Below, in pieces: positions 1 through 64,000 of a stretch of 64,000 nucleotides of DNA. Both the position numbers and the translations under genes were made by a program. How positions within the stretch are numbered: the first letter of the stretch is position 1; each line of letters begins with the position of its first letter. The DNA comes from Odontocerum albicorne (taxonomy: Eukaryota > Arthropoda > Insecta > Trichoptera > Odontoceridae). The notes under the pieces were generated by a model, which worked only from the letters and a program-made list of their open reading frames with translations, was not told where the DNA came from and did not search any database. The stretch is taken from the NCBI GenBank assembly GCA_949825065.1, contig OX463847.1:32812115-32876114 (forward strand), read 5' to 3'.

Positions 1-9
1 AACAAACTG

Positions 10-400
10 GAACCTTTTACATACATATATGTATAACAAACACGCCGCTTCCCTGCTGGGGTAGACTCTCTGCCTAGTTAGCAACAGACTTATTTATCTC
101 GATACAAATATTTCTTCTCTTCCACATCCATAAAGTTTCTACGATTATCTTACTTTTTACATTTCCTTTTTTCAGAATATCATTCTCTTGATCCCGCTAT
201 ACTTTTCTTGGTCTTTCTCTACCACATCCTCCACTCGCATTTGAACTGTATATATGGTTTGGAAGTTTTTCTTCATTCATTCGTTCCATGTGCCCAAACC
301 ACCTCAGACTGCTCTTCTTCATCTTATTCAATACATCAGCATTTAATTTACACTTATTCCTAATCACTCAATATTCCGTATTTCGTCAAACATGGTGGTA
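10..400 (-). mobile_element. LINE-A 3' fragment
   Basis: Read on the minus strand, this is the C-terminal tail and 3' end of a non-LTR retrotransposon. It shows degenerate versions of the RIRNE, FGHVERMN and RGRPRKTW-type segments that recur in about 20 places in the window, and a 3' end of TATG repeats (top-strand ACATACATATATG near 20). No RT domain is present, so this is a 5'-truncated dead copy. Frameshifts prevent any continuous ORF. Confidence 0.8.
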
Positions 401-509
401 CCCTATTTATTCTTCTGGAACTCTTTTTTATATACTATATTATAAATGTGGGTGCATAAACCACGAGTTGGGGTGTCTCATCAACTACTAATGTTTTTAT
501 TAAACTTTC

Positions 510-690
510 GTCTTATACAGTACAACCTGACGGGCTTAATCCCATATGACAATCTCTTCCAACCAACCAGAAATATGTTGTAGAGACCTTAAGTGAAAAC
601 CAGTGATTTTTTTTATCTGGGGTCCAACGGGAAACGAATACGCAACCCTCGGGTTGGGAGACACTGACTAGGCTTAAGAGGTTGACTGGG
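510..690 (-). mobile_element. tRNA-derived SINE, family S1
   Basis: Minus-strand SINE. The tRNA-like head lies at the right end (box-B-like region around 630-660, degenerate). A T-rich linker follows, then the tail with the CTGGTTGGTTGGAAGAGATT type sequence (top strand 565-590), ending at the conserved TATACAGTACAACCTGACGGG stretch, partly shown here, near 515-535. The tail is the one shared with LINE J3. Confidence 0.8.
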
Positions 691-1179
691 AAAGTTTATT
701 ATTATTGGTAAATTTAGAGTTTCTTGTCAAATTCAACAAGAATCATAACATAAACTGCCACTTTATCAATTTGACCCCAGGTTATTCGGATATCTGGTCC
801 AACTTTGATAAAATATTCAAGCCACTCAAACCAGACTCTGCTTAGGCATACGAGTATAATGAGCTTTCTAGACAAATGGGTGTATAATATCATAGCTCTG
901 GCCATCTTCAAATTATATCTAATATTATGGGCAAGGCCCCGAACACGTTCCATGGTCACGCATTTTAATGTCTTGAATTACTTGGAAGGATTTAAAATAG
1001 AAGCACTTAACTGCTTCTTTAAATTTTAAAGATACTCTACTTTTCACTAAGGCTTAACATTACTTATCTATGCGTAGCGTTTACATTTAAAACGATATAT
1101 TAAAAGGAATAAACTGCCCTTTGTTGGCATCAGATTTTATCAGAAAATATATTAGAAATGTCAATACATAATAGTATGT
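691..1179. other. unassigned AT-rich interval with one excision-scar octamer
   Basis: No gene or known repeat was recognised. The short ORFs here have no family signature. TACGAGTA is present at 849-856; see the footprint entry. Confidence 0.4.
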
Positions 1180-1545
1180 TGGTTGCCACCTTGATGTATG
1201 GAAGTGAAACTTGGACTTGTCAGAAGAAGGATGAGAGTAATTTTAATGCTGTGGAGATGCGTGTGCCAAGGAAATTTTTTAGAGTGTCAACGTTTGAAAG
1301 ACATCAGATATGAATGCATGAATAAAATGGATGTTTTAAGCAAGATGCATAAAAGAGCTTTCAGAAGATTTGGACATGTGGACAGAATGAATTATGAAAA
1401 AATTACTAAGTAAGTAACAGATCAGAAGGGCACGGTGTGGGTGAAAGAGGTGAACGGACGAGAATGTAGCTGGTTCAAATGGACCAGATTTTGAAAGTAA
1501 AGTGTAGAGCGTGAATGTTTCAAAGATGGCGGAATGAAGACATCA
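1180..1545 (+). mobile_element. LINE-A 3' fragment
   Basis: Plus strand. It contains a YGSETWTCQKK-like segment near 1195-1230 (in a frame different from the listed-length ORF), a KMDVLSKMHKRAFRRFGHVD segment at about 1327-1386, and a degenerate RGRPR-type region near 1450. Short deletions and stops interrupt it. It is followed almost immediately by a second copy in the same orientation. Confidence 0.8.
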
Positions 1546-1855
1546 GAAATTAATACTTAAATAAAATGGATGTTTTAAGTAAGACAAATAAAGGAGTTTT
1601 AAGATGGTTTGGGCATGTGAAGAGAATGAATGCATGGTGTGCGTGGAAGAGATAGACTGAGGAAAAAACGAGGACTAGATTGACCAGATTTTTTAAGTAG
1701 AGTGAGAAGCATGAATAAAAAAAGATTGGGCATGACGAGATGTGTGTACGTGGAGGAGGTGAAAGTTGAGTGCTTGGATAGAAAAAAAATGAAAATCTGT
1801 TGTCTCTGCCTACCTCACAAAGGACACGGCGTGATGAAATGTATGTATGTATAAA
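1509..1855 (+). mobile_element. second, tandem LINE-A 3' fragment
   Basis: Restarts the same tail (KMDVLSKTNKGV then RWFGHVKRMN, about 1566-1632) and runs to the LINE 3' end. It shows the conserved run CTCTGCCTACCTCACAAAGG at 1804 onwards and GATGAAATGTATGTATGT at the terminus. Head-to-tail arrangement with the previous copy suggests local duplication or insertion at a TATG-type target. Confidence 0.8.
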
Positions 1856-2269
1856 TCTATAGAAAGGAAATAATGCAAACATATTAAGTGATGTTATTCA
1901 CGATGGATGATTGTACTAAAAAATAACGACAACATCCATAGCCTAGTCAATAAGGCGCTAAAAAAAAGGGTGTCACTGTCTGGTGAAAGAGGTCACATGG
2001 TATCAATACTCGCAGGCGTTAGACTTGTATATATGTGCAAGCACTACATTTGACATTCGTGCGAGTGTTATTACGTCTTAGCGTGCGGGTAATAATCCCA
2101 CTACAAGTTATGTGCCTACTTTGAAAGTTCTTGAAGCTGAAAGCTTGATTAATAAGGCTGAATAAATGATTTTGTCTTATAAATTTGAATTTCACCACAT
2201 GAACCATAAAATGTGATCAAAGTAAGAAAATGAAATTCAAAAGAGTCGGTTTAATTTTTAAAAAGACTA
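1856..2269. other. unassigned interval
   Basis: AT-rich with no recognised repeat. The minus ORF at 2019-2207 has no known motif and is treated as chance. Confidence 0.3.
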
Positions 2270-2560
2270 TATCATCATAATTTTCAGCCTCTTTCAGGCT
2301 CTTTAGTACCTCTTGGGTACCACTAGATTATTTCGGATGTCCATCGAGAATCTGACATTCTGACAACTTGTCCCGCCCATTGCCATTTCATATTCTTGCA
2401 CATCTTTATTACATATTCTATCATTGTTTTGATGCCAATCGAGGAGATTTGTTTACAGTTTCTTTTAGTATATCCCTACATATATCTCTCCACAATTCTC
2501 CGTGTAGTCTGAAGCTTCTGTATGTTTTTGCTGTGAGCGATCATGTCTCACAACCTTGCG
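2270..2560 (-). mobile_element. RTE-type LINE C-terminal fragment
   Basis: Minus-strand translation gives MKWQWAGQVVRMSDSRWTSE followed by IIxWYPRGTKEPERG. This is a decayed match to the widespread insect LINE tail of the form KWKWAGHVARM-DNRW-EW-PR. It lies downstream of the RT domain, which is absent. Stop codons show it is inactive. Confidence 0.75.
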
Positions 2561-2599
2561 TTATTACTGAGGGAATACTTTATATTATTGTAGATATAA

Positions 2600-3935
2600 G
2601 ATTTTGTTACGAAACAATCTTCCCATACGTAATTTTAATAAAATATTAAGATATTTTCAAGACATTATCTGTCACTTGTCCTTGGTACGGTGGTTAGAAT
2701 TCAGATAGTAATGTTGGATATCATCTTTGCATACTAATGAAGACTGGACTAAGTTGAATAAATTTATCCCTTGAAAATTATACAGACAGATTGTTTCTAA
2801 GTTTCAGAATATTAAAATCCAATGAAAATTAACGTTTGATTCAAGGCAATTTAAATGTTTTATTTAAGATTTGAATTTGATTTTTATTCCATAAATTCAA
2901 AATGATTTTTTAATTTGTTTCTTAATTCTTCTGTAATTAAAATTAAAATGAAAGATTTGCAATAATAATGGGTCAGTTAATTTCACTTGATATATTTTTT
3001 AAGATTTAGAAATGCGTGCTTTAAGACGAATACGTGTAGTGACAATGTAAGCAAGCCTGTAAAATGGTATTACATGGTTAAATCTGATCATATAAACCCA
3101 TACAAAATGGCGAGACCTCAATTCTCTCAATTGGGTTAATTTTGCATATTTACGATTATATCCAAAAAACTAATTGGTTTTTCTAAGTTTTTTTTAAAAA
3201 TATTTGTGTAAAAAAATAAACTATTGGAAGTTGCCAAGGTATATTGTGGTAAAGTTTAATTCATAGGAAAAATATATGAAACAAGTATGATTGCGAAAGA
3301 GTTAAATTGGAGCCCCGAAACGATAAACTGAAGAAAACTTACTAAGATGGTTGAGCCAACGACTTAAATATTCTACCCGAGCCCAATTTTTAGCTTTAGG
3401 TTAACAGGAAAAGAACGCTTTGGATATAGAGTGTGAAACAAAACCCTCGAAACACTGGAAGACGTATACATTATTATTCATTACTAGAAACTCGTCAGAT
3501 CTGACTAGAGTAAAAAAAAACTTGGGTTTTATAAGTAATTTTTTTTTCTCACAATTTTTGTAACTACTGCAAGAATAAGTAATTTATTTACTTAATTATT
3601 CGTAATCAGAAAAAGCATTATTATATTCATCTCAAAACCTTATTGCATACTCGTTTCTAGCAATTCTAGATTAAGTTTTATTTCTCGAGTTTAAACAAAT
3701 TTAAACTGAACTCTTAGAGTATGTGTTCTTAGAGCGAGTTCTTGTATATGAAAAGATGAAAAACCCTGGAGTTTTTTAAAATGTAGACGTGAAGTGCAAT
3801 CTTTTAGATGATTTTGTTGTTTTATCCTAGTCAAGTTTTGTAGTGTTTGTTTTTTTTTTTAAACATGAATTATAATTTACGATGATTTTTTGAAAAAATT
3901 AACTTTTGTTTCATAAATGTTAAGTTGATATGTAA
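2600..3935. other. unassigned AT-rich interval
   Basis: Dominated by A/T runs, including homopolymers near 3520-3545 and 3850. No ORF of note, inverted repeat or known element was recognised. Confidence 0.4.
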
Positions 3936-3939
3936 CGGT

Positions 3940-4305
3940 AAAGGGCACATACATACCATCACACCGTTTCCCTGTCTAGGTAGGCATAGAGGACAAACCA
4001 CCAGACTTTCCTATCTCGACAAACATCCTTCGCCTCTTCTACATCCATACATTTTCTCATACAACTCCTACGATTTATTTGAATTTCTACGTTTCCTTAG
4101 TTCAAAATACAATTCATTTGACCTAATCATACTTTCCTTTGTCTTCCTCTTCCACGTCTTCCACTTGCATGAGCACTATATAGTTCTTTTGTTAGGCTTT
4201 CTTCATTCATTCGTTCTACATGCCCAAACCATCTCAGTATGCTCTTCTTCATCTTACTCAACACATTTACCATAAGTTCACATTTGTCAGTAAAGAACAC
4301 ATCAG
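3940..4305 (-). mobile_element. LINE-A 3' fragment
   Basis: Minus strand. The 3' end is at the left (ACATACATACCATCACACCG, 3948 onwards), followed inwards by the conserved GTAGGCA-GAGG-CAAAC-CCAGACTTTCC block, then the region encoding the FGHVERMNE-like segment (top strand CATGCCCAAACCATCTCA at about 4220). Continuity is better than in most copies, but it is still truncated before the RT. Confidence 0.85.
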
Positions 4306-4332
4306 TATCGTTAATTTTTAAATAAATACGAC

Positions 4333-4540
4333 GACCTCCTTGACCTTGTTTGTAAGACGCCTTTCTCCCAACCCGGAGGTCGCGAGTTTAAATCTCGCTG
4401 GAACCCAGATTTTTAAAAAGAATTCCCGTCTGGTTTTCACTGAAAGCTTCTCTAGCATATTTCTTGTCGGCTGGAAGAGATTACCACGTGGCAATAAGCC
4501 GTCAGGTTATACTGTATACAACAAAAGTTTACTAAATACT
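4333..4540 (+). mobile_element. tRNA-derived SINE S1, near full length
   Basis: The head begins near ACGACCTCCTTGACC. It has an A-box-like segment around 4340-4360, then CCCAACCCGGAGGTCGCGAG and a B-box-like GAGTTTAAATCTC at 4383-4397. An A-rich linker (TTTTTAAAAAG) and the GTCTGGTTTTCACTGAAAGC body follow. The tail is GGCTGGAAGAGATTACCACG ... CAATAAGCC ... TATACTGTATACAACAAAAG. The head is a decayed RNA polymerase III promoter; the tail equals the LINE J3 3' end. Confidence 0.85.
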
Positions 4541-5079
4541 TACAAAAAAATAACAATGAACTGGACGAAAATATTGGATCAGAAAATTATGTTGATAGGA
4601 TTAAGGACAACATGAAAAAGCAAATATGGTGTTTTAGTTTACCCATCAATTTTTCAATCAATACTATGACCAGGTTACAATGACTAGAGACCGTATGAGT
4701 TAATTCCAGGAAACAAATAACGTTATATAATAATAAATATTAAATACTTCGTAGTGTGAGTTATGGTTTTTGTGTTTGTTTGAATCATGCAGTGATTTCT
4801 GTAATTGAAATAAAATGAACTATCATGATGTCACTGTAGGTGATAGGGTTATCAACTAGCTTGTGGCGGTCAGTACTTAACAGACAGACGCCTGGGCATG
4901 TAAAATATAATATTATTTGTATATCACACTTGTTTATAATATTATATTAAATGAAATCATTATTATAGTATTACACTTTTGTTTTATACGGTATAAATAT
5001 CATTGCATGCAGTAACCATGGCGGGTCACTGCATATAACAGTAGCGGAAAGAAAAAAAAACAGCTGACAATTGGATGGA
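4541..5079. other. unassigned interval
   Basis: AT-rich sequence following the SINE tail. No other feature was recognised. Confidence 0.3.
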
Positions 5080-5335
5080 GTTCTCGGAAAAAAATACCCC
5101 AGGAGGTCGACTTTTGGCCTACGTGGAAAGCGCTGAATAAACTTCGAATATGGGGTAACTAGATACAAGGTAAGCATGCAAAGATGGAATTTCTTGAAAG
5201 AAAGTAGCATTGCGTGTGATTGTGGGGATGTACAAAACTCATAACACACGCTAATTTGTCCGAACATCTCTGTTGCCTCCTATTGGAAAATGTGGCAGGA
5301 TTGATAAATTATGGCCAAGACACGGAAATAACTGA
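5080..5335 (+). mobile_element. LINE C-terminal fragment with Cys/His end motif
   Basis: Plus strand, one frame reads FLKESSIACDCGDVQNS, stop, HTLICPN around 5190-5265. The C-x-C-G ... H-x3-C-P arrangement is the usual end of the RNase H-side tail of insect Jockey-like LINEs. The stop between Q-N-S and H-T-L shows decay. The opposite-strand ORF here is a shadow. Confidence 0.7.
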
Positions 5336-5339
5336 CCAT

Positions 5340-5515
5340 AGATTGCGGGTTTATTACTATGCGGTAATCTTTTCCAACCAGCTAGAAATATGTTAAACAA
5401 GCCTTAAGTTATAATAAAACAAGATTGGAGCCTTTCTTAAAAAAATCTGGAATCGAACCCGTAACATCCCAGGTTAAAAGGCACATCTTACCACCTAGAT
5501 CACAGGGCCGTGGCA
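5340..5515 (-). mobile_element. tRNA-derived SINE S1
   Basis: Minus orientation. The tail is at 5355-5395 (CCAACCAGCTAGAAATATG); the tRNA-like head at 5450-5515 contains ATCGAACCCGTAAC (B-box complement) and CTTACCACCTAGATCACAGG (A-box complement). An inserted ATAATAAAAC interrupts the body. Confidence 0.8.
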
Positions 5516-6175
5516 AAGCAGGTTAATTAGTACAATATTATGTGGACTTGTTGAAGAGCGTGTCAGGAAAATAGCATTGACTTCAGCCCCATTTATCGAA
5601 GAGTTAAGACCCACAGAAGAAGGCAGCGTTCCGTCGTCGTACATGTTTGAGAATCCTACCGCACACAGACAGGTAATATAATACTTGTCGAGAAATTAAA
5701 CCTAACTGGGAAACTTTTATTTTGTTGACCACTGGTAATCGAGTTCAAAACCCTCGAGAGAAAGAAAAGTATCTTACTCACTCAGTCACGGAACTATCGA
5801 CTGACTTCGGTGAAAATACTTTGGCTACAAGTTACTCGGTTGATTTGCTGTATAGCAATTTTTTCAATAATTTAATAAATTGTCACGAAAGCTTCCAAAA
5901 TTGGCCTTATTGAGAGCATTCGTCATATTGTGAAGCGTTATGGAAAGCAAAGTGACTTTTTTCTTAATTGTACAATTATTTTGTAAAAGTGAAAGCATTT
6001 CAACTGAAAGCAATAATTATTGCTATTATTTTTCCTTTTTAAAGAAGATCTAAAGCAGGTGTTTAACAGGGTTAATGCCATAAATAATGCAGGAGAATTT
6101 GGTTACCATCTGAAATCTTACAAGAAAATAGGGTAATTATAAAAATTTTCAAATTATTTAGAAACATAACTATAT
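5516..6175. other. unassigned interval
   Basis: A short GC-richer patch at 5590-5680, otherwise AT-rich. Nothing was recognised. The ORF at 5722 has no family signature. Confidence 0.3.
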
Positions 6176-6179
6176 TTGA

Positions 6180-6690
6180 CAAGTACTTTATTTGTATACA
6201 GTACACTTATATGGCAAATGTGTTCAAGATACCCTTAGAAAAAACCAGACTGGTGTCCTTTAAATAAATCGGCGTTACAACGGGAATCTACGTTACAAAG
6301 AAAATTATTTAGAATCATTTATATATATTTTATTGCATCACACTTTCTTTGTATACAATACAACTGTGTGGGATTATTGTTACGTGGTTATTTCTTTCAA
6401 CCAACCAGAAATATGTTTAAGATACCCTTAGAAAAAAACAGACTGGTGTCCTTGAAAAAAAAAACCTGCGTTACAACGGGAATCCGCGTTACAATTAAAA
6501 TTATTTAGAATCATTAATATATTTAATTGTATTACACATTCTTTTTATACAGTACAACTTCGTGGGCTTATTGTTACGTGGTAATTTCTTCCGACCAACC
6601 AGAAATATGTTAAAGATACCCTTAGAAAAAAACACACTGGTGTCCTTTAAAATTATCTGCGTTATAACGGGAATCGAACCGCGGGTTGGA
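6180..6690 (-). repeat. three head-to-tail partial S1 SINE tails
   Basis: Three minus-strand S1 pieces lie in direct order at about 6190-6300, 6330-6500 and 6515-6690. The last two each comprise AATTATTTAGAATCATT, a poly-A/T stretch, TTTATACAGTACAACT-like, the GTTACGTGGTAATTTCTTCC block, ACCAACCAGAAATATGTT and GATACCCTTAGAAAAAA, ending at GTTACAACGGGAATC. The repeated unit includes the flanking AATTATTTAGAATCATT, so this is a segmental tandem duplication of about 175-190 bp rather than three independent insertions. Confidence 0.75.
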
Positions 6691-6850
6691 AGAGAGACAT
6701 CAAAAATGAAAAATATGAATAATATAATATTTTGCATGATGAGATGTATGAATGTGGAGAAGGTGAAGGTTGTGTGATTGGATAGAAAGGTTTGGTGATC
6801 TGTTTTGTCTGCCAACCCCACATGGGACACGGCGTAATGATACGAATGTA
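6691..6850 (+). mobile_element. LINE-A extreme 3' fragment
   Basis: Plus strand GATGAGATGTATGAATGTGG ... TCTGCCAACCCCACATGGG ... ACACGGCGTAATGATACGAA. This is only the last 150 bp or so of LINE-A, abutting the SINE array. Confidence 0.7.
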
Positions 6851-8394
6851 AGAAATATATTTATAATCTTAAAACTTTTTATATGTGTAGGTGTATTGAT
6901 TTCTCAATATGTTTATATGTAATTACTTTCGCAATATTTTGACCAGTATATTCTAAAAATCAAAAGAGAAAACCAAAGATAAAAAAATTATAATAAATTG
7001 TCTATGGCACCTTTAACTTAAATTATCTGGAGAAACTTTATCAATCACCTAACCTCAATCAGCTGTAAGTATGAAAAAAGAAAATAACAATTATATACAT
7101 GAATGAAAAATAGTATGTTTAAACAATGTAATTAAAGATTGATGTCTACGCTTAGTTTTGAAAGGGAACTGACATGCTGATGTTTTGCTATAATTTATCA
7201 TTCGATGACTGAAATAAAAACCACAACAAAAAAAAAAACACCAACCGTTTGATAACTATCTTTCCTTTTAAACCAAGTTCACTACACTTACATCACGAAA
7301 ATGAATTACGTACTTTAAACACTGAACTTAAAAAGAAATCAATATTTTTTCACAATCGAATAAGTTCAACGTTTATTTTACACTTTTATAAATAGAACTG
7401 TTTGAACTTACAATACGACTTACATGGTTCAAATAAAACTGTTGTAAGTGTTTAAATTCAACTGTTCTTGATTCTTATACGCTATAAACAAATCACTTTA
7501 CACTTTAATTGTATATACAATTTTTAAAGCTAATACAAACGTCAAAGAAAAAAATATTTTAATAATACAATACAAACAAAACGTACAGGGAACAAAAATC
7601 ACTGTTGAATTGATACTTTCAATTCAAAATACTTTCAGGAAGTTGTGAATGCACACTTAGATTTTTTTGTTTATGGAACCGAATTGTCAAAAGTTCGCAA
7701 TTTTAAAATTCAAATTTTGAACGTCAAACGATCGCGATATTCGATTTGATAAATGCGCGCAAAAGACACCCTCCCATCAAAGCAACTCGACAAAGACTGG
7801 TCGCATAAAGCTGGTATTCAACCATGCAGGTCCGGGCTAGAACGTCTATTAATACAGGCAAGTTGTTTGGCGTTTAATAAAAAAGATTAATTCAAATGGG
7901 CAAAATGTAGATTTACAGAGCAAAGATACATGTTTATTTTGTACTCGGGGTTTTATTTTGTATGGTTGTGTTATTTTATTTCGAAGCAAATGAATAGGGC
8001 ATACCCCACTGAGACAAAAAAATAAATAAAATAAAAGGTATCTGGTATGCCATCACAGGGCAACGATTTGAAGCTGAACGAAGAGACAGGTCAACAATTT
8101 GTGTTTGAAATATATTTCATTTTATTTTTTAAGATATCAGGAATTTTTCAATATTTTTTACGTAGAAATATTCTAGATATATTTCCACTCATCAGAACCA
8201 GCCTTACTGGTGTCAATAGTATGGTAAATATAAGACTTGTTTATTCACTTTTGATATTCTGGTTTAAGATATTATATAATTTCAGGCATCTACCTGCATT
8301 TATTCAGTGATATTATAAGCAAAATTTTATACATTGCTTTATAAAATGCTTTGGGTGGTATTATTTTATTTAGAAACCGCGCTTTACAAGTTTC
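6851..8394. other. unassigned AT-rich interval
   Basis: No gene was recognised. The minus strand around 8187-8206 reads TTCTGATGAGTGGAAATATA, a CTGATGA...GAAA pattern discussed in the findings. Confidence 0.35.
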
Positions 8395-8640
8395 TTAATA
8401 CATTAAACCGACTCCTTTTCAAAGTAGGCAGAGAGGATAGAGCACAAGACTTTCCATCGCGACATTAATATTTCATATCTTCTACATCCATGCACTTTCT
8501 CATATAGCTCCTGCGTTTTAACTGACTTCTTACAGTTTCTTCTTTTAAAATATATTTCACTTAATCGAACCATACTTTTCTTAGTCTTCCTCTACAACGT
8601 CTTCTTTTCACATTTACACTGTTTATTTGTTAATTCGATT
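8395..8640 (-). mobile_element. LINE-A 3' fragment
   Basis: Minus strand; GTAGGCAGAGAGGATAGAGC at 8426 and CATCCATGCACTTTCTCATA at 8486 match the other copies. Truncated before the FGHVERMN segment. Confidence 0.75.
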
Positions 8641-10459
8641 ATTTACTCATAATAAATAAAAAAAATGTAACTAAGGACTCTTACGAAGGCTGGCATGCGA
8701 GTGTCTTTGACCGCGTAAAAGAGGAAATTTGATGCTGGAACTCAATAAATATTAGTAAGATCATACATATAAGTAATAATTAAACAACGATAAGTGTTTT
8801 GCATTGAAGAGATGGTGTAATTTCGTTGTTGAATATTGAAAAAGGGATTGGTGAAAGAATAACACCTTGAGGGACACCTGCTGAAATTTTAGTTCAATTA
8901 GAGATCTGCTTCTGATATTTGAATGATAGTTCCCTTCTTTTTTAAATAAATTGATAACCAATTAATTAATGGCTGGCAATGAGAAGTATAAGGAACACAT
9001 ACTTGTACAAACGTATCAATGGAAGTACAAAATCTACAGTGTTAAAGGCATTAATTAATAAAGTCCAGGATAGTGCTAATTTAACTTTCTCGTGAGGTGG
9101 ACCGGTTTACGAGTATATAATATTAAATATATATCTTGTGGTGTCACTTAGGGACCAGTTCCTTTTAAGATGGGGTGGGTATTAAAAAAATGTTGTGTAA
9201 ATACAGTTTTGTTAAAAAAAATACAATACTTCTTTTTACAATATGGTCTACGGCTATGAAAACCATTTGCGTAGCACTGATCCAGAAGATGTAAGTATCA
9301 TAAACTATTTGGAACTCATTATCTCATATCATCCGTGAGTTAGTAAAAGTGTGGCAGTATGTTCTGGCCTAAATCCGAATTGTAAATAATTGAGTAGTTT
9401 ATATTGGGTGAATTGACACTTTAGTTAAGTATAAACTATTCTCTCTTTTATTTTGGAGAAATACTCGTATATCACATGGGCCTGAAATTCGTATGGGACG
9501 GGGCCTGAAATTCTTATGGTACTGGAGAAGCATACTGGGAATAAGAATTATTACCGCTCTTTTCTAGTTATTAGGAAAGGTGCTGGAAGATACGGAGAAA
9601 TTGGTTATGTGTGTGATGGTTGGGAGAATTTGTTGAAAAAGCTCATAGAAATTATTTATTAATGGAGGGCAATACACCACACCGAGGAGAAATTTTGATT
9701 ATGTAATTGTATTAGAAGACACCTTTTAACTCTGCTGCTAGCTATACTTACTTTTTTATTTACTTTTGTACTTAAATTGACAAAATATTTTAAAACATTG
9801 GTCTCTATGTAAATATGCAAAATATGTTTTTGAAATGACTGAAGTAAATATATTTAATTTAATAAAAACGACAGCTTATAAAAAGCTTTTGAGAAGTAAT
9901 CGAAATATGGACGTACGTGTATGTATGCAATAAGGACCCTGCCTATATTTTACATGGTCTGAGATAATTGAAGAAACCTTCAGTAACTGTATGAGCTTGT
10001 ATTGAACCATTTTTCCTGAGACGGGATTTATTCTTATTTTATTGACCATCAAAAAAGGTTACAAGAATAATACTCATATTAGAATTTTGAGTGCGCATGA
10101 ATATAAATATCCATGAAATAGTCATTTAACTGGCGTTATATTTAAGCTCATCTAAAATTGAGTTTTTTTTTGTGTTTTAAATAAAACAAAAAAGACCTGT
10201 GTTGCGGTCGTAAATTTTTATGCGTCCATAAATAAGTATTTTCAAACTTTTTAACCTCCTTTCCCAAAATGTGCTTAAATGATTATATTATTTTTTTACA
10301 TAAAAATAATGTGTTTGTGTCATATCGTGTAAATATTAAACATGGAAATCATTAATTAATTTTATTTCTTATAAGTATATCTCAAAAACCACACAGTTCC
10401 TTACACATTGTATATTTTTTTTCTTACAAATATAACAAAAATTGTTTTGATAGTAATAA
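8641..10459. other. unassigned interval
   Basis: About 1.8 kb with no recognised gene or repeat. Octamer scars are at 9108 and 9462. The short duplicated phrase GGGCCTGAAATTC-TATGG occurs twice at 9479-9518. Confidence 0.35.
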
Positions 10460-10560
10460 TAATAAAATGATAGTTTACATAGCGTTGTTTAAAGAGCAGA
10501 CTCTCCTTAAGGGCGCTCTAACTCAGGATTTAAACCCACTGTTATTGACATATTGAAAAT
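10460..10560 (-). mobile_element. LINE-K 3' tail only
   Basis: Minus-strand copy of the terminal tail; top strand AGAGCAGACTCTCCTTAAGG, GCGCTCTAACTCAGGATTTA and CCCACTGTTATTGACA. The TAATAATAATAAAATGATAG microsatellite at 10450 marks the 3' end of the element. Confidence 0.7.
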
Positions 10561-11404
10561 ATAACAAAATCATATGTACAAACAATACATATAAAAAAAA
10601 TAAGTGAAAGCAGGTGGCTAAGATTATAGGTGTTCTGTGAATATTGACAGTAGTTGTTTACATAGTTTTACTAAGCCAAAAGCAACAATAAACTGCATAA
10701 AAAAATAACATTTTTCTAATTCAAGAACTGTTACCCAAACAAGATGTCTTTGAAATGTAATTTACATTATTTCTTGAAGATGGTGACATAATTTCTCAAT
10801 ATGTATATTTATCGCACATTTTAACCCTTTCAGACTTGAATTAATTCTAAGGTTTTAAATTAAATATTATTTCTTGTGAGTGTATTATTTACAATAAATT
10901 CAACATTATGTCATATTAGTTTGGAAAGATGACAACCAAAACACCCAAGTCGATAATACAGTATCCTAAACTTCATTTGTTATTATTGGGAACAGAAATA
11001 TTCCACAAAGTCGTTTACAAAGTGTATATGAACTATGTGTCCATTATAATGAACGCCAGGTCTGAAGATAATGAAATGCTTCTTATTTATAGTTTCATAT
11101 TCAACGAGTTGAAACGGTGAATATGATAAGGAGTCAAATTACGGATTAGATAACGTACATTAAATTCAGAGTGCGAATCTTTAATGGTGGCGATTTAATC
11201 TCTTGTCTTGTCATATATTGTATTTCAGCTTTTCTTACACTTGAGCTATCATAGCGATTCAAAAACATGTTCTCAGTAGAGTACATTGGATAAATATGAA
11301 CATCTTATTTTTGACTGTTGGTGTGATTGCTCTGTAGAAAAGAATTAAAACAATGATTTCTAATATAATTTTATAATATTGGTGTTCTACAAAATTCGTG
11401 GTTC
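10561..11404. other. unassigned AT-rich interval
   Basis: No feature was recognised; the ORF at 10929-11120 has no family signature. Confidence 0.35.
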
Positions 11405-11855
11405 AACGCTAAATAAAATTCAATAATTTATCAAGGGTTTCGGCTTTAACTTTGTGAACTCCATATTTCAGGTACATGGCTGTGCGGTAACGCATTGGAC
11501 TTAGGTGCGGAATATCACCGGTTCGAGCCCCGCACTGTGCCACTCCACGACATAGCTTCGCTTTTTAACAGAATTGACGTTGGAATAGCGAGGGGGTCCT
11601 CGACTACGAGGCCTAGCAACGACAACGATCATATTTGAAAATCTGACAATAAATGACTTTGTTTTTCTTCAGACTGAATGATCCCAGTTTGTTAAAAGAA
11701 CATTGCTTAGGTCTGATAAGTCTGAACTTAGCACTACTCTCGAAACAAATTAACATAATTCCACCTGACGAGATCCTCGTAATAGGAGGTAGAACACGCA
11801 TAACGGGGATTAATGTGATAAATAGAATTATAAAGTAATTTATCGTTAAATATAC
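11405..11855. mobile_element. foldback element interrupted by a SINE
   Basis: The left outer part (TATCAAGGGTTTCGGCTTTA ... TGTGAACTCCATATTTCA, 11430-11470) and the rest of the element (11638-11855, including ACTTTGTTTTTCTTCAGACT, CAGTTTGTTAAAAG, then the right arm ending TTTATCGTTAAATATA) align in order with the uninterrupted copy at 52670-53095. The intervening 11471-11629 is a SINE. The ORFs on both strands are by-products of the arm sequence. Confidence 0.7.
11471..11629 (+). mobile_element. tRNA-derived SINE S3, inserted in foldback element
   Basis: The head runs GGTACATGGCTGTGCGGTAA ... GGACTTAGGTGCGGAA, with the B-box-like GGTTCGAGCCCC at 11520-11531. The tail is GAATTGACGTTGGAATAGCG ... 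GGCCTAGCAACGACAACGAT. It is flanked by near-identical 9-bp copies CATATTTCA (11462-11470) and CATATTTGA (11630-11638), the expected target-site duplication of LINE-driven insertion. Relative to the copy at 40.5-40.9 kb it lacks about 220 internal bases. Confidence 0.8.
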
Positions 11856-12129
11856 AATAATAATTTTCGAGCTTCAGACAATCGTCTACAGATAATAATA
11901 TTACAATTATTATATCAGATCCATGTTAATTGTATGATTCTCTTTAGCATTCCTCCCCGAGTTCCGATCGTTCCGACCGTTTCGACGCTTTGCATTAGAA
12001 ATGCGACAGTTTATGTGCAGTCTCCGGTAGCTCACGGATTGTGGAGCGGGGCGGGGGACGACAGTGGTGCACTGGTAATTTTTAATTGTTTTTTGTTATT
12101 AAAATGTTACATATATTTTACAAAACGAT

Positions 12130-12340
12130 TTTTTAAGCCGTCTCACTTTGCTCAGTTCTTGTTATCATATTTAGCCGTTTTATTATACACAAGTGTACGC
12201 ACATTTTTATTAAACACATGTGTTTGCACGTCGTTTTTTTTATACACATATGTTTGCACATCATTTTGTAAAATGTCATATTTTTTAAGCCGTCTCATTT
12301 TTTTCAGTTCCTGTTATCATATTTAGCCGTTTTATTATAC
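12130..12340. repeat. direct repeat of about 65 bp
   Basis: TTTTTTAAGCCGTCTCA ... CAGTTC(T/C)TGTTATCATATT ... TAGCCGTTTTATTATAC occurs at about 12130-12193 and again at about 12276-12339. Between them lie shorter repeats of ACACATGTGTTTGCAC. Local tandem duplication with spacing near 147 bp. Confidence 0.75.
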
Positions 12341-12759
12341 GCATGTGTTGGCATATTTTTAAGTACGAGTATGTCAATCAATACATTTATTTCTTTGATG
12401 TCGTTAAGCGTCCTAACTCATTTCAAGGTGTATGTTATTCGTTTTGGTATCTCTAAAAAATGCTTCTAAAAATGATTCGATAGTAGAAAAAGAAACCAGA
12501 GTTGTTTGTGATTTAAATCGATTTACATATAACATGTGTTACTGTAGTTGATCGATTAAAACTACAAATAATTTTATCGTTATGGCTTTGCATTTGAGAA
12601 ACACACATATTTACATTAAGTAATATTTTTAGATAATAGAAAACTTACAGAATTAACTTATCTGTAAATAAAAAAAAATTGACAGCATAATCTCTAGTGC
12701 ACGATTCAGAGTTAAACTTCTTGATTGTGTAGATCTTGGATTTGCTATAAAGTAGAGAA
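12341..12759. other. unassigned interval
   Basis: AT-rich; octamer scar at 12364. No other feature was recognised. Confidence 0.3.
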
Positions 12760-13040
12760 CCAGCTGTCTCTATACCTTTAAGGTGGCATTCCTGGCATGT
12801 GATGTCCTGCGGGGATCTCGTGTGCCGCTATATAATGTGATATTCTATCATTGCATATTCTATCCACATGGTCACGCCAATGCCGCGTTCTCTTCCTGCT
12901 CTACGAGTATCTAATTATATCCGCTATGTTGTAGGTTTGTTGGATGTAATACTGAACATATTTCAGAGAGATTTTCTTATGATGGTTTATAATATTCTCA
13001 TCTCGGATGTTCGATGAAGGCTATTTGTTCTAGTTGTGTC
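12760..13040 (-). mobile_element. LINE C-terminal fragment
   Basis: The minus strand in broken frames gives RKRTRHWRDHVDRM-like then YYIAAHEIPAGHHMPGMPP, a decayed version of the WxxHVxRM ... P-G-R-RPGRPP tail of RTE-like LINEs. Octamer TACGAGTA at 12902 lies within it. Confidence 0.6.
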
Positions 13041-13408
13041 GGATCCAGTTTGAGCTTTATAAGTTATGATTAGCCTAACACAGTACTTATAAAAGTTAAA
13101 TTTGCTATCGATCAGCACGTGTTTTTTATTTAAATTATATGTTTTAAACAACCAGATGCAAACTATTTTGATTAATTTACATCTAAAGAAATGAGGTACG
13201 TGTCTTGGATTATTTCGTTCGCCAATTTAATTTTACTTTTAATTTCCTGTTTCGGAAAGGGGCCAACTTTAATCTCTAAAATATATAATATATGAAAGAT
13301 GTATTTGAAAACGAGACTGGGGCCAATTAATAACTCTTTTTTAGAAAAGATAAAAAATATCATTTTATTGAAAAATAACATCACGGTTAAAATATAGGTT
13401 TTCATCTA

Positions 13409-13764
13409 CAGTCAAACCTCGGGTCACGAACGCCTCTAGTCACGAACAAATCGGCTTACGAACACAATTTCCAAACAAATTTTGACTCGACCTGCGTACA
13501 ATGCCTCGGCTCACGAATTATTTGTAACGGCGCATTACGCACTTACGCATTAGTTGTTCTTGTGAACATTGTTTGTCCTTGCGCTCGTTGTTCTAATACA
13601 TTTTTTTTGCTTTTTATATGTATAATATACAGTATATATAAAATATATTTTGCATAAATTAACCCTTATTATGGCTCCCAAGTAAATGAATTTCGGTTTG
13701 CGAACATTTCGGCTCGCGAACGGAATCAAAGAACGAATTAAGTTCGTAACCCGAGGTACCACTA
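13409..13764. mobile_element. pogo/Tigger-type non-autonomous DNA element
   Basis: The left end CAGTCAAACCTCGGGTCACG and the reverse complement of the right end (TAGTGGTACCTCGGGTTACG) match at 15 of 20 positions. Flanking TA dinucleotides at 407-408 and 765-766 (of 13 kb) fit a TA target duplication. Subterminal regions carry repeated ACGAAC/GCGAAC words on both sides. The 356-bp body has no transposase. An ATGGCTCCCAAG at about 13672 resembles the usual MAPK start of Tigger transposases, which is only suggestive. Confidence 0.75.
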
Positions 13765-14039
13765 TATATTGTTGCTGTGACGCCAATTTTTCGGAATTAT
13801 TTTTACAACGTTTTTGAACCGTTTCAATAATTCGTAGGTCAGATTGTTTGTCAGTAATGTTTGATTTTAACAATTTTACAGTACAAAAACAAATATTTTT
13901 TAGTGATATTTTGTGACATATATCGTTACAAGAGTGAACCTAAAATTTGTACTAGATAACATCTCTATATCTATCATTTAAGTGAGTTCCATAAAGTAAG
14001 TATTTGTAGCGACCTTTGCTCCCTGTGGTCGCGGCGCGA

Positions 14040-14225
14040 GTCGCTGTTGTTGTTTAGCGAGAACGAGACAGCGACATATCTTCTGCGCCTTCCTACAAAT
14101 CATATGAATACCCGACGTGATAACAATAAATATATTGTTCAGCGGAAACGAGACGGCGGCATATCTTCTGCGCCGTTCTACGCACATTCCAAATATTATA
14201 AATACCGACGTTTAACAATAAATAC
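14040..14225. repeat. two-copy tandem repeat, about 90 bp, GC-richer
   Basis: Unit 1 (about 14044-14132) and unit 2 (about 14133-14224) share GCGAGAACGAGAC/GCGGAAACGAGAC, GGCATATCTTCTGCGCC and AATACCGACGT-TAACAATAAAT. Open frames in both directions are probably a result of the GC-rich composition. Function unknown. Confidence 0.65.
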
Positions 14226-15104
14226 CTCTTTGCATATTCCGATTTCAAACGAGTTTTATTAAAACAGCGATCATCCTCATCATCTTTCTATTCGGGACAA
14301 CAGACCCCAAATATTCCTTGTTTTAAGATCTACCTGATTAGGAACGGCACATGAGGTTAACTCCTGGGACAACAATTAATTTAGCAGTTCTTTTCAGATG
14401 AGTGTGACTCTCACTCTATCCTTCACACTCTAAGATGACTTATGTTATGGCACATATCGCAGACTTTCCGCCTTATAATATTTTCATGATTACACATTTT
14501 CCCAGTACAGTACTGTTTGCACGTCCGGCTCCAGGCATGGACGATAAAAATCTCAGCTTGCGCTGCACACTATAGTCTGTAGTATAGCGGGTCGGTATCC
14601 GCTGCCATGGCCAGCCAAAACAATCCCGCGCGTAACACATACCCGTATACTACACGTGCACCTATGTGAAGAACCACGTTACATCATCGCCATGAATCAC
14701 GTGTGAAATATCATAGATAATATTACTACTTAAATACTGTTCATTGGTATAGTATTTAAGCAGTAAATGTGAAAATATGGTTTTGTTGTCAAATACAAAC
14801 ACACCTTCTCCCATATTTTAACAATTATTTAATAATTTGCTTTTTAATATTAAAATGTGTGTTACATGATCAATACTAATCTTGCTAAAAAGATATTTTT
14901 CTCAAGAATCATCATAAATTATTTGAGATGCAATTGAATTAAGGAATTTTGTAATTGGCCCAGGATATATTTTAACTTGAAAAAATACAGGATTCCTGTC
15001 CTAACGAAAGAGTTGATAATTATTTAGATGTAAAAATGTACTTTTGAACCAACGAATGGGACACTAAAACATAATATACTCGAATCGGACAGTATCAAAA
15101 TCTA
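14226..15104. other. unassigned interval
   Basis: 14280-14660 is less AT-rich and reads like decayed LINE sequence (for example GCGGGTCGGTATCCGCTGCC at 14589), but I could not assign it. The remainder is AT-rich. Confidence 0.3.
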
Positions 15105-15560
15105 CTAAGTTGATAGTCCATAACAGTATTTGTGTATCAACTTTGATATATGGGAGTGAAACGTGGACGTGGAAAAAAACTGAAAGTTGTCGAAAAAATA
15201 CTGTAGAAATGTGTACACTAAGAAAAATACATGGGGTGACAATGTATTACCGAATACGGAATGAAGTAATTAGTGATGAATTTGAACTTAAGGTTGATGG
15301 GTTGAGTACGTACGATGAAGAAGAGCTTTCGGAGATGGTTTGGGTATGTAGAAGGATTGAATGGTGAAAGACTAACAAAATAAACATATAGTGCAAATCT
15401 GGGTGGAAGGCGTGGTTGAGGAAGATCAAGGAAAGTTTGATAGTTGTATGTACAGATAAGGTGTATGTATGTAGACGAGACGATGTACGTGTGTCAAGAT
15501 AGGAAATCTGGCACTCTGCCCTCTCTACCTACCCGATAGGGAAATATCATTATGGTATGT
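15105..15560 (+). mobile_element. LINE-A 3' fragment, best-preserved protein signature
   Basis: The frame from 15110 reads LIYGSETWTWKKTES at about 15137-15181, then LRKIHGVTMYYRIRNEVI about 15220-15271 and DEFELKVDGLS. The frame is then lost and the FGHVERMN region is shifted. The 3' end, with CTCTGCCCTCTCTACCTACC and GGTATGTATG, is reached at about 15560. Useful as a near-consensus reference for the other copies. Confidence 0.85.
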
Positions 15561-16075
15561 ATGAATGCAAGTAAAACTTCTGGAGAGCATAAAAACAATA
15601 TGCTATTTAGTTTTTATGTGTTTCTTACCCAGATTAGCGATAACCCAGTTGAGCGAATAGTTCTTAATTTTCTAGAAAAATCTAATAGCTTATACTGTAC
15701 ACATAATATTACGACCCATTTGCACACCGGCCTATCTGAAAATTTCCGTTAGCCTGCCGGCCCAGTTCGTCCCTGAAACTAAGCTACTTCAGTGTAAGGG
15801 ACCATATTGGAGATCGTTTTTAAATGTTTATATTGTATAAATTTAAATAACTGTCATAAGATATTATTTTTGTTTTATTTCATATTTGAAACAGGTTTAA
15901 CATTATTATATCAAACATATATACATACCATCACCCCATTTCCCTGTCGTGGTAAGCAGAGAAGACGGATACATTATAATAAAGAAAGTGTATACTTTAA
16001 GAAAAATGTCAATAAATAATTGTTTAAAATAATAACAATATGAGAAATAATTATTCATGAATCTCTGTGAAGTTG
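15561..16075. other. mostly unassigned, with a LINE-A end at 15915-15965
   Basis: At 15915-15965 (minus strand) ATACATACCATCACCCCATT and TCCCTGTCGTGGTAAGCAGA are the last 50 bases of a LINE-A copy. Nothing else was recognised. Confidence 0.4.
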
Positions 16076-16390
16076 TTAAGTTATGTCTACAAAGTATATA
16101 ACACGCTTAATCCTCAATGTATCCCTCAATATATGGAAGTTATCTATATCGAAAAACTCATTCAATATGGTCATTCCGCGTGCGATTGGTGACACTCTTA
16201 ATAGCTCAGTTCGTAAATACGGCATCGAGAACAACATATTTTTAAGATGACGTACATAATTGTCAGGTACTTTTAACAAAAAATTATCAATCAAGAAGGA
16301 GTTCGCTGTTTTTAATATTGGAAATCTGTATATACATATTATGTACAAACTGATGGTTAAATATATTTTAACGCTTAATGAGTAGTGCAT
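16076..16390 (-). pseudogene. Jockey-like LINE J2, C-terminal end
   Basis: A 104-codon open stretch on the minus strand. Residues about 48-80 read KNMLFSMPYLRTELLRVSPI then ARGMTILNEF, matching the J1 protein end (HLLFYIPTYRTNIMAKHSVT, RGIEILNQL). This is the region after the RT thumb in Jockey-type ORF2 proteins. The RT core is absent, so this is a 5'-truncated relic. Two further copies lie at 44.9 and 47.0 kb. The alternative of a chance ORF is unlikely given the paralogues. Confidence 0.75.
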
Positions 16391-16489
16391 ACTCTGTTCA
16401 TTACTTTAAGGTCGAATTTATCTAATAAATTGATTATTCCTAATCAACCTAATAGGGCGTGGTGTAATCATATAACTTTAGCCGTTGAT

Positions 16490-16890
16490 GATTATGTGAC
16501 GTAGAATGATTTGCCTGGCGTGTATAGCTTTAGGAAGCACTTGAAGACTACCCTTTTTGGGAGGTCTTATCAAAATTTATGATTGTATATAAACGCAACC
16601 CACATACACTATACTACACTTAAAGTCGAATGTGTAACTATCATATATCGGAATATCTACAAAGGTTTATTTGTTGTTCGTCTCTCATTGGTAAGTTTCC
16701 TGCGGTTTTCTTACCAAATATATTTTCCTGAACATATACAGATTCCAGGTCACAGTCACTACCTTCCCATGCTTTCACTCAACTTATATTTATTTTATAG
16801 CTGATAATAGTAGATTGATGTCCCGAGTTGGAGCTCTCTTGAGGAGAGTTTGCTCTCTAAACGGCGCTTTATAAATTGTCATTTTATTAG
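16490..16890 (+). mobile_element. LINE-K C-terminus and 3' UTR
   Basis: A frame ending at about 16581 reads GVYSFRKHLKTTLFG then RSYQNL and stop. The same ending occurs at 30.0 kb (GVRRFGKHLKTVVFG, RRYQNL, stop) and, decayed, at 27.7 kb (minus). About 300 bp of 3' UTR follows, ending with GAGGAGAGTTTGCTCTCTAA, ACGGCGCTTTATAAATTGTC and an ATT-rich microsatellite. The palindromic GAGAGTTTGCTCTC could form a hairpin near the 3' terminus, where LINE RTs often bind. Confidence 0.75.
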
Positions 16891-16899
16891 TATTTTTAG

Positions 16900-17060
16900 C
16901 TTCGGGAAAATCATACGAGTGTTGCGGTGTTTCCCAACCCGGAAATTGCAGATTCGATTCTCGTTGACATCCAATTTTTTTTAAAGGGCTTCAGATTGAT
17001 TTTCATCTCAGGCCTTAAAGTTGTACTGTGTATAACAAAAGTGTAATTTAATACAGTATC
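16900..17060 (+). mobile_element. tRNA-derived SINE S1, partial
   Basis: The head retains CCCAACCCGGAAATTGCAGA and B-box-like GATTCGATTCTCG (16950-16962), then a poly-T/A linker, CAGATTGATTTTCATCTCAG, and a shortened tail GTTGTACTGTGTATAACAAA. The GGAAGAGATT portion is deleted. Confidence 0.7.
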
Positions 17061-18767
17061 ATAAATCTGCATATTCATTATAAATATCTAATTGCTTTTG
17101 ACAGAGGACTTTTTCAATAACCTGCTTAGAAAATCACTCAAGGATTAATTTTATATTGCAAATCTCTGTAATTCGAAGTGACTCAATATAATTGTTTAAT
17201 TTGACAGCTTAATCTGTGCTATTTTGTGTATGATTCAGAGGAAAACTATTTAATAAAACAAATTGGGGATTATTTACGTAATGCAAAATATTAGACTGCA
17301 AATATAATATGTAGTAGACGTAAGCTTTATTGGTCGGGCATTGTTGATACTGCGATCTGAGATCTTATCAAATAATGTCATACCTTATACGGCTAATGTG
17401 ATCGGAATGTGTATTTGAATCCGTTTGAGTCGTGATGCTATTATACAGAGTGACTGATACTTGATGCAAAATAATCTAGGAGGTAATAGAGGATACCACT
17501 ATAAGCTAGAAGTTCATATAAACATGACCTCAATTCCCAACTATTTATAAAAATGTTGAACTCTTTTATTAATAGCAAAAACAAATTACGAGTATAACAA
17601 AAAAAAACATTTCTATAGAATGCAAAGTACTTATATATGGAATACGGTAAAGCAGATGGTGTCAAAAAGTAAGGGCTCATCTTGTACGACCGTTCCTAAT
17701 CAGGTCCCTTAGTGTAAAGAGAATAAACCTGATCTTGGGTGTTTTTCAATTCATATCTTCACAGTATGTACACACATACATTCATAGACATAAACACACA
17801 AAATACATAGACGGGTATCTATGTGAGAGAGTTTATACCCACACCTATAAAATGTTATTGCATATACATATGTTTATATATAAATTAGTAGCGTAAATAA
17901 ATACATGGCAATGTAAATTGACTGAAAAATTAAACATTGGAAAAAAGGAACAATAATTCAAATACAAAATTTATGGCTATGCCAATAAAAAAACTCTTCT
18001 GGCACTGGTCGCAAGAATTCAATAGATTTCGTCTGTGTGAAAAGAAAAAAATATTTCCCGGTTTATGGTATCCTGTAACTACTCTATCATTTCTCTCGAA
18101 CAAATTGCATTATTCCTTTGGAAGCATTGTACTCGTATAATACACTGGTTATAAATGTACATAAAGATATTTTTTTACCGAAGGGTAGTTTCGAAGTCTC
18201 CTGGTCATTATCGAAGAAAGTGTGTTAAAATTTTTCGGAAGTTTCATCATGAGATACTCTGCAATATGTATAATTTAAATCTACTTTAGTTTAATTTTTT
18301 TGTGTACTTGGTTAAACACGGTACATCTGACAGGATTATAATTATTGCTAAACAGCAATTTTATCAAATATAATAATCGAAGAGTTGAACCCAGGGTAAA
18401 GTTATTCTGTCATTGATATGTAAAGAAATTTGTCAAAATCATAAGTGAAAAAAGAAAAATAAATGACAAGTAAATACATTGAAATAATAGGCGTCTTGCA
18501 TAATAAATCTCAAACCATTTAAAAGGTTACATTTCAGAGCACCCCCGAAAAAGCGATTATTCATCCACTCAAATCCATTCCAAATTCATCCGAGCCAAGT
18601 TGCTTCATTTCAACATTTGTTGGCTGAGTATGAAAAAGATCCTTACGAAGGAAATATAGAAGAAAAATTATAAATTCATGAAAACTGCACTTTTGATTTG
18701 CATTCAACGTTAAATACAGTTGACACAACCTTCCTTGCCCAGCCTTTCGACTTCTCCTAAAATTCGT
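17061..18767. other. unassigned AT-rich interval
   Basis: Octamer scars at 17587 and 18130. The phrase GATTAGGAACGG (minus strand, 17690) also occurs at 14337, hinting at a shared but unidentified repeat. No gene was recognised. Confidence 0.3.
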
Positions 18768-18850
18768 AGTCGGCGCCGTGGCCCATTATTAACAAACTTG
18801 CTTAGCACCCAGGCATTCCGGGTTCGATATCGACGGTTCCCGAACTGGTC
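18768..18850 (+). mobile_element. tRNA-like SINE head of a third type
   Basis: GGCGCCGTGGCCCATTATTA with CACCCAGGCATTCCGGGTTC and GATATCGACGG resembles a tRNA 5' half plus B box (GGGTTCGATAT). It is followed by GAACTGGTCTACAAGGAAGC. It lacks the S1 tail. Only one copy was seen, so the family assignment is tentative. Confidence 0.45.
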
Positions 18851-18889
18851 TACAAGGAAGCCTTATTTCATTTTCATATATCGTTGTCT

Positions 18890-19130
18890 TATTAGCATCA
18901 TCCATCTATTACCATCACACCATGCCCCTATTGTGGCAGATCTCCGCTTCATTATATTCTTGTCCATGCATATATACCTCGTCATGCATACTCTCCTAAT
19001 ATAATGGTTTTTCAATTTCCCCTCATTCAGAATTTGATTTATTTCATCGTGCCACGTTCTTTCAGGTCTTACTAAACTTCACGCACCTTCTATACTACTC
19101 AATAGTTTATTTTTGCAAATCTTTTATTAA
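18890..19130 (-). mobile_element. divergent LINE-A-related 3' fragment
   Basis: Minus strand ACCATCACACCATGCCCCTA, then GTCCATGCATATATACCTCG and CATACTCTCC, as in the copy at 45.6 kb. More diverged than the typical copies and possibly a subfamily. Confidence 0.5.
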
Positions 19131-19589
19131 TTAATCCACGTGACCGAGCAATCCTTTCTTCAACTTAAGCATTGCATATTTTTTCATTTTTTATTAATTT
19201 CAATTTATTGTTGTAGCCTATGAATCGCACTGACAATTTGATTTAGTCAAATATCTTTAGAGAAACAAGTCAACTCTATAATCTGTTGAAGTTAAGTTGA
19301 ACATTGTATTCACAAGTCCAGTTTATAAATGCTGAATCGTTAAATAGAAAATATCAAAATATTAATGATTGTAAATTGAAATCGACAGATCACAGTTGAC
19401 ATGACCATGAAATTACGACAAAAACATGAATTACACCATTGATTCGGTTGTTACATAATAAAAGATAAGATATAAAAATGAACGTTTTGTTAAGTTTTAG
19501 ATATTCTGTATGCACAAGTCACATTGTGCGACAATGGATAATATTTTAAGTCAGAGTTGAAATGGTTTTCGATGATTTTAAATTATGTC
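19131..19589. other. unassigned interval
   Basis: AT-rich, no feature recognised. Confidence 0.3.
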
Positions 19590-19895
19590 CTGCTGCTAAA
19601 GCTGATGTTTTGAGTAAACTGAAGAAGAGCACGCTGAGATGATTTGGGTACGTGGAATGAAAGAATGAAGAAAGAGTAACAAAACATATACGAGTATATA
19701 GTGCAAATATGGGTAGAAAGTGTGTGAGAGGAAGACCAAAGAAAGTATGATTGAATCATGAGAATTATTTTCTGAAAGAATGAAACATAGTCATTGAAAT
19801 CGTAGAAGTTGTATGAGAAGGTGTGTGTGTATTGAAAAAGGAAAATCTGGCGCTCTGTCCTCTCTGTCAACCTGACAGGGAAACGGCGTGGTGGT
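19590..19895 (+). mobile_element. LINE-A 3' fragment carrying a 6-bp footprint
   Basis: Plus strand from AAGCTGATGTTTTGAGTAAA through TTTGGGTACGTGGAATGAAA to CTCTGTCCTCTCTGTCAACC and GGCGTGGTGGTATATA. At 19681-19705 it reads AAAACATATA-CGAGTA-TATAGTGC. Other copies have AAACATATAGTGCAAAT (15380) or AAATATACAG (20625), so CGAGTA is an insertion here. Confidence 0.85.
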
Positions 19896-20199
19896 ATATA
19901 AATTATAATTTTCGTACTAAAATATAATTTTCATTTACAAATTTTAAGGTTCAAATTCATAGTCTAGCCTAAATACTTATTTCTAACCTTAAAATTTCGT
20001 GAGTTTTATTCAAGTGAGTCTCATACACTCCAAACATTAAAGTGAGACAATGAAACTACATGATTGACTATCTTATTTAAGGAAGCTATGACAGATGTGT
20101 CCGAAATCAAACTTTAAATATAAATTTCTTCAACAAAAAATTGTTAAGATTTAGTATTTTGTTTTAAGGTCGGGCTATTATGAATTCGAGCCTATTATG

Positions 20200-20310
20200 A
20201 ATGGTCATGGATACTGATAATAATTGTGAAACAAAAACTGGTTGATTGGAAGAAATCATTTTAAAACAATAAATTCGCTAGATGTGTTTACATGAAAATG
20301 CCAAGTAAAT
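20200..20310. repeat. dispersed repeat E, copy 1
   Basis: GGATACTGATAATAATTGTG, AAACAAAAACTGGTTGATTG, GAAGAAATCATTTTAAAACA and ATAAATTCGCTAGATGTGTT match 29600-29700 in order with about 80-85% identity by eye. Nature unknown. Confidence 0.65.
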
Positions 20311-20394
20311 CAACAATATTACGTCATATACAGTCTTCAGCGTTAATTTTCGTTAATTTTCATTTTATTTTTCCAAGTGTAAAAACCAAAACAA

Positions 20395-20870
20395 AATTTT
20401 GATATATGGGAGGGAAACTTTGACATGGAAACATACTGATAAAAGCTGAATAAATACTGAGGAAATATGTGCATTCAGAAAATACATGAGAGGACAGCGT
20501 ATGACAGTGTACGGAATGAAAAAAATAGGGGTGAATGTGAAATAAGGACTGATGTGTTGAGTAAGATATCACTCAAAGATAGTTCGGACATGTAAAATAA
20601 ATGAATGAAAAAAGACTTACAAAACAAATATACAGATTAAATGTGAGGGAAAGGTGTGTAAGAAGAATACCAAGTAAAACATGGTTAGATCAAATGAATG
20701 ATATTTTGAAAGAATGAAATGTAAGAAGTAGGATAAATCTTAGGAGACGTATGAGAAAGTTTATGGATCTAGAAGAGGGGAAATATATGTTTGGAGATTG
20801 AAAAGTCTGGTGCCCTGTCCTATCTGCCTACCTTGAGAGGAAAATGACGTGATGGTATGTATTATTTCAT
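20395..20870 (+). mobile_element. LINE-A 3' fragment
   Basis: Plus strand from TTTTGATATATGGGAGGGAA (YGRETLTW-like) through CATGAGAGGACAGCGTATGA to the terminal TCTGCCTACCTTGAGAGG and GATGGTATGTATT. It spans the same 470 bp as the 15.1 kb copy, with stops and frameshifts. Confidence 0.8.
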
Positions 20871-21254
20871 CTTATGTCCATGGCGCATTGCGGATATGGA
20901 CCGTATCAATCACCATGTATTTTATTAAATTTATGTGAGCAATCCGTCACTGGTGCACATGGGCAGTCATGGAGCCCGATGATGGATTATGACCCATGCA
21001 GCAGAGTGAGCTCAAAGACCCTGACCGCAGCTTCGTGACTTTGCCATGACCGCGTCAATATTAATATCATTAGCCGTTCTTCCCAGACCTCTCCCATGTA
21101 ACCCAACAGGTTTGCGTTGAGTACAAAAAGTAAAAGACTTCAATCCTGAATAGTAAGAATGATATAAGACAATGGCAATTGAAAATAATTACGAAAGAGA
21201 TATTTGATTAAGCGTGTTGTACGTCTGTATCCTTCGGAAGAGGTGGAAATAATT
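20871..21254. other. unassigned, GC-richer patch
   Basis: 20870-21070 is less AT-rich (CATGGGCAGTCATGGAGCCC, GCAGCTTCGTGACTTTGCC) and looks like decayed repeat, but I could not assign it. Confidence 0.3.
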
Positions 21255-21990
21255 TGTACATAAATACCATCACGCCACTTACCTACTTGGGTAATCAGAG
21301 AGAACAGATACATTTCTATCCCGAAAAAAATATCTCGTCTATTCTATATCTAACATAACATCATCATACAGCTACGATTTTTCTTATATTTTACGTTTTT
21401 CTTTTTTCAAAATATAATTCACTTGACCCAACTATACTTTCTATGATATTTTGATACCACGCCTTCCACTTACATTTGCACTGTATATTTGTTTTCTTAG
21501 TCTTTCTTCATTCTTTCGTTTCATGTGACCTAATCATCTCATAGTGTTCTTCATCTTACTCAACACACCAGCTTTAGTTCACATTCATTCTTAATCACTT
21601 TATTCTGTATTTTATCATACATTGTTACTTCATGTATTCGTCCTAAATCACGCATTTCTACAGCGTGTATTCGGCTCCTCTCAGTATTTTTCCACGTTTC
21701 ACTCCCATATAACAAAGTTGGCATAAAATACTAGTGTGAACTAACACTTTAGTGCACGTGCACGCATTTTTAAAGGATTTATTCGACTCTTTTCAGTCTT
21801 TTTCCACATTCACGCTTTACTCCCATACATTAGAGTTGGTTTTAAAACACTATTAAGGACTGATCAAGTGTATGTGTTTTAGTGCCCCGTAGACTTTGTT
21901 TTCAATCGCTACAACTTATTCTGTAATTTATCGATAAACTCTGTAAATCATACTCATTCTCTGATTACACTACCATCTCATCAGCTTAAA
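21255..21990 (-). mobile_element. LINE-A 3' fragment, longest minus-strand copy
   Basis: Minus strand from the terminus (ACCATCACGCCACTTACCTA) inwards to the GSETW region (top CACGTTTCACTCCCATATAA at 21693). Then comes a second related block at 21780-21990 (CCACATTCACGCTTTACTCC, CATACATTAGAGTTGG). The block order suggests an internal duplication or a neighbouring upstream piece of the same ORF. Confidence 0.8.
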
Positions 21991-22019
21991 GTTCCATTCG
22001 ACATTTGTATGCCATCCAC

Positions 22020-22420
22020 TGATCTCTGTAGTTCCTTCGCTCATTAATTTTTGAACACATTAAAAAACAGGATGACAAAACTAACAACTTCTTTTGACGG
22101 TGGATAATAGTTTTCGATCTTAATTCATCCGTTTCAAAATGTCTTCATTACGGACTCTGTCAACCCGTGTGACTCTCAGATATCTTCGAATTGCACATTA
22201 CACATTTCAAAAACTTTTAGTTTGTGGGTGTCTAAGTAAGTGTCAATGCTTCAAAACAATAGAGAAGTACGAAGAATACCATATAAAGCAATGCTAAATT
22301 CACACAGGTAAATCGATGTTGAAATCCTTGTTTCAGGGGAGATTCTGCGTTTTGAAGCAGTTTCGAACCATACCTCCAATACAATTACTTTTATCTCTTA
22401 AGACTGGACCCATTGATTAT
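22020..22420 (-). mobile_element. LINE ORF2 C-terminal fragment of a different family
   Basis: The minus strand reads RRYLRVTRVDRVRNEDILKR at about 22140-22200, the tail of the MWCLRRML-VSW-D-V-NE-VL-R type. Upstream, in broken frames, is the preceding ORF2 region. The RT catalytic region was not found. Confidence 0.65.
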
Positions 22421-22505
22421 TCTGCCAGCATCTCAGATATTTATATTCTTGGACCTGTTTAACAATTTTATTCTTTATAGTAAAAGTTTTAATTACATTT
22501 TCAAC

Positions 22506-22585
22506 AAAAGAAGAATTAATTTTCTACGAATAATATTTCGATATTAGTTATGAAATATTATTTCTAGATATTTAATTCTTCTTTT
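22506..22585. repeat. 80-bp imperfect palindrome
   Basis: AAAAGAAGAATTAA at the left pairs exactly with TTAATTCTTCTTTT at the right. Inside, AATAATATTTC pairs with GAAATATTATT around a loop of about 12 nt. Could be a miniature foldback relic; no second copy was seen. Confidence 0.7.
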
Positions 22586-22589
22586 ATAA

Positions 22590-23395
22590 TTTTTTTATTG
22601 CTATCCTTGAATATCAATCAAAATTCATAAGAAATATACTCCTTAACTTCAAAGGACTATTTGTCAATAAAGTTATAAATTTTCCTCGAATATATCAAAA
22701 TTTGATGAAAATATCAATCACTTTAATCTTCATTGATATTCTGCCATTCATATTTCACTTTTGTTATATCCATTGAATATCTGATCTCGCTTTCAACTTT
22801 GAACTTTGGGATCTCCAATCCGTCAAACGGTAGGTTGACAGATGTTTAAATATTGTATATTGATAGACAGCTTAACATGATCATCCTCAAATCATGCTCC
22901 AATTGAAGACATATGTCTTTAACTTATAACATAGGAAATTGACATTTAGGAAGATCCCGCCTGATTCGATATGCGTGGAGATTGTTGAAATTTGCAATAT
23001 CTTATATATGTTACACACATATTCCAATATTCTCCACCATAACTGTTAGCATCAGTGTTTAATTGTTGGCATACTTGCTAATCTAGCTGGCATCCTACAT
23101 TCCATTTCAAGTGGATTTTGTTTGCACACTGGAGTACTTTGAGATTTTCTTCCACAGTATTATTTTCTTTAACTTATTCGCTGTTGTAAATAAATGTAAA
23201 TAAATGATAAGATTGCAATATAGGAACTCAAAAACCCTCGTATTCTATGTCTTCAATATCACCACATTTGTCTTGTGGACATGATGAAGTTGGTGGTCAA
23301 GAGGGAATAATGCCTCCAGCTCCGCAAATCGATATTTTAGGTTTAGGTCCACCGGAGTAGGTGCATAACTCCTAATCCATTATTGATAGATATAG
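22590..23395. other. weakly LINE-like, mostly unassigned
   Basis: 22740-23180 has patches such as CCAATCCGTCAAACGGTAGG and CTAGCTGGCATCCTACATTC that read like decayed coding repeat on the minus strand. No motif is secure. Confidence 0.3.
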
Positions 23396-23399
23396 CTAC

Positions 23400-24060
23400 C
23401 ACGGTATTATACCATTTAATCATTCTGTCATATGGCTCATGTCTGAGCATCGTACTCCCTATGATAATTTCTGTCAACTGCTTTCCATCCATCCCTGCAC
23501 TCCGCGACTCGAAGAGCAATGCAATGGCGTTTTGGTAAAGAGGTGCAAGTCATCATAACTTATTTATGTATTCAAAGTTTACCTTTAAAATTTACCTGAG
23601 ATCTGTATTTCAGGAATACAAGTGTTGCAAAACTTCAAACTGACAAATAAGTAATTGATGACTTGTACCTCTTTACCAAAACGCCATTGAATTGTTAAGT
23701 GTAGTCCAGTTGCACCTCTCACTTGGTCATTGTAAAGCATTGAGATTCTTCCTCTTAACTATCGTCCATCCAGTAACCACAAACGTCTCCAAACTGTATC
23801 CTTGGCTAAGAGCGATGCGCCCGAATCGGAGGTCATTTTGTCGACAATCTGTCGATGATTCTCAGTTCTTCGAGAATTAAGGTGTTAGTTCATCTTGCTG
23901 TCCATGGAATTCGTAAGATCCTTCTCCAGCACCACATTTCAAATGTATCTATTATACGTCTCTCGCTTGTTTTCAGAGTTCAAGTCATAGCGTCATACAT
24001 GAATATTGCGAAGACGAGAGACTTAACTATTATAACATACTGTCTAGAGTTAACACGAAA
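23400..24060 (-). mobile_element. LINE tail (family D) split by a small inverted-repeat element
   Basis: 23440-23520 and 23690-23800 together match the contiguous tail at 59150-59330, which on the minus strand reads RRTRGRVPMRWTDQV ... TTAFRAAECRDGWRG ... VVRGYHGSHDAQS with one frameshift. The break at 23521/23690 holds the element described next. Further upstream ORF2 sequence (TTCTCCAGCACCACATTTCA and the following 120 bp) continues to about 24050. Confidence 0.7.
23522..23689. mobile_element. 168-bp MITE-like inverted-repeat element
   Basis: The left end CAATGGCGTTTTGGTAAAGA (then GGTGCAAGTCATCA) and the inverted right end agree over 34 bp with one mismatch (GGTGC versus GGTAC). Weaker pairing continues to about 60 bp. 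The paralogous LINE tail at 59231 (CTCGAAAGGCAGTTGTTAAG) lacks the element. A 3-bp AAT is repeated on both sides, but duplicated target length is ambiguous. No coding capacity; superfamily not assigned. Confidence 0.8.
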
Positions 24061-24074
24061 CTCGTACGTCATTT

Positions 24075-24170
24075 TTTTTACTAGATCGGGACTCTTTTTA
24101 AAATATCATTACGAATCAAACCCAAAACTCCCGCATGGTAGACAGGCCACTTTAACTACTAACTAGACGA
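24075..24170 (-). mobile_element. tRNA-like SINE head, minus strand
   Basis: The reverse complement reads CGTCTAGTTAGTAGTTAAAG ... TGCGGGAGTTTTGGGTTTGATTCG, in short an A-box-like and a B-box-like segment as in S1. No S1 tail is attached. Confidence 0.5.
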
Positions 24171-24779
24171 TGAAGATCCACACACTCTGCATACTTCCTT
24201 TGCCTTACCATGTGTGTGTGATTACGAGATATATATTATTATATCTGCATGGTATTTTTTTATCGTTGAACCTATTGTCTTAACTTGATTGATTGTATTG
24301 ACTGCTTATTTATTTATTGTAATTTTTTATTATTTTACTTTACACGTAATAGGACATCGCCTAAAAGGTCTGATGTCCTCGCGACCGGGCTCACCATCTA
24401 CTAATGGGGGTGTATGTTGACTGAGGTGATATTATGAGATAAGCCTAAAATTTTTGATATCTTCTCTCTTATATGTACTTTCTTCTCGATTATCTTGAAA
24501 TATACGAGTGTTAGGAAATATGTGTATGTATAATATAAACTCGTATGTACTCGTACATACAATGTTTCTATCAATAAACCTATATTTATTTAATTATATA
24601 CTCGTAACTCTGATCAACGAAATTCCATACCAGATTAAATCTGTTCATCACCATGTAACTTGGATATTTTGTTATTTAAAGACTGTGTGTTTTGAGTAAA
24701 ATAACTCGCACACTATAAATCAACACAAATTAAAGCGTGTTTTTTTCACAAGATGGATTAAACATGTCTTAATATTTAT
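24171..24779. other. unassigned interval
   Basis: Octamer scars at 24548 and 24599, with a seven-of-eight match at 24538: the densest cluster in the window. 24340-24420 has a GC-richer patch of unknown origin. Confidence 0.35.
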
Positions 24780-24860
24780 TTGGGCATCTTTGATGAGAGT
24801 TTACTCTCTAAACGACAGTGTATAAATTATCTTATAACAATTATTACTATAAACACATTT
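24780..24860 (+). mobile_element. LINE-K 3' tail only
   Basis: GGGCATCTTTGATGAGAGTT, TACTCTCTAAACGACAGTGT and ATAAATTATC, then an ATT-rich stretch. Very short 5'-truncated insertion. Confidence 0.7.
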
Positions 24861-27029
24861 TCGAAGGCAAGCAATCATCATGGATATATAATTATTGATG
24901 CAATAAAATATATTATACTGCAGTTTAACCACTATCGTAAATTCATCAACCAGAAGATGCACTTTTTTCGTATTTAGTCTGCTCTACCCTTTCTCCAGCA
25001 ATAATGTATTCTACAAAACTTGTGTTGCATTTATTATATACAACCTTATGCCATTACATTATAACGAGAATACTTTCAAAAGACCTAATTTAAAAAAAAA
25101 CAAAACAAGACCTTCTTTTTAAAGTTTTAGTTCTTCCAATCAGTCCATGTAGGTTGAGTTATCAGTTGTAAGATATCGTATTTTAATCGTTATCATGTAG
25201 TCATTTATCGATAAAACCATCAATTTCCATATCAACACCTATTACAGTTATAACATGGATCGTTAGGTATCATAGCATGCGATTTGTATACTGATTTAGG
25301 AGGGTACAAGTACATTCAAAGTTTAATATAAAAATATTGTCTTATTCCTGGTGATATTATATATAGTGACGACTTACATGACCTAATTGATAAGATGCCT
25401 GTCTTTTAAAGCTTTTGAAATGAATTTTAAAAATTATAACGAGTTTGTATGAAGATCGATATTTTATTCAAGTTAAAATAATCTGAAATTTTGAGTTCGC
25501 AAACTTCTAAGCTTATTGGTAAAACATTTTTATGCCTCTAGAAGATTTCGGTGAAATCAATAACCGAAAGTGAACATACAAACATATCTGTTCTTACATT
25601 TAAACGTTTTAAGATATTTCTTTGAAGTTTGGAATATTATTTTGTTCGTAATAAATCCACCAAATTGTTCTCAATGCATCGAAACTGTAATGTAATAACT
25701 CAAATCGAAACACGTTTTTTTTTATACTTAAAAAATTGTTATTTTTGTATAATTACGAGTAAGTTCGTATATAAAATAAAATCCTATATTCATCAACCCA
25801 ATCGGTAGTTCGCGGATTACACGAGGTACTCGTATGTAGCAAAATTATCGATTTGTGATTAAGTGGTTAATTTTGCCTCCTTCATTTTAACGATCGTACA
25901 TCAAATGCAAGCGCTCAATTATACACGTCAAGTAGCATGCTATTCAAATATTCCAAGTAAAAAATAGTTATGACGTTAATTTACAGCTACTCTTTGATAT
26001 ATGCGCACGTTTCTTAAGAACTACCGTCCAATTAGCATGCTACCTACCCTATACAAAATTTTTACCGAGATCTTAAAAAAAAATTCGCATTTTATTTCCT
26101 GTTAAAACACTTAAAAAGTAATTTAGATGGGTAAAAGCTGTATTTTATTTTGTGTTTTATATGAAAAAAAACACGTAACTGAAAGAAAAATCAGTTTTGA
26201 GACGTTTAATATAGAAAATTTAGTATGAAAATTCAAGAAATATAGTACTTGTTATTATATAGTGAATTAATATTGTGTAACTCAAACCACTGAATTTTAC
26301 ATGCATAAAATATAAATCAAAATCTCCCTGTGGGGTCGGCGAACACTTTCTTTTTCAGTGAGCGGCAGATATTTGCAAATAAGAATTCAGGATGAGCCGT
26401 CCTTAGGGGTTTCAGCTTAGAAGGAAGTCAAAAGCTTAACAGCCAGGTTGTGAATGGAGGCGTTTTATGAAATTCCTGTTTTCCTGATAAAATATAAACA
26501 TTATGATAAATTAACCAATATACCATATACATATTCTGTGCTATCAATAATTTGTGTAAGTTAACGATTACTAATTTAACAAATTTCTTTTCTACTAGAA
26601 ATTCATTAAAATTTTGTGTTATTTTACACAAACTAATTCATGTTTAAAAAATAAAAATAAAATTTTAATATTGGTTACATATTTTTAGAAAATTGACCAT
26701 TAATTGTAAAAAGTTTGTGAGCCAACGTTCTAATCATATGTATGGGAAAACTTAACAAAGAAAGAACCATTTTAATTTCACTCGCCTTCTCATTTTCAGC
26801 GATCAGGTCAGCTGTCGGATGTTAACTTGAGACAAAAGGTGATTCTCGCAAGTCATAAATTAAGTTCACCGCAGTGTAAAGGTTAATCAGTAGTGGATGA
26901 CTATGCTAGTTTGGTTTTGACGTCTGCATTTTCTCCATCAATATGGCAATTAAACAAGATACAAGAATAAAATATGTCAAAACATGTGGACGCAACATAA
27001 AACATACTATTTTATACCTGTAGTAAAAG
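24861..27029. other. unassigned AT-rich interval
   Basis: About 2.2 kb, no gene recognised. A possible degraded S1 head is at 25380-25412 (GACCTAATTGATAAGATGCC). Octamer scars at 25754 and 25827. Confidence 0.35.
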
Positions 27030-27400
27030 TAAATACATACATACCATCACTGTCGGGGTAGGCAGAGAAGATAGAGTGCCATACTTTCCTAACTCGTCAG
27101 ACATCCTTAAACTCTTCCACATTCATGTACTTTCTCATACAACCTTTACAATTTTTCTGACTTCCTACTTTTCTCCATTCGGAATATTATTCACTTGATC
27201 CAACTTTACTTTCCTTGGTCTTCTTCTCATACGCTTTACACTCACATCTGCCCTGTGTATCTGTTTTTTTTTAGTATTTTTTCATTCATTCGTTCTACAT
27301 GCCCAAACCATCTCAACGTAATCTTATTCATCTTACTTAACACACCAGCCTTAAGTTAATATTCATTCCTTATTATGTCATACATTGTCCCTTCTGAAAA
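27030..27400 (-). mobile_element. LINE-A 3' fragment
   Basis: The minus-strand terminus is at TACATACATACCATCACTGT (27041), running through GGTAGGCAGAGAAGATAGAG to CATGCCCAAACCATCTCAAC (FGHVERMN region). Confidence 0.8.
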
Positions 27401-27429
27401 AGTATTAAACAAAAAGGGCCAAAATTAAT

Positions 27430-27780
27430 TAATAATAATATGACTCTTTTTAAGGGCGCTCTAACTTGAGATTAGAGCCCACTATTAATAACGGTTTAAA
27501 AATATTACTAAAAACAAGTTGAGTTTAACGATAGGAAAGTGGTGCCTGCGGTCATCAGATTAGAAACTTCTCCGCATCTACATAAGTAAAACATATTTGG
27601 TAAGAAAACCACAAAAAACTTATTAATGGGTGAAGAACTATAAACAAACCTTTGTGGATCTTCCGATGAGGGATCATAAATTTTGATAAGATCTCCCAAA
27701 AAAGGTTATCTTTAAGCGCTTCCTAAAGGTGCACACGCCATCCATATTAGTAAGATTAAGCGGCAGTTCATTTCACGCCA
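27430..27780 (-). mobile_element. LINE-K C-terminus and 3' UTR
   Basis: The minus strand reads NELPLNLTNMDGVCTFRKRL then KITFFGRSYQNL and stop (about 27770-27680). The N-E-L-P-x-N ... F-R-K-x-L-K pattern is a common end of LINE ORF2 proteins. The 3' UTR continues leftwards to GAGCGCCCTTAAAAAGAGTC (reverse complement) and ATTAATAATAATATGAC. Confidence 0.75.
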
Positions 27781-28319
27781 CAGGTTGTAATTATATCCTG
27801 ACCCATTGGATTAATTCGTAACAGTACATTTATTCGATGAAGATGAAATCGATCTCAAAGTTCTGTTCCTCACCGAATCAACATGTCTCAGGCACAAAAA
27901 CGAAAGACACAATGGATACATCCCAGTAAGAGGCTTGAGAGACAGTGTTTGAAATCAATCCGTTCGCGACTTTTAAGCCAATATCGACTTTTTAGAAGTA
28001 GACTAATATGACAATATTTATAACTAATATGACTATATCTATAACAATATTTATGCCAGTCTAGCTGTTGCATCGAAAACCGAATGGATTCTAGAAATTG
28101 GCGAACAGGCAGACCAAAATAAATATAATTTCAATAATCCAGATGCTATATAATAAATCAATTATAAGAGTTATTTCCTTTGTAATTGACTTGCAAATTT
28201 TAACTCTCTTAGATTAAACAAGCCCGAACAAACCGTATAACTTAACCTGTATATCCATTCCTGATAAACGCACTTCCATCAACATATTGTCAACGCGGTT
28301 ATTAAAAAAAATCCTCATT
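27781..28319. other. unassigned interval
   Basis: Moderate composition; no motif identified on either strand. Confidence 0.3.
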
Positions 28320-28369
28320 TTTTTGTGCACATTATACAGACCCTTCAAATCAATCCAACAATATATCCT

Positions 28370-28668
28370 TTTGAGATCATGGTTTATGTTAATGTAATAA
28401 GAATGAATAAGATGGAAGTGTCTATTATGTGTCGTTTGAGGACGGGCGACGCGTGGTGGCTAGTCACCTTTGCAACATGGGTATTCTGGAGAATCCGGGC
28501 TGCGAGTGTGGTCTGGATGATAAACCTATAGACCATAAAATTTTTGGTTGTCCTTCGCGAGACAGATTTTATTTACTTAAAGCCAAGCTTAAAACTTTGG
28601 GTGGATTGTCTATTTATGAAAAAAAATACAGACCCTTCCTAACCCGCAATCTTCAACACTGGTCTTAA
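28370..28668 (+). pseudogene. LINE ORF2 C-terminal tail (Cys/His end)
   Basis: Frame +1 reads MEVSIMCRLRTGD to about 28450. A frameshift there moves the match into the frame RRVVASHLCNMGILENPGCE ... CGLDDKPIDHKIFGCPSRDR, ending LTRNLQHWS and stop at 28666. C-x-C-G-x7-H-x4-C is the signature seen after the RNase H domain of Jockey/R1-type LINEs (LRTGHG ... HL ... C-CG ... H-C). The preserved 79-codon frame suggests a moderately recent insertion, 5'-truncated. Confidence 0.8.
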
Positions 28669-28860
28669 GAAAAAAAAAGTAAAATTATCAAAGAAAAGTA
28701 TAACACGTCTGATGAAGATCTGAATGAAGAAGCTTGAAACATGCGTTGCAATTAAATTACTCGATACACATAAATGGAACTGAAAAGAGTAAAAACGAGA
28801 GTTTTCTTTTTTCAACCTCAAGTGGGGGTTCATCCTTCGGTTATATTTTCAAAATTTATT
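28669..28860 (+). mobile_element. 3' UTR of the preceding LINE, with CTGATGA...GAAAC motif
   Basis: After the stop comes AAGAAAAAAAAGTAAAATTA, then GTCTGATGAAGATCTGAATG, AAGAAGCTTGAAACATGCG. The spacing of CTGATGA and GAAAC resembles a hammerhead core, though stem II here pairs poorly. Confidence 0.45.
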
Positions 28861-28983
28861 TATCCATGAACATAGGAGATCGAATTTTCAGTACTTCAAG
28901 TTTTTTTAATTGATACTAGATAGGTAACTAATTTGTCCTTTCAACGTTAACAAGTGTCCTCGAATAAGTACCTAAACGAGCGA

Positions 28984-29010
28984 GCAATTTAATCAAACCG
29001 ATTAAATTGC
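28984..29010. repeat. short perfect hairpin
   Basis: GCAATTTAATC and GATTAAATTGC are exact inverted copies separated by 5 nt. No terminator or known element context. Confidence 0.6.
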
Positions 29011-29599
29011 AGGTCGAATTGCAACCCAACCAACAGGTTTAGAATGGTCAGCCACAGAGAATGACCCAGTTTAATCCATGAGCCATAAGTCTCGCAAATA
29101 GTTTCCACAGTGCACTTTGCTCTGGCAGTCATTTGCCAGGTCGACATGTTCTCTGCTGAATAATCGCGATTTTACTTTCTTCCGACATATTTCTCTCTTG
29201 TGTTCTTGGTATAATATACAAATTGCTATTTGTTGTTATTAAACGTACTATTATTATTATATTAACGGAACAAGCAATCCTTGATTTACAACGATCTGTT
29301 TAATTAAAAAAATAACTAACTTTTACTTTTATTTGTATTAATCTCTACCTCCCATCAAACCTCTTTAAATGTTGAGCAGTCAACGCTGTTTCCAGTAATT
29401 GCGTGAAAAAATTGTCCGATATTCATAGTGTTGAATGATCTTTATAGTAAAGTCAAATGTGGTTCATCCTTACTATATTTTAAGAAAAATCTACAAACCA
29501 CACTAATTATGTCAAAATATTCCTAGTCCCTAACTCTTTTACAATTTTGTTACTTTTAATTAAATATCATATTATTTAGCTAAGTTTAAAACATTGTCA

Positions 29600-29700
29600 T
29601 TGATACTGATATAATTTTGAAACCAAAACTGGTTAATACGAAGAAATTACTTAAAAGCAATAAATTCGTCAGATGTATTTACATGAAAGTGTTAAAATAG
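29600..29700. repeat. dispersed repeat E, copy 2
   Basis: Same order of words as 20200-20310 (TGATACTGATATAATTTTGA, AACCAAAACTGGTTAATACG, AATAAATTCGTCAGATGTAT). Confidence 0.65.
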
Positions 29701-29819
29701 AGTAAATAAAAGTAAGTAAAGGTTTGAAATGCAATTACTACTTTCGGTAGGTTGACACAAAGAGTCTGGGAAAACTAGAAATCCATCGTAAAGGTAAAAA
29801 TATTAATTAGCCAGGCCTC

Positions 29820-30350
29820 TCTGGAAGTGAAACCTGAACTTCGTACAATCGAAGACTTAACAATTTACAAATGCGGCTTTTACATAGAATATAGCTTATA
29901 GTGTGGCACGATGAAATCACAAATGAATAAGTTCTTAAGAAATCAGGTCTTTTTAGTTTGATGGTGACCTTCAAATTAAAAAAGTCACGCTAGCTTGGCC
30001 ATATAGTAAGAATGAATAGCGTGGCGTTCGCCGTTTTGGAAAGCACTTGAAGACAGTCGTTTTTGGAAGGCGTTATCAAAATTTATGAACACTAAACTCC
30101 ACCTAAAGCGGAATGCGTTACTATCACACATTGGAAGACCCACAAAGGTTTTTTTATAGTTATTCTTCCCTTAGTAAGTGTCCTGCTGTTTTCTTACCAA
30201 ATATGTTTTTCTAAAGGCCACTGATATCCTTATACTCAATTTTTTTGTTATATTTTTAATCTGTCAATAATAGTGAGTTCGAAGTTAGAGTGCCCTTAAG
30301 GAGAGTCTGATCTTAAAACGATGCTATATAAATTCTTGTTTAATCATTCT
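29820..30350 (+). mobile_element. LINE tail (GSETW type) joined to LINE-K end and 3' UTR
   Basis: 29820-29930 reads SGSETxTSYNRRLNNLQMRL, then LHRI and DEITNE, a tail of LINE-A/B type. From about 30020 the LINE-K end begins (GVRRFGKHLKTVVFG, RRYQNL, stop at about 30088). The LINE-K 3' UTR follows to CCTTAAGGAGAGTCTGATCT and TATATAAATTC, with an ATT microsatellite. Either LINE-K itself carries the GSETW region or two insertions abut. Confidence 0.65.
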
Positions 30351-31679
30351 TATTATCATTATAAAAATATTTTTCTACCTTTTTCATCAAACAATCAATT
30401 TATTTGTTTAGATTTTTATCTAGCGTCATTACTTTTCATACAAAATAGACGTAATTTTATGTTTGAAAATTAAAGCCTCGAAATATTATTTAATCTACGA
30501 GGGTAAAACCTAGACTGTGGGTAATGCATGGATATGATAACTATCGCCATTAACGTTTTCTAGTATAACGATGGAAGATAACGTGAAGTCAATCTGATTG
30601 TTCTTAGGTCAGGGGGTTAGTGTTGTTAAGAGTTGAGCTCAATCGGAACTGCGAAATCGCTTCATGTATAGTATATATCCGAAGAACCATCTTATTTTAA
30701 TTGATCGATTTAAAAAATAATATGAGTTTGATCAACAAATATTTAACTAAATGAACTTCACATAATGTCGATTTTAATCAAATTTTCTTTGTGTTTATGA
30801 ATGACATGTTAAGCATTGTGTTATTGGAAGATAACTAAGTAGGCTCGCGGTGGAAAGGCATTGTTTTGAGGCAAAAATTTTGTATGGTAATTTAAAATAA
30901 ATCAATACAAATATCTTCTGAAATCTTGCGTGAAAATAGAATTTTTAAATAAATTATTTATTTATCACAGTTCTCTTCTAAATATTTTAGATTTCTATAA
31001 TTTCAATGAGAACACCATAGTAAATGGCTCAAAATATTAACCATTTCAAACAATCATGAAGAAAAAAAAAAGGTTTACAAGGTGGATTGATTAAGAAAAT
31101 GCTCTTCTAGTTGATCATCTCCACGACGAATGAGTCTTGGTGTTAAATAATAGTTTCAGTTGGCTAAGAGAGAAGACTGATTTGGAAAAATGGTGGATGC
31201 CGTTAGTGGTTCCAGATTTAGGAAAACATCGCCTGAATACGCAGGGTATCAGAAAAAGTATACGTGATTCTTCTCTACCGATATATTTTCATCGGTTGAA
31301 GGAAAATAACAAAGTTACTTTTATTATTTGTAAGTTTCTATTTTTTTTAAATCGGTGGTGCCCATCCTTAGCAGAATTGGCGTTTGACTAATGTGAAGAT
31401 ACCTCGTGCGTGAAAGTGAAAATAATAGCACTATGTGGAGATAAGCACCTTTAGGGTGCTGTCATCTCGAATTGCTATTTTAGTAGTTTTTCCTATCTTT
31501 CAATCAAAGCTAATGTAATACTGCCGGTATTAACATTATATTTCTGATGTACAAGTTGGTTGTAATGAAGGGTGAATTTGATAAAAAAGTAATGTTCGAT
31601 CTTATTCTAGAGTTGTTCAAAGAAGCGTCATACTCGTATATATAAGGGGATACTCTTATATTCTTTGGTATAATTAGGA
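30351..31679. other. unassigned interval
   Basis: AT-rich. The ORF at 31137-31391 has no family signature. Octamer scar at 31631. Confidence 0.35.
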
Positions 31680-31870
31680 ATCTAATTCAAAATCCTTGAG
31701 CGGAAGATAATCGTATTATGAACTAAGCCGTAGGAGTTACCTTTTTAGATGCGTGCTTTCCATACGGGCCAAAAGTTAAATGGTTTGTTATCCAACTCTA
31801 TTAAAAAACTTAATTCAAACAATGTCCTGATAGTTTCAACTCTGACTTAAAACTAAAAAGGTTGCATTCA
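31680..31870. repeat. dispersed repeat shared with 36050-36235
   Basis: ATTATGAACTAAGCCGTAGG, TTTTTAGATGCGTGCTTTCC, CGGGCCAAAAGTTAAATGG and TTTCAACTCTGACTTAAAAC recur in order at 36070-36210. The left edge resembles a reversed tRNA A box, so it may be a minus-strand SINE of another type. Confidence 0.65.
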
Positions 31871-31874
31871 AATT

Positions 31875-32010
31875 GTTACGGAATATCATGTTAAAATATT
31901 AAACAAGAGATTACTTTGTTATTCTAATGATTACACTTTATCAACGAGACACGTTTATCTGCTATACCGAGGCTCTCTTTAGGCGGAATGATGCAAAGGA
32001 GATATACTAT
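31875..32010. mobile_element. single arm of the foldback element
   Basis: TTACGGAATATCATGTTAAA, GATTACTTTGTTATTC, TGATTACACTTTATCAACG and CTATACCGAGGCTCTCTTTA then GGCGG match the left arm at 52715-52830. No right arm follows. Confidence 0.6.
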
Positions 32011-32754
32011 ATAAAAGCGACATATTCGAAATATATTTGTGAACAAAAAAAAACCTTGACATTCATTTATAAACAACTATAGTATTACCCCAAAACCGCT
32101 TCAAGAATTTGTGTAAAACAGCAAACTAAGCGCCAGTGTACAAAATTCATATGGAATAAATACATTTTTAGTGAAACTGAACCCTGGGTGCCTGATTAAG
32201 TTTGTATGTTCACTGATATGCCACGGCGAACAGATATGATAAAAAAATATTTATTTGTTCAAATAAACATCACAGTTTTTATCATTATATTACCACCAAA
32301 AATCATATAATAATTTACATCGTTAAGGAAAAGCGAACTGTAGACTATAAGTGCAAAATAATACATAAAATACAAATATAAAGAAACACTTCCCTAGGTA
32401 AGACCTGAGACAACATGATTTCATGCTTAGTTACAGATTTTATATATTTGTCCTAAATACCAAAACACTCAACTGAAACATTCACATACTTGTATAGTAT
32501 ACTTATAAATCTTAGTTATCACACAAACAATTCTAACCACATCATAATCTCAACCACCACATCAAAATCATGTCCAACAACTTCTCATCACACGTAAATG
32601 TAGACATTAGCATCAGGTATTCACTCACATGCCTTTGTAGAGATGCCAAAAGCTCTTTACTCTTAGGTTTCTCTCAGTCAAAATGCCACCTTGTTATATA
32701 TAATATATCTTTCAATTTGAAGTTGCGACATTATAACAGTTCCAATATAAGAAT
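32011..32754. other. unassigned AT-rich interval
   Basis: No feature recognised. Confidence 0.35.
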
Positions 32755-33245
32755 TATATAGGACAAATTAAAAAATATCCTCAGATATCTATGGTATGGA
32801 ACAAAGGGCGATTAACCAAAATATGCGCACCATGCCGAAATTCTCATAATGGGTAATTATAGAAGCTTCGAAACAAGAAGGCAAGAATCCGTCGCGATAT
32901 TCCTACTAAAATTGTTTCGACGTTGCTTTAACTGTCCTGCTTTAACTGACGTTGCTTTAACTGTACTAGAAGCACTAAGTTTATTGTCTCCAATAAATAT
33001 AGCCGCGTAAGGGATCGCCCTCTGTTCTACATACCAACTTACAGAACAAATATGATGGCTAAACACTCAGTAACGCGTGGTATAGATATACTGAACCAAC
33101 TGAGTGACACTGTGGATATATTCTTGGCACTGCCAAGCAGCATGAGAAGAATTCTGACTGATATTCTTTCTTACGAATAAGCTTACTAGATGCAGATGTT
33201 CTTTGCGTAACAGGAGAAATCCGTGCAAAGTGGATTAAAAAAGAT
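32755..33245 (+). pseudogene. Jockey-like LINE J1, decayed 3' copy
   Basis: About 490 bp aligned to the 3' part of the J1 element at 56400-56880 (opposite strand there). It reads ILRYLWYGTKGD, stop, PKYAHHAEIL then NYRSFETRRQESVAIFLLKL. An in-place duplication of CGTTGCTTTAACTGT-C/A adds about 20 bp at 32915-32965, and stops interrupt the rest. It ends at the same 3' phrase (GTAACAGGAGAAATCCGTGC, AAAGTGGATTAAAAAA) as the better copy, fixing the 3' terminus of the family. Confidence 0.85.
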
Positions 33246-33884
33246 GAATAATAACAATCCCCACCCTCTCTCAAGAATGTGTTGTAAATTATTGACACAG
33301 CGAATTGCATGTCACTTCTCCCAAATTTATGCAAGGAATTAAAACCAGATTAAAGTTACGGCAAGAAGTTTTAAAACTTTCATTAGAGTCTGATATGGTG
33401 TCAAAAGTCAGCATGTAACTGGCTTTATAGTACCGATACTTAAGCGCTCTCACCACAAAATTAAATCAGCTTCCTAGTGCAACTTTAATAATTACAAAAC
33501 TACATGGTCGACCGTGTTTTAATATTCTGCTGGTGTACGCAGCTGCATTTTCTCCTGCGCGCTTATCGACTATACAAATAACTGAGAATGTAACGTTTTC
33601 TAAAAACATGTTGATACTTTGAAGATTCGCGTTATAGATACGGAATACCTATCTCCTGGAAAGGAAGATGTGACCTGAAGAAGTTAATAGTTGGAATGTC
33701 AAGAATAATAAAGAAGTCAGATAAATGAAGAGATTTTATAGGAAATTGCAGAAACGAGTAATGTGGCTTCTTTCAACTTTACCTCTTTTTATCCATCTCA
33801 TCCTGACACAAGATTTAACGAGTGTATTTGTTTATGTCTTTCTTTTTAAAAATCTCTAAAAATCAGTTTACATCCGAGAACTTA
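33246..33884. other. unassigned interval
   Basis: No motif recognised; 33400-33600 is slightly GC-richer. Confidence 0.3.
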
Positions 33885-34060
33885 GTGACCTAGTCGATAA
33901 GACGTCTGTGCTCCAGCCCGGAGGTTGCGGGATCGAATCCCGTTGGGTTTAAAAATAATTCGTCTAATCATAACTCAAGACTAATACTTTTTTCTACTTG
34001 TTTAGAAGAGATTGTTATTAAATCCACCAGGTTATACTGTATAAAATATATGCGTAATAC
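33885..34060 (+). mobile_element. tRNA-derived SINE S1
   Basis: Good head: GTGACCTAGTCGATAAGACG (A-box region), CAGCCCGGAGGTTGCGGG and GATCGAATCCCG (B box, 33931-33942). The body is shortened. The tail is GAAGAGATTGTTATTAAATC and CCACCAGGTTATACTGTATA. Confidence 0.8.
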
Positions 34061-34290
34061 TATGCTATATATTTTTTCCACTTCAACAAGTGGAAACAAA
34101 CACCAACTAGAAGCTATAAAACATTTTAACGTCGGAAAAGTCCTGATGCTTTCGGCTTTTCAATAGTTTTTGGCACATTGTAAAATGTTTTTAAACCTTT
34201 GTAGTATAAATTATTTATATTTTGGTTTTTAGAAGTCGAACTTGAATTCTCGTGGAGTAATTGTACACCTCTTTATTCGCATCTTTATAT

Positions 34291-34386
34291 TTCGCATCTT
34301 TTCGAAGTTACTTTGGCTACAAATTGTACTATACTTCGCTAAATATACTTCGCATCTTTTCGAAGTTACTTTGGCTACAAATTGTT
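34291..34386. repeat. two-copy tandem repeat, period 58 bp
   Basis: TTCGCATCTTTTCGAAGTTA, CTTTGGCTACAAATTGT occurs at 34291 and 34349. Confidence 0.8.
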
Positions 34387-34869
34387 ATGTAACTTAAAAA
34401 TTTAAACAAAAACACTAAAAATTATAGAATTTACCATGCATATGTGTAACATCTAGTTATTCAGTTATACGTTTTTTTCATTTATTATTTGTTATTGAAA
34501 TTCCAAATGTATCCTTTTTTATTATTCCTATCTTCTTAACATATTATTCTTCGTCTTCTACTTCTGAACAATTCTTCCAGTCTCAGCTGTGTCCATATCC
34601 TGATGTCCCTAAGTCAAGACTATTTCTTCCTCCTCAGCCATCATTTGCCTTCCATTTTTCTATCCATGGGATAAGTGACCGAGATGTTGTATTTTGCGGC
34701 GATTGAGGCGTTCAATTTTAATATATGTTTCCAAAACCTGCTTATTAATTTATTAAGTTGTCTGGAAAGCAATTTTGTCTTTTTAGGTCAAATTAATCTG
34801 TACCCAATACGTATGCGGTCGGTATCAATATTTTCAATTCAGTAATCTTTCATGTCATAAAATACTATT
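34387..34869. other. unassigned interval
   Basis: 34590-34700 has decayed coding-like composition. No motif. Confidence 0.3.
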
Positions 34870-35220
34870 TTCTATTGATCAAAGCCTTGATTCGGTCATC
34901 ATCAGCGGTAATCGGACTTCAAATGTCGTATAACCATTAGGGAATTTTCTAAACTACATTTGACACACATAATGGCTTACTGTATCATCACCATACACTG
35001 CATAGACATTTTTGTGATTTGTGTTGCAAAATTTTTCTTTACTATAATAAAAAAGCTTCAAGCACCGAAAAAAAAACCAACACATTTTGTTTCGTTAAAA
35101 ATGACGAAAAAAAATAGCCAAACAATTTGGGTAAACAACGACCAAAAAATGTTCTAAACTACTACCGTTCATAAAAATATATATAATTATAATTCAGAGT
35201 GCGTTTTATACAATAATACA
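34870..35220 (-). repeat. dispersed repeat P, copy 1
   Basis: Minus strand: TTTGAAGTCCGATTACCGCT, GATGATGACCGAATCAAGG. The plus phrase AAAAGCTTCAAGCACCGAAA ... ACATTTTGTTTCGTTAAAAA recurs at 60575-60630. Family unknown. Confidence 0.5.
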
Positions 35221-35884
35221 AGTTATAAGGAAAAAAAATAACGAAACACACAATTCATGTTATTTGCAGTCAAAAAAAATTATAGACGTGCTATCTATTT
35301 CTTGCACACAACAAGCCAGGGCTCAGAAGGGCTGCATGCCGTTGTTGTCACTTATGTTCTGTCTGTAACGCTCCGTCTCAAAAGCATTCAACATGTTCAT
35401 TACAGCTACCGATAAGGTCTTGTAAGCATATAACATACTCTTATAAAAACCGACCACGCGTAGCAGCACATACTTCTAATGCGGACGTTGAGGAATGAAT
35501 GTCGATAAATGAGAATTTTTAGTTTTTTCATGGAAGCATTTCTAGATGAAATCCTACTATACACAAAATATAAATGGAATAATTTATAACATTTTGTTCG
35601 ACTAACTTCTTGGCCGTTGATTGATTTCAATCGCCAAGCATCTTCAGAATGGGGAATCAAAGTTTTGGTTTACGATTTAAAACATTTGTACGTTTGTCTA
35701 TTCACCATTTTGAAGATACTTTTCAAGTGAAACCAGTTAAAAGTCAAAAAGTTTGTGGAATAATGTAAAATAAAATATTTATTTATTTTTAAGACATATA
35801 TTTTATTTCGATTTTTAATACTATTTCTAATGGTCCATATCAATCATATTAAAAATCATATTACAAATTGTCAACTCGATATAT
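35221..35884. other. unassigned interval
   Basis: 35290-35480 looks like decayed repeat (GCTGCATGCCGTTGTTGTCA). The minus strand at 35600-35655 has CTGAAGATGCTTGGCGATTG, AAATC, the same style of phrase as the LINE 3' UTR at 28.7 kb. Confidence 0.3.
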
Positions 35885-36055
35885 TTTGGTGCAAACTTTG
35901 ATGTATGGGAGATAAATGTGAACATGAAAAAAGACTAAGACGAACCGAAAAAATGTTGTAGAAATGTGTGCATTGAGAAGAATACATGTAGTGACAATGT
36001 ATGATAGAATACGGAATTAAATGATAAGGGATGGAATGTGAACTTAATCATTGGG
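35885..36055 (+). mobile_element. LINE-A 5'- and 3'-truncated fragment
   Basis: GCAAACTTTGATGTATGGGA (YG-type start of the tail), GAAATGTGTGCATTGAGAAG, ACAATGTATGATAGAATACG (VTMYDRIRN) and GATGGAATGTGAACTTAA. It stops before FGHVERMN, replaced by the next repeat. Confidence 0.75.
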
Positions 36056-36235
36056 CTAAAGATAAGCGTATTATCAACTAAGCCATATGGGTTATTTCTT
36101 TAGATGCGTGCTCTCCGCACGGACCAAAAGTTAAATTATTTGCTATCCAATTCTATTCAAAAACTAAATTCACACAATTCCCGATTATTTTCAACTCTGT
36201 CTTAAAACTAAAAATTTAAATTTAAATTGTAACCG
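36050..36235. repeat. dispersed repeat shared with 31680-31870
   Basis: ATTATCAACTAAGCCATATG, TCTTTAGATGCGTGCTCTCC, GGACCAAAAGTTAAATTATT and TTTCAACTCTGTCTTAAAAC. Inserted into the LINE-A fragment on its left. Confidence 0.65.
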
Positions 36236-36257
36236 GATCTAAGAATTAAAATTGAGA

Positions 36258-36715
36258 AGTTATTAGATTGGTTAATAGGGAAACGTATCATATGTTACAA
36301 ACTAATATAGGTGATGATAAGTTATTAGATTGGTTAATAGGGAAACGTATCATATGTTACAAACTAATATAGGTGATGATAAGGAACCCAAATTACATGC
36401 AACAAACCAATGTAACGACTATAAGGGTGACAAATCACAAGTAACAATCTAATCTAGGCGACTATAAGGGTAACAAATCCCATATAACAAACTAATGTAA
36501 TAAAGAACACAAATTACACGTAACAAACTAATATAAGGTATGGTAATCCCGTGCAAGAAACTAATATAGGTGACTATAAGGGAAACAAATTACACATAAC
36601 AAACTAATAAAGGCGACTATAAAGGAAACAAATGACATGTAAAAAACAAATATAGGCGACTATAAAGGAAACAAATCACATGTAACAAACAAATATAGGC
36701 GACAAGGAAAACAAA
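36258..36715. repeat. minisatellite: two 62-bp units then degenerate units of about 43 bp
   Basis: The first two units are almost identical (AGTTATTAGATTGGTTAATA, GGGAAACGTATCATATGTTA, CAAACTAATATAGGTGATGA). The array then decays into about eight units built on AATATAGGCGACTATAAGGG, AAACAAATCACATGTAACA. Unit length varies between 35 and 45. Confidence 0.8.
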
Positions 36716-37159
36716 ATTTCACACAATCTTCAGAATTATGTTTTATTATGAATTGTATTGCGCCTATACATACTCGTACCTTCACTTCTAGTACATATAT
36801 TATTACCTAGATTGACGGCTTACAACACAGAGTATTCTGCCCTAAGAAACTTTCTTTGTGAGTGCAGTACATACTTGATAGAGTAAACAGAAATGTTTGT
36901 TTTAAAGAAACCTCGCATTGTAGTTCAAAGGTTCCTCTGGGGTCACCCGAGAGATACTTCAGCTATTGTTGATTCTTATGATAGGTACCTTCCCGCTATT
37001 CATCTGGCGTAGACAAATTACTATCATTTGCTACTTGCCGTTTACATACTCTTGTAGCTACCATTTAATCCAAGGAAAGTCATAGATGGTTTATAATTAT
37101 ACCAATGATGCAAACATAATAAGATGTATTCACCTGTATGAGTAAAGTTGATTTTTTTG
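36716..37159. other. unassigned interval
   Basis: Octamer scar at 36771. No gene recognised. Confidence 0.3.
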
Positions 37160-37545
37160 GTCATTTGACTGTCAGTGAGTAAGATGTGTGTATTAAGGAA
37201 ACTTTGTGGAGTGTCAGTGTTTGAAAGAAGGCGAAATGAAGACACCAGAAATTAATAAATGAATAAAATGTATGTTTTAAGTAAAATTAAGTAAGGAGCT
37301 TTAAGATGGTTTGGACATATGGAGAAAATTAATGAGGAAAGAATGCCTAAGTGAGTAAAGGTCACAAATGCAAAGTGTGCGTGGAAGAGGTAGATCGAGG
37401 AAAACGTGGCTGGACCAAACGGATAAGATTTTGAAATGAGAAGTATTTATAATAGAATATTATGCATGACGAGATGTATAAATGTGGAGGAGGCATTTAG
37501 AATTCTGTTCTCTCTGTCTACTCTGCAAGTATGATTTGCTGATTT
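37160..37545 (+). mobile_element. LINE-A 3' fragment
   Basis: GTGTCAGTGTTTGAAAGAAG, GATGGTTTGGACATATGGAG (RWFGHMEKI), CGTGGAAGAGGTAGATCGAG and GAAAACGTGGCTGGACCAAA (RGRSRKTWLDQ), then GATGAGATG-like GACGAGATGTATAAATGTGG. It shares the variant head of the 1.5 kb copy, so the two form a subfamily. Confidence 0.8.
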
Positions 37546-37807
37546 TGAAAATATGATTGAAGTTTAATTAAACAGAAATAAATGATCTAGAACGATCTGT
37601 ATTAAGTTTATATTCTTTGTATTTTCTTACGTTTGTAGGTAAAATACTTCTGATGTACCATACTAAAATTTGCTTTGGCAAAAGCAATCAAACCTTTAAA
37701 ATATTGCGTTCCCTTATTTTGCTTTGTGATAATTTTTCATGAAGATTACATCATTATTTTAGCTTAATTTATTTATAGAAAAAGGCCCGATTATGATTTT
37801 TTTAAAA

Positions 37808-38336
37808 GAGTTCTTTGAAAATTGATGTTCACCTTAGTTTAGGATGCGAAACTGCGACGTTCAGATCACCAATGCGTAGTTCAAACAACGTATCATGGTA
37901 TCTTCACTTCTAAAAAGGGCTGTTGTTAAATCCTAGCCTAAAGATAGGAGTTCAATAATTATAATAATAAGGAAATAATCTACATAATAGGGAAATAATC
38001 TACAAATGAGTACTTTGAAAATTGATATTCACCTTAGTTTATGATGCGAAACTGTGACCTTCAGATCACCAATGCGTAGTTCAAACAACGTATCATGGTA
38101 TCTTCACTTCTAAACAGGGCTGTTGTTAAATCCTAGCCTGAAGATAGGAGTTCAATAGTTATAATAATAGGGAAATAATCTACAAATGAGTACTTTGAAA
38201 ATTGATATTCACCTTAGTTTATGATGCGAAACTGTGACCTTCAGATCACCAATGCATAATTCAAACAACTTCTAAAACGGACTATCCTAGCCTGAAGATA
38301 GGAGTTCAATAGTCATAATAATAGGGAAATAATCTA
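37808..38336. repeat. tandem repeat, three units of about 150-200 bp
   Basis: Units start at 37808, 38008 and 38188 (GAGTACTTTGAAAATTGATA, TTCACCTTAGTTTATGATGC, GAAACTGTGACCTTCAGATC). Each ends AGGAGTTCAATAGTTATAAT, AATAGGGAAATAATCTACA. Unit 1 is the most diverged and carries an extra copy of its final 20 bp; unit 3 has lost about 30 bp. No protein match. Confidence 0.85.
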
Positions 38337-38339
38337 TAT

Positions 38340-39394
38340 ATATTATTTCTTTGTTAATTTCAATACCCCGATAAAAAAATGCAAAAAAAAAAATCAAACC
38401 ACTATCAAAATAATTTATTCAGATTAATAATTATTTAAGACGATAGAAATAAAATCAAGGGGTACAAAATATATTTTGGACAATATTTTAATTTAAGTAC
38501 TTTCATGAAAAAGAAAGAAAAAAAAATATTTGACATGAAAAAAACATTTTTTGTTTACGCCCTATAAGAAAATTTTCAAATAAGAAAATTTTCTAAATTC
38601 TATAAATCCCTTAATATATTGGGTAAAAAATGAACACGGATAACCAATTAGCAAGATTAAATTTTTTGTCAGTCGGAATCCTGTTTGAGGAAAAATGGTT
38701 CATTTGAAAAAACTGTATTTCAGTTACATGGCGCCATCGTAAATATGGTTCAAGTTATAGAAGAGAATATATACATGTATACGAGAGTATTAAAAATAAC
38801 GATTTTATTTTCATATTAACAATACGAGTATGTAGAACACAAATTATTATTTTGTACGTAAAGATTTTTCTTATTTTCAATCACATATGTTAAATTGGTT
38901 TAAACACAATTTGGTGTTATAATTACAGTTTTTGTTATTGTATTTCTCTTTCGTTGTGAAATCTAAAATTTTGCAGACTACCTAATCCAGTGGGATGCCA
39001 TTTGGCAATTTCTTCTAAACAAAAACACTCTTTGGTCATTTTAAAGGAAGTCGATCCCAGTTAAATATACTTTTCTGCGTCAACTGTGCATCCACTGAAT
39101 CGCATAATTTAACAAATAGGTATATTTTTTCTGACCACTTTTTAAATCTACACTACAAATTTTCAAATAATATAACTTTGTTACATATAGTATATTCGTG
39201 TGTGCCCTAAAAGCGTGTCAAGTTTTTCATATTTTTACATACTTATTCCAATGCTCTTTAGTTTTAAATAATGTAGTCTTGTGGGTTGTCATTTACAAAT
39301 TTCTTTCCACCAGAGAGAATCAAAATTTTTCACATGTATGTTCACAGTTTGCACCAATTAACAATAATTTGAATAATTATTGAGATCACGTAAT
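38340..39394. other. unassigned AT-rich interval
   Basis: Long A/T runs; octamer scar at 38823. Nothing else recognised. Confidence 0.4.
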
Positions 39395-39490
39395 TTTCTT
39401 TATTTACTTTTGTCTGGTTAAGTGGAAGAGTTTGCCACTTGGCAATACGCCCGTCAGATTGTTATGCAGTGAAGTATTATTAATTAGTAC
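39395..39490 (+). mobile_element. LINE J3 3' tail only
   Basis: GATCACGTAATTTTCTTTAT and TTACTTTTGTCTGGTTAAGT place this in J3 rather than S1, because the upstream GTAACTTGCTTTATTTAC-type phrase is J3-specific. The shared tail GGAAGAGTTTGCCACTTGGC, AATACGCCCGTCAGATTG follows. Confidence 0.7.
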
Positions 39491-39529
39491 AGAAGATAAG
39501 ATAATTCGCACTATTATTTTAATTAAATT

Positions 39530-39705
39530 ACAACTAAATGACCTCCGTGCTCAATTTGGTAAAAAGCCCATCTTCCAACTCAAAGATCGCTGTTTTGACT
39601 CCTGTTGGAATCTAAATTTTAAATAAGGAATTCCAGTCTGGTTTGCCCCTAAGGCATCTTTAGGAAAGTTCTTGTTCGTCGAAAGAGATTGCCACATGGG
39701 AATAC
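39530..39705 (+). mobile_element. tRNA-derived SINE S1, 3'-truncated
   Basis: Head AATGACCTCCGTGCTCAATT ... GTTTTGACTCCTGTTGGAAT, body GGAATTCCAGTCTGGTTTGC, tail start GAAAGAGATTGCCACATGGG. It stops exactly at the octamer TACGAGTA at 39703, beyond which LINE-K tail sequence begins. Confidence 0.75.
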
Positions 39706-39714
39706 GAGTACATA

Positions 39715-39870
39715 TACAAAATCAGCCACTACCTTCCTATCTTCACACTCAACTTATTTATATTTATTTTGTAATGTTTTTTGTCTGTCAGTAATACTGG
39801 GCTCGAGTCCCAAGTTGAATATTACCCTTGAGGAAAGTTTGTTCTCTAACCGGCGGTATATAAATTGTAT
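39715..39870 (+). mobile_element. LINE-K 3' tail
   Basis: AATCAGCCACTACCTTCCTA, GTCTGTCAGTAATACTGGGC, CTTGAGGAAAGTTTGTTCTC, TAACCGGCGGTATATAAATT. Confidence 0.75.
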
Positions 39871-39879
39871 TGTATTACA

Positions 39880-40085
39880 CTTTTGCTGTATACAAAACAA
39901 CCTGATGAGCTTATTGCCATGTGGCAATCCCTTTCAACTTCAACCAACTAGATAGCTATTAAAGAGGCCTTAAGTGAAAACTAGATTTGAATTCATTTAA
40001 AAAAAAATCTAGGTTCCAGCAGGGTTTGAACCCCCAACCTCCGGGCTGTGAGACAGGCGTCTTACGAACTCAACGACGGATGTCA
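39880..40085 (-). mobile_element. tRNA-derived SINE S1, near full length
   Basis: Minus orientation: tail at 39885-39950 (GTATACAAAACAACCTGATG, GCTTATTGCCATGTGGCAAT), body GGCCTTAAGTGAAAACTAGA, head 40015-40085 with GGTTTGAACCCCCAACCTCC and GGCGTCTTACGAACTCAACG. The A and B boxes are readable on the reverse strand. Confidence 0.85.
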
Positions 40086-40470
40086 TAAATTGTCCTTTTA
40101 TTGTTATAAAATATGAGGGTGCATTTTGAAGAAGAAGCGGATAAATGTATATCAATTGCTTTTAAGTTCACCTGATAAATCGTTTTGATATTTCGTCTGT
40201 GTAATAAATAACAAACGATTTCCTTAATGGGGTTCCTTGCCGAGAGTGACCTCCCCTGACCTGATAATAGCGTGCACAGAGATGATTTCATATTACACAT
40301 AATTTATCTGTGTAGAAATCTTTTAATGTAGACCCACTATGTACCTCTTGTTCGTTCGTGATCTTAATATTACTAAATTGGAAGCAAAATTTTGAAGCTG
40401 TAGACGAGTATGTATAGTAAAGGCTTTCTTATTCGGAATTAACTCGTATACATTAACAGTTCAGGACAAA
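40086..40470. other. unassigned interval
   Basis: No feature recognised beyond an imperfect octamer at 40405. Confidence 0.3.
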
Positions 40471-40471
40471 A

Positions 40472-40905
40472 ATGACGACCTCCGTGGACTTGTTAGTGAT
40501 ATGAGGTGCATGGTTGCGCGGAAACACGTTGGACTTGTGAAGCACAGAAGGTCGCCGGTTCGAGCTCCGCACTGTGCTACTCCCCTCGAATGACACAGAC
40601 ATTTTTTTCCGCATAGTATTCGGGCGTATAAGGAAACCTACGATTTCGTTCGTATCTATTATTTCAAAAAAGAGAAAATAAAAAAACATGCTGGTGTGCT
40701 CCGATCGTCTGTCTCACTTCGGTGTGCCATCGGATCCAGTACACCGATGTGGCCGGTGACTTTGCTGGCGTGCAACGGCTTACTCATTTGAAAAAAAACT
40801 ATACGGAACAGCTTTGCTTTCCAACTGAATTGACGTTGGATGGGCCAGGGAATCCTCCACTACGAGGCCAAGCAACGACGACACCTTTGAAAGATATGAA
40901 TTCTT
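40472..40905 (+). mobile_element. tRNA-derived SINE S3, long copy, preceded by an S1 head stub
   Basis: 40473-40498 (GACGACCTCCGTGGACTTGT) is the first 25 bases of an S1 head. At about 40505 an S3 head starts: GGTGCATGGTTGCGCGGAAA, GGTCGCCGGTTCGAGCTCCG (B box), CACTGTGCTAC. It continues through a 220-bp segment missing from the 11.5 kb copy (ATCGGATCCAGTACACCGAT, GTGGCCGGTGACTTTGCTGG) to the shared tail GAATTGACGTTGGATGGGCC, AGGCCAAGCAACGACGAC. The small ORFs are not meaningful. Confidence 0.75.
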
Positions 40906-41959
40906 TTGAGCTATTTATACTTTATTAACTCAGATACCTATCAAATGTTTTGAAGAACTCTTGAGGTGATCTTAATGACTGAGAAGTTCTATACAAAGAA
41001 CTTAAATTAAAGTGACAGATTTGCTCATCCACAGTTCGACGAACAGTTTTGCTCATCCACAGTTCGTTCCAACTGAACGTTCCCATGTCCGGGGGCATTC
41101 TTTGTTAAAGAAAATAATGACTGTATTTTATGTTTATTTCTAACTCCAAATACAAACATTATGGAATATGAATTGATCTTAACCTAGTGAGAATACATTG
41201 TTCTTGTTTGTTACGCTATTTATAGAGCAGTCATGATTATTGGACTTGATATTGCGTGCAAATTGACAGCGCTGCAGAAATAATGATACGCCTCTATTTT
41301 TCACAGTATTTCTACTACACTCTTGTGAGTAAGTTGTTGGTTGCATTTCTTATTAGGTGATTGGAATCTTTACATTTTCCCTTGGATAACCAGTCTTTGC
41401 ATTGTATCTTCCCTTATCATAATACTGTAGACGAAGTACTTAAGGAGTATGATTGAAAACAATCGATTTATAGCTCTTCCAGAATTTAGTTTTCCCTACG
41501 AGTTGTTTAAGGTACACGCAACATACGTCAACATCTCCAAGGCGTCTATCTTCTTGCATTCCTTTTCTCGTAATACCCATGTTTGGCACTATACAGAAAA
41601 ATTAGAAAAATCAATATGCTTACAAGTTTTACTTTGGTAAACCTAGTAATGTCCCTGTTTCTCCCAATGTGATTACCCATAGTTGAACGTGTGATGATCG
41701 TGACTGTGTGGGGTCACGACAGACACAAACAAAAGACTAGTAAACAGAGGTCACGACAAATAACAAGCAACAAACTCAGATCCATATAATTTGAGTGTCC
41801 ACTTGAAATCGCATATTTTTTTCTAATATTATGTATCCGTGTCATGTAAATAAATAAACAGTTAGCATATCTCAGCATATGCAAAGAGAAGAATTGATCC
41901 GTTCCTTATGTGTGCAATGTATTCAAGTTTTGCATCTTACAATGCACCATAATTCTTAC
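40906..41959. other. unassigned interval
   Basis: TTTGCTCATCCACAGTTCG is present twice at 41020-41065. No gene recognised. Confidence 0.35.
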
Positions 41960-42165
41960 ACACAATCTCTATGACCTAGTTGGTAGGACGTATATCTCTC
42001 AATTCAGCTCGATTCCCGTTGGAACACAGATTTTTTAAAAAAGGATTCCTGTCTAGTTTTCATTCCTTTATGGCATCTTTACCGCCTCTCTGGTTGGTAT
42101 GAAAATATGGCCACAAGATATATGCCCGCCAGGTTGTAATGTATACAACGAAAGTGTAAAATAAT
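41960..42165 (+). mobile_element. tRNA-derived SINE S1
   Basis: Head TATGACCTAGTTGGTAGGAC, B-box relic CTCGATTCCCGTTGGAAC, body GATTCCTGTCTAGTTTTCAT, tail CCGCCAGGTTGTAATGTATA, CAACGAAAGTG. The CCCGGAGG block is lost. Confidence 0.8.
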
Positions 42166-42804
42166 ACAATGTTTTTTTTAACAAGTTTTTAATTTTTTCT
42201 CCTTATTTTTCTCAATATACAAAACAAGGTTTAGAAAAACATAAATAAAAAGTAGGTCTTTTAATCGGAATCCGTGTTGTGCTTTGAAGATTAGATGAGT
42301 ATTCTGTGAAACGTTGGAACATAAAGTATAAATAACAGTGCATTTATTGTATTCACGTTTAAATATTAGATATTGTTCCACGAGAGACATTATGATATTA
42401 GATCTTGCATCTTGCAACAGCTAACAAATGGTGAAAGTACGAATACTTAGTAAAGCAGATGCAAACACGCTTGTACAGGCGAAAACACAAATACCTAGTT
42501 TACAATCTCTCTAGAGTTCATGGCTGTTTAATACTACTAACCAATATTTATTTTAGGAATAGATCATCAATAAATCTAATTATTGGAGATTTTTTTTTAA
42601 ATATTTCCCCTTAACTAAAAACACCTTAATTTTATTATCAATGAAATAAATTACTATTGAAATTGAAACTGATAAATTTAAACTTTATGATAAATCCAAT
42701 TAATTTATTCTACATTTTTTAATAAATACATTTGACTACTATTCTTTTGGCGTAAATTTATCGTATCTACATATGATACATGTTTGTGCATGTTTATTTC
42801 TTTA
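42166..42804. other. unassigned AT-rich interval
   Basis: No feature recognised. Confidence 0.35.
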
Positions 42805-42980
42805 ACACTTTTATGTATGACAGAATATGGAATTAATTGATTAGGGATGAATATGAACTTAAGGCAGGTGTTAATTAAGATGAATAAGATTACTCTCAGA
42901 TGGTTTGCGTATGAGGACCGAATGAATAAAAATATGCTAGCAAAACAGATGTATAGTGCAAAAGTAAATGGTGCAGTATA
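42805..42980 (+). mobile_element. LINE-A fragment
   Basis: TATGACAGAATATGGAATTA, AGGGATGAATATGAACTTAA, GATGGTTTGCGTATGAGGAC and CAAAACAGATGTATAGTGCA. The last phrase is another reference lacking the CGAGTA insertion seen at 19691. Confidence 0.75.
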
Positions 42981-43374
42981 ATTTATTATTTTATTAGTAA
43001 ATGTCTTTTGACCGTTTTGATAAAAAATAAAAAATGATGACTTGTGAATGTTTCAGGTGAGTGCTGTAGTTTTTAGGAAATAATATATGAAATTTGCAAC
43101 TAAGGAATGAGACCTCGTCGTCACAGGTTTTGCCTAGTTAAGCGGTTCTCTGTATCCATAAAATGGCGAATTTTTTTGTACGAGTACTTGACGGTTCTCA
43201 TTTTCACCAAAACTGTTTAAATTGTATTGTGGTTGATAAAGATATGAAAAATAAACGAATAAATGTCTATCGGATATTAGCGTGTACTTCAACACAAGTA
43301 AACATTTTAACTTTTTAAATGTTTTACATTATAAATTTAGCTGTCAATTTGTCTTGTAATTGGTGTTTTGTGTA
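42981..43374. other. unassigned interval
   Basis: Octamer scar at 43179. Nothing else. Confidence 0.3.
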
Positions 43375-43590
43375 AGGGACTAAAGTCCTGCCGCCACTGA
43401 ACCCTGATAATAGACGACACACCCATATTACCTACCTGGGTCTTGACAAAGGATATCGGAAACCATGAGGCAATAGGGGGCGGAAGGGGGCCCTGGTGTT
43501 AGGGTGTGTTTGGTTTACTCTTCGGGAGAATATATTTAGGATCGGTTCCTGGAATCCTATCGGACGTTCTCAAATATTTATGCCCAGCAA
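43375..43590. other. orphan GC-rich segment
   Basis: About 215 bp much richer in G+C than its surroundings: AAAGTCCTGCCGCCACTGAA, CCTACCTGGGTCTTGACAAA, GGATATCGGAAACCATGAGG, GGGGGCGGAAGGGGGCCC. It probably belongs to a LINE 5' UTR/ORF1 or ORF2 start by composition; no motif is secure. Confidence 0.35.
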
Positions 43591-43794
43591 ACATAAGCCA
43601 AAACGTAAAGGATTCGATAAACTTGTTGGAATAGTGTTTTACATTGTTAAGTTTACTTTCTTGATTTAATACTACGATTCAAGATAAATTATATAATAAT
43701 ATTGTATATTTAACAAAATTTACCTGATGCAAAATTGGCTAAAATGGTCTAAGGGTTTGGATTTTAAAACATTTTTAGACTGAGGCTGTTCGAA

Positions 43795-44376
43795 ATAGTT
43801 TAATTTATTTAACACTTCATTACAAACACAATTTTGCGGGCTCTTTGCCAGGCGGGCTCTTTGCCAGGTCAAACCAACCAAACAAAAGTAAATAAAGTAA
43901 GTTACATGGTCGCCAAAATATGTTCAAAAGATTAGTCATATTTTTTAAATTTATGTACATATACATATTAAAGTTAAAGTTAGATATCATCAATTAAAGG
44001 AAAAGTACAGAATGTTGGAGAAGAAAGAGAAATCAAGAATGAAATACGTTATTTTGCTGACTAAAAATTAAGAATTTTTTCAGTCGCTTCTTAAAGCATG
44101 CCAAGGATGGAGTGAGTCTAACATTGGTTTGTAACTGTTTCTAGAGTCTCACTGCTTGGACAGAAAAGGACGACGTAAAAAAAGGGGAATTGGGAAGGCC
44201 AATAAACAATAACTGTCTGAGCGTAGTACATGATCGGAAAAACGCTGAAAATTTTCGACGAGATAAGAGGGGGTGGCGGAACAGTTAAGGATATTATACA
44301 ATAGATATAGTATGTGAAATTGGCGTCTATATTTCACGTTCAACCAGTTTCTCTGGTTAAAATAAATCTTAGACAA
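43795..44376 (-). pseudogene. LINE J3, 3' end of ORF2 and 3' UTR
   Basis: The minus strand reads WLNVKYRRQFHILYLLYNIL, NCSATPSYLVENFQRFSDHV then LRSDSYCLLAFPIPLF and (next frame) SFLSKQ. The family stop is near 44061. A 3' UTR of about 260 bp ends with the shared tail (top AACACTTCATTACAAACACA, GCGGGCTCTTTGCCAGG, duplicated). Same structure as the plus copy at 48.1-48.9 kb. Confidence 0.8.
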
Positions 44377-44874
44377 ACATTTTGAGAACGCCGTGATGTT
44401 GAATTATTGAATTTTTTTACGATGTACATGTACTCGTACATGACTGACTCAGTTGAAGTTTTAGTTAAAAAAATACTAATTCTTTGATATGCCGACAATT
44501 GTTTGATTTAAAAAATGGTACTTAATACGTAAGATTCAGTAACGGGTGATTTTTTTTCACCTCCTATCCCTTAAGAGAATTATGTCCCCTAGACATGATT
44601 AATATTCCATACAATTTATATTTTGACAGCTTGTTGGGAATCATTTTGAGAACGGCACGACTGTGAATAAAATAAAAATATATTATCAGCGCATGCTGTA
44701 CATTTTATTAAAAAAAAATCTCATACAATTTTTGGATCGTGTATATTTATTTCATTTCATTAATTTTACGTTTGATACTGGTTTAACCCAACTACATCAA
44801 TTAACAACAAAAATATATTAAAAGTTTAAGTATAATATAATGACAAAAGAAACAATGATTTTCATGCTTTCCTG
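44377..44874. other. unassigned interval
   Basis: Octamer scar at 44431. Confidence 0.3.
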
Positions 44875-44965
44875 TGAAGTTGTTTACAAAATTTACTAAG
44901 CAGTTCAATCCTCAATTTATCTACAGAAATATTGGTGGATAAATTGAGGATTAAAATCTAACACT
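44875..44965 (-). pseudogene. LINE J2 fragment with hairpin
   Basis: GAAGTTGTTTACAAAATTTA, CTAAGCAGTTCAATCCTCAA matches the 3' end of the J2 copies at 16070 and 46955. It turns into an inverted copy of itself: TCCTCAATTTATC (44911) and GATAAATTGAGGA (44938) are exact inverses about 15 nt apart. Confidence 0.65.
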
Positions 44966-45579
44966 TTAGAACAACTAGCAACGATTAAGAACTATAAAAC
45001 TCTCTTTCTTCTTATGCACCTCCCTCCTTTCTTCTTTGCTTTTATATCAGCACTGATGGCATTGCTGATGTGAAAATGTTGGAGCGTTTGCGAAGTACGA
45101 GAATTGGGGATCCTAACCTGGCTCTGCGAGGATCGGGAGCTCATTACATAGTTCAGAGTTAACCCTGATTCAAATTTGCTATTACGTTGATTGTGACCGT
45201 TAGCATGAAAGTGTGAAAAAACTGCTATTGTTAAAAAGGAAAATAAACATGACTGTTTATTTCTTAAATTGTCTTGCAACTACTCAATGACATTGATAAG
45301 TATTATATTTAAAATATGATTAATATATTAAACATTAAAAACGAACATTAATTGAAAATTTCAATCGTTCTTTAATTTTGAGAATCTGTGGAAAGAGAAT
45401 GTAATCATTGTCATAAAAAAACGAAGAGCTCTTCAAAATTATGTGACATAAAGTAAATAAATTAAGTTCCCTGATTGTAATTGTATGTTAAGTGTTGAAA
45501 TGTTTTTGCCCCTTAGATCTTTGTTATAAATGCAATAGAAAAAAGTTGATTTTATTTGTTGCACACATATGTAGGTATA
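44966..45579. other. unassigned interval
   Basis: 45000-45200 is less AT-rich, no motif recognised. The minus ORF at 44992-45279 has no family signature. Confidence 0.3.
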
Positions 45580-45990
45580 TTTGTTGCACACATACCATAT
45601 ATGCGCAAGTCAATTTTTGGGTAGGTAGACAGGCCATATATCCAGGCTTTTTCAATGCCTTTAACCCTTTTCAACATCTATACACCTCGTCATACGTTCT
45701 CTTTTGCTTGTCACAAATCTTATCTTTCCCCAAGTTTAATTTCTTGAAGAATTGTTTAAATTATTTTTTTACATACTATCTCGCCATATCCCTTTTTGGG
45801 CAAGCAGAAAGGTATCACCTCTAGATCTTTTTCCACGTCTTTTATTCCTCCAGTTAAAATATTTCGATACAACCTTTACAATTTATATCGCCTTTTGATT
45901 ACAAATACATAACAACCCCTCAATTTTCTGATATTTTTGTACATGAAATACTTTTTTTCTTCGGTCTTGTTTTCGCTCACCGTTCATTTT
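45580..45990 (-). mobile_element. two divergent LINE-A-type ends in tandem
   Basis: Minus strand; GGGTAGGTAGACAGGCCATA and TATACACCTCGTCATACGTT, then again GGGCAAGCAGAAAGGTATCA and CCTCCAGTTAAAATATTTCG at 45795. Resembles the divergent copy at 18.9 kb. Confidence 0.55.
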
Positions 45991-46067
45991 AGACATTTAT
46001 TTGTGTGGTAAGTATTTAATAACTCATTTTATAAATGTGGGAAACCCCCTTCAAGATCCTTTCCTTA

Positions 46068-46588
46068 GGCCGAGGCCACACCAAAGTGCTTTGTTAGGTG
46101 CTAGGCTACGTTTTACGTGACTCATATACTAGGTGACTTCATGCTTGGCCACACCAAAGTGCTTCGCACAAATTCATTTAACATTTGGGAGCGGTTGAGT
46201 CAACAAACGATGCCTCTCTCAAAACTAACCAATTTCATTAAAACTTATCATTTTTATTTACTTCCTGTGCAACTTCATTCTAAAGTGATTTTATTACACG
46301 TACATTTTTGTATAATTTATTCGATGGGTTCCACAAAGGCTCCCTTTTATACAAAGCTGTTATTAAAACTTCCGCCATCTTGTAAAATCACGGTGACACA
46401 ATAAAATTAACCCACACGTCTGTTCGCTAAGAGATTCACTCGGTGACTAATCGTCATGTAGTGTGGCGCGAAGCATGCAGTGTGGCCTTTGCGATAGTAT
46501 GCGGTGCGTTGGCTCGCTAGGATATGTCGCTTAACTCGCAGCGTAGCTCTAAGCACCAAGCGAGGCTCCTACCTGTGTGGCCTCGGCC
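46068..46588. mobile_element. PIF/Harbinger-type non-autonomous element
   Basis: Ends GGCCGAGGCCACAC (46068-46081) and its exact inverse GTGTGGCCTCGGCC (46575-46588), each flanked by TTA (46065-46067, 46589-46591), the 3-bp target size of PIF/Harbinger elements. Subterminal words repeat: GGCCACACCAAAGTGCTT occurs at 46074 and 46146, and AGTGTGGC occurs several times near the right end. Length 521 bp, no transposase; the ORF at 46117-46404 is incidental. Confidence 0.85.
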
Positions 46589-46649
46589 TTAATGTTTCTG
46601 TTTATTTCTCGTAGAAATAAGCAGACACATTAAGAATGGAATCGTCAAG

Positions 46650-46745
46650 ATATTGAGCGTCTTTGAAGAGAATCTGTTCTATAAACGGTGCGATATAATT
46701 TGTCCTTTTATTATTGTAATTATTATTATAAAAAAACGATGCGAG
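46650..46745 (+). mobile_element. LINE-K 3' tail only
   Basis: TTGAGCGTCTTTGAAGAGAA, TCTGTTCTATAAACGGTGCG, ATATAATTTGTCCTTTTATT, then an ATT microsatellite. Confidence 0.75.
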
Positions 46746-46949
46746 TTAAATTAGCAATTTAAACTACAAAAAAAATTAAGATTTAATTTTGGCAAAACTC
46801 ATCTTCGTATTCGTACTTTAATGAAGATAGTTTACATTAGATACAGGTTTAACCTAAATCAAATAACAAAGATTTTTTAAATTAAAAGTCTAAATATACC
46901 ATAATGACAACAGGAGCAACGTTACTCATGCTTCCCTGCAAAGTGGCTC

Positions 46950-47185
46950 AGTTATACCTACAAAATTTATTTAGGAGTTCAATTATCAATTTAACCAACA
47001 AGATTTGGAAGATACTGATTATAGAAAATTCTTTCAACAAGGTCATTCCGTGTGCGATTGGTGATGATCTTAACAGCTCAGTTCATGAATACGGCACCGA
47101 ATACAACATTAATTCACGATGGCGATACTAATTTTCCAGAACATTAAAGAAAAGTTTTTCAATCAACAAATGGTTTACTATTTCT
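46950..47185 (-). pseudogene. LINE J2 C-terminal fragment
   Basis: GGTCATTCCGTGTGCGATTG, GTGATGATCTTAACAGCTCA, GTTCATGAATACGGCACCGA match the 16076-16260 copy (GGTCATTCCGCGTGCGATTG, GTGACACTCTTAATAGCTCA). On the minus strand this is the PYLRTELLR-SPIARGMT region. The plus-strand ORF is a shadow. Confidence 0.75.
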
Positions 47186-47249
47186 TCAGTTGGAAATTTG
47201 TATGTATGTGCGTATATCTCTTCAAACGCTTAAGGAGTAATATTCAAGC

Positions 47250-47470
47250 ACACCTCCTCATTGGCCTGGCTGGTAAGACGCTTGTCTCCCAGCCTGGAGT
47301 TTGCGGGTTCAATTCCCATTGGAAAGATAGTGTTATAATTATTCGCTCGGGCGTTGCAATAGCCGCCATACGTAATTTGTTTGATATTAGTGTGTATCGG
47401 TTCCAAGATAGAGTGCCCTTGATGAGAGTTAGCTCTCTAAACGACGCTATATAAAATTGTCCTTTGAATC
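47250..47470 (+). mobile_element. chimeric SINE S2: S1-type tRNA head with LINE-K tail
   Basis: Head 47253-47325: CCTCCTCATTGGCCTGGCTG, GTAAGACGCTTGTCTCCCAG, CCTGGAGTTTGCGGGTTCAA, TTCCCATTGGAA, clearly S1-like with readable A and B boxes (GGTTCAATTCC). Instead of the S1 body it continues ATTATTCGCTCGGGCGTTGC and ends GTGCCCTTGATGAGAGTTAG, CTCTCTAAACGACGCTATAT, AAAATTGTCC, which is the LINE-K 3' tail. The two overlapping ORFs are artefacts. Confidence 0.8.
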
Positions 47471-48084
47471 GAATGAAGCACTGATATATTTGTTCAAATG
47501 ACATTTTTATTTTCTCCTGTTACATAATTTCACAGGAGAAGATAAAAATGTCCTGTAAAAAACTCAATTTCATCTTATCTCATTACTGATAAAAAACATC
47601 GATTTTCAGCAACGATTGACTTGTTACAAATCCATTCAATAAATCTTATGTCAATGGACCATTTTAATGCATTCATGGCTTTTTTGATATTGTCCCTTTG
47701 AATTATGACCACATTTTGTTAGGACTATCGGAGAATAAAGGGTGTTGGATCGTATGACACGTGTTATAAGTTACCCTGTAAATCCTCTTTTATTGCCTTT
47801 TTATGAACATCCCACCTTTCTGGGAAGATATTCTGTCGGAGATCCTTGATAGGATTCTCAACAGGAGGCTTAACTAGAAAGGTTCTAAAATATTTTTCAT
47901 CAACACCATATTCCGATCAGATTTTTAAATTTGAATTTTTAATAAGTAATGAAGGAGTGTTCTACATTATAAGTTTCGATGCGCGAGATATAGCTGATAA
48001 ATTTCAAGGGAGAGGGCGAAATTATTTGGACATGTTAAAGACAAATCATCAGAATACATCAGAAATGTAGCATTAATTCTCAGT
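47471..48084. other. unassigned interval
   Basis: The short inverted words ACATTTTTATTTTCTCCTGT and ACAGGAGAAGATAAAAATGT at 47499-47551 form a hairpin. The ORF at 47846-48070 is unrecognised and could be decayed LINE J3 sequence, being immediately upstream of it. Confidence 0.4.
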
Positions 48085-48870
48085 CTCTGGCTATAGACCA
48101 ACCAATCTCTGCTCTTTCCAATTCTGGACTATGCGGACGTATGTTACTTGGATGTTACAGAGGAACAGCTGGACAAATTACAGCGTCTTCAAAATGTGTG
48201 TCAAAGATTTATTTTCAACCTACGAAAGTACGATCATATAACTTCATACCAGAAGGCATTGAACTGGTTGAATGTTAGAAATAGACGCCAAATTCACATA
48301 CTGTCTCTATTGTATAATATCCTTAACTGTCCCGCCATACCCTCTTATCTAGCCGAAATTTTTTAGCGTCTTTCCAATTATGGATTAGCGCTACGCTCAA
48401 ATAGAGATTGTTTATTGGCCTTTCCAGTTCACCGCTCCTCTTTCTTTACGTCGTCCTTTACTGTCCATGCAGTGAGACTCTGGAATCAGTTACAAACTAA
48501 TATAAGACTCGCTCCGTCCTTGGCATGCTTTATGAAGCTACTGAAAAAAACTCTTAATTTCTAGTCAGTAAAATAACGTGTTTCATTCCTGATTTTTCTT
48601 TTCCTTTCCTCTACACCATTCTTTCCTTTCATTTTGATTGATGATATCTCACTTTATATGGAAAATAATGTTCGGGTGATTGTCCGTCTTTGTGGGGTTC
48701 GTGGGCATGTTCTCACGTATATGTTTATGGATTTCGTGAGGATGGATAGTCATTTGAATGATTTATGCGACCACGTAACTTGCTTCATTTACTTTTGTCT
48801 GGTTGGTTGGAAGAGATTGCCGCCTGACAATAAACCCGCCAGATTGTATTGCAATAAAAGTGTTAAATAA
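48085..48870 (+). pseudogene. LINE J3, 3' end of ORF2 with complete 3' UTR
   Basis: ORF2 reads PILDYADVCYLDVTEEQLDK, LQRLQNVCQRFIFNLRKYDH, YQKALNWLNVRNRRQIHILS, LLYNILNCPAIPSYLAEIF. One stop (48364) follows, then LALRSNRDCLLAFPVHRSSF, AVRLWNQLQTNIRLAPSLAC, FMKLLKKTLNF and the family stop at 48562-48564. This is the post-RT thumb region of Jockey/CR1-type LINEs (LDY-D ... LQ--QN-C-RFI; RLWN-L--NIR ... F---LK). The 3' UTR runs to GACCACGTAACTTGCTTCAT, TTACTTTTGTCTGGTTGGTT, GGAAGAGATTGCCGCCTGAC and AAAAGTGTTAAATAA. Only one internal stop, so this is fairly recent. Confidence 0.85.
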
Positions 48871-48884
48871 ATTAATAGACCAGA

Positions 48885-49425
48885 GGTATATATGTATGTA
48901 TGTGGTGAGGAACGATAGAAGAACCATCGGGCTTGTCGAACAAGACGTTCAGGACAGAGCGAAGTAGAGAAGGATGCATATTAAAATGGGAAGATTGGTT
49001 ATAAGAAAAAGAATTTAAAGTATGATTTTTTAATAGATATAGTAAAATGAAGTAGTTAAAAGATTCATAGCCATTATTGTTGTCTGGACTAAGAAAGTAC
49101 AAGTGAATAGTTGTGAAAATTATATTCTTTTATTTCATGCTCGTTCATAATTTTCATTGGTGTTAGTTTTAATGTTTTTTTTTGTTTTTGTTGGATATTT
49201 TTACTGTGGGATACAGGCATTCCGCTATTTCTATCAATCCTCTCATACATGCCTTTAATATCATTATTTGCAAATTGATGTAGCGAAATCAAAGTTATGG
49301 TTATAGAAAGAGGTGTGGTAAAAAGTGTACGCGATGTATGGGTTAACTCAGAGAAAATGGAGCAGGTTGACGACTTGGCAGTCTGCCCCTCGGCCTATCC
49401 CAACAAGGATATACTGTGATGGTAT
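48885..49425 (+). mobile_element. two short LINE tail fragments
   Basis: 48890-48985 reads (broken) GNDRRTIGLVEQDVQDRAK, RRMHI, a WxDDV--D-A-WRR-type end. 49310-49425 ends CTCGGCCTATCCCAACAAGG and GTGATGGTATGTATAA, a LINE-A-like terminus. Low conservation. Confidence 0.4.
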
Positions 49426-49654
49426 GTATAATTTAGAAGTCGATTGTTTGTTAAGTGATATTCCTCGCGAACTCGATGTAGCTCTATTGGTAGAACGTAT
49501 ATATTCCAATACCTGTGTTTAGGGTCCTATTCAGGATTCTACTCAACTATCAGTAAAGTAAAAAAATTGCTTGCTGTATAAAAAAATAAGTGTCATATAA
49601 AACTCAACTCTTAAACGGTGCTTTTAGAGTCCGTTACCTTTTAAAATTAGGATT

Positions 49655-49790
49655 ATGTAGGTAAGACGTCTGTCTTCCGACCCGTGTGTTGAGGGTGCAA
49701 TTCCCGTTGGTACCTAGATATTTTGAAAAAAGGTACCAGCCTTGTTTTCACTTAAGGTTCGTTGAAGATTTTTCTAGTTAATTCAAATCA
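49655..49790 (+). mobile_element. tRNA-derived SINE S1, 3'-truncated
   Basis: Head TAGGTAAGACGTCTGTCTTC, B-box relic GGTGCAATTCCCGTTGG, body AAAAGGTACCAGCCTTGTTT, TCACTTAAGGTTCGTTGAAG. The tail is lost at about 49785. Confidence 0.7.
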
Positions 49791-49799
49791 AACAACAAT

Positions 49800-49880
49800 T
49801 CTACAAAGCGCTGTTTAGAGAGCAAATTCTCTTCAAAGGCGCTCTGAAACGTGACTCGAACCCTCTATTACTAAATAAAT
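49800..49880 (-). mobile_element. LINE-K 3' tail only
   Basis: Minus strand: AAAGCGCTGTTTAGAGAGCA, AATTCTCTTCAAAGGCGCTC, TGACTCGAACCCTCTATTAC. Confidence 0.7.
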
Positions 49881-49919
49881 TTCGTCTGAGAGCTATAGTA
49901 ACGCCCGTGCGAATCATCT

Positions 49920-50110
49920 ATATCAGTTAACCTTGTGGGATTATTGCCATATGGCAATTACCTCCGATTAACCAGAAATATGTTCATGAGGCCTTAAGTG
50001 AAAATCAGACTGAAAATATTTTTTTTAATCTGGGTTCCAGTGGGAATTGAACCCGCCAAATGTGGATCATAAAACAGAAGTCTTACCAACTAAACCATAG
50101 AGGTTAGTCG
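49920..50110 (-). mobile_element. tRNA-derived SINE S1, near full length
   Basis: Tail 49930-49982 (CTTGTGGGATTATTGCCATA, TGGCAATTACCTCCGATTAA, CCAGAAATATG), body GCCTTAAGTGAAAATCAGAC, linker, head GGAATTGAACCCGCCAAATG and GTCTTACCAACTAAACCATA, GAGG. Confidence 0.85.
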
Positions 50111-50540
50111 GAATAGATTGCCGTTTAATTAAAAGGTTTTATTGCATACAATGATAAATGAATATAATACAAAAATAGAATGTATCGTAGACAAATCATT
50201 TTATTTAATAAAATCATGTTGCAGGATCCAAATACTTTGAGAAATACTGAATTTAAGACCACCCTGTTTATTGAAAAGAAGAAGATTAAAATACGTTTTA
50301 TAATTGGTCTCTTAAAAAGGATACAAAAAGGAGTAAACTCATGTTTTGACACTTCAATAGCACTCCATTGTATCCATTAAATGGTCGTAGGACAACAAAT
50401 TTCAGGTTTTACTATTTATATTCTCATTTTATATCAGCCATTGTATGTGATCAATAAAACATTTAATACTCGTAACAGTATCATCATCATCAGGCCTTAG
50501 AATAATACAATAACAAATTATTTTCGTATAATATTTTTTA
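50111..50540. other. unassigned interval
   Basis: Overlapping short ORFs on both strands at 50125-50380 have no family signature. Octamer scar at 50467. Confidence 0.3.
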
Positions 50541-50755
50541 TTTAACTACGTAATATAAAAGTACGAGTATATCCCCAAAATATTAAACGACGTAATATAA
50601 AAGTACGAGTATATCCCCAAAATATTAAACTACGTAATATAAAAGTACGAGTATATCCCCAAAATATTAAACTACGTAATATAAAAGTACGAGTATATCC
50701 CCAAAATATTAAACTACGTAATATAAAAGTACGAGTATATCCCCAAAATAACATG
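50541..50755. repeat. 42-bp tandem repeat, five units, each with the octamer
   Basis: Unit ACTACGTAATATAAAAGTAC, GAGTATATCCCCAAAATATT, AA; five copies differ by only one or two bases (GACGTAAT in one). 42 is divisible by three, which explains the repetitive ORF on the minus strand. Near-identity implies recent expansion. Confidence 0.9.
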
Positions 50756-50899
50756 ATTTAATATGTTTTATTAACAGTGGAGATTCCAGAAGTGAAAGTC
50801 TTAAGTTATTTATGGAAATATTGATAAATGAAATGTTAACCAAGGTCTTAATAAATACTTCATAACTTATTAAGCACAATGGTGTGCTTGATGTGTGCT

Positions 50900-50990
50900 T
50901 GACGCCTTTCTGAATTGTTGGAAGAATTGCCACGTGAGTATAAACTAGTTATGTTGTACTGTATATGTGTGAAATAATATAATACAATTT
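50900..50990 (+). mobile_element. S1/J3-type 3' tail only
   Basis: TTGTTGGAAGAATTGCCACG, TGAGTATAAACTAGTTATGT, TGTACTGTATATGTGTGAAA. Too short to tell S1 from J3. Confidence 0.55.
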
Positions 50991-50994
50991 AATG

Positions 50995-51360
50995 GTGGCC
51001 ATCTTAATGTGTGGAAGCTAAGCCTGGGCATTGAAATAGAAGTGATACGAGCTGAATAAATGTGGTAGAAATACGTGCCTTGCACATCATATCTGATATT
51101 TCAATTTAAGACAGATAAAGAAGTAGTTGGATAAAAGGTAATTTTTTGTTGTAGAATTCAGAAAGGAATGCTAAGATAGTTTGTTACATTGAAAAAATGA
51201 GTTACGAAAGACTTAAAAAAACAAATATGCTAACGAAAATTAAAAAAAAATGATGTAGAGTGAGGAAAAGGTATACCGAGGAAAGGGTGGAAGGAAATAG
51301 TTGGAAAAAATTCAGGGAGATTGATGTTTAAGATGAGATTTATGGAAGGCATATGATTTA
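50995..51360 (+). mobile_element. LINE-A fragment, strongly decayed
   Basis: GGCCATCTTAATGTGTGGAA, TAGAAATACGTGCCTTGCAC, TGCTAAGATAGTTTGTTACA, GAGTTACGAAAGACTTAAAA, GGAAAGGGTGGAAGGAAATA follow the order of LINE-A segments. Confidence 0.6.
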
Positions 51361-51537
51361 TAATCGTATGCCATAGATATGTATAAACAATCTTATGATA
51401 TCTGAACATCATTTATGTAATAATTTGTAAACTTTCATTCTTAACAGCCCTAATGAATCAGTGGAAAAAATAACATAGAATTTCTAATAAAAACAAAAGT
51501 TTCCATAAATTGTAATATTTTTTTGTAAAAGTATTTC

Positions 51538-52025
51538 AAACTATTTACAATATCTCTGTTTGTAGCCAAAACTGTGATATTTATAATAAAAACACATTCT
51601 GATATAAAATATTTACAGTATTTTTTTTGTAGCCAAAACTGCGATATTTATATTGTAATAAAAAAGCATTCTGATAAAAAATATTTACAGTATTTTTTTT
51701 GTAGGCAAAACTGCGATATTTATATTGTAATAAAAACACATTCTGATATAAAATATTTACAGTATTTTTTTTGTAGCCAAAACTGCGATATTTATATTGT
51801 AATAAAAACGCATTCTGATAAAAAATATTTACAATATTTCTTTTTGTAGCCAAAACTGCGATATTAACAATAAAACACACCCTGATGTAAAATATGTACT
51901 GTATTTTTGTTTGTAGCGTAAACTGCGATATTTATAATAAAAACGCATTGCAATATAAAATATTTACAGTATACCTGTTTGTAGTGTAAACTGCGATATT
52001 TATAATAAAACCGCATTCTGATACA
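51538..52025. repeat. tandem repeat of about 72 bp, six to seven units
   Basis: Unit core: TTTGTAGCCAAAACTGCGAT, ATTTATATTGTAATAAAAAC, GCATTCTGATATAAAATATT, TACAGTATTT. Inner units are nearly identical; outer ones (51540, 51900, 51970) diverge, as expected for an array homogenised from the centre. The two long mirror ORFs come from the multiple-of-three unit. Confidence 0.9.
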
Positions 52026-52374
52026 AAAAAGTTATGAAACTTAAAAAATAAAGTATTTTGTTTTCTCAAATGAGGTTAAAGCTGTGAATTTAAAAAAAAT
52101 CTTAAACGATTCCAGGCATTTTATAAGCTTGTTGTTTTCATGCGGGAATTTGAATTATGTCTTTTAACCCTCTATTAGAAGCCATACAATAGAAAATAAA
52201 TAAATTAAGATAAAAAATTAACAAAAGGTAAACTTGAGTGTTTGTTTGCCTTAATTTTTTAGGGTTCGATATTTTTTTAATGCTGCTGATTGAAAATAAA
52301 TCCGTAAAATTAATATTTTTGGCAACCTCAATTTCGTTGACTGGTTGCATAAAAGTATTGAAGGAGACTGTTTT

Positions 52375-52480
52375 GAAATTGGAATGGGTCGTGGATGTTT
52401 TGAGATTGGAATGGATCGTGGAAGTTTTGAGATTGGAATGGATCGTGGATGTTTTGAGATTGGAATGAATTGTGGATGAA
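52375..52480. repeat. 27-bp tandem repeat, four units
   Basis: GTTTTGAGATTGGAATGGAT, CGTGGAT repeats with small changes. On the minus strand it encodes a nine-residue repeat (STIHSNLKT), but that 162-codon ORF runs into a SINE/LINE tail at 52570-52626, so I do not regard it as a gene. Confidence 0.85.
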
Positions 52481-52569
52481 ACAAACTCATTTACGTCAAT
52501 GTTAATTTTCAAATTTAGTCCCACTACTATCATAAAATTTGTCATCGATTTAAAATTATAAACATTACA

Positions 52570-52640
52570 AAAGCTAGTTGGTTGGAAGAAGTTGTTGCAT
52601 AGCAATATATCTAACAGGTGTATCATGTGAAATTATGCAC
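52570..52640 (+). mobile_element. S1/J3-type 3' tail only
   Basis: AAGCTAGTTGGTTGGAAGAA, GTTGTTGCATAGCAATATAT, CTAACAGGTGTATCATGTGA. Decayed. Confidence 0.55.
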
Positions 52641-52669
52641 ATAATACAAAATAATAAAAAATAAAATAT

Positions 52670-53095
52670 GTTTTCAAAAGTTTCGGCTTTCATTTTGTGG
52701 AACATCATATTTTAGAATATAACGATGAATTACTTTGTTACATCACTTATGATTACATTAATCACCGCTTCAAGTGTTCCTACCTCCTATCCCGAGGTTT
52801 TCTTAAGGCGGATTGATCTCAGTTTGTTGGAAAAATAGTGATATTCTGTATCGAAAGTGTGTGTGGTTTATTGACCCAAAGGGATTTCACCCCTTTTAAA
52901 CATTTTCTTTTGTGTCAATATACCATATACACTTGTAATGTAACGTGACATTATTTTGACCTAGGCACTGCTCTCGTAACAAACCGAGATCATATCGCCT
53001 GAAGAGAGGCTCGGGATATTAGGTAGAAATATGTGCAGCAGAGATTAATGTAATTAATGGAATAACAAAGTAATTAATTGTTAAATATAAAAAAA
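52670..53095. mobile_element. foldback element with arms of about 130 bp
   Basis: The left arm 52715-52840 (GAATTACTTTGTTACATCAC, GATTACATTAATCACCGCTT, TTCCTACCTCCTATCCCGAG, GCGGATTGATCTCAGTTTGT) is matched by the inverted right arm 52960-53085 (top AACAAACCGAGATCATATCG, GGCTCGGGATATTAGGTAGA, GATTAATGTAATTAATGG, AACAAAGTAATTAATTG) at roughly 75% by eye. The loop of about 115 bp has no ORF. Confidence 0.75.
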
Positions 53096-53755
53096 ATCTT
53101 TTCAATTTATGGTAAAAATTCTATTTGAGCCATTACGGGTTAAATGTATGAATATACTACGAGTATAATATACAAAGTTCATGAAGGGACCAAATCAAAA
53201 CTATTGTTGGGTAAAAATTCAATGTGCGTGAGCATGTCCAACCCCACTTAAGGGACTCGCAATGGGTCTGTTAAACCCCCTTTCCTATGGCGAACTTTGA
53301 AATATTTATGGTGACACAATGGTTTATGGGATATTTGTGATAATTTTATTATATTTGTGTAAACAAACTGTATTGGTGTGTTATCCCGTGGCTCATGATT
53401 TGTAAAATAAATCATCATAGGAAATAAATACTAACTCCATCATTCCAAGTAGTTAGCAACCCCCGTGGCATAGTTGATAAAATTGTATGAGATTCTATAC
53501 CCGTTGGTGCCAAAAAAGAAATGTCCCAATCGGGTTCAAGAGTTCGTCTAGTAATCATAATCGCATGCGCTAAAATGGTAAGAAAGGTGTTGTTAGCCTA
53601 CTTGATGTTGTGTTTTATTCACGCGCGATGACGAACTAGGATTTACGTGCCTACTTAAGTGGTTCTATATCTAATGGTTCGATTAATGAAACCAAATACA
53701 ATATTTACTCCCATCCACGCTCTTCAACGTATCCACATTTTCAATGCAGGTATGT
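53096..53755. other. mostly unassigned
   Basis: Octamer scar at 53158. A possible S1 head remnant is at 53455-53510 (CAACCCCCGTGGCATAGTTG, TTCTATACCCGTTGG). 53220-53310 is GC-richer and unidentified. Confidence 0.35.
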
Positions 53756-53759
53756 TAAT

Positions 53760-53932
53760 TAATTAGTTGTTATAATTTATCAAAAGTTGTTGGCTTTAGC
53801 TTTGTGGAACTCCATATTAGAATATTTAACAATAAACTGCTTTGTTATTTCCCTGATTATATTTACTCCAGCTTCAACGTGTTTCTACCTCCCATACAGT
53901 GGATCTCTTCAGGTGGATTTTGGGGCATTATA
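53760..53932. mobile_element. single arm of the foldback element
   Basis: TTATCAAAAGTTGTTGGCTT, TGTGGAACTCCATATTAGAA, CTGCTTTGTTATTTCCCTGA, TTCTACCTCCCATACAGTGG, TCTTCAGGTGGATTTTGG. Cut on the right by a LINE J3 tail. Confidence 0.65.
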
Positions 53933-54045
53933 TATTTATTTATTAAACACTTTCATTGCAAATACAATCTGGCGGGCTTATTGCCTGGCGGCAATCTCTT
54001 CCAGCCAACCAGACAAAGTAAATAAAGCAAGTTACATGGTCGCAA
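53933..54045 (-). mobile_element. LINE J3 3' tail only
   Basis: Top strand AAACACTTTCATTGCAAATA, CAATCTGGCGGGCTTATTGC, CTGGCGGCAATCTCTTCCAG, CCAACCAGACAAAGTAAATA, AAGCAAGTTACATGGTCGC. The last phrase identifies J3. Confidence 0.75.
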
Positions 54046-54054
54046 AAAAGCCTT

Positions 54055-54470
54055 CTCATACAACTGGTCTTTCTCTACCATGCTTTTCACTCAAATTTGC
54101 AATGTATATTTGTTTTGCTAATATTTCTTCATTCATTCATCCTACATGCTTAAACCAACTCAGAGTGCTGTCTTGATCTTATTTAATACACCGATCAGTC
54201 TTAAATTATCATTCTTTAACCAGTTCATTTCATACTGTTAAACCTATATTTATTTATTTATTTATATGTATTTTTCTCAGTGCACAAATTTCTACTGCAT
54301 TTATTCGTCCCATTTTAATATCTTTCAACGCCCACTTTTCACTTCTATACATCGAAGTTGGTGCTGGAATACTCTTCGATTCGAGTATATATGAATTAGT
54401 GCTCCATCGACTTTGTTTCTTATCGCTACACGACCTTCGATGTTTCTTGTAACTCTTCCATCATCTGAGA
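54055..54470 (-). mobile_element. LINE-A fragment
   Basis: Top strand CATGCTTTTCACTCAAATTT, CTTCATTCATTCATCCTACA, TGCTTAAACCAACTCAGAGT, CTTTCAACGCCCACTTTTCA and CATCGAAGTTGGTGCTGG. The terminal TATG end is absent; an ATTTATTTATTT stretch is inserted near 54245. Confidence 0.7.
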
Positions 54471-56399
54471 AAATATAATACTGTCTATTTATTGACTAGT
54501 ATATTTTTTATAATTTCATATATCGACCCACTTGCGAACATGTGACAGGAGTGTTCAATTTTAATAAAAAATTGCCGCTGAAAAATATAATCCTTATTGC
54601 CAGGTTTATACTTTTCTCCTATTAAGGAAAAAGTTCATTTTTCTGTGGAATGACGACGAGCCCTCTCGGTGGGAACAACAACCTCCCACGACAACCTCAA
54701 AAATCCTTGCCCATCGCTCCAGATAAAATCTTCCTGCATAATAACACCATTTAGTGAAGACACATAATACGCCTCTAAAAAACAAAATCAAACGACCCAA
54801 CATATAAAAGGAATCTTAAAAGCTTCAATAAAAACGTCAACCCTACCCACCGATAGGCACCCCGCCACTCTGTTCTCGATTTAAAATAACCAGAGATCTC
54901 AGCAATGAAAAAAATTATACGCTTATTTAAAACTTTCAAACATCCAAGTTCCGATCTGACCCTTAATTGAGTTTCATTATTATTTATTATTATTTGTTTC
55001 AATTTAAATTTAAATCAACCGCATGCGATATGAATTATGAACCACAAACAAAGAGACGATTTAGAACCAACTCGTGAGCAACCACAGAGGATCGATGACT
55101 ATTTTCATTTCTCACACAACTATTTTAAATCTAGCACCCCTTTCTGTTTGATAAGTGACTCCTATTACTTACTATTGTGGGTTAGTTTTTCTATTATGAA
55201 TACTAGAAGTGAATTTCATTTTCAAACTATTCGGTTCCCACAATTAGTGGACCAGGGTCGTACTCGATTTTTATAAGCAAACATTATTTTACTGAAAAAT
55301 TATTCAAATACAACATATTGAACGAGTACGTACATTCATAAAAAATGCACTTTATTAATATTTCAAAACTTAATTTTTGTTTGTGATAATGTATATGGTA
55401 TTTTGTATATTCGAGGGCTAAGATAAGTTTATATTTTTATAAAATATATTTATAAAATAAAATATATTTCTTGAATCTTCGAAAAGACTATAGTTTCACT
55501 TTCTGGTGCCATGTTTTATGTGAAGATAAACTTCACCTGGCGATGAAGACGGTGGTCTTCGAAACCGGTAGTAAACCCAAAAATAAACTTGTGCTTAACA
55601 CAAAGATATAAAATAAATTTTTTATTTACTTATTTTTCCTTTACATAAAATATATTTATTGCTAAAGAAATTCAAATGAGAATCATATTTTTTTTATATT
55701 TCCCATTTTAGTATCTTTGTTTGTATGTTTTTTTATATCTTTTTGTTTAAACCGACTTACATTCTTCTAATTTGACAATATTATAAAAAAATTGTGCTTG
55801 ATAGAAATTAACAAAGTTTTTCAACTTTCATAATTTAATCTATCTTGAAAGATAATTTGAAATAGTTTACGTGAGAATAAGAAAGTAGTCTTTACTTAAT
55901 TCAAACATCAATTATTTGAAAAAATCTTATTACAGTATTTTACTGTGCATTAAATAGTATTTCCAATCAGACCCTGAGAAATGAGGATATGAAACACACT
56001 TACGCCTTCAGTAATGAATAATATTTCTTGATTTATTATGCGTTGGGGTTCATAGCACTTATATAAAGGGTCCGCGAGTTCCTGACCCGAGCTTTTACAA
56101 ACACTGACCTTAGTTATTTAAATAGAGGATTCGGCATATAATTCAAAATATAACATAAAATATAACAAAATATAACATATTCATATCATGAAAAATTAGA
56201 TTTTTTCATCAATAATGATGAAGGTAAAATCCTATAATACTGAAATTCAGGGGATCTAAAAAATATTTCGTTATACTACTGTGTAATGAAAGAAAAAACG
56301 TATTTAATATCTGTTATTTCCGAATAAAAAGTTCACATAATCTCATATCTATTGTTATCTAAAATTGATGTTATTTTGACTCTACTATTTTTTTCTTAG
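54471..56399. other. unassigned interval with one strong hairpin
   Basis: 54600-55000 and 55030-55290 hold minus and plus ORFs without family signature. The hairpin GAAGAC-GGTG-GTCTTC lies at 55545-55560 inside GATGAAGACGGTGGTCTTCG, AAACCGG. The rest is AT-rich. Confidence 0.35.
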
Positions 56400-57587
56400 C
56401 AGTATTTTTTTTTTATCCACTTTGCACGAATTTCTCCTGTTACACAAAGAGGGTTTGCTTCTAGCGTTAGCTTATTCGTTAAGAATAATATCAGTCAGGA
56501 TTCTTCTCATACTGCTAGATGGTACTGAGAATATATCAACCGTGTCATTCAGTTGGTTCAATATCTCTATACCACGCGTGACTGAGTGTTTAGCCATGAT
56601 ATTCGTCCTGTAAGTTGGTATGTAGAACAGAAGGTGATTCCTTGCACGGATATATTTATTGGGTACATATAAACTTAGTGCTTCTAGAATCGCGGGACAG
56701 TTAAAGGAACCTTGGAAAACCTTTATTAGGAATATCGCAATGGATTCTTGCCTTCTTGTTTTGACGCTTCTATAGTTACACACCGTGAGAAGTTCGGCAT
56801 GGTGAGCATATTTTGGGTAATCGCCCTTTGTTCTGTACCATAGATATCTGAGGATTTTTTTTTGTATTTGTTCTATATTGTTTTTATATTTGAGCTGGTG
56901 AGGAGCCCAAACCGTAGATGCATATTTTAATTTGGTTCTAATTAGATAATTATATAAGTTTCGGAGGATATCGGTGCTGTTAAATTCTCTTGATATTCTC
57001 ATTACAAAACCGAGTAGTTTGTAATAGTCCGATATCAAACGTGAGACATGGTTAACGAACGTGAGTCCGAAATCGAAGGTTACGCCCAAATCCTTGAATT
57101 CAGAAGCTCTGTTTAGTGCCACTCCCTGTATAGTATACTGATGGTGGATTGGTGAAAACGATCGACTATAAGATAGACAGACACATTTATTAATGTTGAA
57201 CAGAAGATGATTTTGCTCACTCCAGGAGACTAGGGAGTCTAGGTCCTGTTGTAACTGTGCACAGTCGTGAGGTGAATTGATCTTTTTGAAAATTTTCAAG
57301 TCGTCAGCGAACAATAAACATGTCGAGTGACTTATGGAATTTTGAATGTCGTCTATTAATATGAGGAATAGTAGGGGACCTAAATTGGATCCTTGTGGTA
57401 TACCAGATCTTGCGATAAATTCCACAGAAGACTTGTTACGGATTGTTACGTATTGAGATCTTTCTTTTAGGTAAGATGCAAATAATCCAATTAGATTATC
57501 GCTGAAGCCAAGTTTGTGCATTTTCTTAAGTAATATATCGTGATCAACTTTGTCGAAAGCTTTCTGAAAGTCTGTATATATTTTATT
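56400..57587 (-). mobile_element. Jockey-like LINE J1, 5'-truncated
   Basis: Best-preserved element in the window. Its 3' end is defined by comparison with 32755-33245: after the ORF stop come about 60 bp of 3' UTR ending at TGCAAAGTGGAT and an A-run (top T-run 56407-56417). The 5' break lies at about 57587, inside the RT domain. Beyond it the sequence is AT-rich and unrelated. It would have been inactive from insertion, since the N-terminal RT blocks, endonuclease and ORF1 are missing. Confidence 0.9.
56472..57587 (-). CDS. LINE reverse transcriptase, C-terminal two thirds (partial ORF2)
   Basis: Copies element RNA into DNA at the target site in intact relatives. The frame is open from about 57587 (YTDFQKAFDKVDHDILLKK before the first Met) to the stop at 56472-56474. 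The first Met at 57521 is internal, not a true start. Counted from that Met: GIPQGSNLGP at residues 40-49 (the PQG RT block), LLFADD at 69-74 with the catalytic DD pair, the thumb-like LGVTFDFGLTFVNHV region near 145, the YLWYRTKGDYPKYAHH region near 228, and the family end YIPTYRTNI ... RGIEILNQ. Block-2 DFQKAFDKVDH precedes it. About 370 codons lack any stop or frameshift, so insertion was recent or the copy was spared. Closest known grouping by motif order is the Jockey/CR1 side of non-LTR elements. The plus-strand ORF at 56422 is a shadow. It is not a host gene. Confidence 0.9.
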   Translation of the reverse strand, partial: NKIYTDFQKAFDKVDHDILLKKMHKLGFSDNLIGLFASYLKERSQYVTIRNKSSVEFIARSGIPQGSNLGPLLFLILIDDIQNSISHSTCLLFADDLKIFKKINSPHDCAQLQQDLDSLVSWSEQNHLLFNINKCVCLSYSRSFSPIHHQYTIQGVALNRASEFKDLGVTFDFGLTFVNHVSRLISDYYKLLGFVMRISREFNSTDILRNLYNYLIRTKLKYASTVWAPHQLKYKNNIEQIQKKILRYLWYRTKGDYPKYAHHAELLTVCNYRSVKTRRQESIAIFLIKVFQGSFNCPAILEALSLYVPNKYIRARNHLLFYIPTYRTNIMAKHSVTRGIEILNQLNDTVDIFSVPSSSMRRILTDIILNE

Positions 57588-58635
57588 ATATTATCAATAC
57601 ACGTAGTTGTTAAAAAATATTTTTAGGGATATCAATGCTATGGTAAGATAAGCCTGAAACTTTTTTAAATCGATTCATAGCTTCCGAAAATGAAACCTTC
57701 ATATCAGGTGGCATAACTCCATTTTCATTATCATCTTTTTCTGTAATGCATTTTACTGCAGAAATAAGTTGCGAAAATACTGTACAATTTGTTTTTTTTA
57801 CATGAACGTATTCTAGCTTATAGTTTTTTTATTTTCTTTAGAGTGTCCAAATTCATTAACCCATTGATTTGGGTCCCCTCAGCGGCATTTTCGGCCGAAA
57901 AATGTTTGTTATACGTTAAACATATTGTTTTGTCTACATTGGTTTGATTCAACAAAAACAACGTTATAATGAAAATATTGTTCCTTGAGTATTCGTTATA
58001 ATAACATTTTAATTGTATTTTCCACAATAGTTAGAGTCACATGGGGTATTGTATCACTATAATGTAGTGATAGGTAGAACTATAGTGTATGGAGACCCTG
58101 AACGGATGGAAGAAACAGAAAAGGAGTCCAATGAAAATATATAATGAGTGTGTAAAATGGAATATAAGTAGTGCCAGATGGAAAATCATAGATGAGGCCT
58201 ACAAATGTACAATGTACCTTAAAAATAAATTAAAAGCAAGAATCATAATAAAAAAGGGCAATCAAAGTTAATATCAACTCCACAATACAATACGTTAATA
58301 TATAAAATCTTGTTTAAAAAAGTATAGATGTAAAATATTAATAAAAAAACAATAAATTGAAAAAAAAAATGTAAATACATAATAAGGTAAAAAAATTCCG
58401 GTCCAAGGATATAAAAAAGGCAATAGAATGGGGAAAAATGTGTTTCATTATACCATAATCACTATGTAGTTTAATACAGTTTTTAGAACAGTAAATTAAT
58501 TTTTAATACTATTGAAAAAAATATACTTTCTTCTCAAAAGGACGTAACTCTGCGCATATAACATTTTTCGTCACCTTTAATTTTTTTCAGGAAATCTTTA
58601 GAATACATCTGTAGATAAACGTTTCAAAAGCTTGT
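57588..58635. other. unassigned AT-rich interval
   Basis: 57640-57900 is modestly GC-richer, no motif. The rest is A/T runs. Confidence 0.35.
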
Positions 58636-58639
58636 TATA

Positions 58640-58715
58640 TGAACACCATCACATGGCAATAAACCCATAAGGCTGTATAGTAAACAACGAAAGTGTAGTA
58701 ATATATAATAAACAC
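58640..58715 (+). mobile_element. S1/J3-type 3' tail only
   Basis: ACCATCACATGGCAATAAAC, CCATAAGGCTGTATAGTAAA, CAACGAAAGTGTAGTAATAT. The ATACAACGAAAGTG-like end favours S1. Confidence 0.6.
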
Positions 58716-59139
58716 TTGAATGCTTGCATTTTTATAATTATGCTGAGTTTTTCATAAAGACGTAATAATCCCATGATATTACTTTTAGTCATATTATTTA
58801 ACAGTTGAACGTTTTTCTTCGAAATTAAATTTTTGTCTGATGTACTCGTATATGAACAAATATAGTATTGCCGATGAAACCTGTCAAACGTCTTGGATTA
58901 TTCGCCATCAGAACTTTGGGTTTGATCTATGAAGAATGTGTGCATGCTAAAGTGTAACAGCTTGAACACTAAAAACTTATGTACGTACAGGCGTCTTCCA
59001 TTCATAAGATTGCCAGCGATTAATCTTCTGTATCGAATGAAAAAATAGCGTTTGCATGATAAATGTTTAATACAAAAAACCCATCATAGAATTTAAACCT
59101 TTCAAGAATGAAATAATGAAACTATCATATAATCCATCC
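58716..59139. other. unassigned interval
   Basis: Octamer scar at 58843; otherwise nothing recognised. Confidence 0.3.
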
Positions 59140-59330
59140 TGTCGTATAGTTCATGACTGAGCATCGTGACTCCCATGATATCCTCTGACGACTCCTCTCC
59201 ATCCATCCCTGCACTCCGCGGCTCGAAAGGCAGTTGTTAAGGGTAGTCCTGTTGAATCTCATACTTGGTCAGTCCAACGCATTGGGACTCTTCCTCTTGT
59301 GCGTCGTCCTTCCATGTCTCCAGTAACCAC
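59140..59330 (-). mobile_element. LINE tail, family D
   Basis: The minus strand reads GRRTRGRVPMRWTDQV, stop, DSTGLPLTTAFRAAECRDGW, RGVVRGYHGSHDAQS (one frameshift at CRDG). RGR-P-RW-DQ ... R-A-DR--WR is the usual insect LINE C-terminus. Contiguous here, it is the empty-site reference for the element at 23522-23689. Confidence 0.8.
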
Positions 59331-59726
59331 CAGCGGCCGCCGGTCCCGAGGTGCGCTGGCGCGCCGAACCGGAGAAACAATTCGCAACATACGAGTAGAT
59401 AAATTGTCTCACGGTTTACTGTATGTCTCTGTCTGCTTTATATGAATCTGCGTTTCCGTCCGGTGCATATTCGAGATCGCTCCAGAATGAATTGGCAAAC
59501 TTGGCCAGTCAATTTGAAAGGAATATTTTTTTGAATTTTACTTTACTTTTTTTTAAATTTTCACTTAAATAAAAATATTCGTATTATTTGTCAGTATTCC
59601 TATACATATTTAATCTATACAAATACTTAAGTTTTTGGAAGTCATGTTTGCGAATATATAATTTAATTATTGCGAATTATTTCTCCGGCTCAGCACACCA
59701 ACGCACCCCGAGACCAGCCACCGCTG
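59331..59726. mobile_element. hAT-type non-autonomous element with long inverted repeats
   Basis: Left end CAGCGGCCGCCGGTCCCGAG and inverted right end CAGCGGTGGCTGGTCTCGGG agree at most positions. Similarity extends about 60 bp to GGAGAAA(C/T)AATTCGCAA. Exact 8-bp direct repeats GTAACCAC flank it (59323-59330, 59727-59734), the size typical of hAT. The paralogous LINE tail has GTAACCAC once (23777-23784). The left arm is unusually CpG-rich for this window. 396 bp, no transposase; TACGAGTA at 59390. Confidence 0.85.
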
Positions 59727-59844
59727 GTAACCACAATAATAAACATATAAAATATTATGTGAAGGTTTTTGTTATAAAATATATCAAAGCACATTTTTCT
59801 GAATTTATTTTGAATTTCGATTCATAAATAAGCACTCTTTAGGT

Positions 59845-60319
59845 CAGTGTTCCCCAACCTTTTTAGACCTGTGAACCGGTAAAAAAAGGAAAAAATTTTC
59901 GCGGACCACTAATACTGAAATAAAAATGGTTTTTTTATTTAATATTTTTTTAATCTTATATTGTTACAGATGGACATACGTAACTATAATTGACAAATAT
60001 ACATATAACAGTTTGAATTGTAACATTGTCTGATACAATTAAAATTTAACAAAAACCATGGAGTTTTTGCAACAAACTAATGCGAAACCTGCTGTTGCAT
60101 CTTTGCTAATATATTGGATATTCTTGGCTGCAGTGCTGTCTCTGACAGACGAAGTGCTGCATTCACGTCCAGTATATTCCTTTGTTTCGATTTTATTGAG
60201 GACATGGATGAAAATCCTATATTTAATATTTTTGCATAGCGAATTTCTTGAAAGTTTGCGGCCCAGCGGAGTCTCTGCGGCCCGGCACCGGTTCGCGGAC
60301 CACTGGTTGGGGAACACTG
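59845..60319. mobile_element. hAT-type non-autonomous element
   Basis: Perfect 15-bp terminal inverted repeats CAGTGTTCCCCAACC / GGTTGGGGAACACTG, flanked by exact 8-bp duplications CTTTAGGT (59837-59844 and 60320-60327). Subterminal GAACCGGT and TTCGCGGACCACT occur on both sides. 475 bp; the ORFs on both strands within it have no transposase signature and one runs out through the right flank. Confidence 0.9.
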
Positions 60320-60479
60320 CTTTAGGTGATATTTTGTTCGATTGTTCGAAAAATTATTTCGTGTTCCTTGGTCAAATTCAAACGGAAGAAAGTATACGAG
60401 TATATAGATGTAATTTACTCGCGAACAGTGTTTTTCGGTATGTTAAGTATCTCAGTAATCTCTCGTGTCGTAGAGCGTT

Positions 60480-60700
60480 AGTTATTCTCGATCAAATTAT
60501 TGATGTGGTAGTCATCAGTGGTAATCTGCCTTTCAAAGGCGACACTATCTTCGAGTATCGTATCAACATAACAGAAAGTAAAAAAGTATCAAGCACCAAA
60601 AACACCTTATTTTGTTTCATCTTAAAAAAATATGCTAAGCACCCTCTTAAACGATTTTAGCAAACAATAACCGAAAAAATGCCCATCAATAATACAATAC
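60480..60700 (-). repeat. dispersed repeat P, copy 2
   Basis: Minus strand CGCCTTTGAAAGGCAGATTA, CCACTGATGACTACCACATC; plus phrase AAAAAGTATCAAGCACCAAA, ATTTTGTTTCATCTTAAAAA. Aligns with 34870-35100. Confidence 0.5.
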
Positions 60701-61849
60701 CTTTCATGATAATATATATTTAACACGTTTAAACTATAGTAATCAACGAAAGTTTTGTTCTAACGACATCTATCCGAAAAAAAACTACTTTTCTTGGAAA
60801 ACTACTTTTTTTTTTTGGAATTTATCCTTCAGCAATCATAAAATTTTTCTATCAACGTTCTTTTAAACAAGTTATTATTACGCTCTGTGATCTATTTCAG
60901 TATCACTGATCGCGTTCTATTTCAGTATTACTGATAAGGTAACAAATAAATTAAAACACACAAATTAATTTCAACAGCTTTTATTTAATTTAAACAATCT
61001 ATTAACTACAATACACGATTTGACCATGTCCACCCTATGCTGTAACATCTATATTACAAATTTTCAACCAAATCATTCAAATAGATAAGAAACCAAAAAC
61101 TCAACAAAAGCTTCAAAGCAATTTGAATAAATAAAAAAATAATAATAAATAACAAAAAAAATTAAATAATTTTGACTGAATGATAGTTTTTAACGACATA
61201 GTCAAAAATATCTTTGATAAGTATAATCATTATAATAACATTGTTAAATAAAAAAATAATAAAGTAAAAAATAAAGGAAAATGAGATTTTTGCGTACATA
61301 TTTGTGCAATAGAAAAAATACAAATCTTATTGGAATGTCGTGCAAAATATGCATATTTAATACCTTTAAAAATGGTATCGAATAGTGTTAAAATTGTAAT
61401 TTTCAGATCTATTTTAATATCTGGAAATTATATAATCTGAACGTGGAAAAAAGTGTTAACATCCAATTTGTCGTAAATTATTAAAAAAAAAAATATTTGA
61501 AAGAACAAAAAATTATATGGTATAACATAATGAACATGACCCGATTCGCTAAGAATCACCTTTGTTATGTCTTGAAATTGCAATCTATTATTATAAACAG
61601 ATTACCAAGGATATTATTGGTTTCGTAATATGGAAGATTGTTTACTTTGTATTCAATATATCCAACCCTTTTGAAATGTAGAGGGAAGGAATATTTATTA
61701 TGTTGATAACAGATATCTGAATAATATGAAGAAATTGAAAATGGGGGTAGTTTACAAACTTATACAAGTTCCAGTTGGAATTATTAATAATATATTCAGA
61801 GAAGGAGAAATGAATATAAATATTTTCTATTTAATAAAAAAAAACCGTT
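60701..61849. other. unassigned AT-rich interval
   Basis: TGATCGCGTTCTATTTCAGT, ATTACTGAT repeats the preceding TGATCTATTTCAGTATCACT at 60890-60940. Nothing else recognised. Confidence 0.35.
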
Positions 61850-62040
61850 ATAGATCTAGTCGAAGAGGACGACTATAAAAGTTTGATTGGATCAAATTTA
61901 TGAAAATTTGAAAAAGAAAATGTTTGTACGTGTACGGATATGGAGGAGGCGATGGAAATATGTCGTGAAAGTTTGGCGCTCTATCCTCTCTGCCAACCTC
62001 AACAGGGAAATGAAGGGATGGTATGTATGAATGTATGCAT
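61850..62040 (+). mobile_element. LINE-A extreme 3' fragment
   Basis: GTCGAAGAGGACGACTATAA (RGRPRK-type relic), GTACGGATATGGAGGAGGCG, GCGCTCTATCCTCTCTGCCA, ACCTCAACAGGGAAATGAAG, GGATGGTATGTATGAATGTATG-like end. Confidence 0.75.
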
Positions 62041-64000
62041 CATATATCTCTTTTTCCTGTGTGCTACAACAGTCGAGATCTCATTGTCTGATTAAATCGT
62101 AAAATATTATAAAAGGTAAACAATGGGAAAACAAGGTGTGTAAACAATGAATTTATTATAAACTGTTATAAAACTGCGCAAAATAGTTTTTTCCGGTCTT
62201 CGCCAAAATTTATAGTCTTCATTTAAAATTTTGGATATCAACACTTACTTCCGGGCTGCAGAATGTTGACATTAGAGAAAAAAAACTAAGAAAAAACTTG
62301 TTCTTAGCTGAATATAGAACAAACGGGACACATAGAAATATACAATCTTACGAAATGATTAAAATAAGAACATCTTAATTGTTGCAAAACTGGTTAATAT
62401 TAGTGTGTTAGACATTGATGATTAAATTAGTTTTATAGGGATGTATGTTTATAATTTAATTTATTATAAAAAGGTAACATTTACTTAGAAACTATTATTT
62501 ACATAATGGCCTTTTAAAAAGATTTTTATAATATCATGTGAAAGTAGAAAGAAATACGTATTATTTAAGAAAAATAATTTTACTACAGCAAAAATCAAAT
62601 ATAATAAATAAAATCCATACAAAAGAGACAGATGTATGATTTTTTTAAACTTGTGTTATCAAATTAGAAATTAAGATACAATAACTAAAAAGACTTTTTT
62701 TGATTCTTTAAAAAAATAAAAATGAATATTTTTTATTCTGTAGAAGTTTTGAATTGACTAATGAATTTCTTCAAACAATAATTAGATAAAAAATAAACAA
62801 AACATGAGGTTCACTCGAAGACTATCAAAATATCAAAATAATTTTTATAAATGACTCCAATAAAAGGTATAAATTAAAAAAAGAAAAGAGGATATTTTAT
62901 TTTCATAAAAACTAGGTCATATATTTTTAATAAATATTGTAAATATAAACTGAACGAATTACGAAAGGTTGTATTCAAAAATGTATAAAGAGAAATGAAA
63001 AACAATGTGTTACATATATTTTACAACAAATTGTTTTTTTTATTTCTTACAACAAAGTGAGTATAGAAAAAAGTTTATTGTTATAAATTAAAATGTTTAT
63101 CAAAAGTGACTACTGTGCAATTATTTTCCAGAAATACAAAAAAAAAAACCGTCAAAATTTTTTCAAAAGTAGTGGTATATATGTTAAACATTTCAGGATA
63201 CAATCCAAATACATACAAAAATCTTGAAAAGTCTCAGATTGTTATTGTACATAATTAAACTTTATTTTTTTCCATTTTCGTTTATTGAAATTATTTATTT
63301 TTATATATTAATATTTTTATCACACAATTTGAATAGTGTTTTTTTTAAACATTGTTTATATACACCATTTTATATACACTTTTCACAAAGTTCATTGAAA
63401 ATATCTTTCACTTAATCTTTCAAAAACCTTTAAATTTAAAATATTTAATTTATTTTCCAATCTAACCAACTATAAGAAAATATATAACTAACAATTTCTG
63501 TCATGAATGTTTTTTATCAAATCAACTTTGGTTTTGACATGCGAGAAAAATAATTTGAGTATATACTTGTTATGAATAAAAATTAAATGGAATTAAACGC
63601 GTGTAAAAACTAACAAACAATTCTTTTAATTTTGATAAAAAAATGGACATATTTTTGCTTAACTAATTATTTATTAAGTCTTCACACATTACTTTTATAC
63701 AGTGTGATCGAACATACTGAGAGAACTAGTATCAAATGTTAATCAGTCATTTATTTAAAAATGCTTTTCGTCAGAATATCAAAGGATATTTTTTAAATTA
63801 TTTTGTAAAAGGTTCTACCACGCTCAATTAATTTACAAAAACAGTTACGAAAAAAATTCTTATAAAACTGGACAAAATTGAAACGATTATCTATTATTTT
63901 ATGTGTTAAAAGAGAGATATCTCAAATTGATTTGAAAATGCACATCGATATATTTAAAAAAAATACTTAAACGCCAGGTTAGCACCGGTTCATTTAAAAA
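62041..64000. other. unassigned AT-rich interval
   Basis: Nearly 2 kb with very low G+C and no recognised element. The ORF at 63224-63415 is low-complexity. Confidence 0.4.

Follow-up and report, generated by a model that had tools for sequence, protein, structure and literature searches.

Probable excision scars of Tc1/mariner-superfamily elements in the genome of Odontocerum albicorne

Within the 64,000-nucleotide stretch of Odontocerum albicorne DNA analyzed here (the window), the octamer TACGAGTA occurs 18 times and its opposite-strand form, TACTCGTA, 10 times, for 28 exact copies. What could have placed so many copies of one short word in the window, and is the responsible agent still present in the genome? 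We consider most of these octamers to be scars left by the excision of Tc1/mariner-superfamily elements whose ends start with CGAG, a reading to which we assign a probability of roughly 0.8. The original prediction had attributed them to a vanished, Minos-type transposon: the TA-CGAG-TA scars and their Tc1/mariner-like target site are borne out below, whereas neither the Minos-type identity nor the disappearance of the source is.

An octamer in excess across the genome

Five of the TACGAGTA copies lie in a single tandem array of five 42-bp units (50539..50750, plus strand; one octamer in every unit, at 50562, 50604, 50646, 50688 and 50730). With this array taken as one locus, there are 24 independent loci (14 TACGAGTA and 10 TACTCGTA) with unrelated flanks, the same number as originally predicted. 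The other plus-strand loci, each an exact octamer and most of them candidate excision-type scars, are at 849..856, 9108..9115, 12364..12371, 12902..12909, 17587..17594, 19689..19696, 25754..25761, 38823..38830, 39703..39710, 43179..43186, 53158..53165, 59390..59397 and 60395..60402. Those on the minus strand, also exact and candidate scars, are at 9462..9469, 18130..18137, 24548..24555, 24599..24606 (51 bp from the preceding one), 25827..25834, 31631..31638, 36771..36778, 44431..44438, 50467..50474 and 58843..58850.

Markov models of orders 1, 2 and 3 predict only 1.4, 1.6 and 1.9 octamers in the window; orders 4 to 6, which are fitted on the octamer itself, predict 3.8, 12 and 24. With the two strands merged, this octamer ranks first in the window among the 6,052 that have three G/C, and it ranks second in a further 180 kb, made up of 18 stretches of 10 kb from elsewhere in the genome, where it occurs 69 times. 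The combined 244 kb hold 97 copies against 5–6 expected with the word masked, the third highest z-score among 30,668 octamers. Across the whole genome (1.287 Gb) we counted 381,502 copies, balanced between strands (190,753 and 190,749), against about 26,000–31,000 expected and against 15,081 and 15,070 for a control word, the octamer read backwards. The over-representation is thus confirmed as real and not local, with an excess of about 350,000 copies in one assembled genome; this count, which had been proposed as a check, favors scars.

The counts in the window, after collapse of arrays and in the genome refute an origin of this pattern by chance, from base composition or through a dispersed repeat that contains the octamer. 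Some copies do occur in tandem arrays (the 42-bp array of the window, and near the start of C1), which inflate the counts, but 24 loci with unrelated flanks against about 1.5 expected has a P of about 1e-20, and 91 of the 97 copies in the 244 kb survive the collapse of two arrays.

Two of the 22 tandem arrays contain two or more octamers (0.42 expected), an unconvincing excess. Other words of the form TA-N4-TA are also frequent (TATATATA, 6.6-fold; TAGGTATA, 6.2-fold; TAAGGATA, 3.7-fold). Searches of the window with Rfam at gathering thresholds and with ARAGORN under the bacterial code gave no match.

Six-base insertions at TA

The excision model makes a specific prediction about sequence length. 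An element would enter at a TA, which is duplicated; at excision, the transposase would cut at the element edge on one strand and 4 nt inside it on the other, such that CGAG would stay on both flanks as a 3' overhang, and end joining would yield TA-CGAG-TA or TA-CTCG-TA, 6 bp longer than the empty site. PMC2874221 and PMC3878927 describe Tc1/mariner excision as cut-and-paste, with the terminal bases of the element remaining between two TAs, and the footprints of Tc1, Tc3, Sleeping Beauty, Mos1 and Minos are alike in this respect.

Comparison with paralogous copies agrees with this prediction. Spanning paralogues were present for 13 of 110 octamer sites (the other 97 had none), with matches at the same locus within 400 bp excluded, along with those lacking 12 aligned bases on each side. 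At nine of these 13 sites, at least one paralogue lacks exactly 6 bp (at eight, it is the best match), as compared with seven of 350 control sites (three as best match), after 650 of the 1,000 controls were left out for want of a spanning paralogue (Fisher P about 3e-11). By aligned pairs, the exact gap appears in 31 of 46 for octamers and in 7 of 5,685 for controls. Examples include L016:3852 against L016:1787 (92% identity), L001:1065 against L004, and L024:2142 against L022 and L023; in the window, 13 of 16 paralogues spanning 19689..19696, which lies in an interspersed repeat that we take to be LINE-like, lack exactly these 6 bp. The extra bases, flanked by a duplicated TA, are absent from the empty site, as in a footprint. 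This alignment check, like the genome-wide count proposed at the outset, thus favors scars, and reading the octamer as an excision footprint is well supported.

Four of the 13 sites show no 6-bp gap in any match and instead present 8-bp gaps (two sites), a 1-bp gap (one) or substitutions with a 1-bp gap (one); a fifth deviating site, L013:7923, has as its best match a paralogue that is itself scarred. The octamer at 43179..43186 may be a chance match: its sole spanning paralogue (73% identical) differs by substitutions and a 1-bp gap, with no 6-bp gap.

Read outward, both flanks of the octamer follow TA-Y-A-T, i.e., a palindromic, AT-rich TA target in the style of Tc1/mariner elements (flanks tallied over 91 of 96 sites, and over 106 sites once repeated flanks were removed). 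The target fits better on the right flank than on the left (61 to 35, with 10 ties; P = 0.01), an inequality that a symmetric model does not predict. Mixed repair products are not in excess (TACGCGTA, 2 against 3.8 expected; TACTAGTA, 6 against 6.1), and the 3-nt footprint TACGATA is not enriched in the 244 kb (29 against 35 expected).

These features also bear on whether the octamer could be a functional or selected motif, such as a protein binding site or a chromatin or replication signal. Such a motif could generate a sharp excess of exact matches with near matches absent, and octamers do cluster locally (17 neighbor pairs within 200 bp against 8.5 expected, arrays collapsed). However, the octamer is mostly a 6-bp insertion at TA (at nine of the 13 sites with a spanning paralogue) rather than the product of point changes, its flanks form a transposase-like palindromic target, and it is spread across repeats and 1.3 Gb, which together make selection a very improbable origin.

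Candidate source elements

If the octamers are excision scars, which elements left them? At least four types of mariner with CGAGG ends reside in this genome. CGAG occurs at both ends of the mariners at L010:2014-3273 and L008:8488-9405, at one end of L011:1902-2831 (CGAA at the other) and of L006:4953-6219 (the other degraded), and in a partial mariner at the edge of L007, for a total of five with one or both such ends in 244 kb. It also forms the first four bases at mariner ends in L028, L029, L030, L032 and L048/L049. The extra bases of the scar are identical to the terminal bases of resident elements, as in a footprint, and because these ends match, we link the mariners to the scars.

PMC4678618 describes CGAGG-ended mariners of Rhodnius prolixus, and the terminal repeats of the four types match those of Rpmar10 vertumnana, Rpmar16, Rpmar13 and Rpmar33 at 27/35, 23/28, 27/29 and 25/26 bases; neither "footprint" nor "excision" appears in the main text of that paper. 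By its transposase and ends, L010:2014-3273 would qualify as a vertumnana-like mariner: 34 residues separate the last two D (DD34D transposase), and the ends fit CGAGGG..CTACTTA..TTTTGAG, with 27/35 bases as in Rpmar10. All 150 scored candidates match the vertumnana-like query at 72–100% (100% being L010 itself), and six have a 383-residue open frame that is stop-free in the match. Of two such open-frame copies whose ends were compared, L048/L049 has CGAGGGTTG at each end and the other has CAAGGG on the left and an altered right end. In an approximate scan with up to 7 mismatches, the four terminal repeats gave 5, 10, 2 and 10 matches, types B and D sharing matches, and 12 shuffled queries gave 0 to 3. 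A relaxed scan for paired ends returned 8 CGAG-like pairs, three of which are the mariners in L008, L010 and L011; this number does not exceed what other starting words gave (5 to 16).

We infer that the scars arose through excision by CGAG mariners and not by an unseen element, with the vertumnana-like type as the leading candidate, and that the stagger of these mariners would be 4 nt. One end of the vertumnana-like copy L046/L047 runs from TACGAG straight into TACTTAAG, the 6 nt behind CGAG having been lost, which is only suggestive of such a stagger. One review gives a stagger of 2–3 nt for Tc1/mariner elements, and another paper gives footprints of 2–4 bp; the paper on the reconstructed human Hsmar2 reports non-canonical footprints from a transposase that its authors call not fully functional, and contains CGAGGG once.

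The original prediction also held that no CGAG-ended element remains. This stands for the window, where comparison with the known mariner copies of the sampled stretches revealed none, but not for the genome, where CGAGG mariner families persist, one with open transposase frames. Weak protein matches connect positions 1155-1386 of the window to a frame in L011, and several others connect the window to a frame flanking L043, which is taken as a LINE. Among the sequences of this one genome, no site was found at which one copy carries an element while its allele or paralogue bears a scar.

Age, origin and use of the scars

Near matches, seven of which were originally listed beside the exact octamers, carry no signal: one-mismatch neighbors, the expected form of decayed scars, number 146 in the 244 kb against 151–162 expected. 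The genome holds 841,879 such words against 794,000–852,000 scaled from the sample. This scaling is rough, since extrapolating the count observed in the sample gives 770,000, and for the octamer read backwards there are 960,081 one-mismatch words. With little or no one-mismatch excess, the scars look young; at face value their mean divergence would be 0–1.7%, and a few percent at most given this roughness. The CGAG mariner copies of types B and D that were compared are mostly 90–97% identical, and would thus be older than the scars appear.

This difference in age is one argument for a Minos-like Tc1 element, now lost or rare, as the source in place of the CGAGG mariners. Minos, a Tc1-group element of Drosophila hydei, has CGAG ends, a 4-nt stagger and a TA-CGAG-TA footprint, and it is, to our knowledge, the only known element that can be named for this 4-nt product. 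Its transposase, however, has no close relative with CGAG ends among the best 118 candidates, those scored out of 31,385: a Minos transposase query, which Pfam recognizes as a Tc1-type transposase, gave 124 matches, the top one, within those 118, at only 34% identity over 244 residues and the highest identity at 43% over about 140 residues. The three top loci end in CACTGGCGG/CACTAGCGG, and no TACGAGC word in the sampled genome stretches continues as CCCC. Since full loss of the source is also less likely when scars look young, we regard a Minos-like origin as unlikely. That a single mariner lineage with a 4-nt stagger left some 350,000 young scars and may still be active is a tentative proposal, to which we give somewhat less than even odds.

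Scars, at about 350,000, far outnumber the CGAG-ended elements that could be their sources, which would total very roughly 26,000 (extrapolated from the five in 244 kb). Such an imbalance might arise from some other TA-specific 6-bp micro-insertion, e.g., abortive transposition without a full element at the site. But ordinary excision accounts for the sequence, target and length of the insertions, and many jumps per surviving copy would be expected over millions of generations, leaving micro-insertion improbable.

We know of Tc1/mariner footprints described so far only at single loci and in assays, and no earlier report linking this octamer with mariners or footprints was found in the literature searched; the present case differs from known footprints in its excess copies, in the 4 nt retained, and in that the octamer is among the most over-represented. 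How often cut-and-paste elements have jumped in the course of evolution is difficult to gauge, departures being usually invisible. With possible parent elements still present, such dense marks could provide a built-in tally of these jumps across the genome, allowing departures to be counted, dated, mapped, and compared across individuals and related species. They would further suggest that a mariner has an unusual 4-nt stagger, and would establish that excision scars contribute 6-bp insertions to a genome on a scale that can be measured. Every scar lengthens its site by 6 bp without shifting the reading frame or introducing a stop codon in any frame, and therefore excision from genes would be mild.

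Over-representation of the octamer

The octamer TACGAGTA (TA-CGAG-TA) and its reverse complement TACTCGTA (TA-CTCG-TA) occur 18 and 10 times in the window and, because one 42-bp tandem array contains five of the 18 TACGAGTA copies, mark 24 independent loci, against 1.4–1.9 expected under first- to third-order Markov models trained on the window (P ~1e-20 under orders 1 and 2). This recount bears out the original prediction of 24 separate, strongly over-represented loci with unrelated flanks: the sequences flanking the octamers do appear unrelated.

The over-representation holds across the assembly containing the window (1.287 Gb, 1,241 contigs), with 190,753 + 190,749 exact copies against 15,081 + 15,070 of the control, the same word read backwards. 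The Markov expectation, scaled from a 244-kb sample (the window plus 18 stretches, L001–L018, each 10 kb long and drawn from seven long contigs), is 26,000–31,000, and thus ~350,000 copies are in excess, a figure somewhat inflated by tandem arrays (6/97 copies in the sample) and scaled from a sample whose octamer density is above the genome average. The 18 stretches hold 69 octamers, with 13 in the richest (the start of contig C1) and none in two.

Arrays in which every tandem unit carries one octamer occur at window 50539-50750 (period 42), at L015:6206-6435 (75), and on C1 at ~24114-24706 (45), 55174-55449 (67) and 72037-72794 (50), the start of C1 appearing richer in them; arrays with two or more octamers number 2 of 22 in the 244 kb (0.42 expected). 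Octamer pairs less than 200 bp apart number 17 in the sample with arrays collapsed, vs. 8.5 for random TA sites, and TACGAGTATATCCCC is common to three otherwise different loci (window 50562, L001:7269 and L005:6985).

Six-base insertions at TA

Octamers together with 120 bp of each flank were searched against 322 kb of sequence, and a spanning paralogue was present for 13 of 110 sites. At nine of these 13, at least one paralogue lacked exactly 6 bp (at eight, as the best hit); in all, 46 octamer–paralogue pairs comprised 31 with the 6-bp gap, 12 with something else, two sharing the scar and one without a gap. Among 1,000 random TA-N4-TA control sites, 350 had paralogues and only seven showed a 6-bp gap (7/5,685 pairs; P ~3e-11). 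Alignments read by eye placed a TA in the relative at, or a few bases from, each of the nine sites, and 13 of 16 paralogues of window 19689 are without the 6 bp; the gap was not found among the paralogues of L003:5579, L016:3110, L034:1365 or window 43179. That CGAGTA is inserted rather than ancestral, as originally predicted, is favoured overall, and the reading of the octamers as excision scars is well supported. Two diverged repeat copies (L003:4179 and L013:7923) carry scars in opposite orientation, seemingly at the same TA, which look like two independent events.

Tc1/mariner elements have a palindromic, AT-rich target site, and the scar flanks are the same kind of site: Y-A-T is preferred on both sides, read outward from the TA, though more strongly on one of them (the better match at 61 sites against 35, with 10 ties; P = 0.01). 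If both flanks kept the CGAG overhang, the middle bases would be mismatched, and repair of the joint would yield either of the two scar words, CGAG and CTCG, or one of two mixed forms, CGCG and CTAG. Neither mixed form is enriched (2 and 6 observed vs. 3.8 and 6.1 expected), which suggests that each joint takes its sequence from just one strand. In the 244-kb sample, TACAGTA (61 vs. 42.5 expected) and TACCATA (62 vs. 47.7) are mildly high, possibly as scars of other Tc1/mariner families.

That excised Tc1/mariner elements leave footprints is textbook knowledge (PMC2874221, PMC3878927); published values are 2–3 bp for the overhangs (PMC3878927) and 2–4 bp for the footprints (PMC7913693), and a reconstructed Hsmar2 left non-canonical footprints (PMC3770610). 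The scars are a known kind of mark, whose scale and apparent 4-nt stagger were not found described in the literature searched. No report linking the octamer with mariner or footprints was found in a search outside which most subscription journals lay, nor work joining mariner footprints with vertumnana or the Minos excision footprint with CGAG. Of 301 papers containing the octamer, none of the 20 listed was on transposons by title, and among the titles listed in broader searches none concerned such scars.

Candidate source of the scars

Minos has CGAG ends and a TA-CGAG-TA footprint, and the scars had been attributed to a vanished Minos-type transposon. Excision scars, seen as 6-bp insertions at TA, survive from that reading; Minos and the disappearance are not supported. 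Among the matches listed, the top Minos match was no higher than 34% identity; lower-ranked ones reached 43% over a shorter stretch, one of them (L030) within an element with CACTGG ends.

Nor is it the case, for the genome, that no CGAG-ended element remains. In the sequence examined, counting paired inverted ends with CGAG at one or both, CGAG stands at both ends of mariner copies L010:2014-3273 and L008:8488-9405, at one end of L011:1902-2831 (CGAA at the other) and of L006:4953-6219 (the other degraded), and on a partial copy at the edge of L007; L028, L029, L030 and L032 each show a lone CGAG end, all of one mariner type. We class these elements as mariners because their four types match the Rhodnius mariner ends, as tabulated in PMC4678618, at 27/35, 23/28, 27/29 and 25/26 bases. 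The 244-kb sample, which is unselected, contains five CGAG-ended mariners, all outside the window; by a very rough extrapolation this corresponds to ~26,000 genome-wide.

The leading candidate is the vertumnana-like type of L010, in whose frame 34 residues separate the last two catalytic aspartates. A piece of its transposase gave 58,355 first-look candidates, of which all 150 scored matched at at least 72% (L010 itself at the top, the others at 72–85%), and six of these hold a 383-residue frame without a stop in the matched part, besides other long frames. Of two copies whose ends were determined, one, on contig C39, has CGAGGG at both ends; the other, on C10, has CAAGGG at its left end, while at its right end TACGAG runs directly into TACTTAAG with six bases missing, a single case that an abortive cut made 4 nt in from the end could have produced. 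Matching ends and abundance make a mariner the likely source of the scars.

Other mariner families are also present, as the ends of two loci differ: in a look at four of the 150 scored Transposase_1 loci, L042 was seen to end in TCAGGTCTG and L039 to have a 3' end reading TTAGGTTGATGC (beginning TTAGGTTGATGCATAAGTAACG from the other strand). L039 and a further mariner copy, L040, are 98% identical over 737 bp. A Tc1-like family (L043, L044 and L045; copies ~95% identical) has ends TA-CACTGGCGGTCATTG / TA-CACTAGCGGTCATT, and a short, intron-like gap splits its transposase matches.

Age of the scars

One-mismatch neighbours of the octamer are not in excess in the 244-kb sample (146 vs. 151–162 expected). 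Genome-wide, they number 841,879 (copies with up to one mismatch minus exact copies) against 794,000–852,000 scaled from the sample, a rough scaling under which the 146 observed would become 770,000. At face value, mean scar divergence would be 0–1.7%, and a few percent at most given this roughness. The insect mutation rate is near 3e-9 per site and generation, and the scars would therefore be millions of generations old or less; under a constant-rate model, it would suffice for each haploid genome to retain a few hundredths of a scar per generation.

The window also carries a 372-residue open reverse-transcriptase frame (RVT_1; 56472-57590), whose named relatives among the 120 listed are first the moths Arctia, Manduca and Mythimna, then beetles and a spider.
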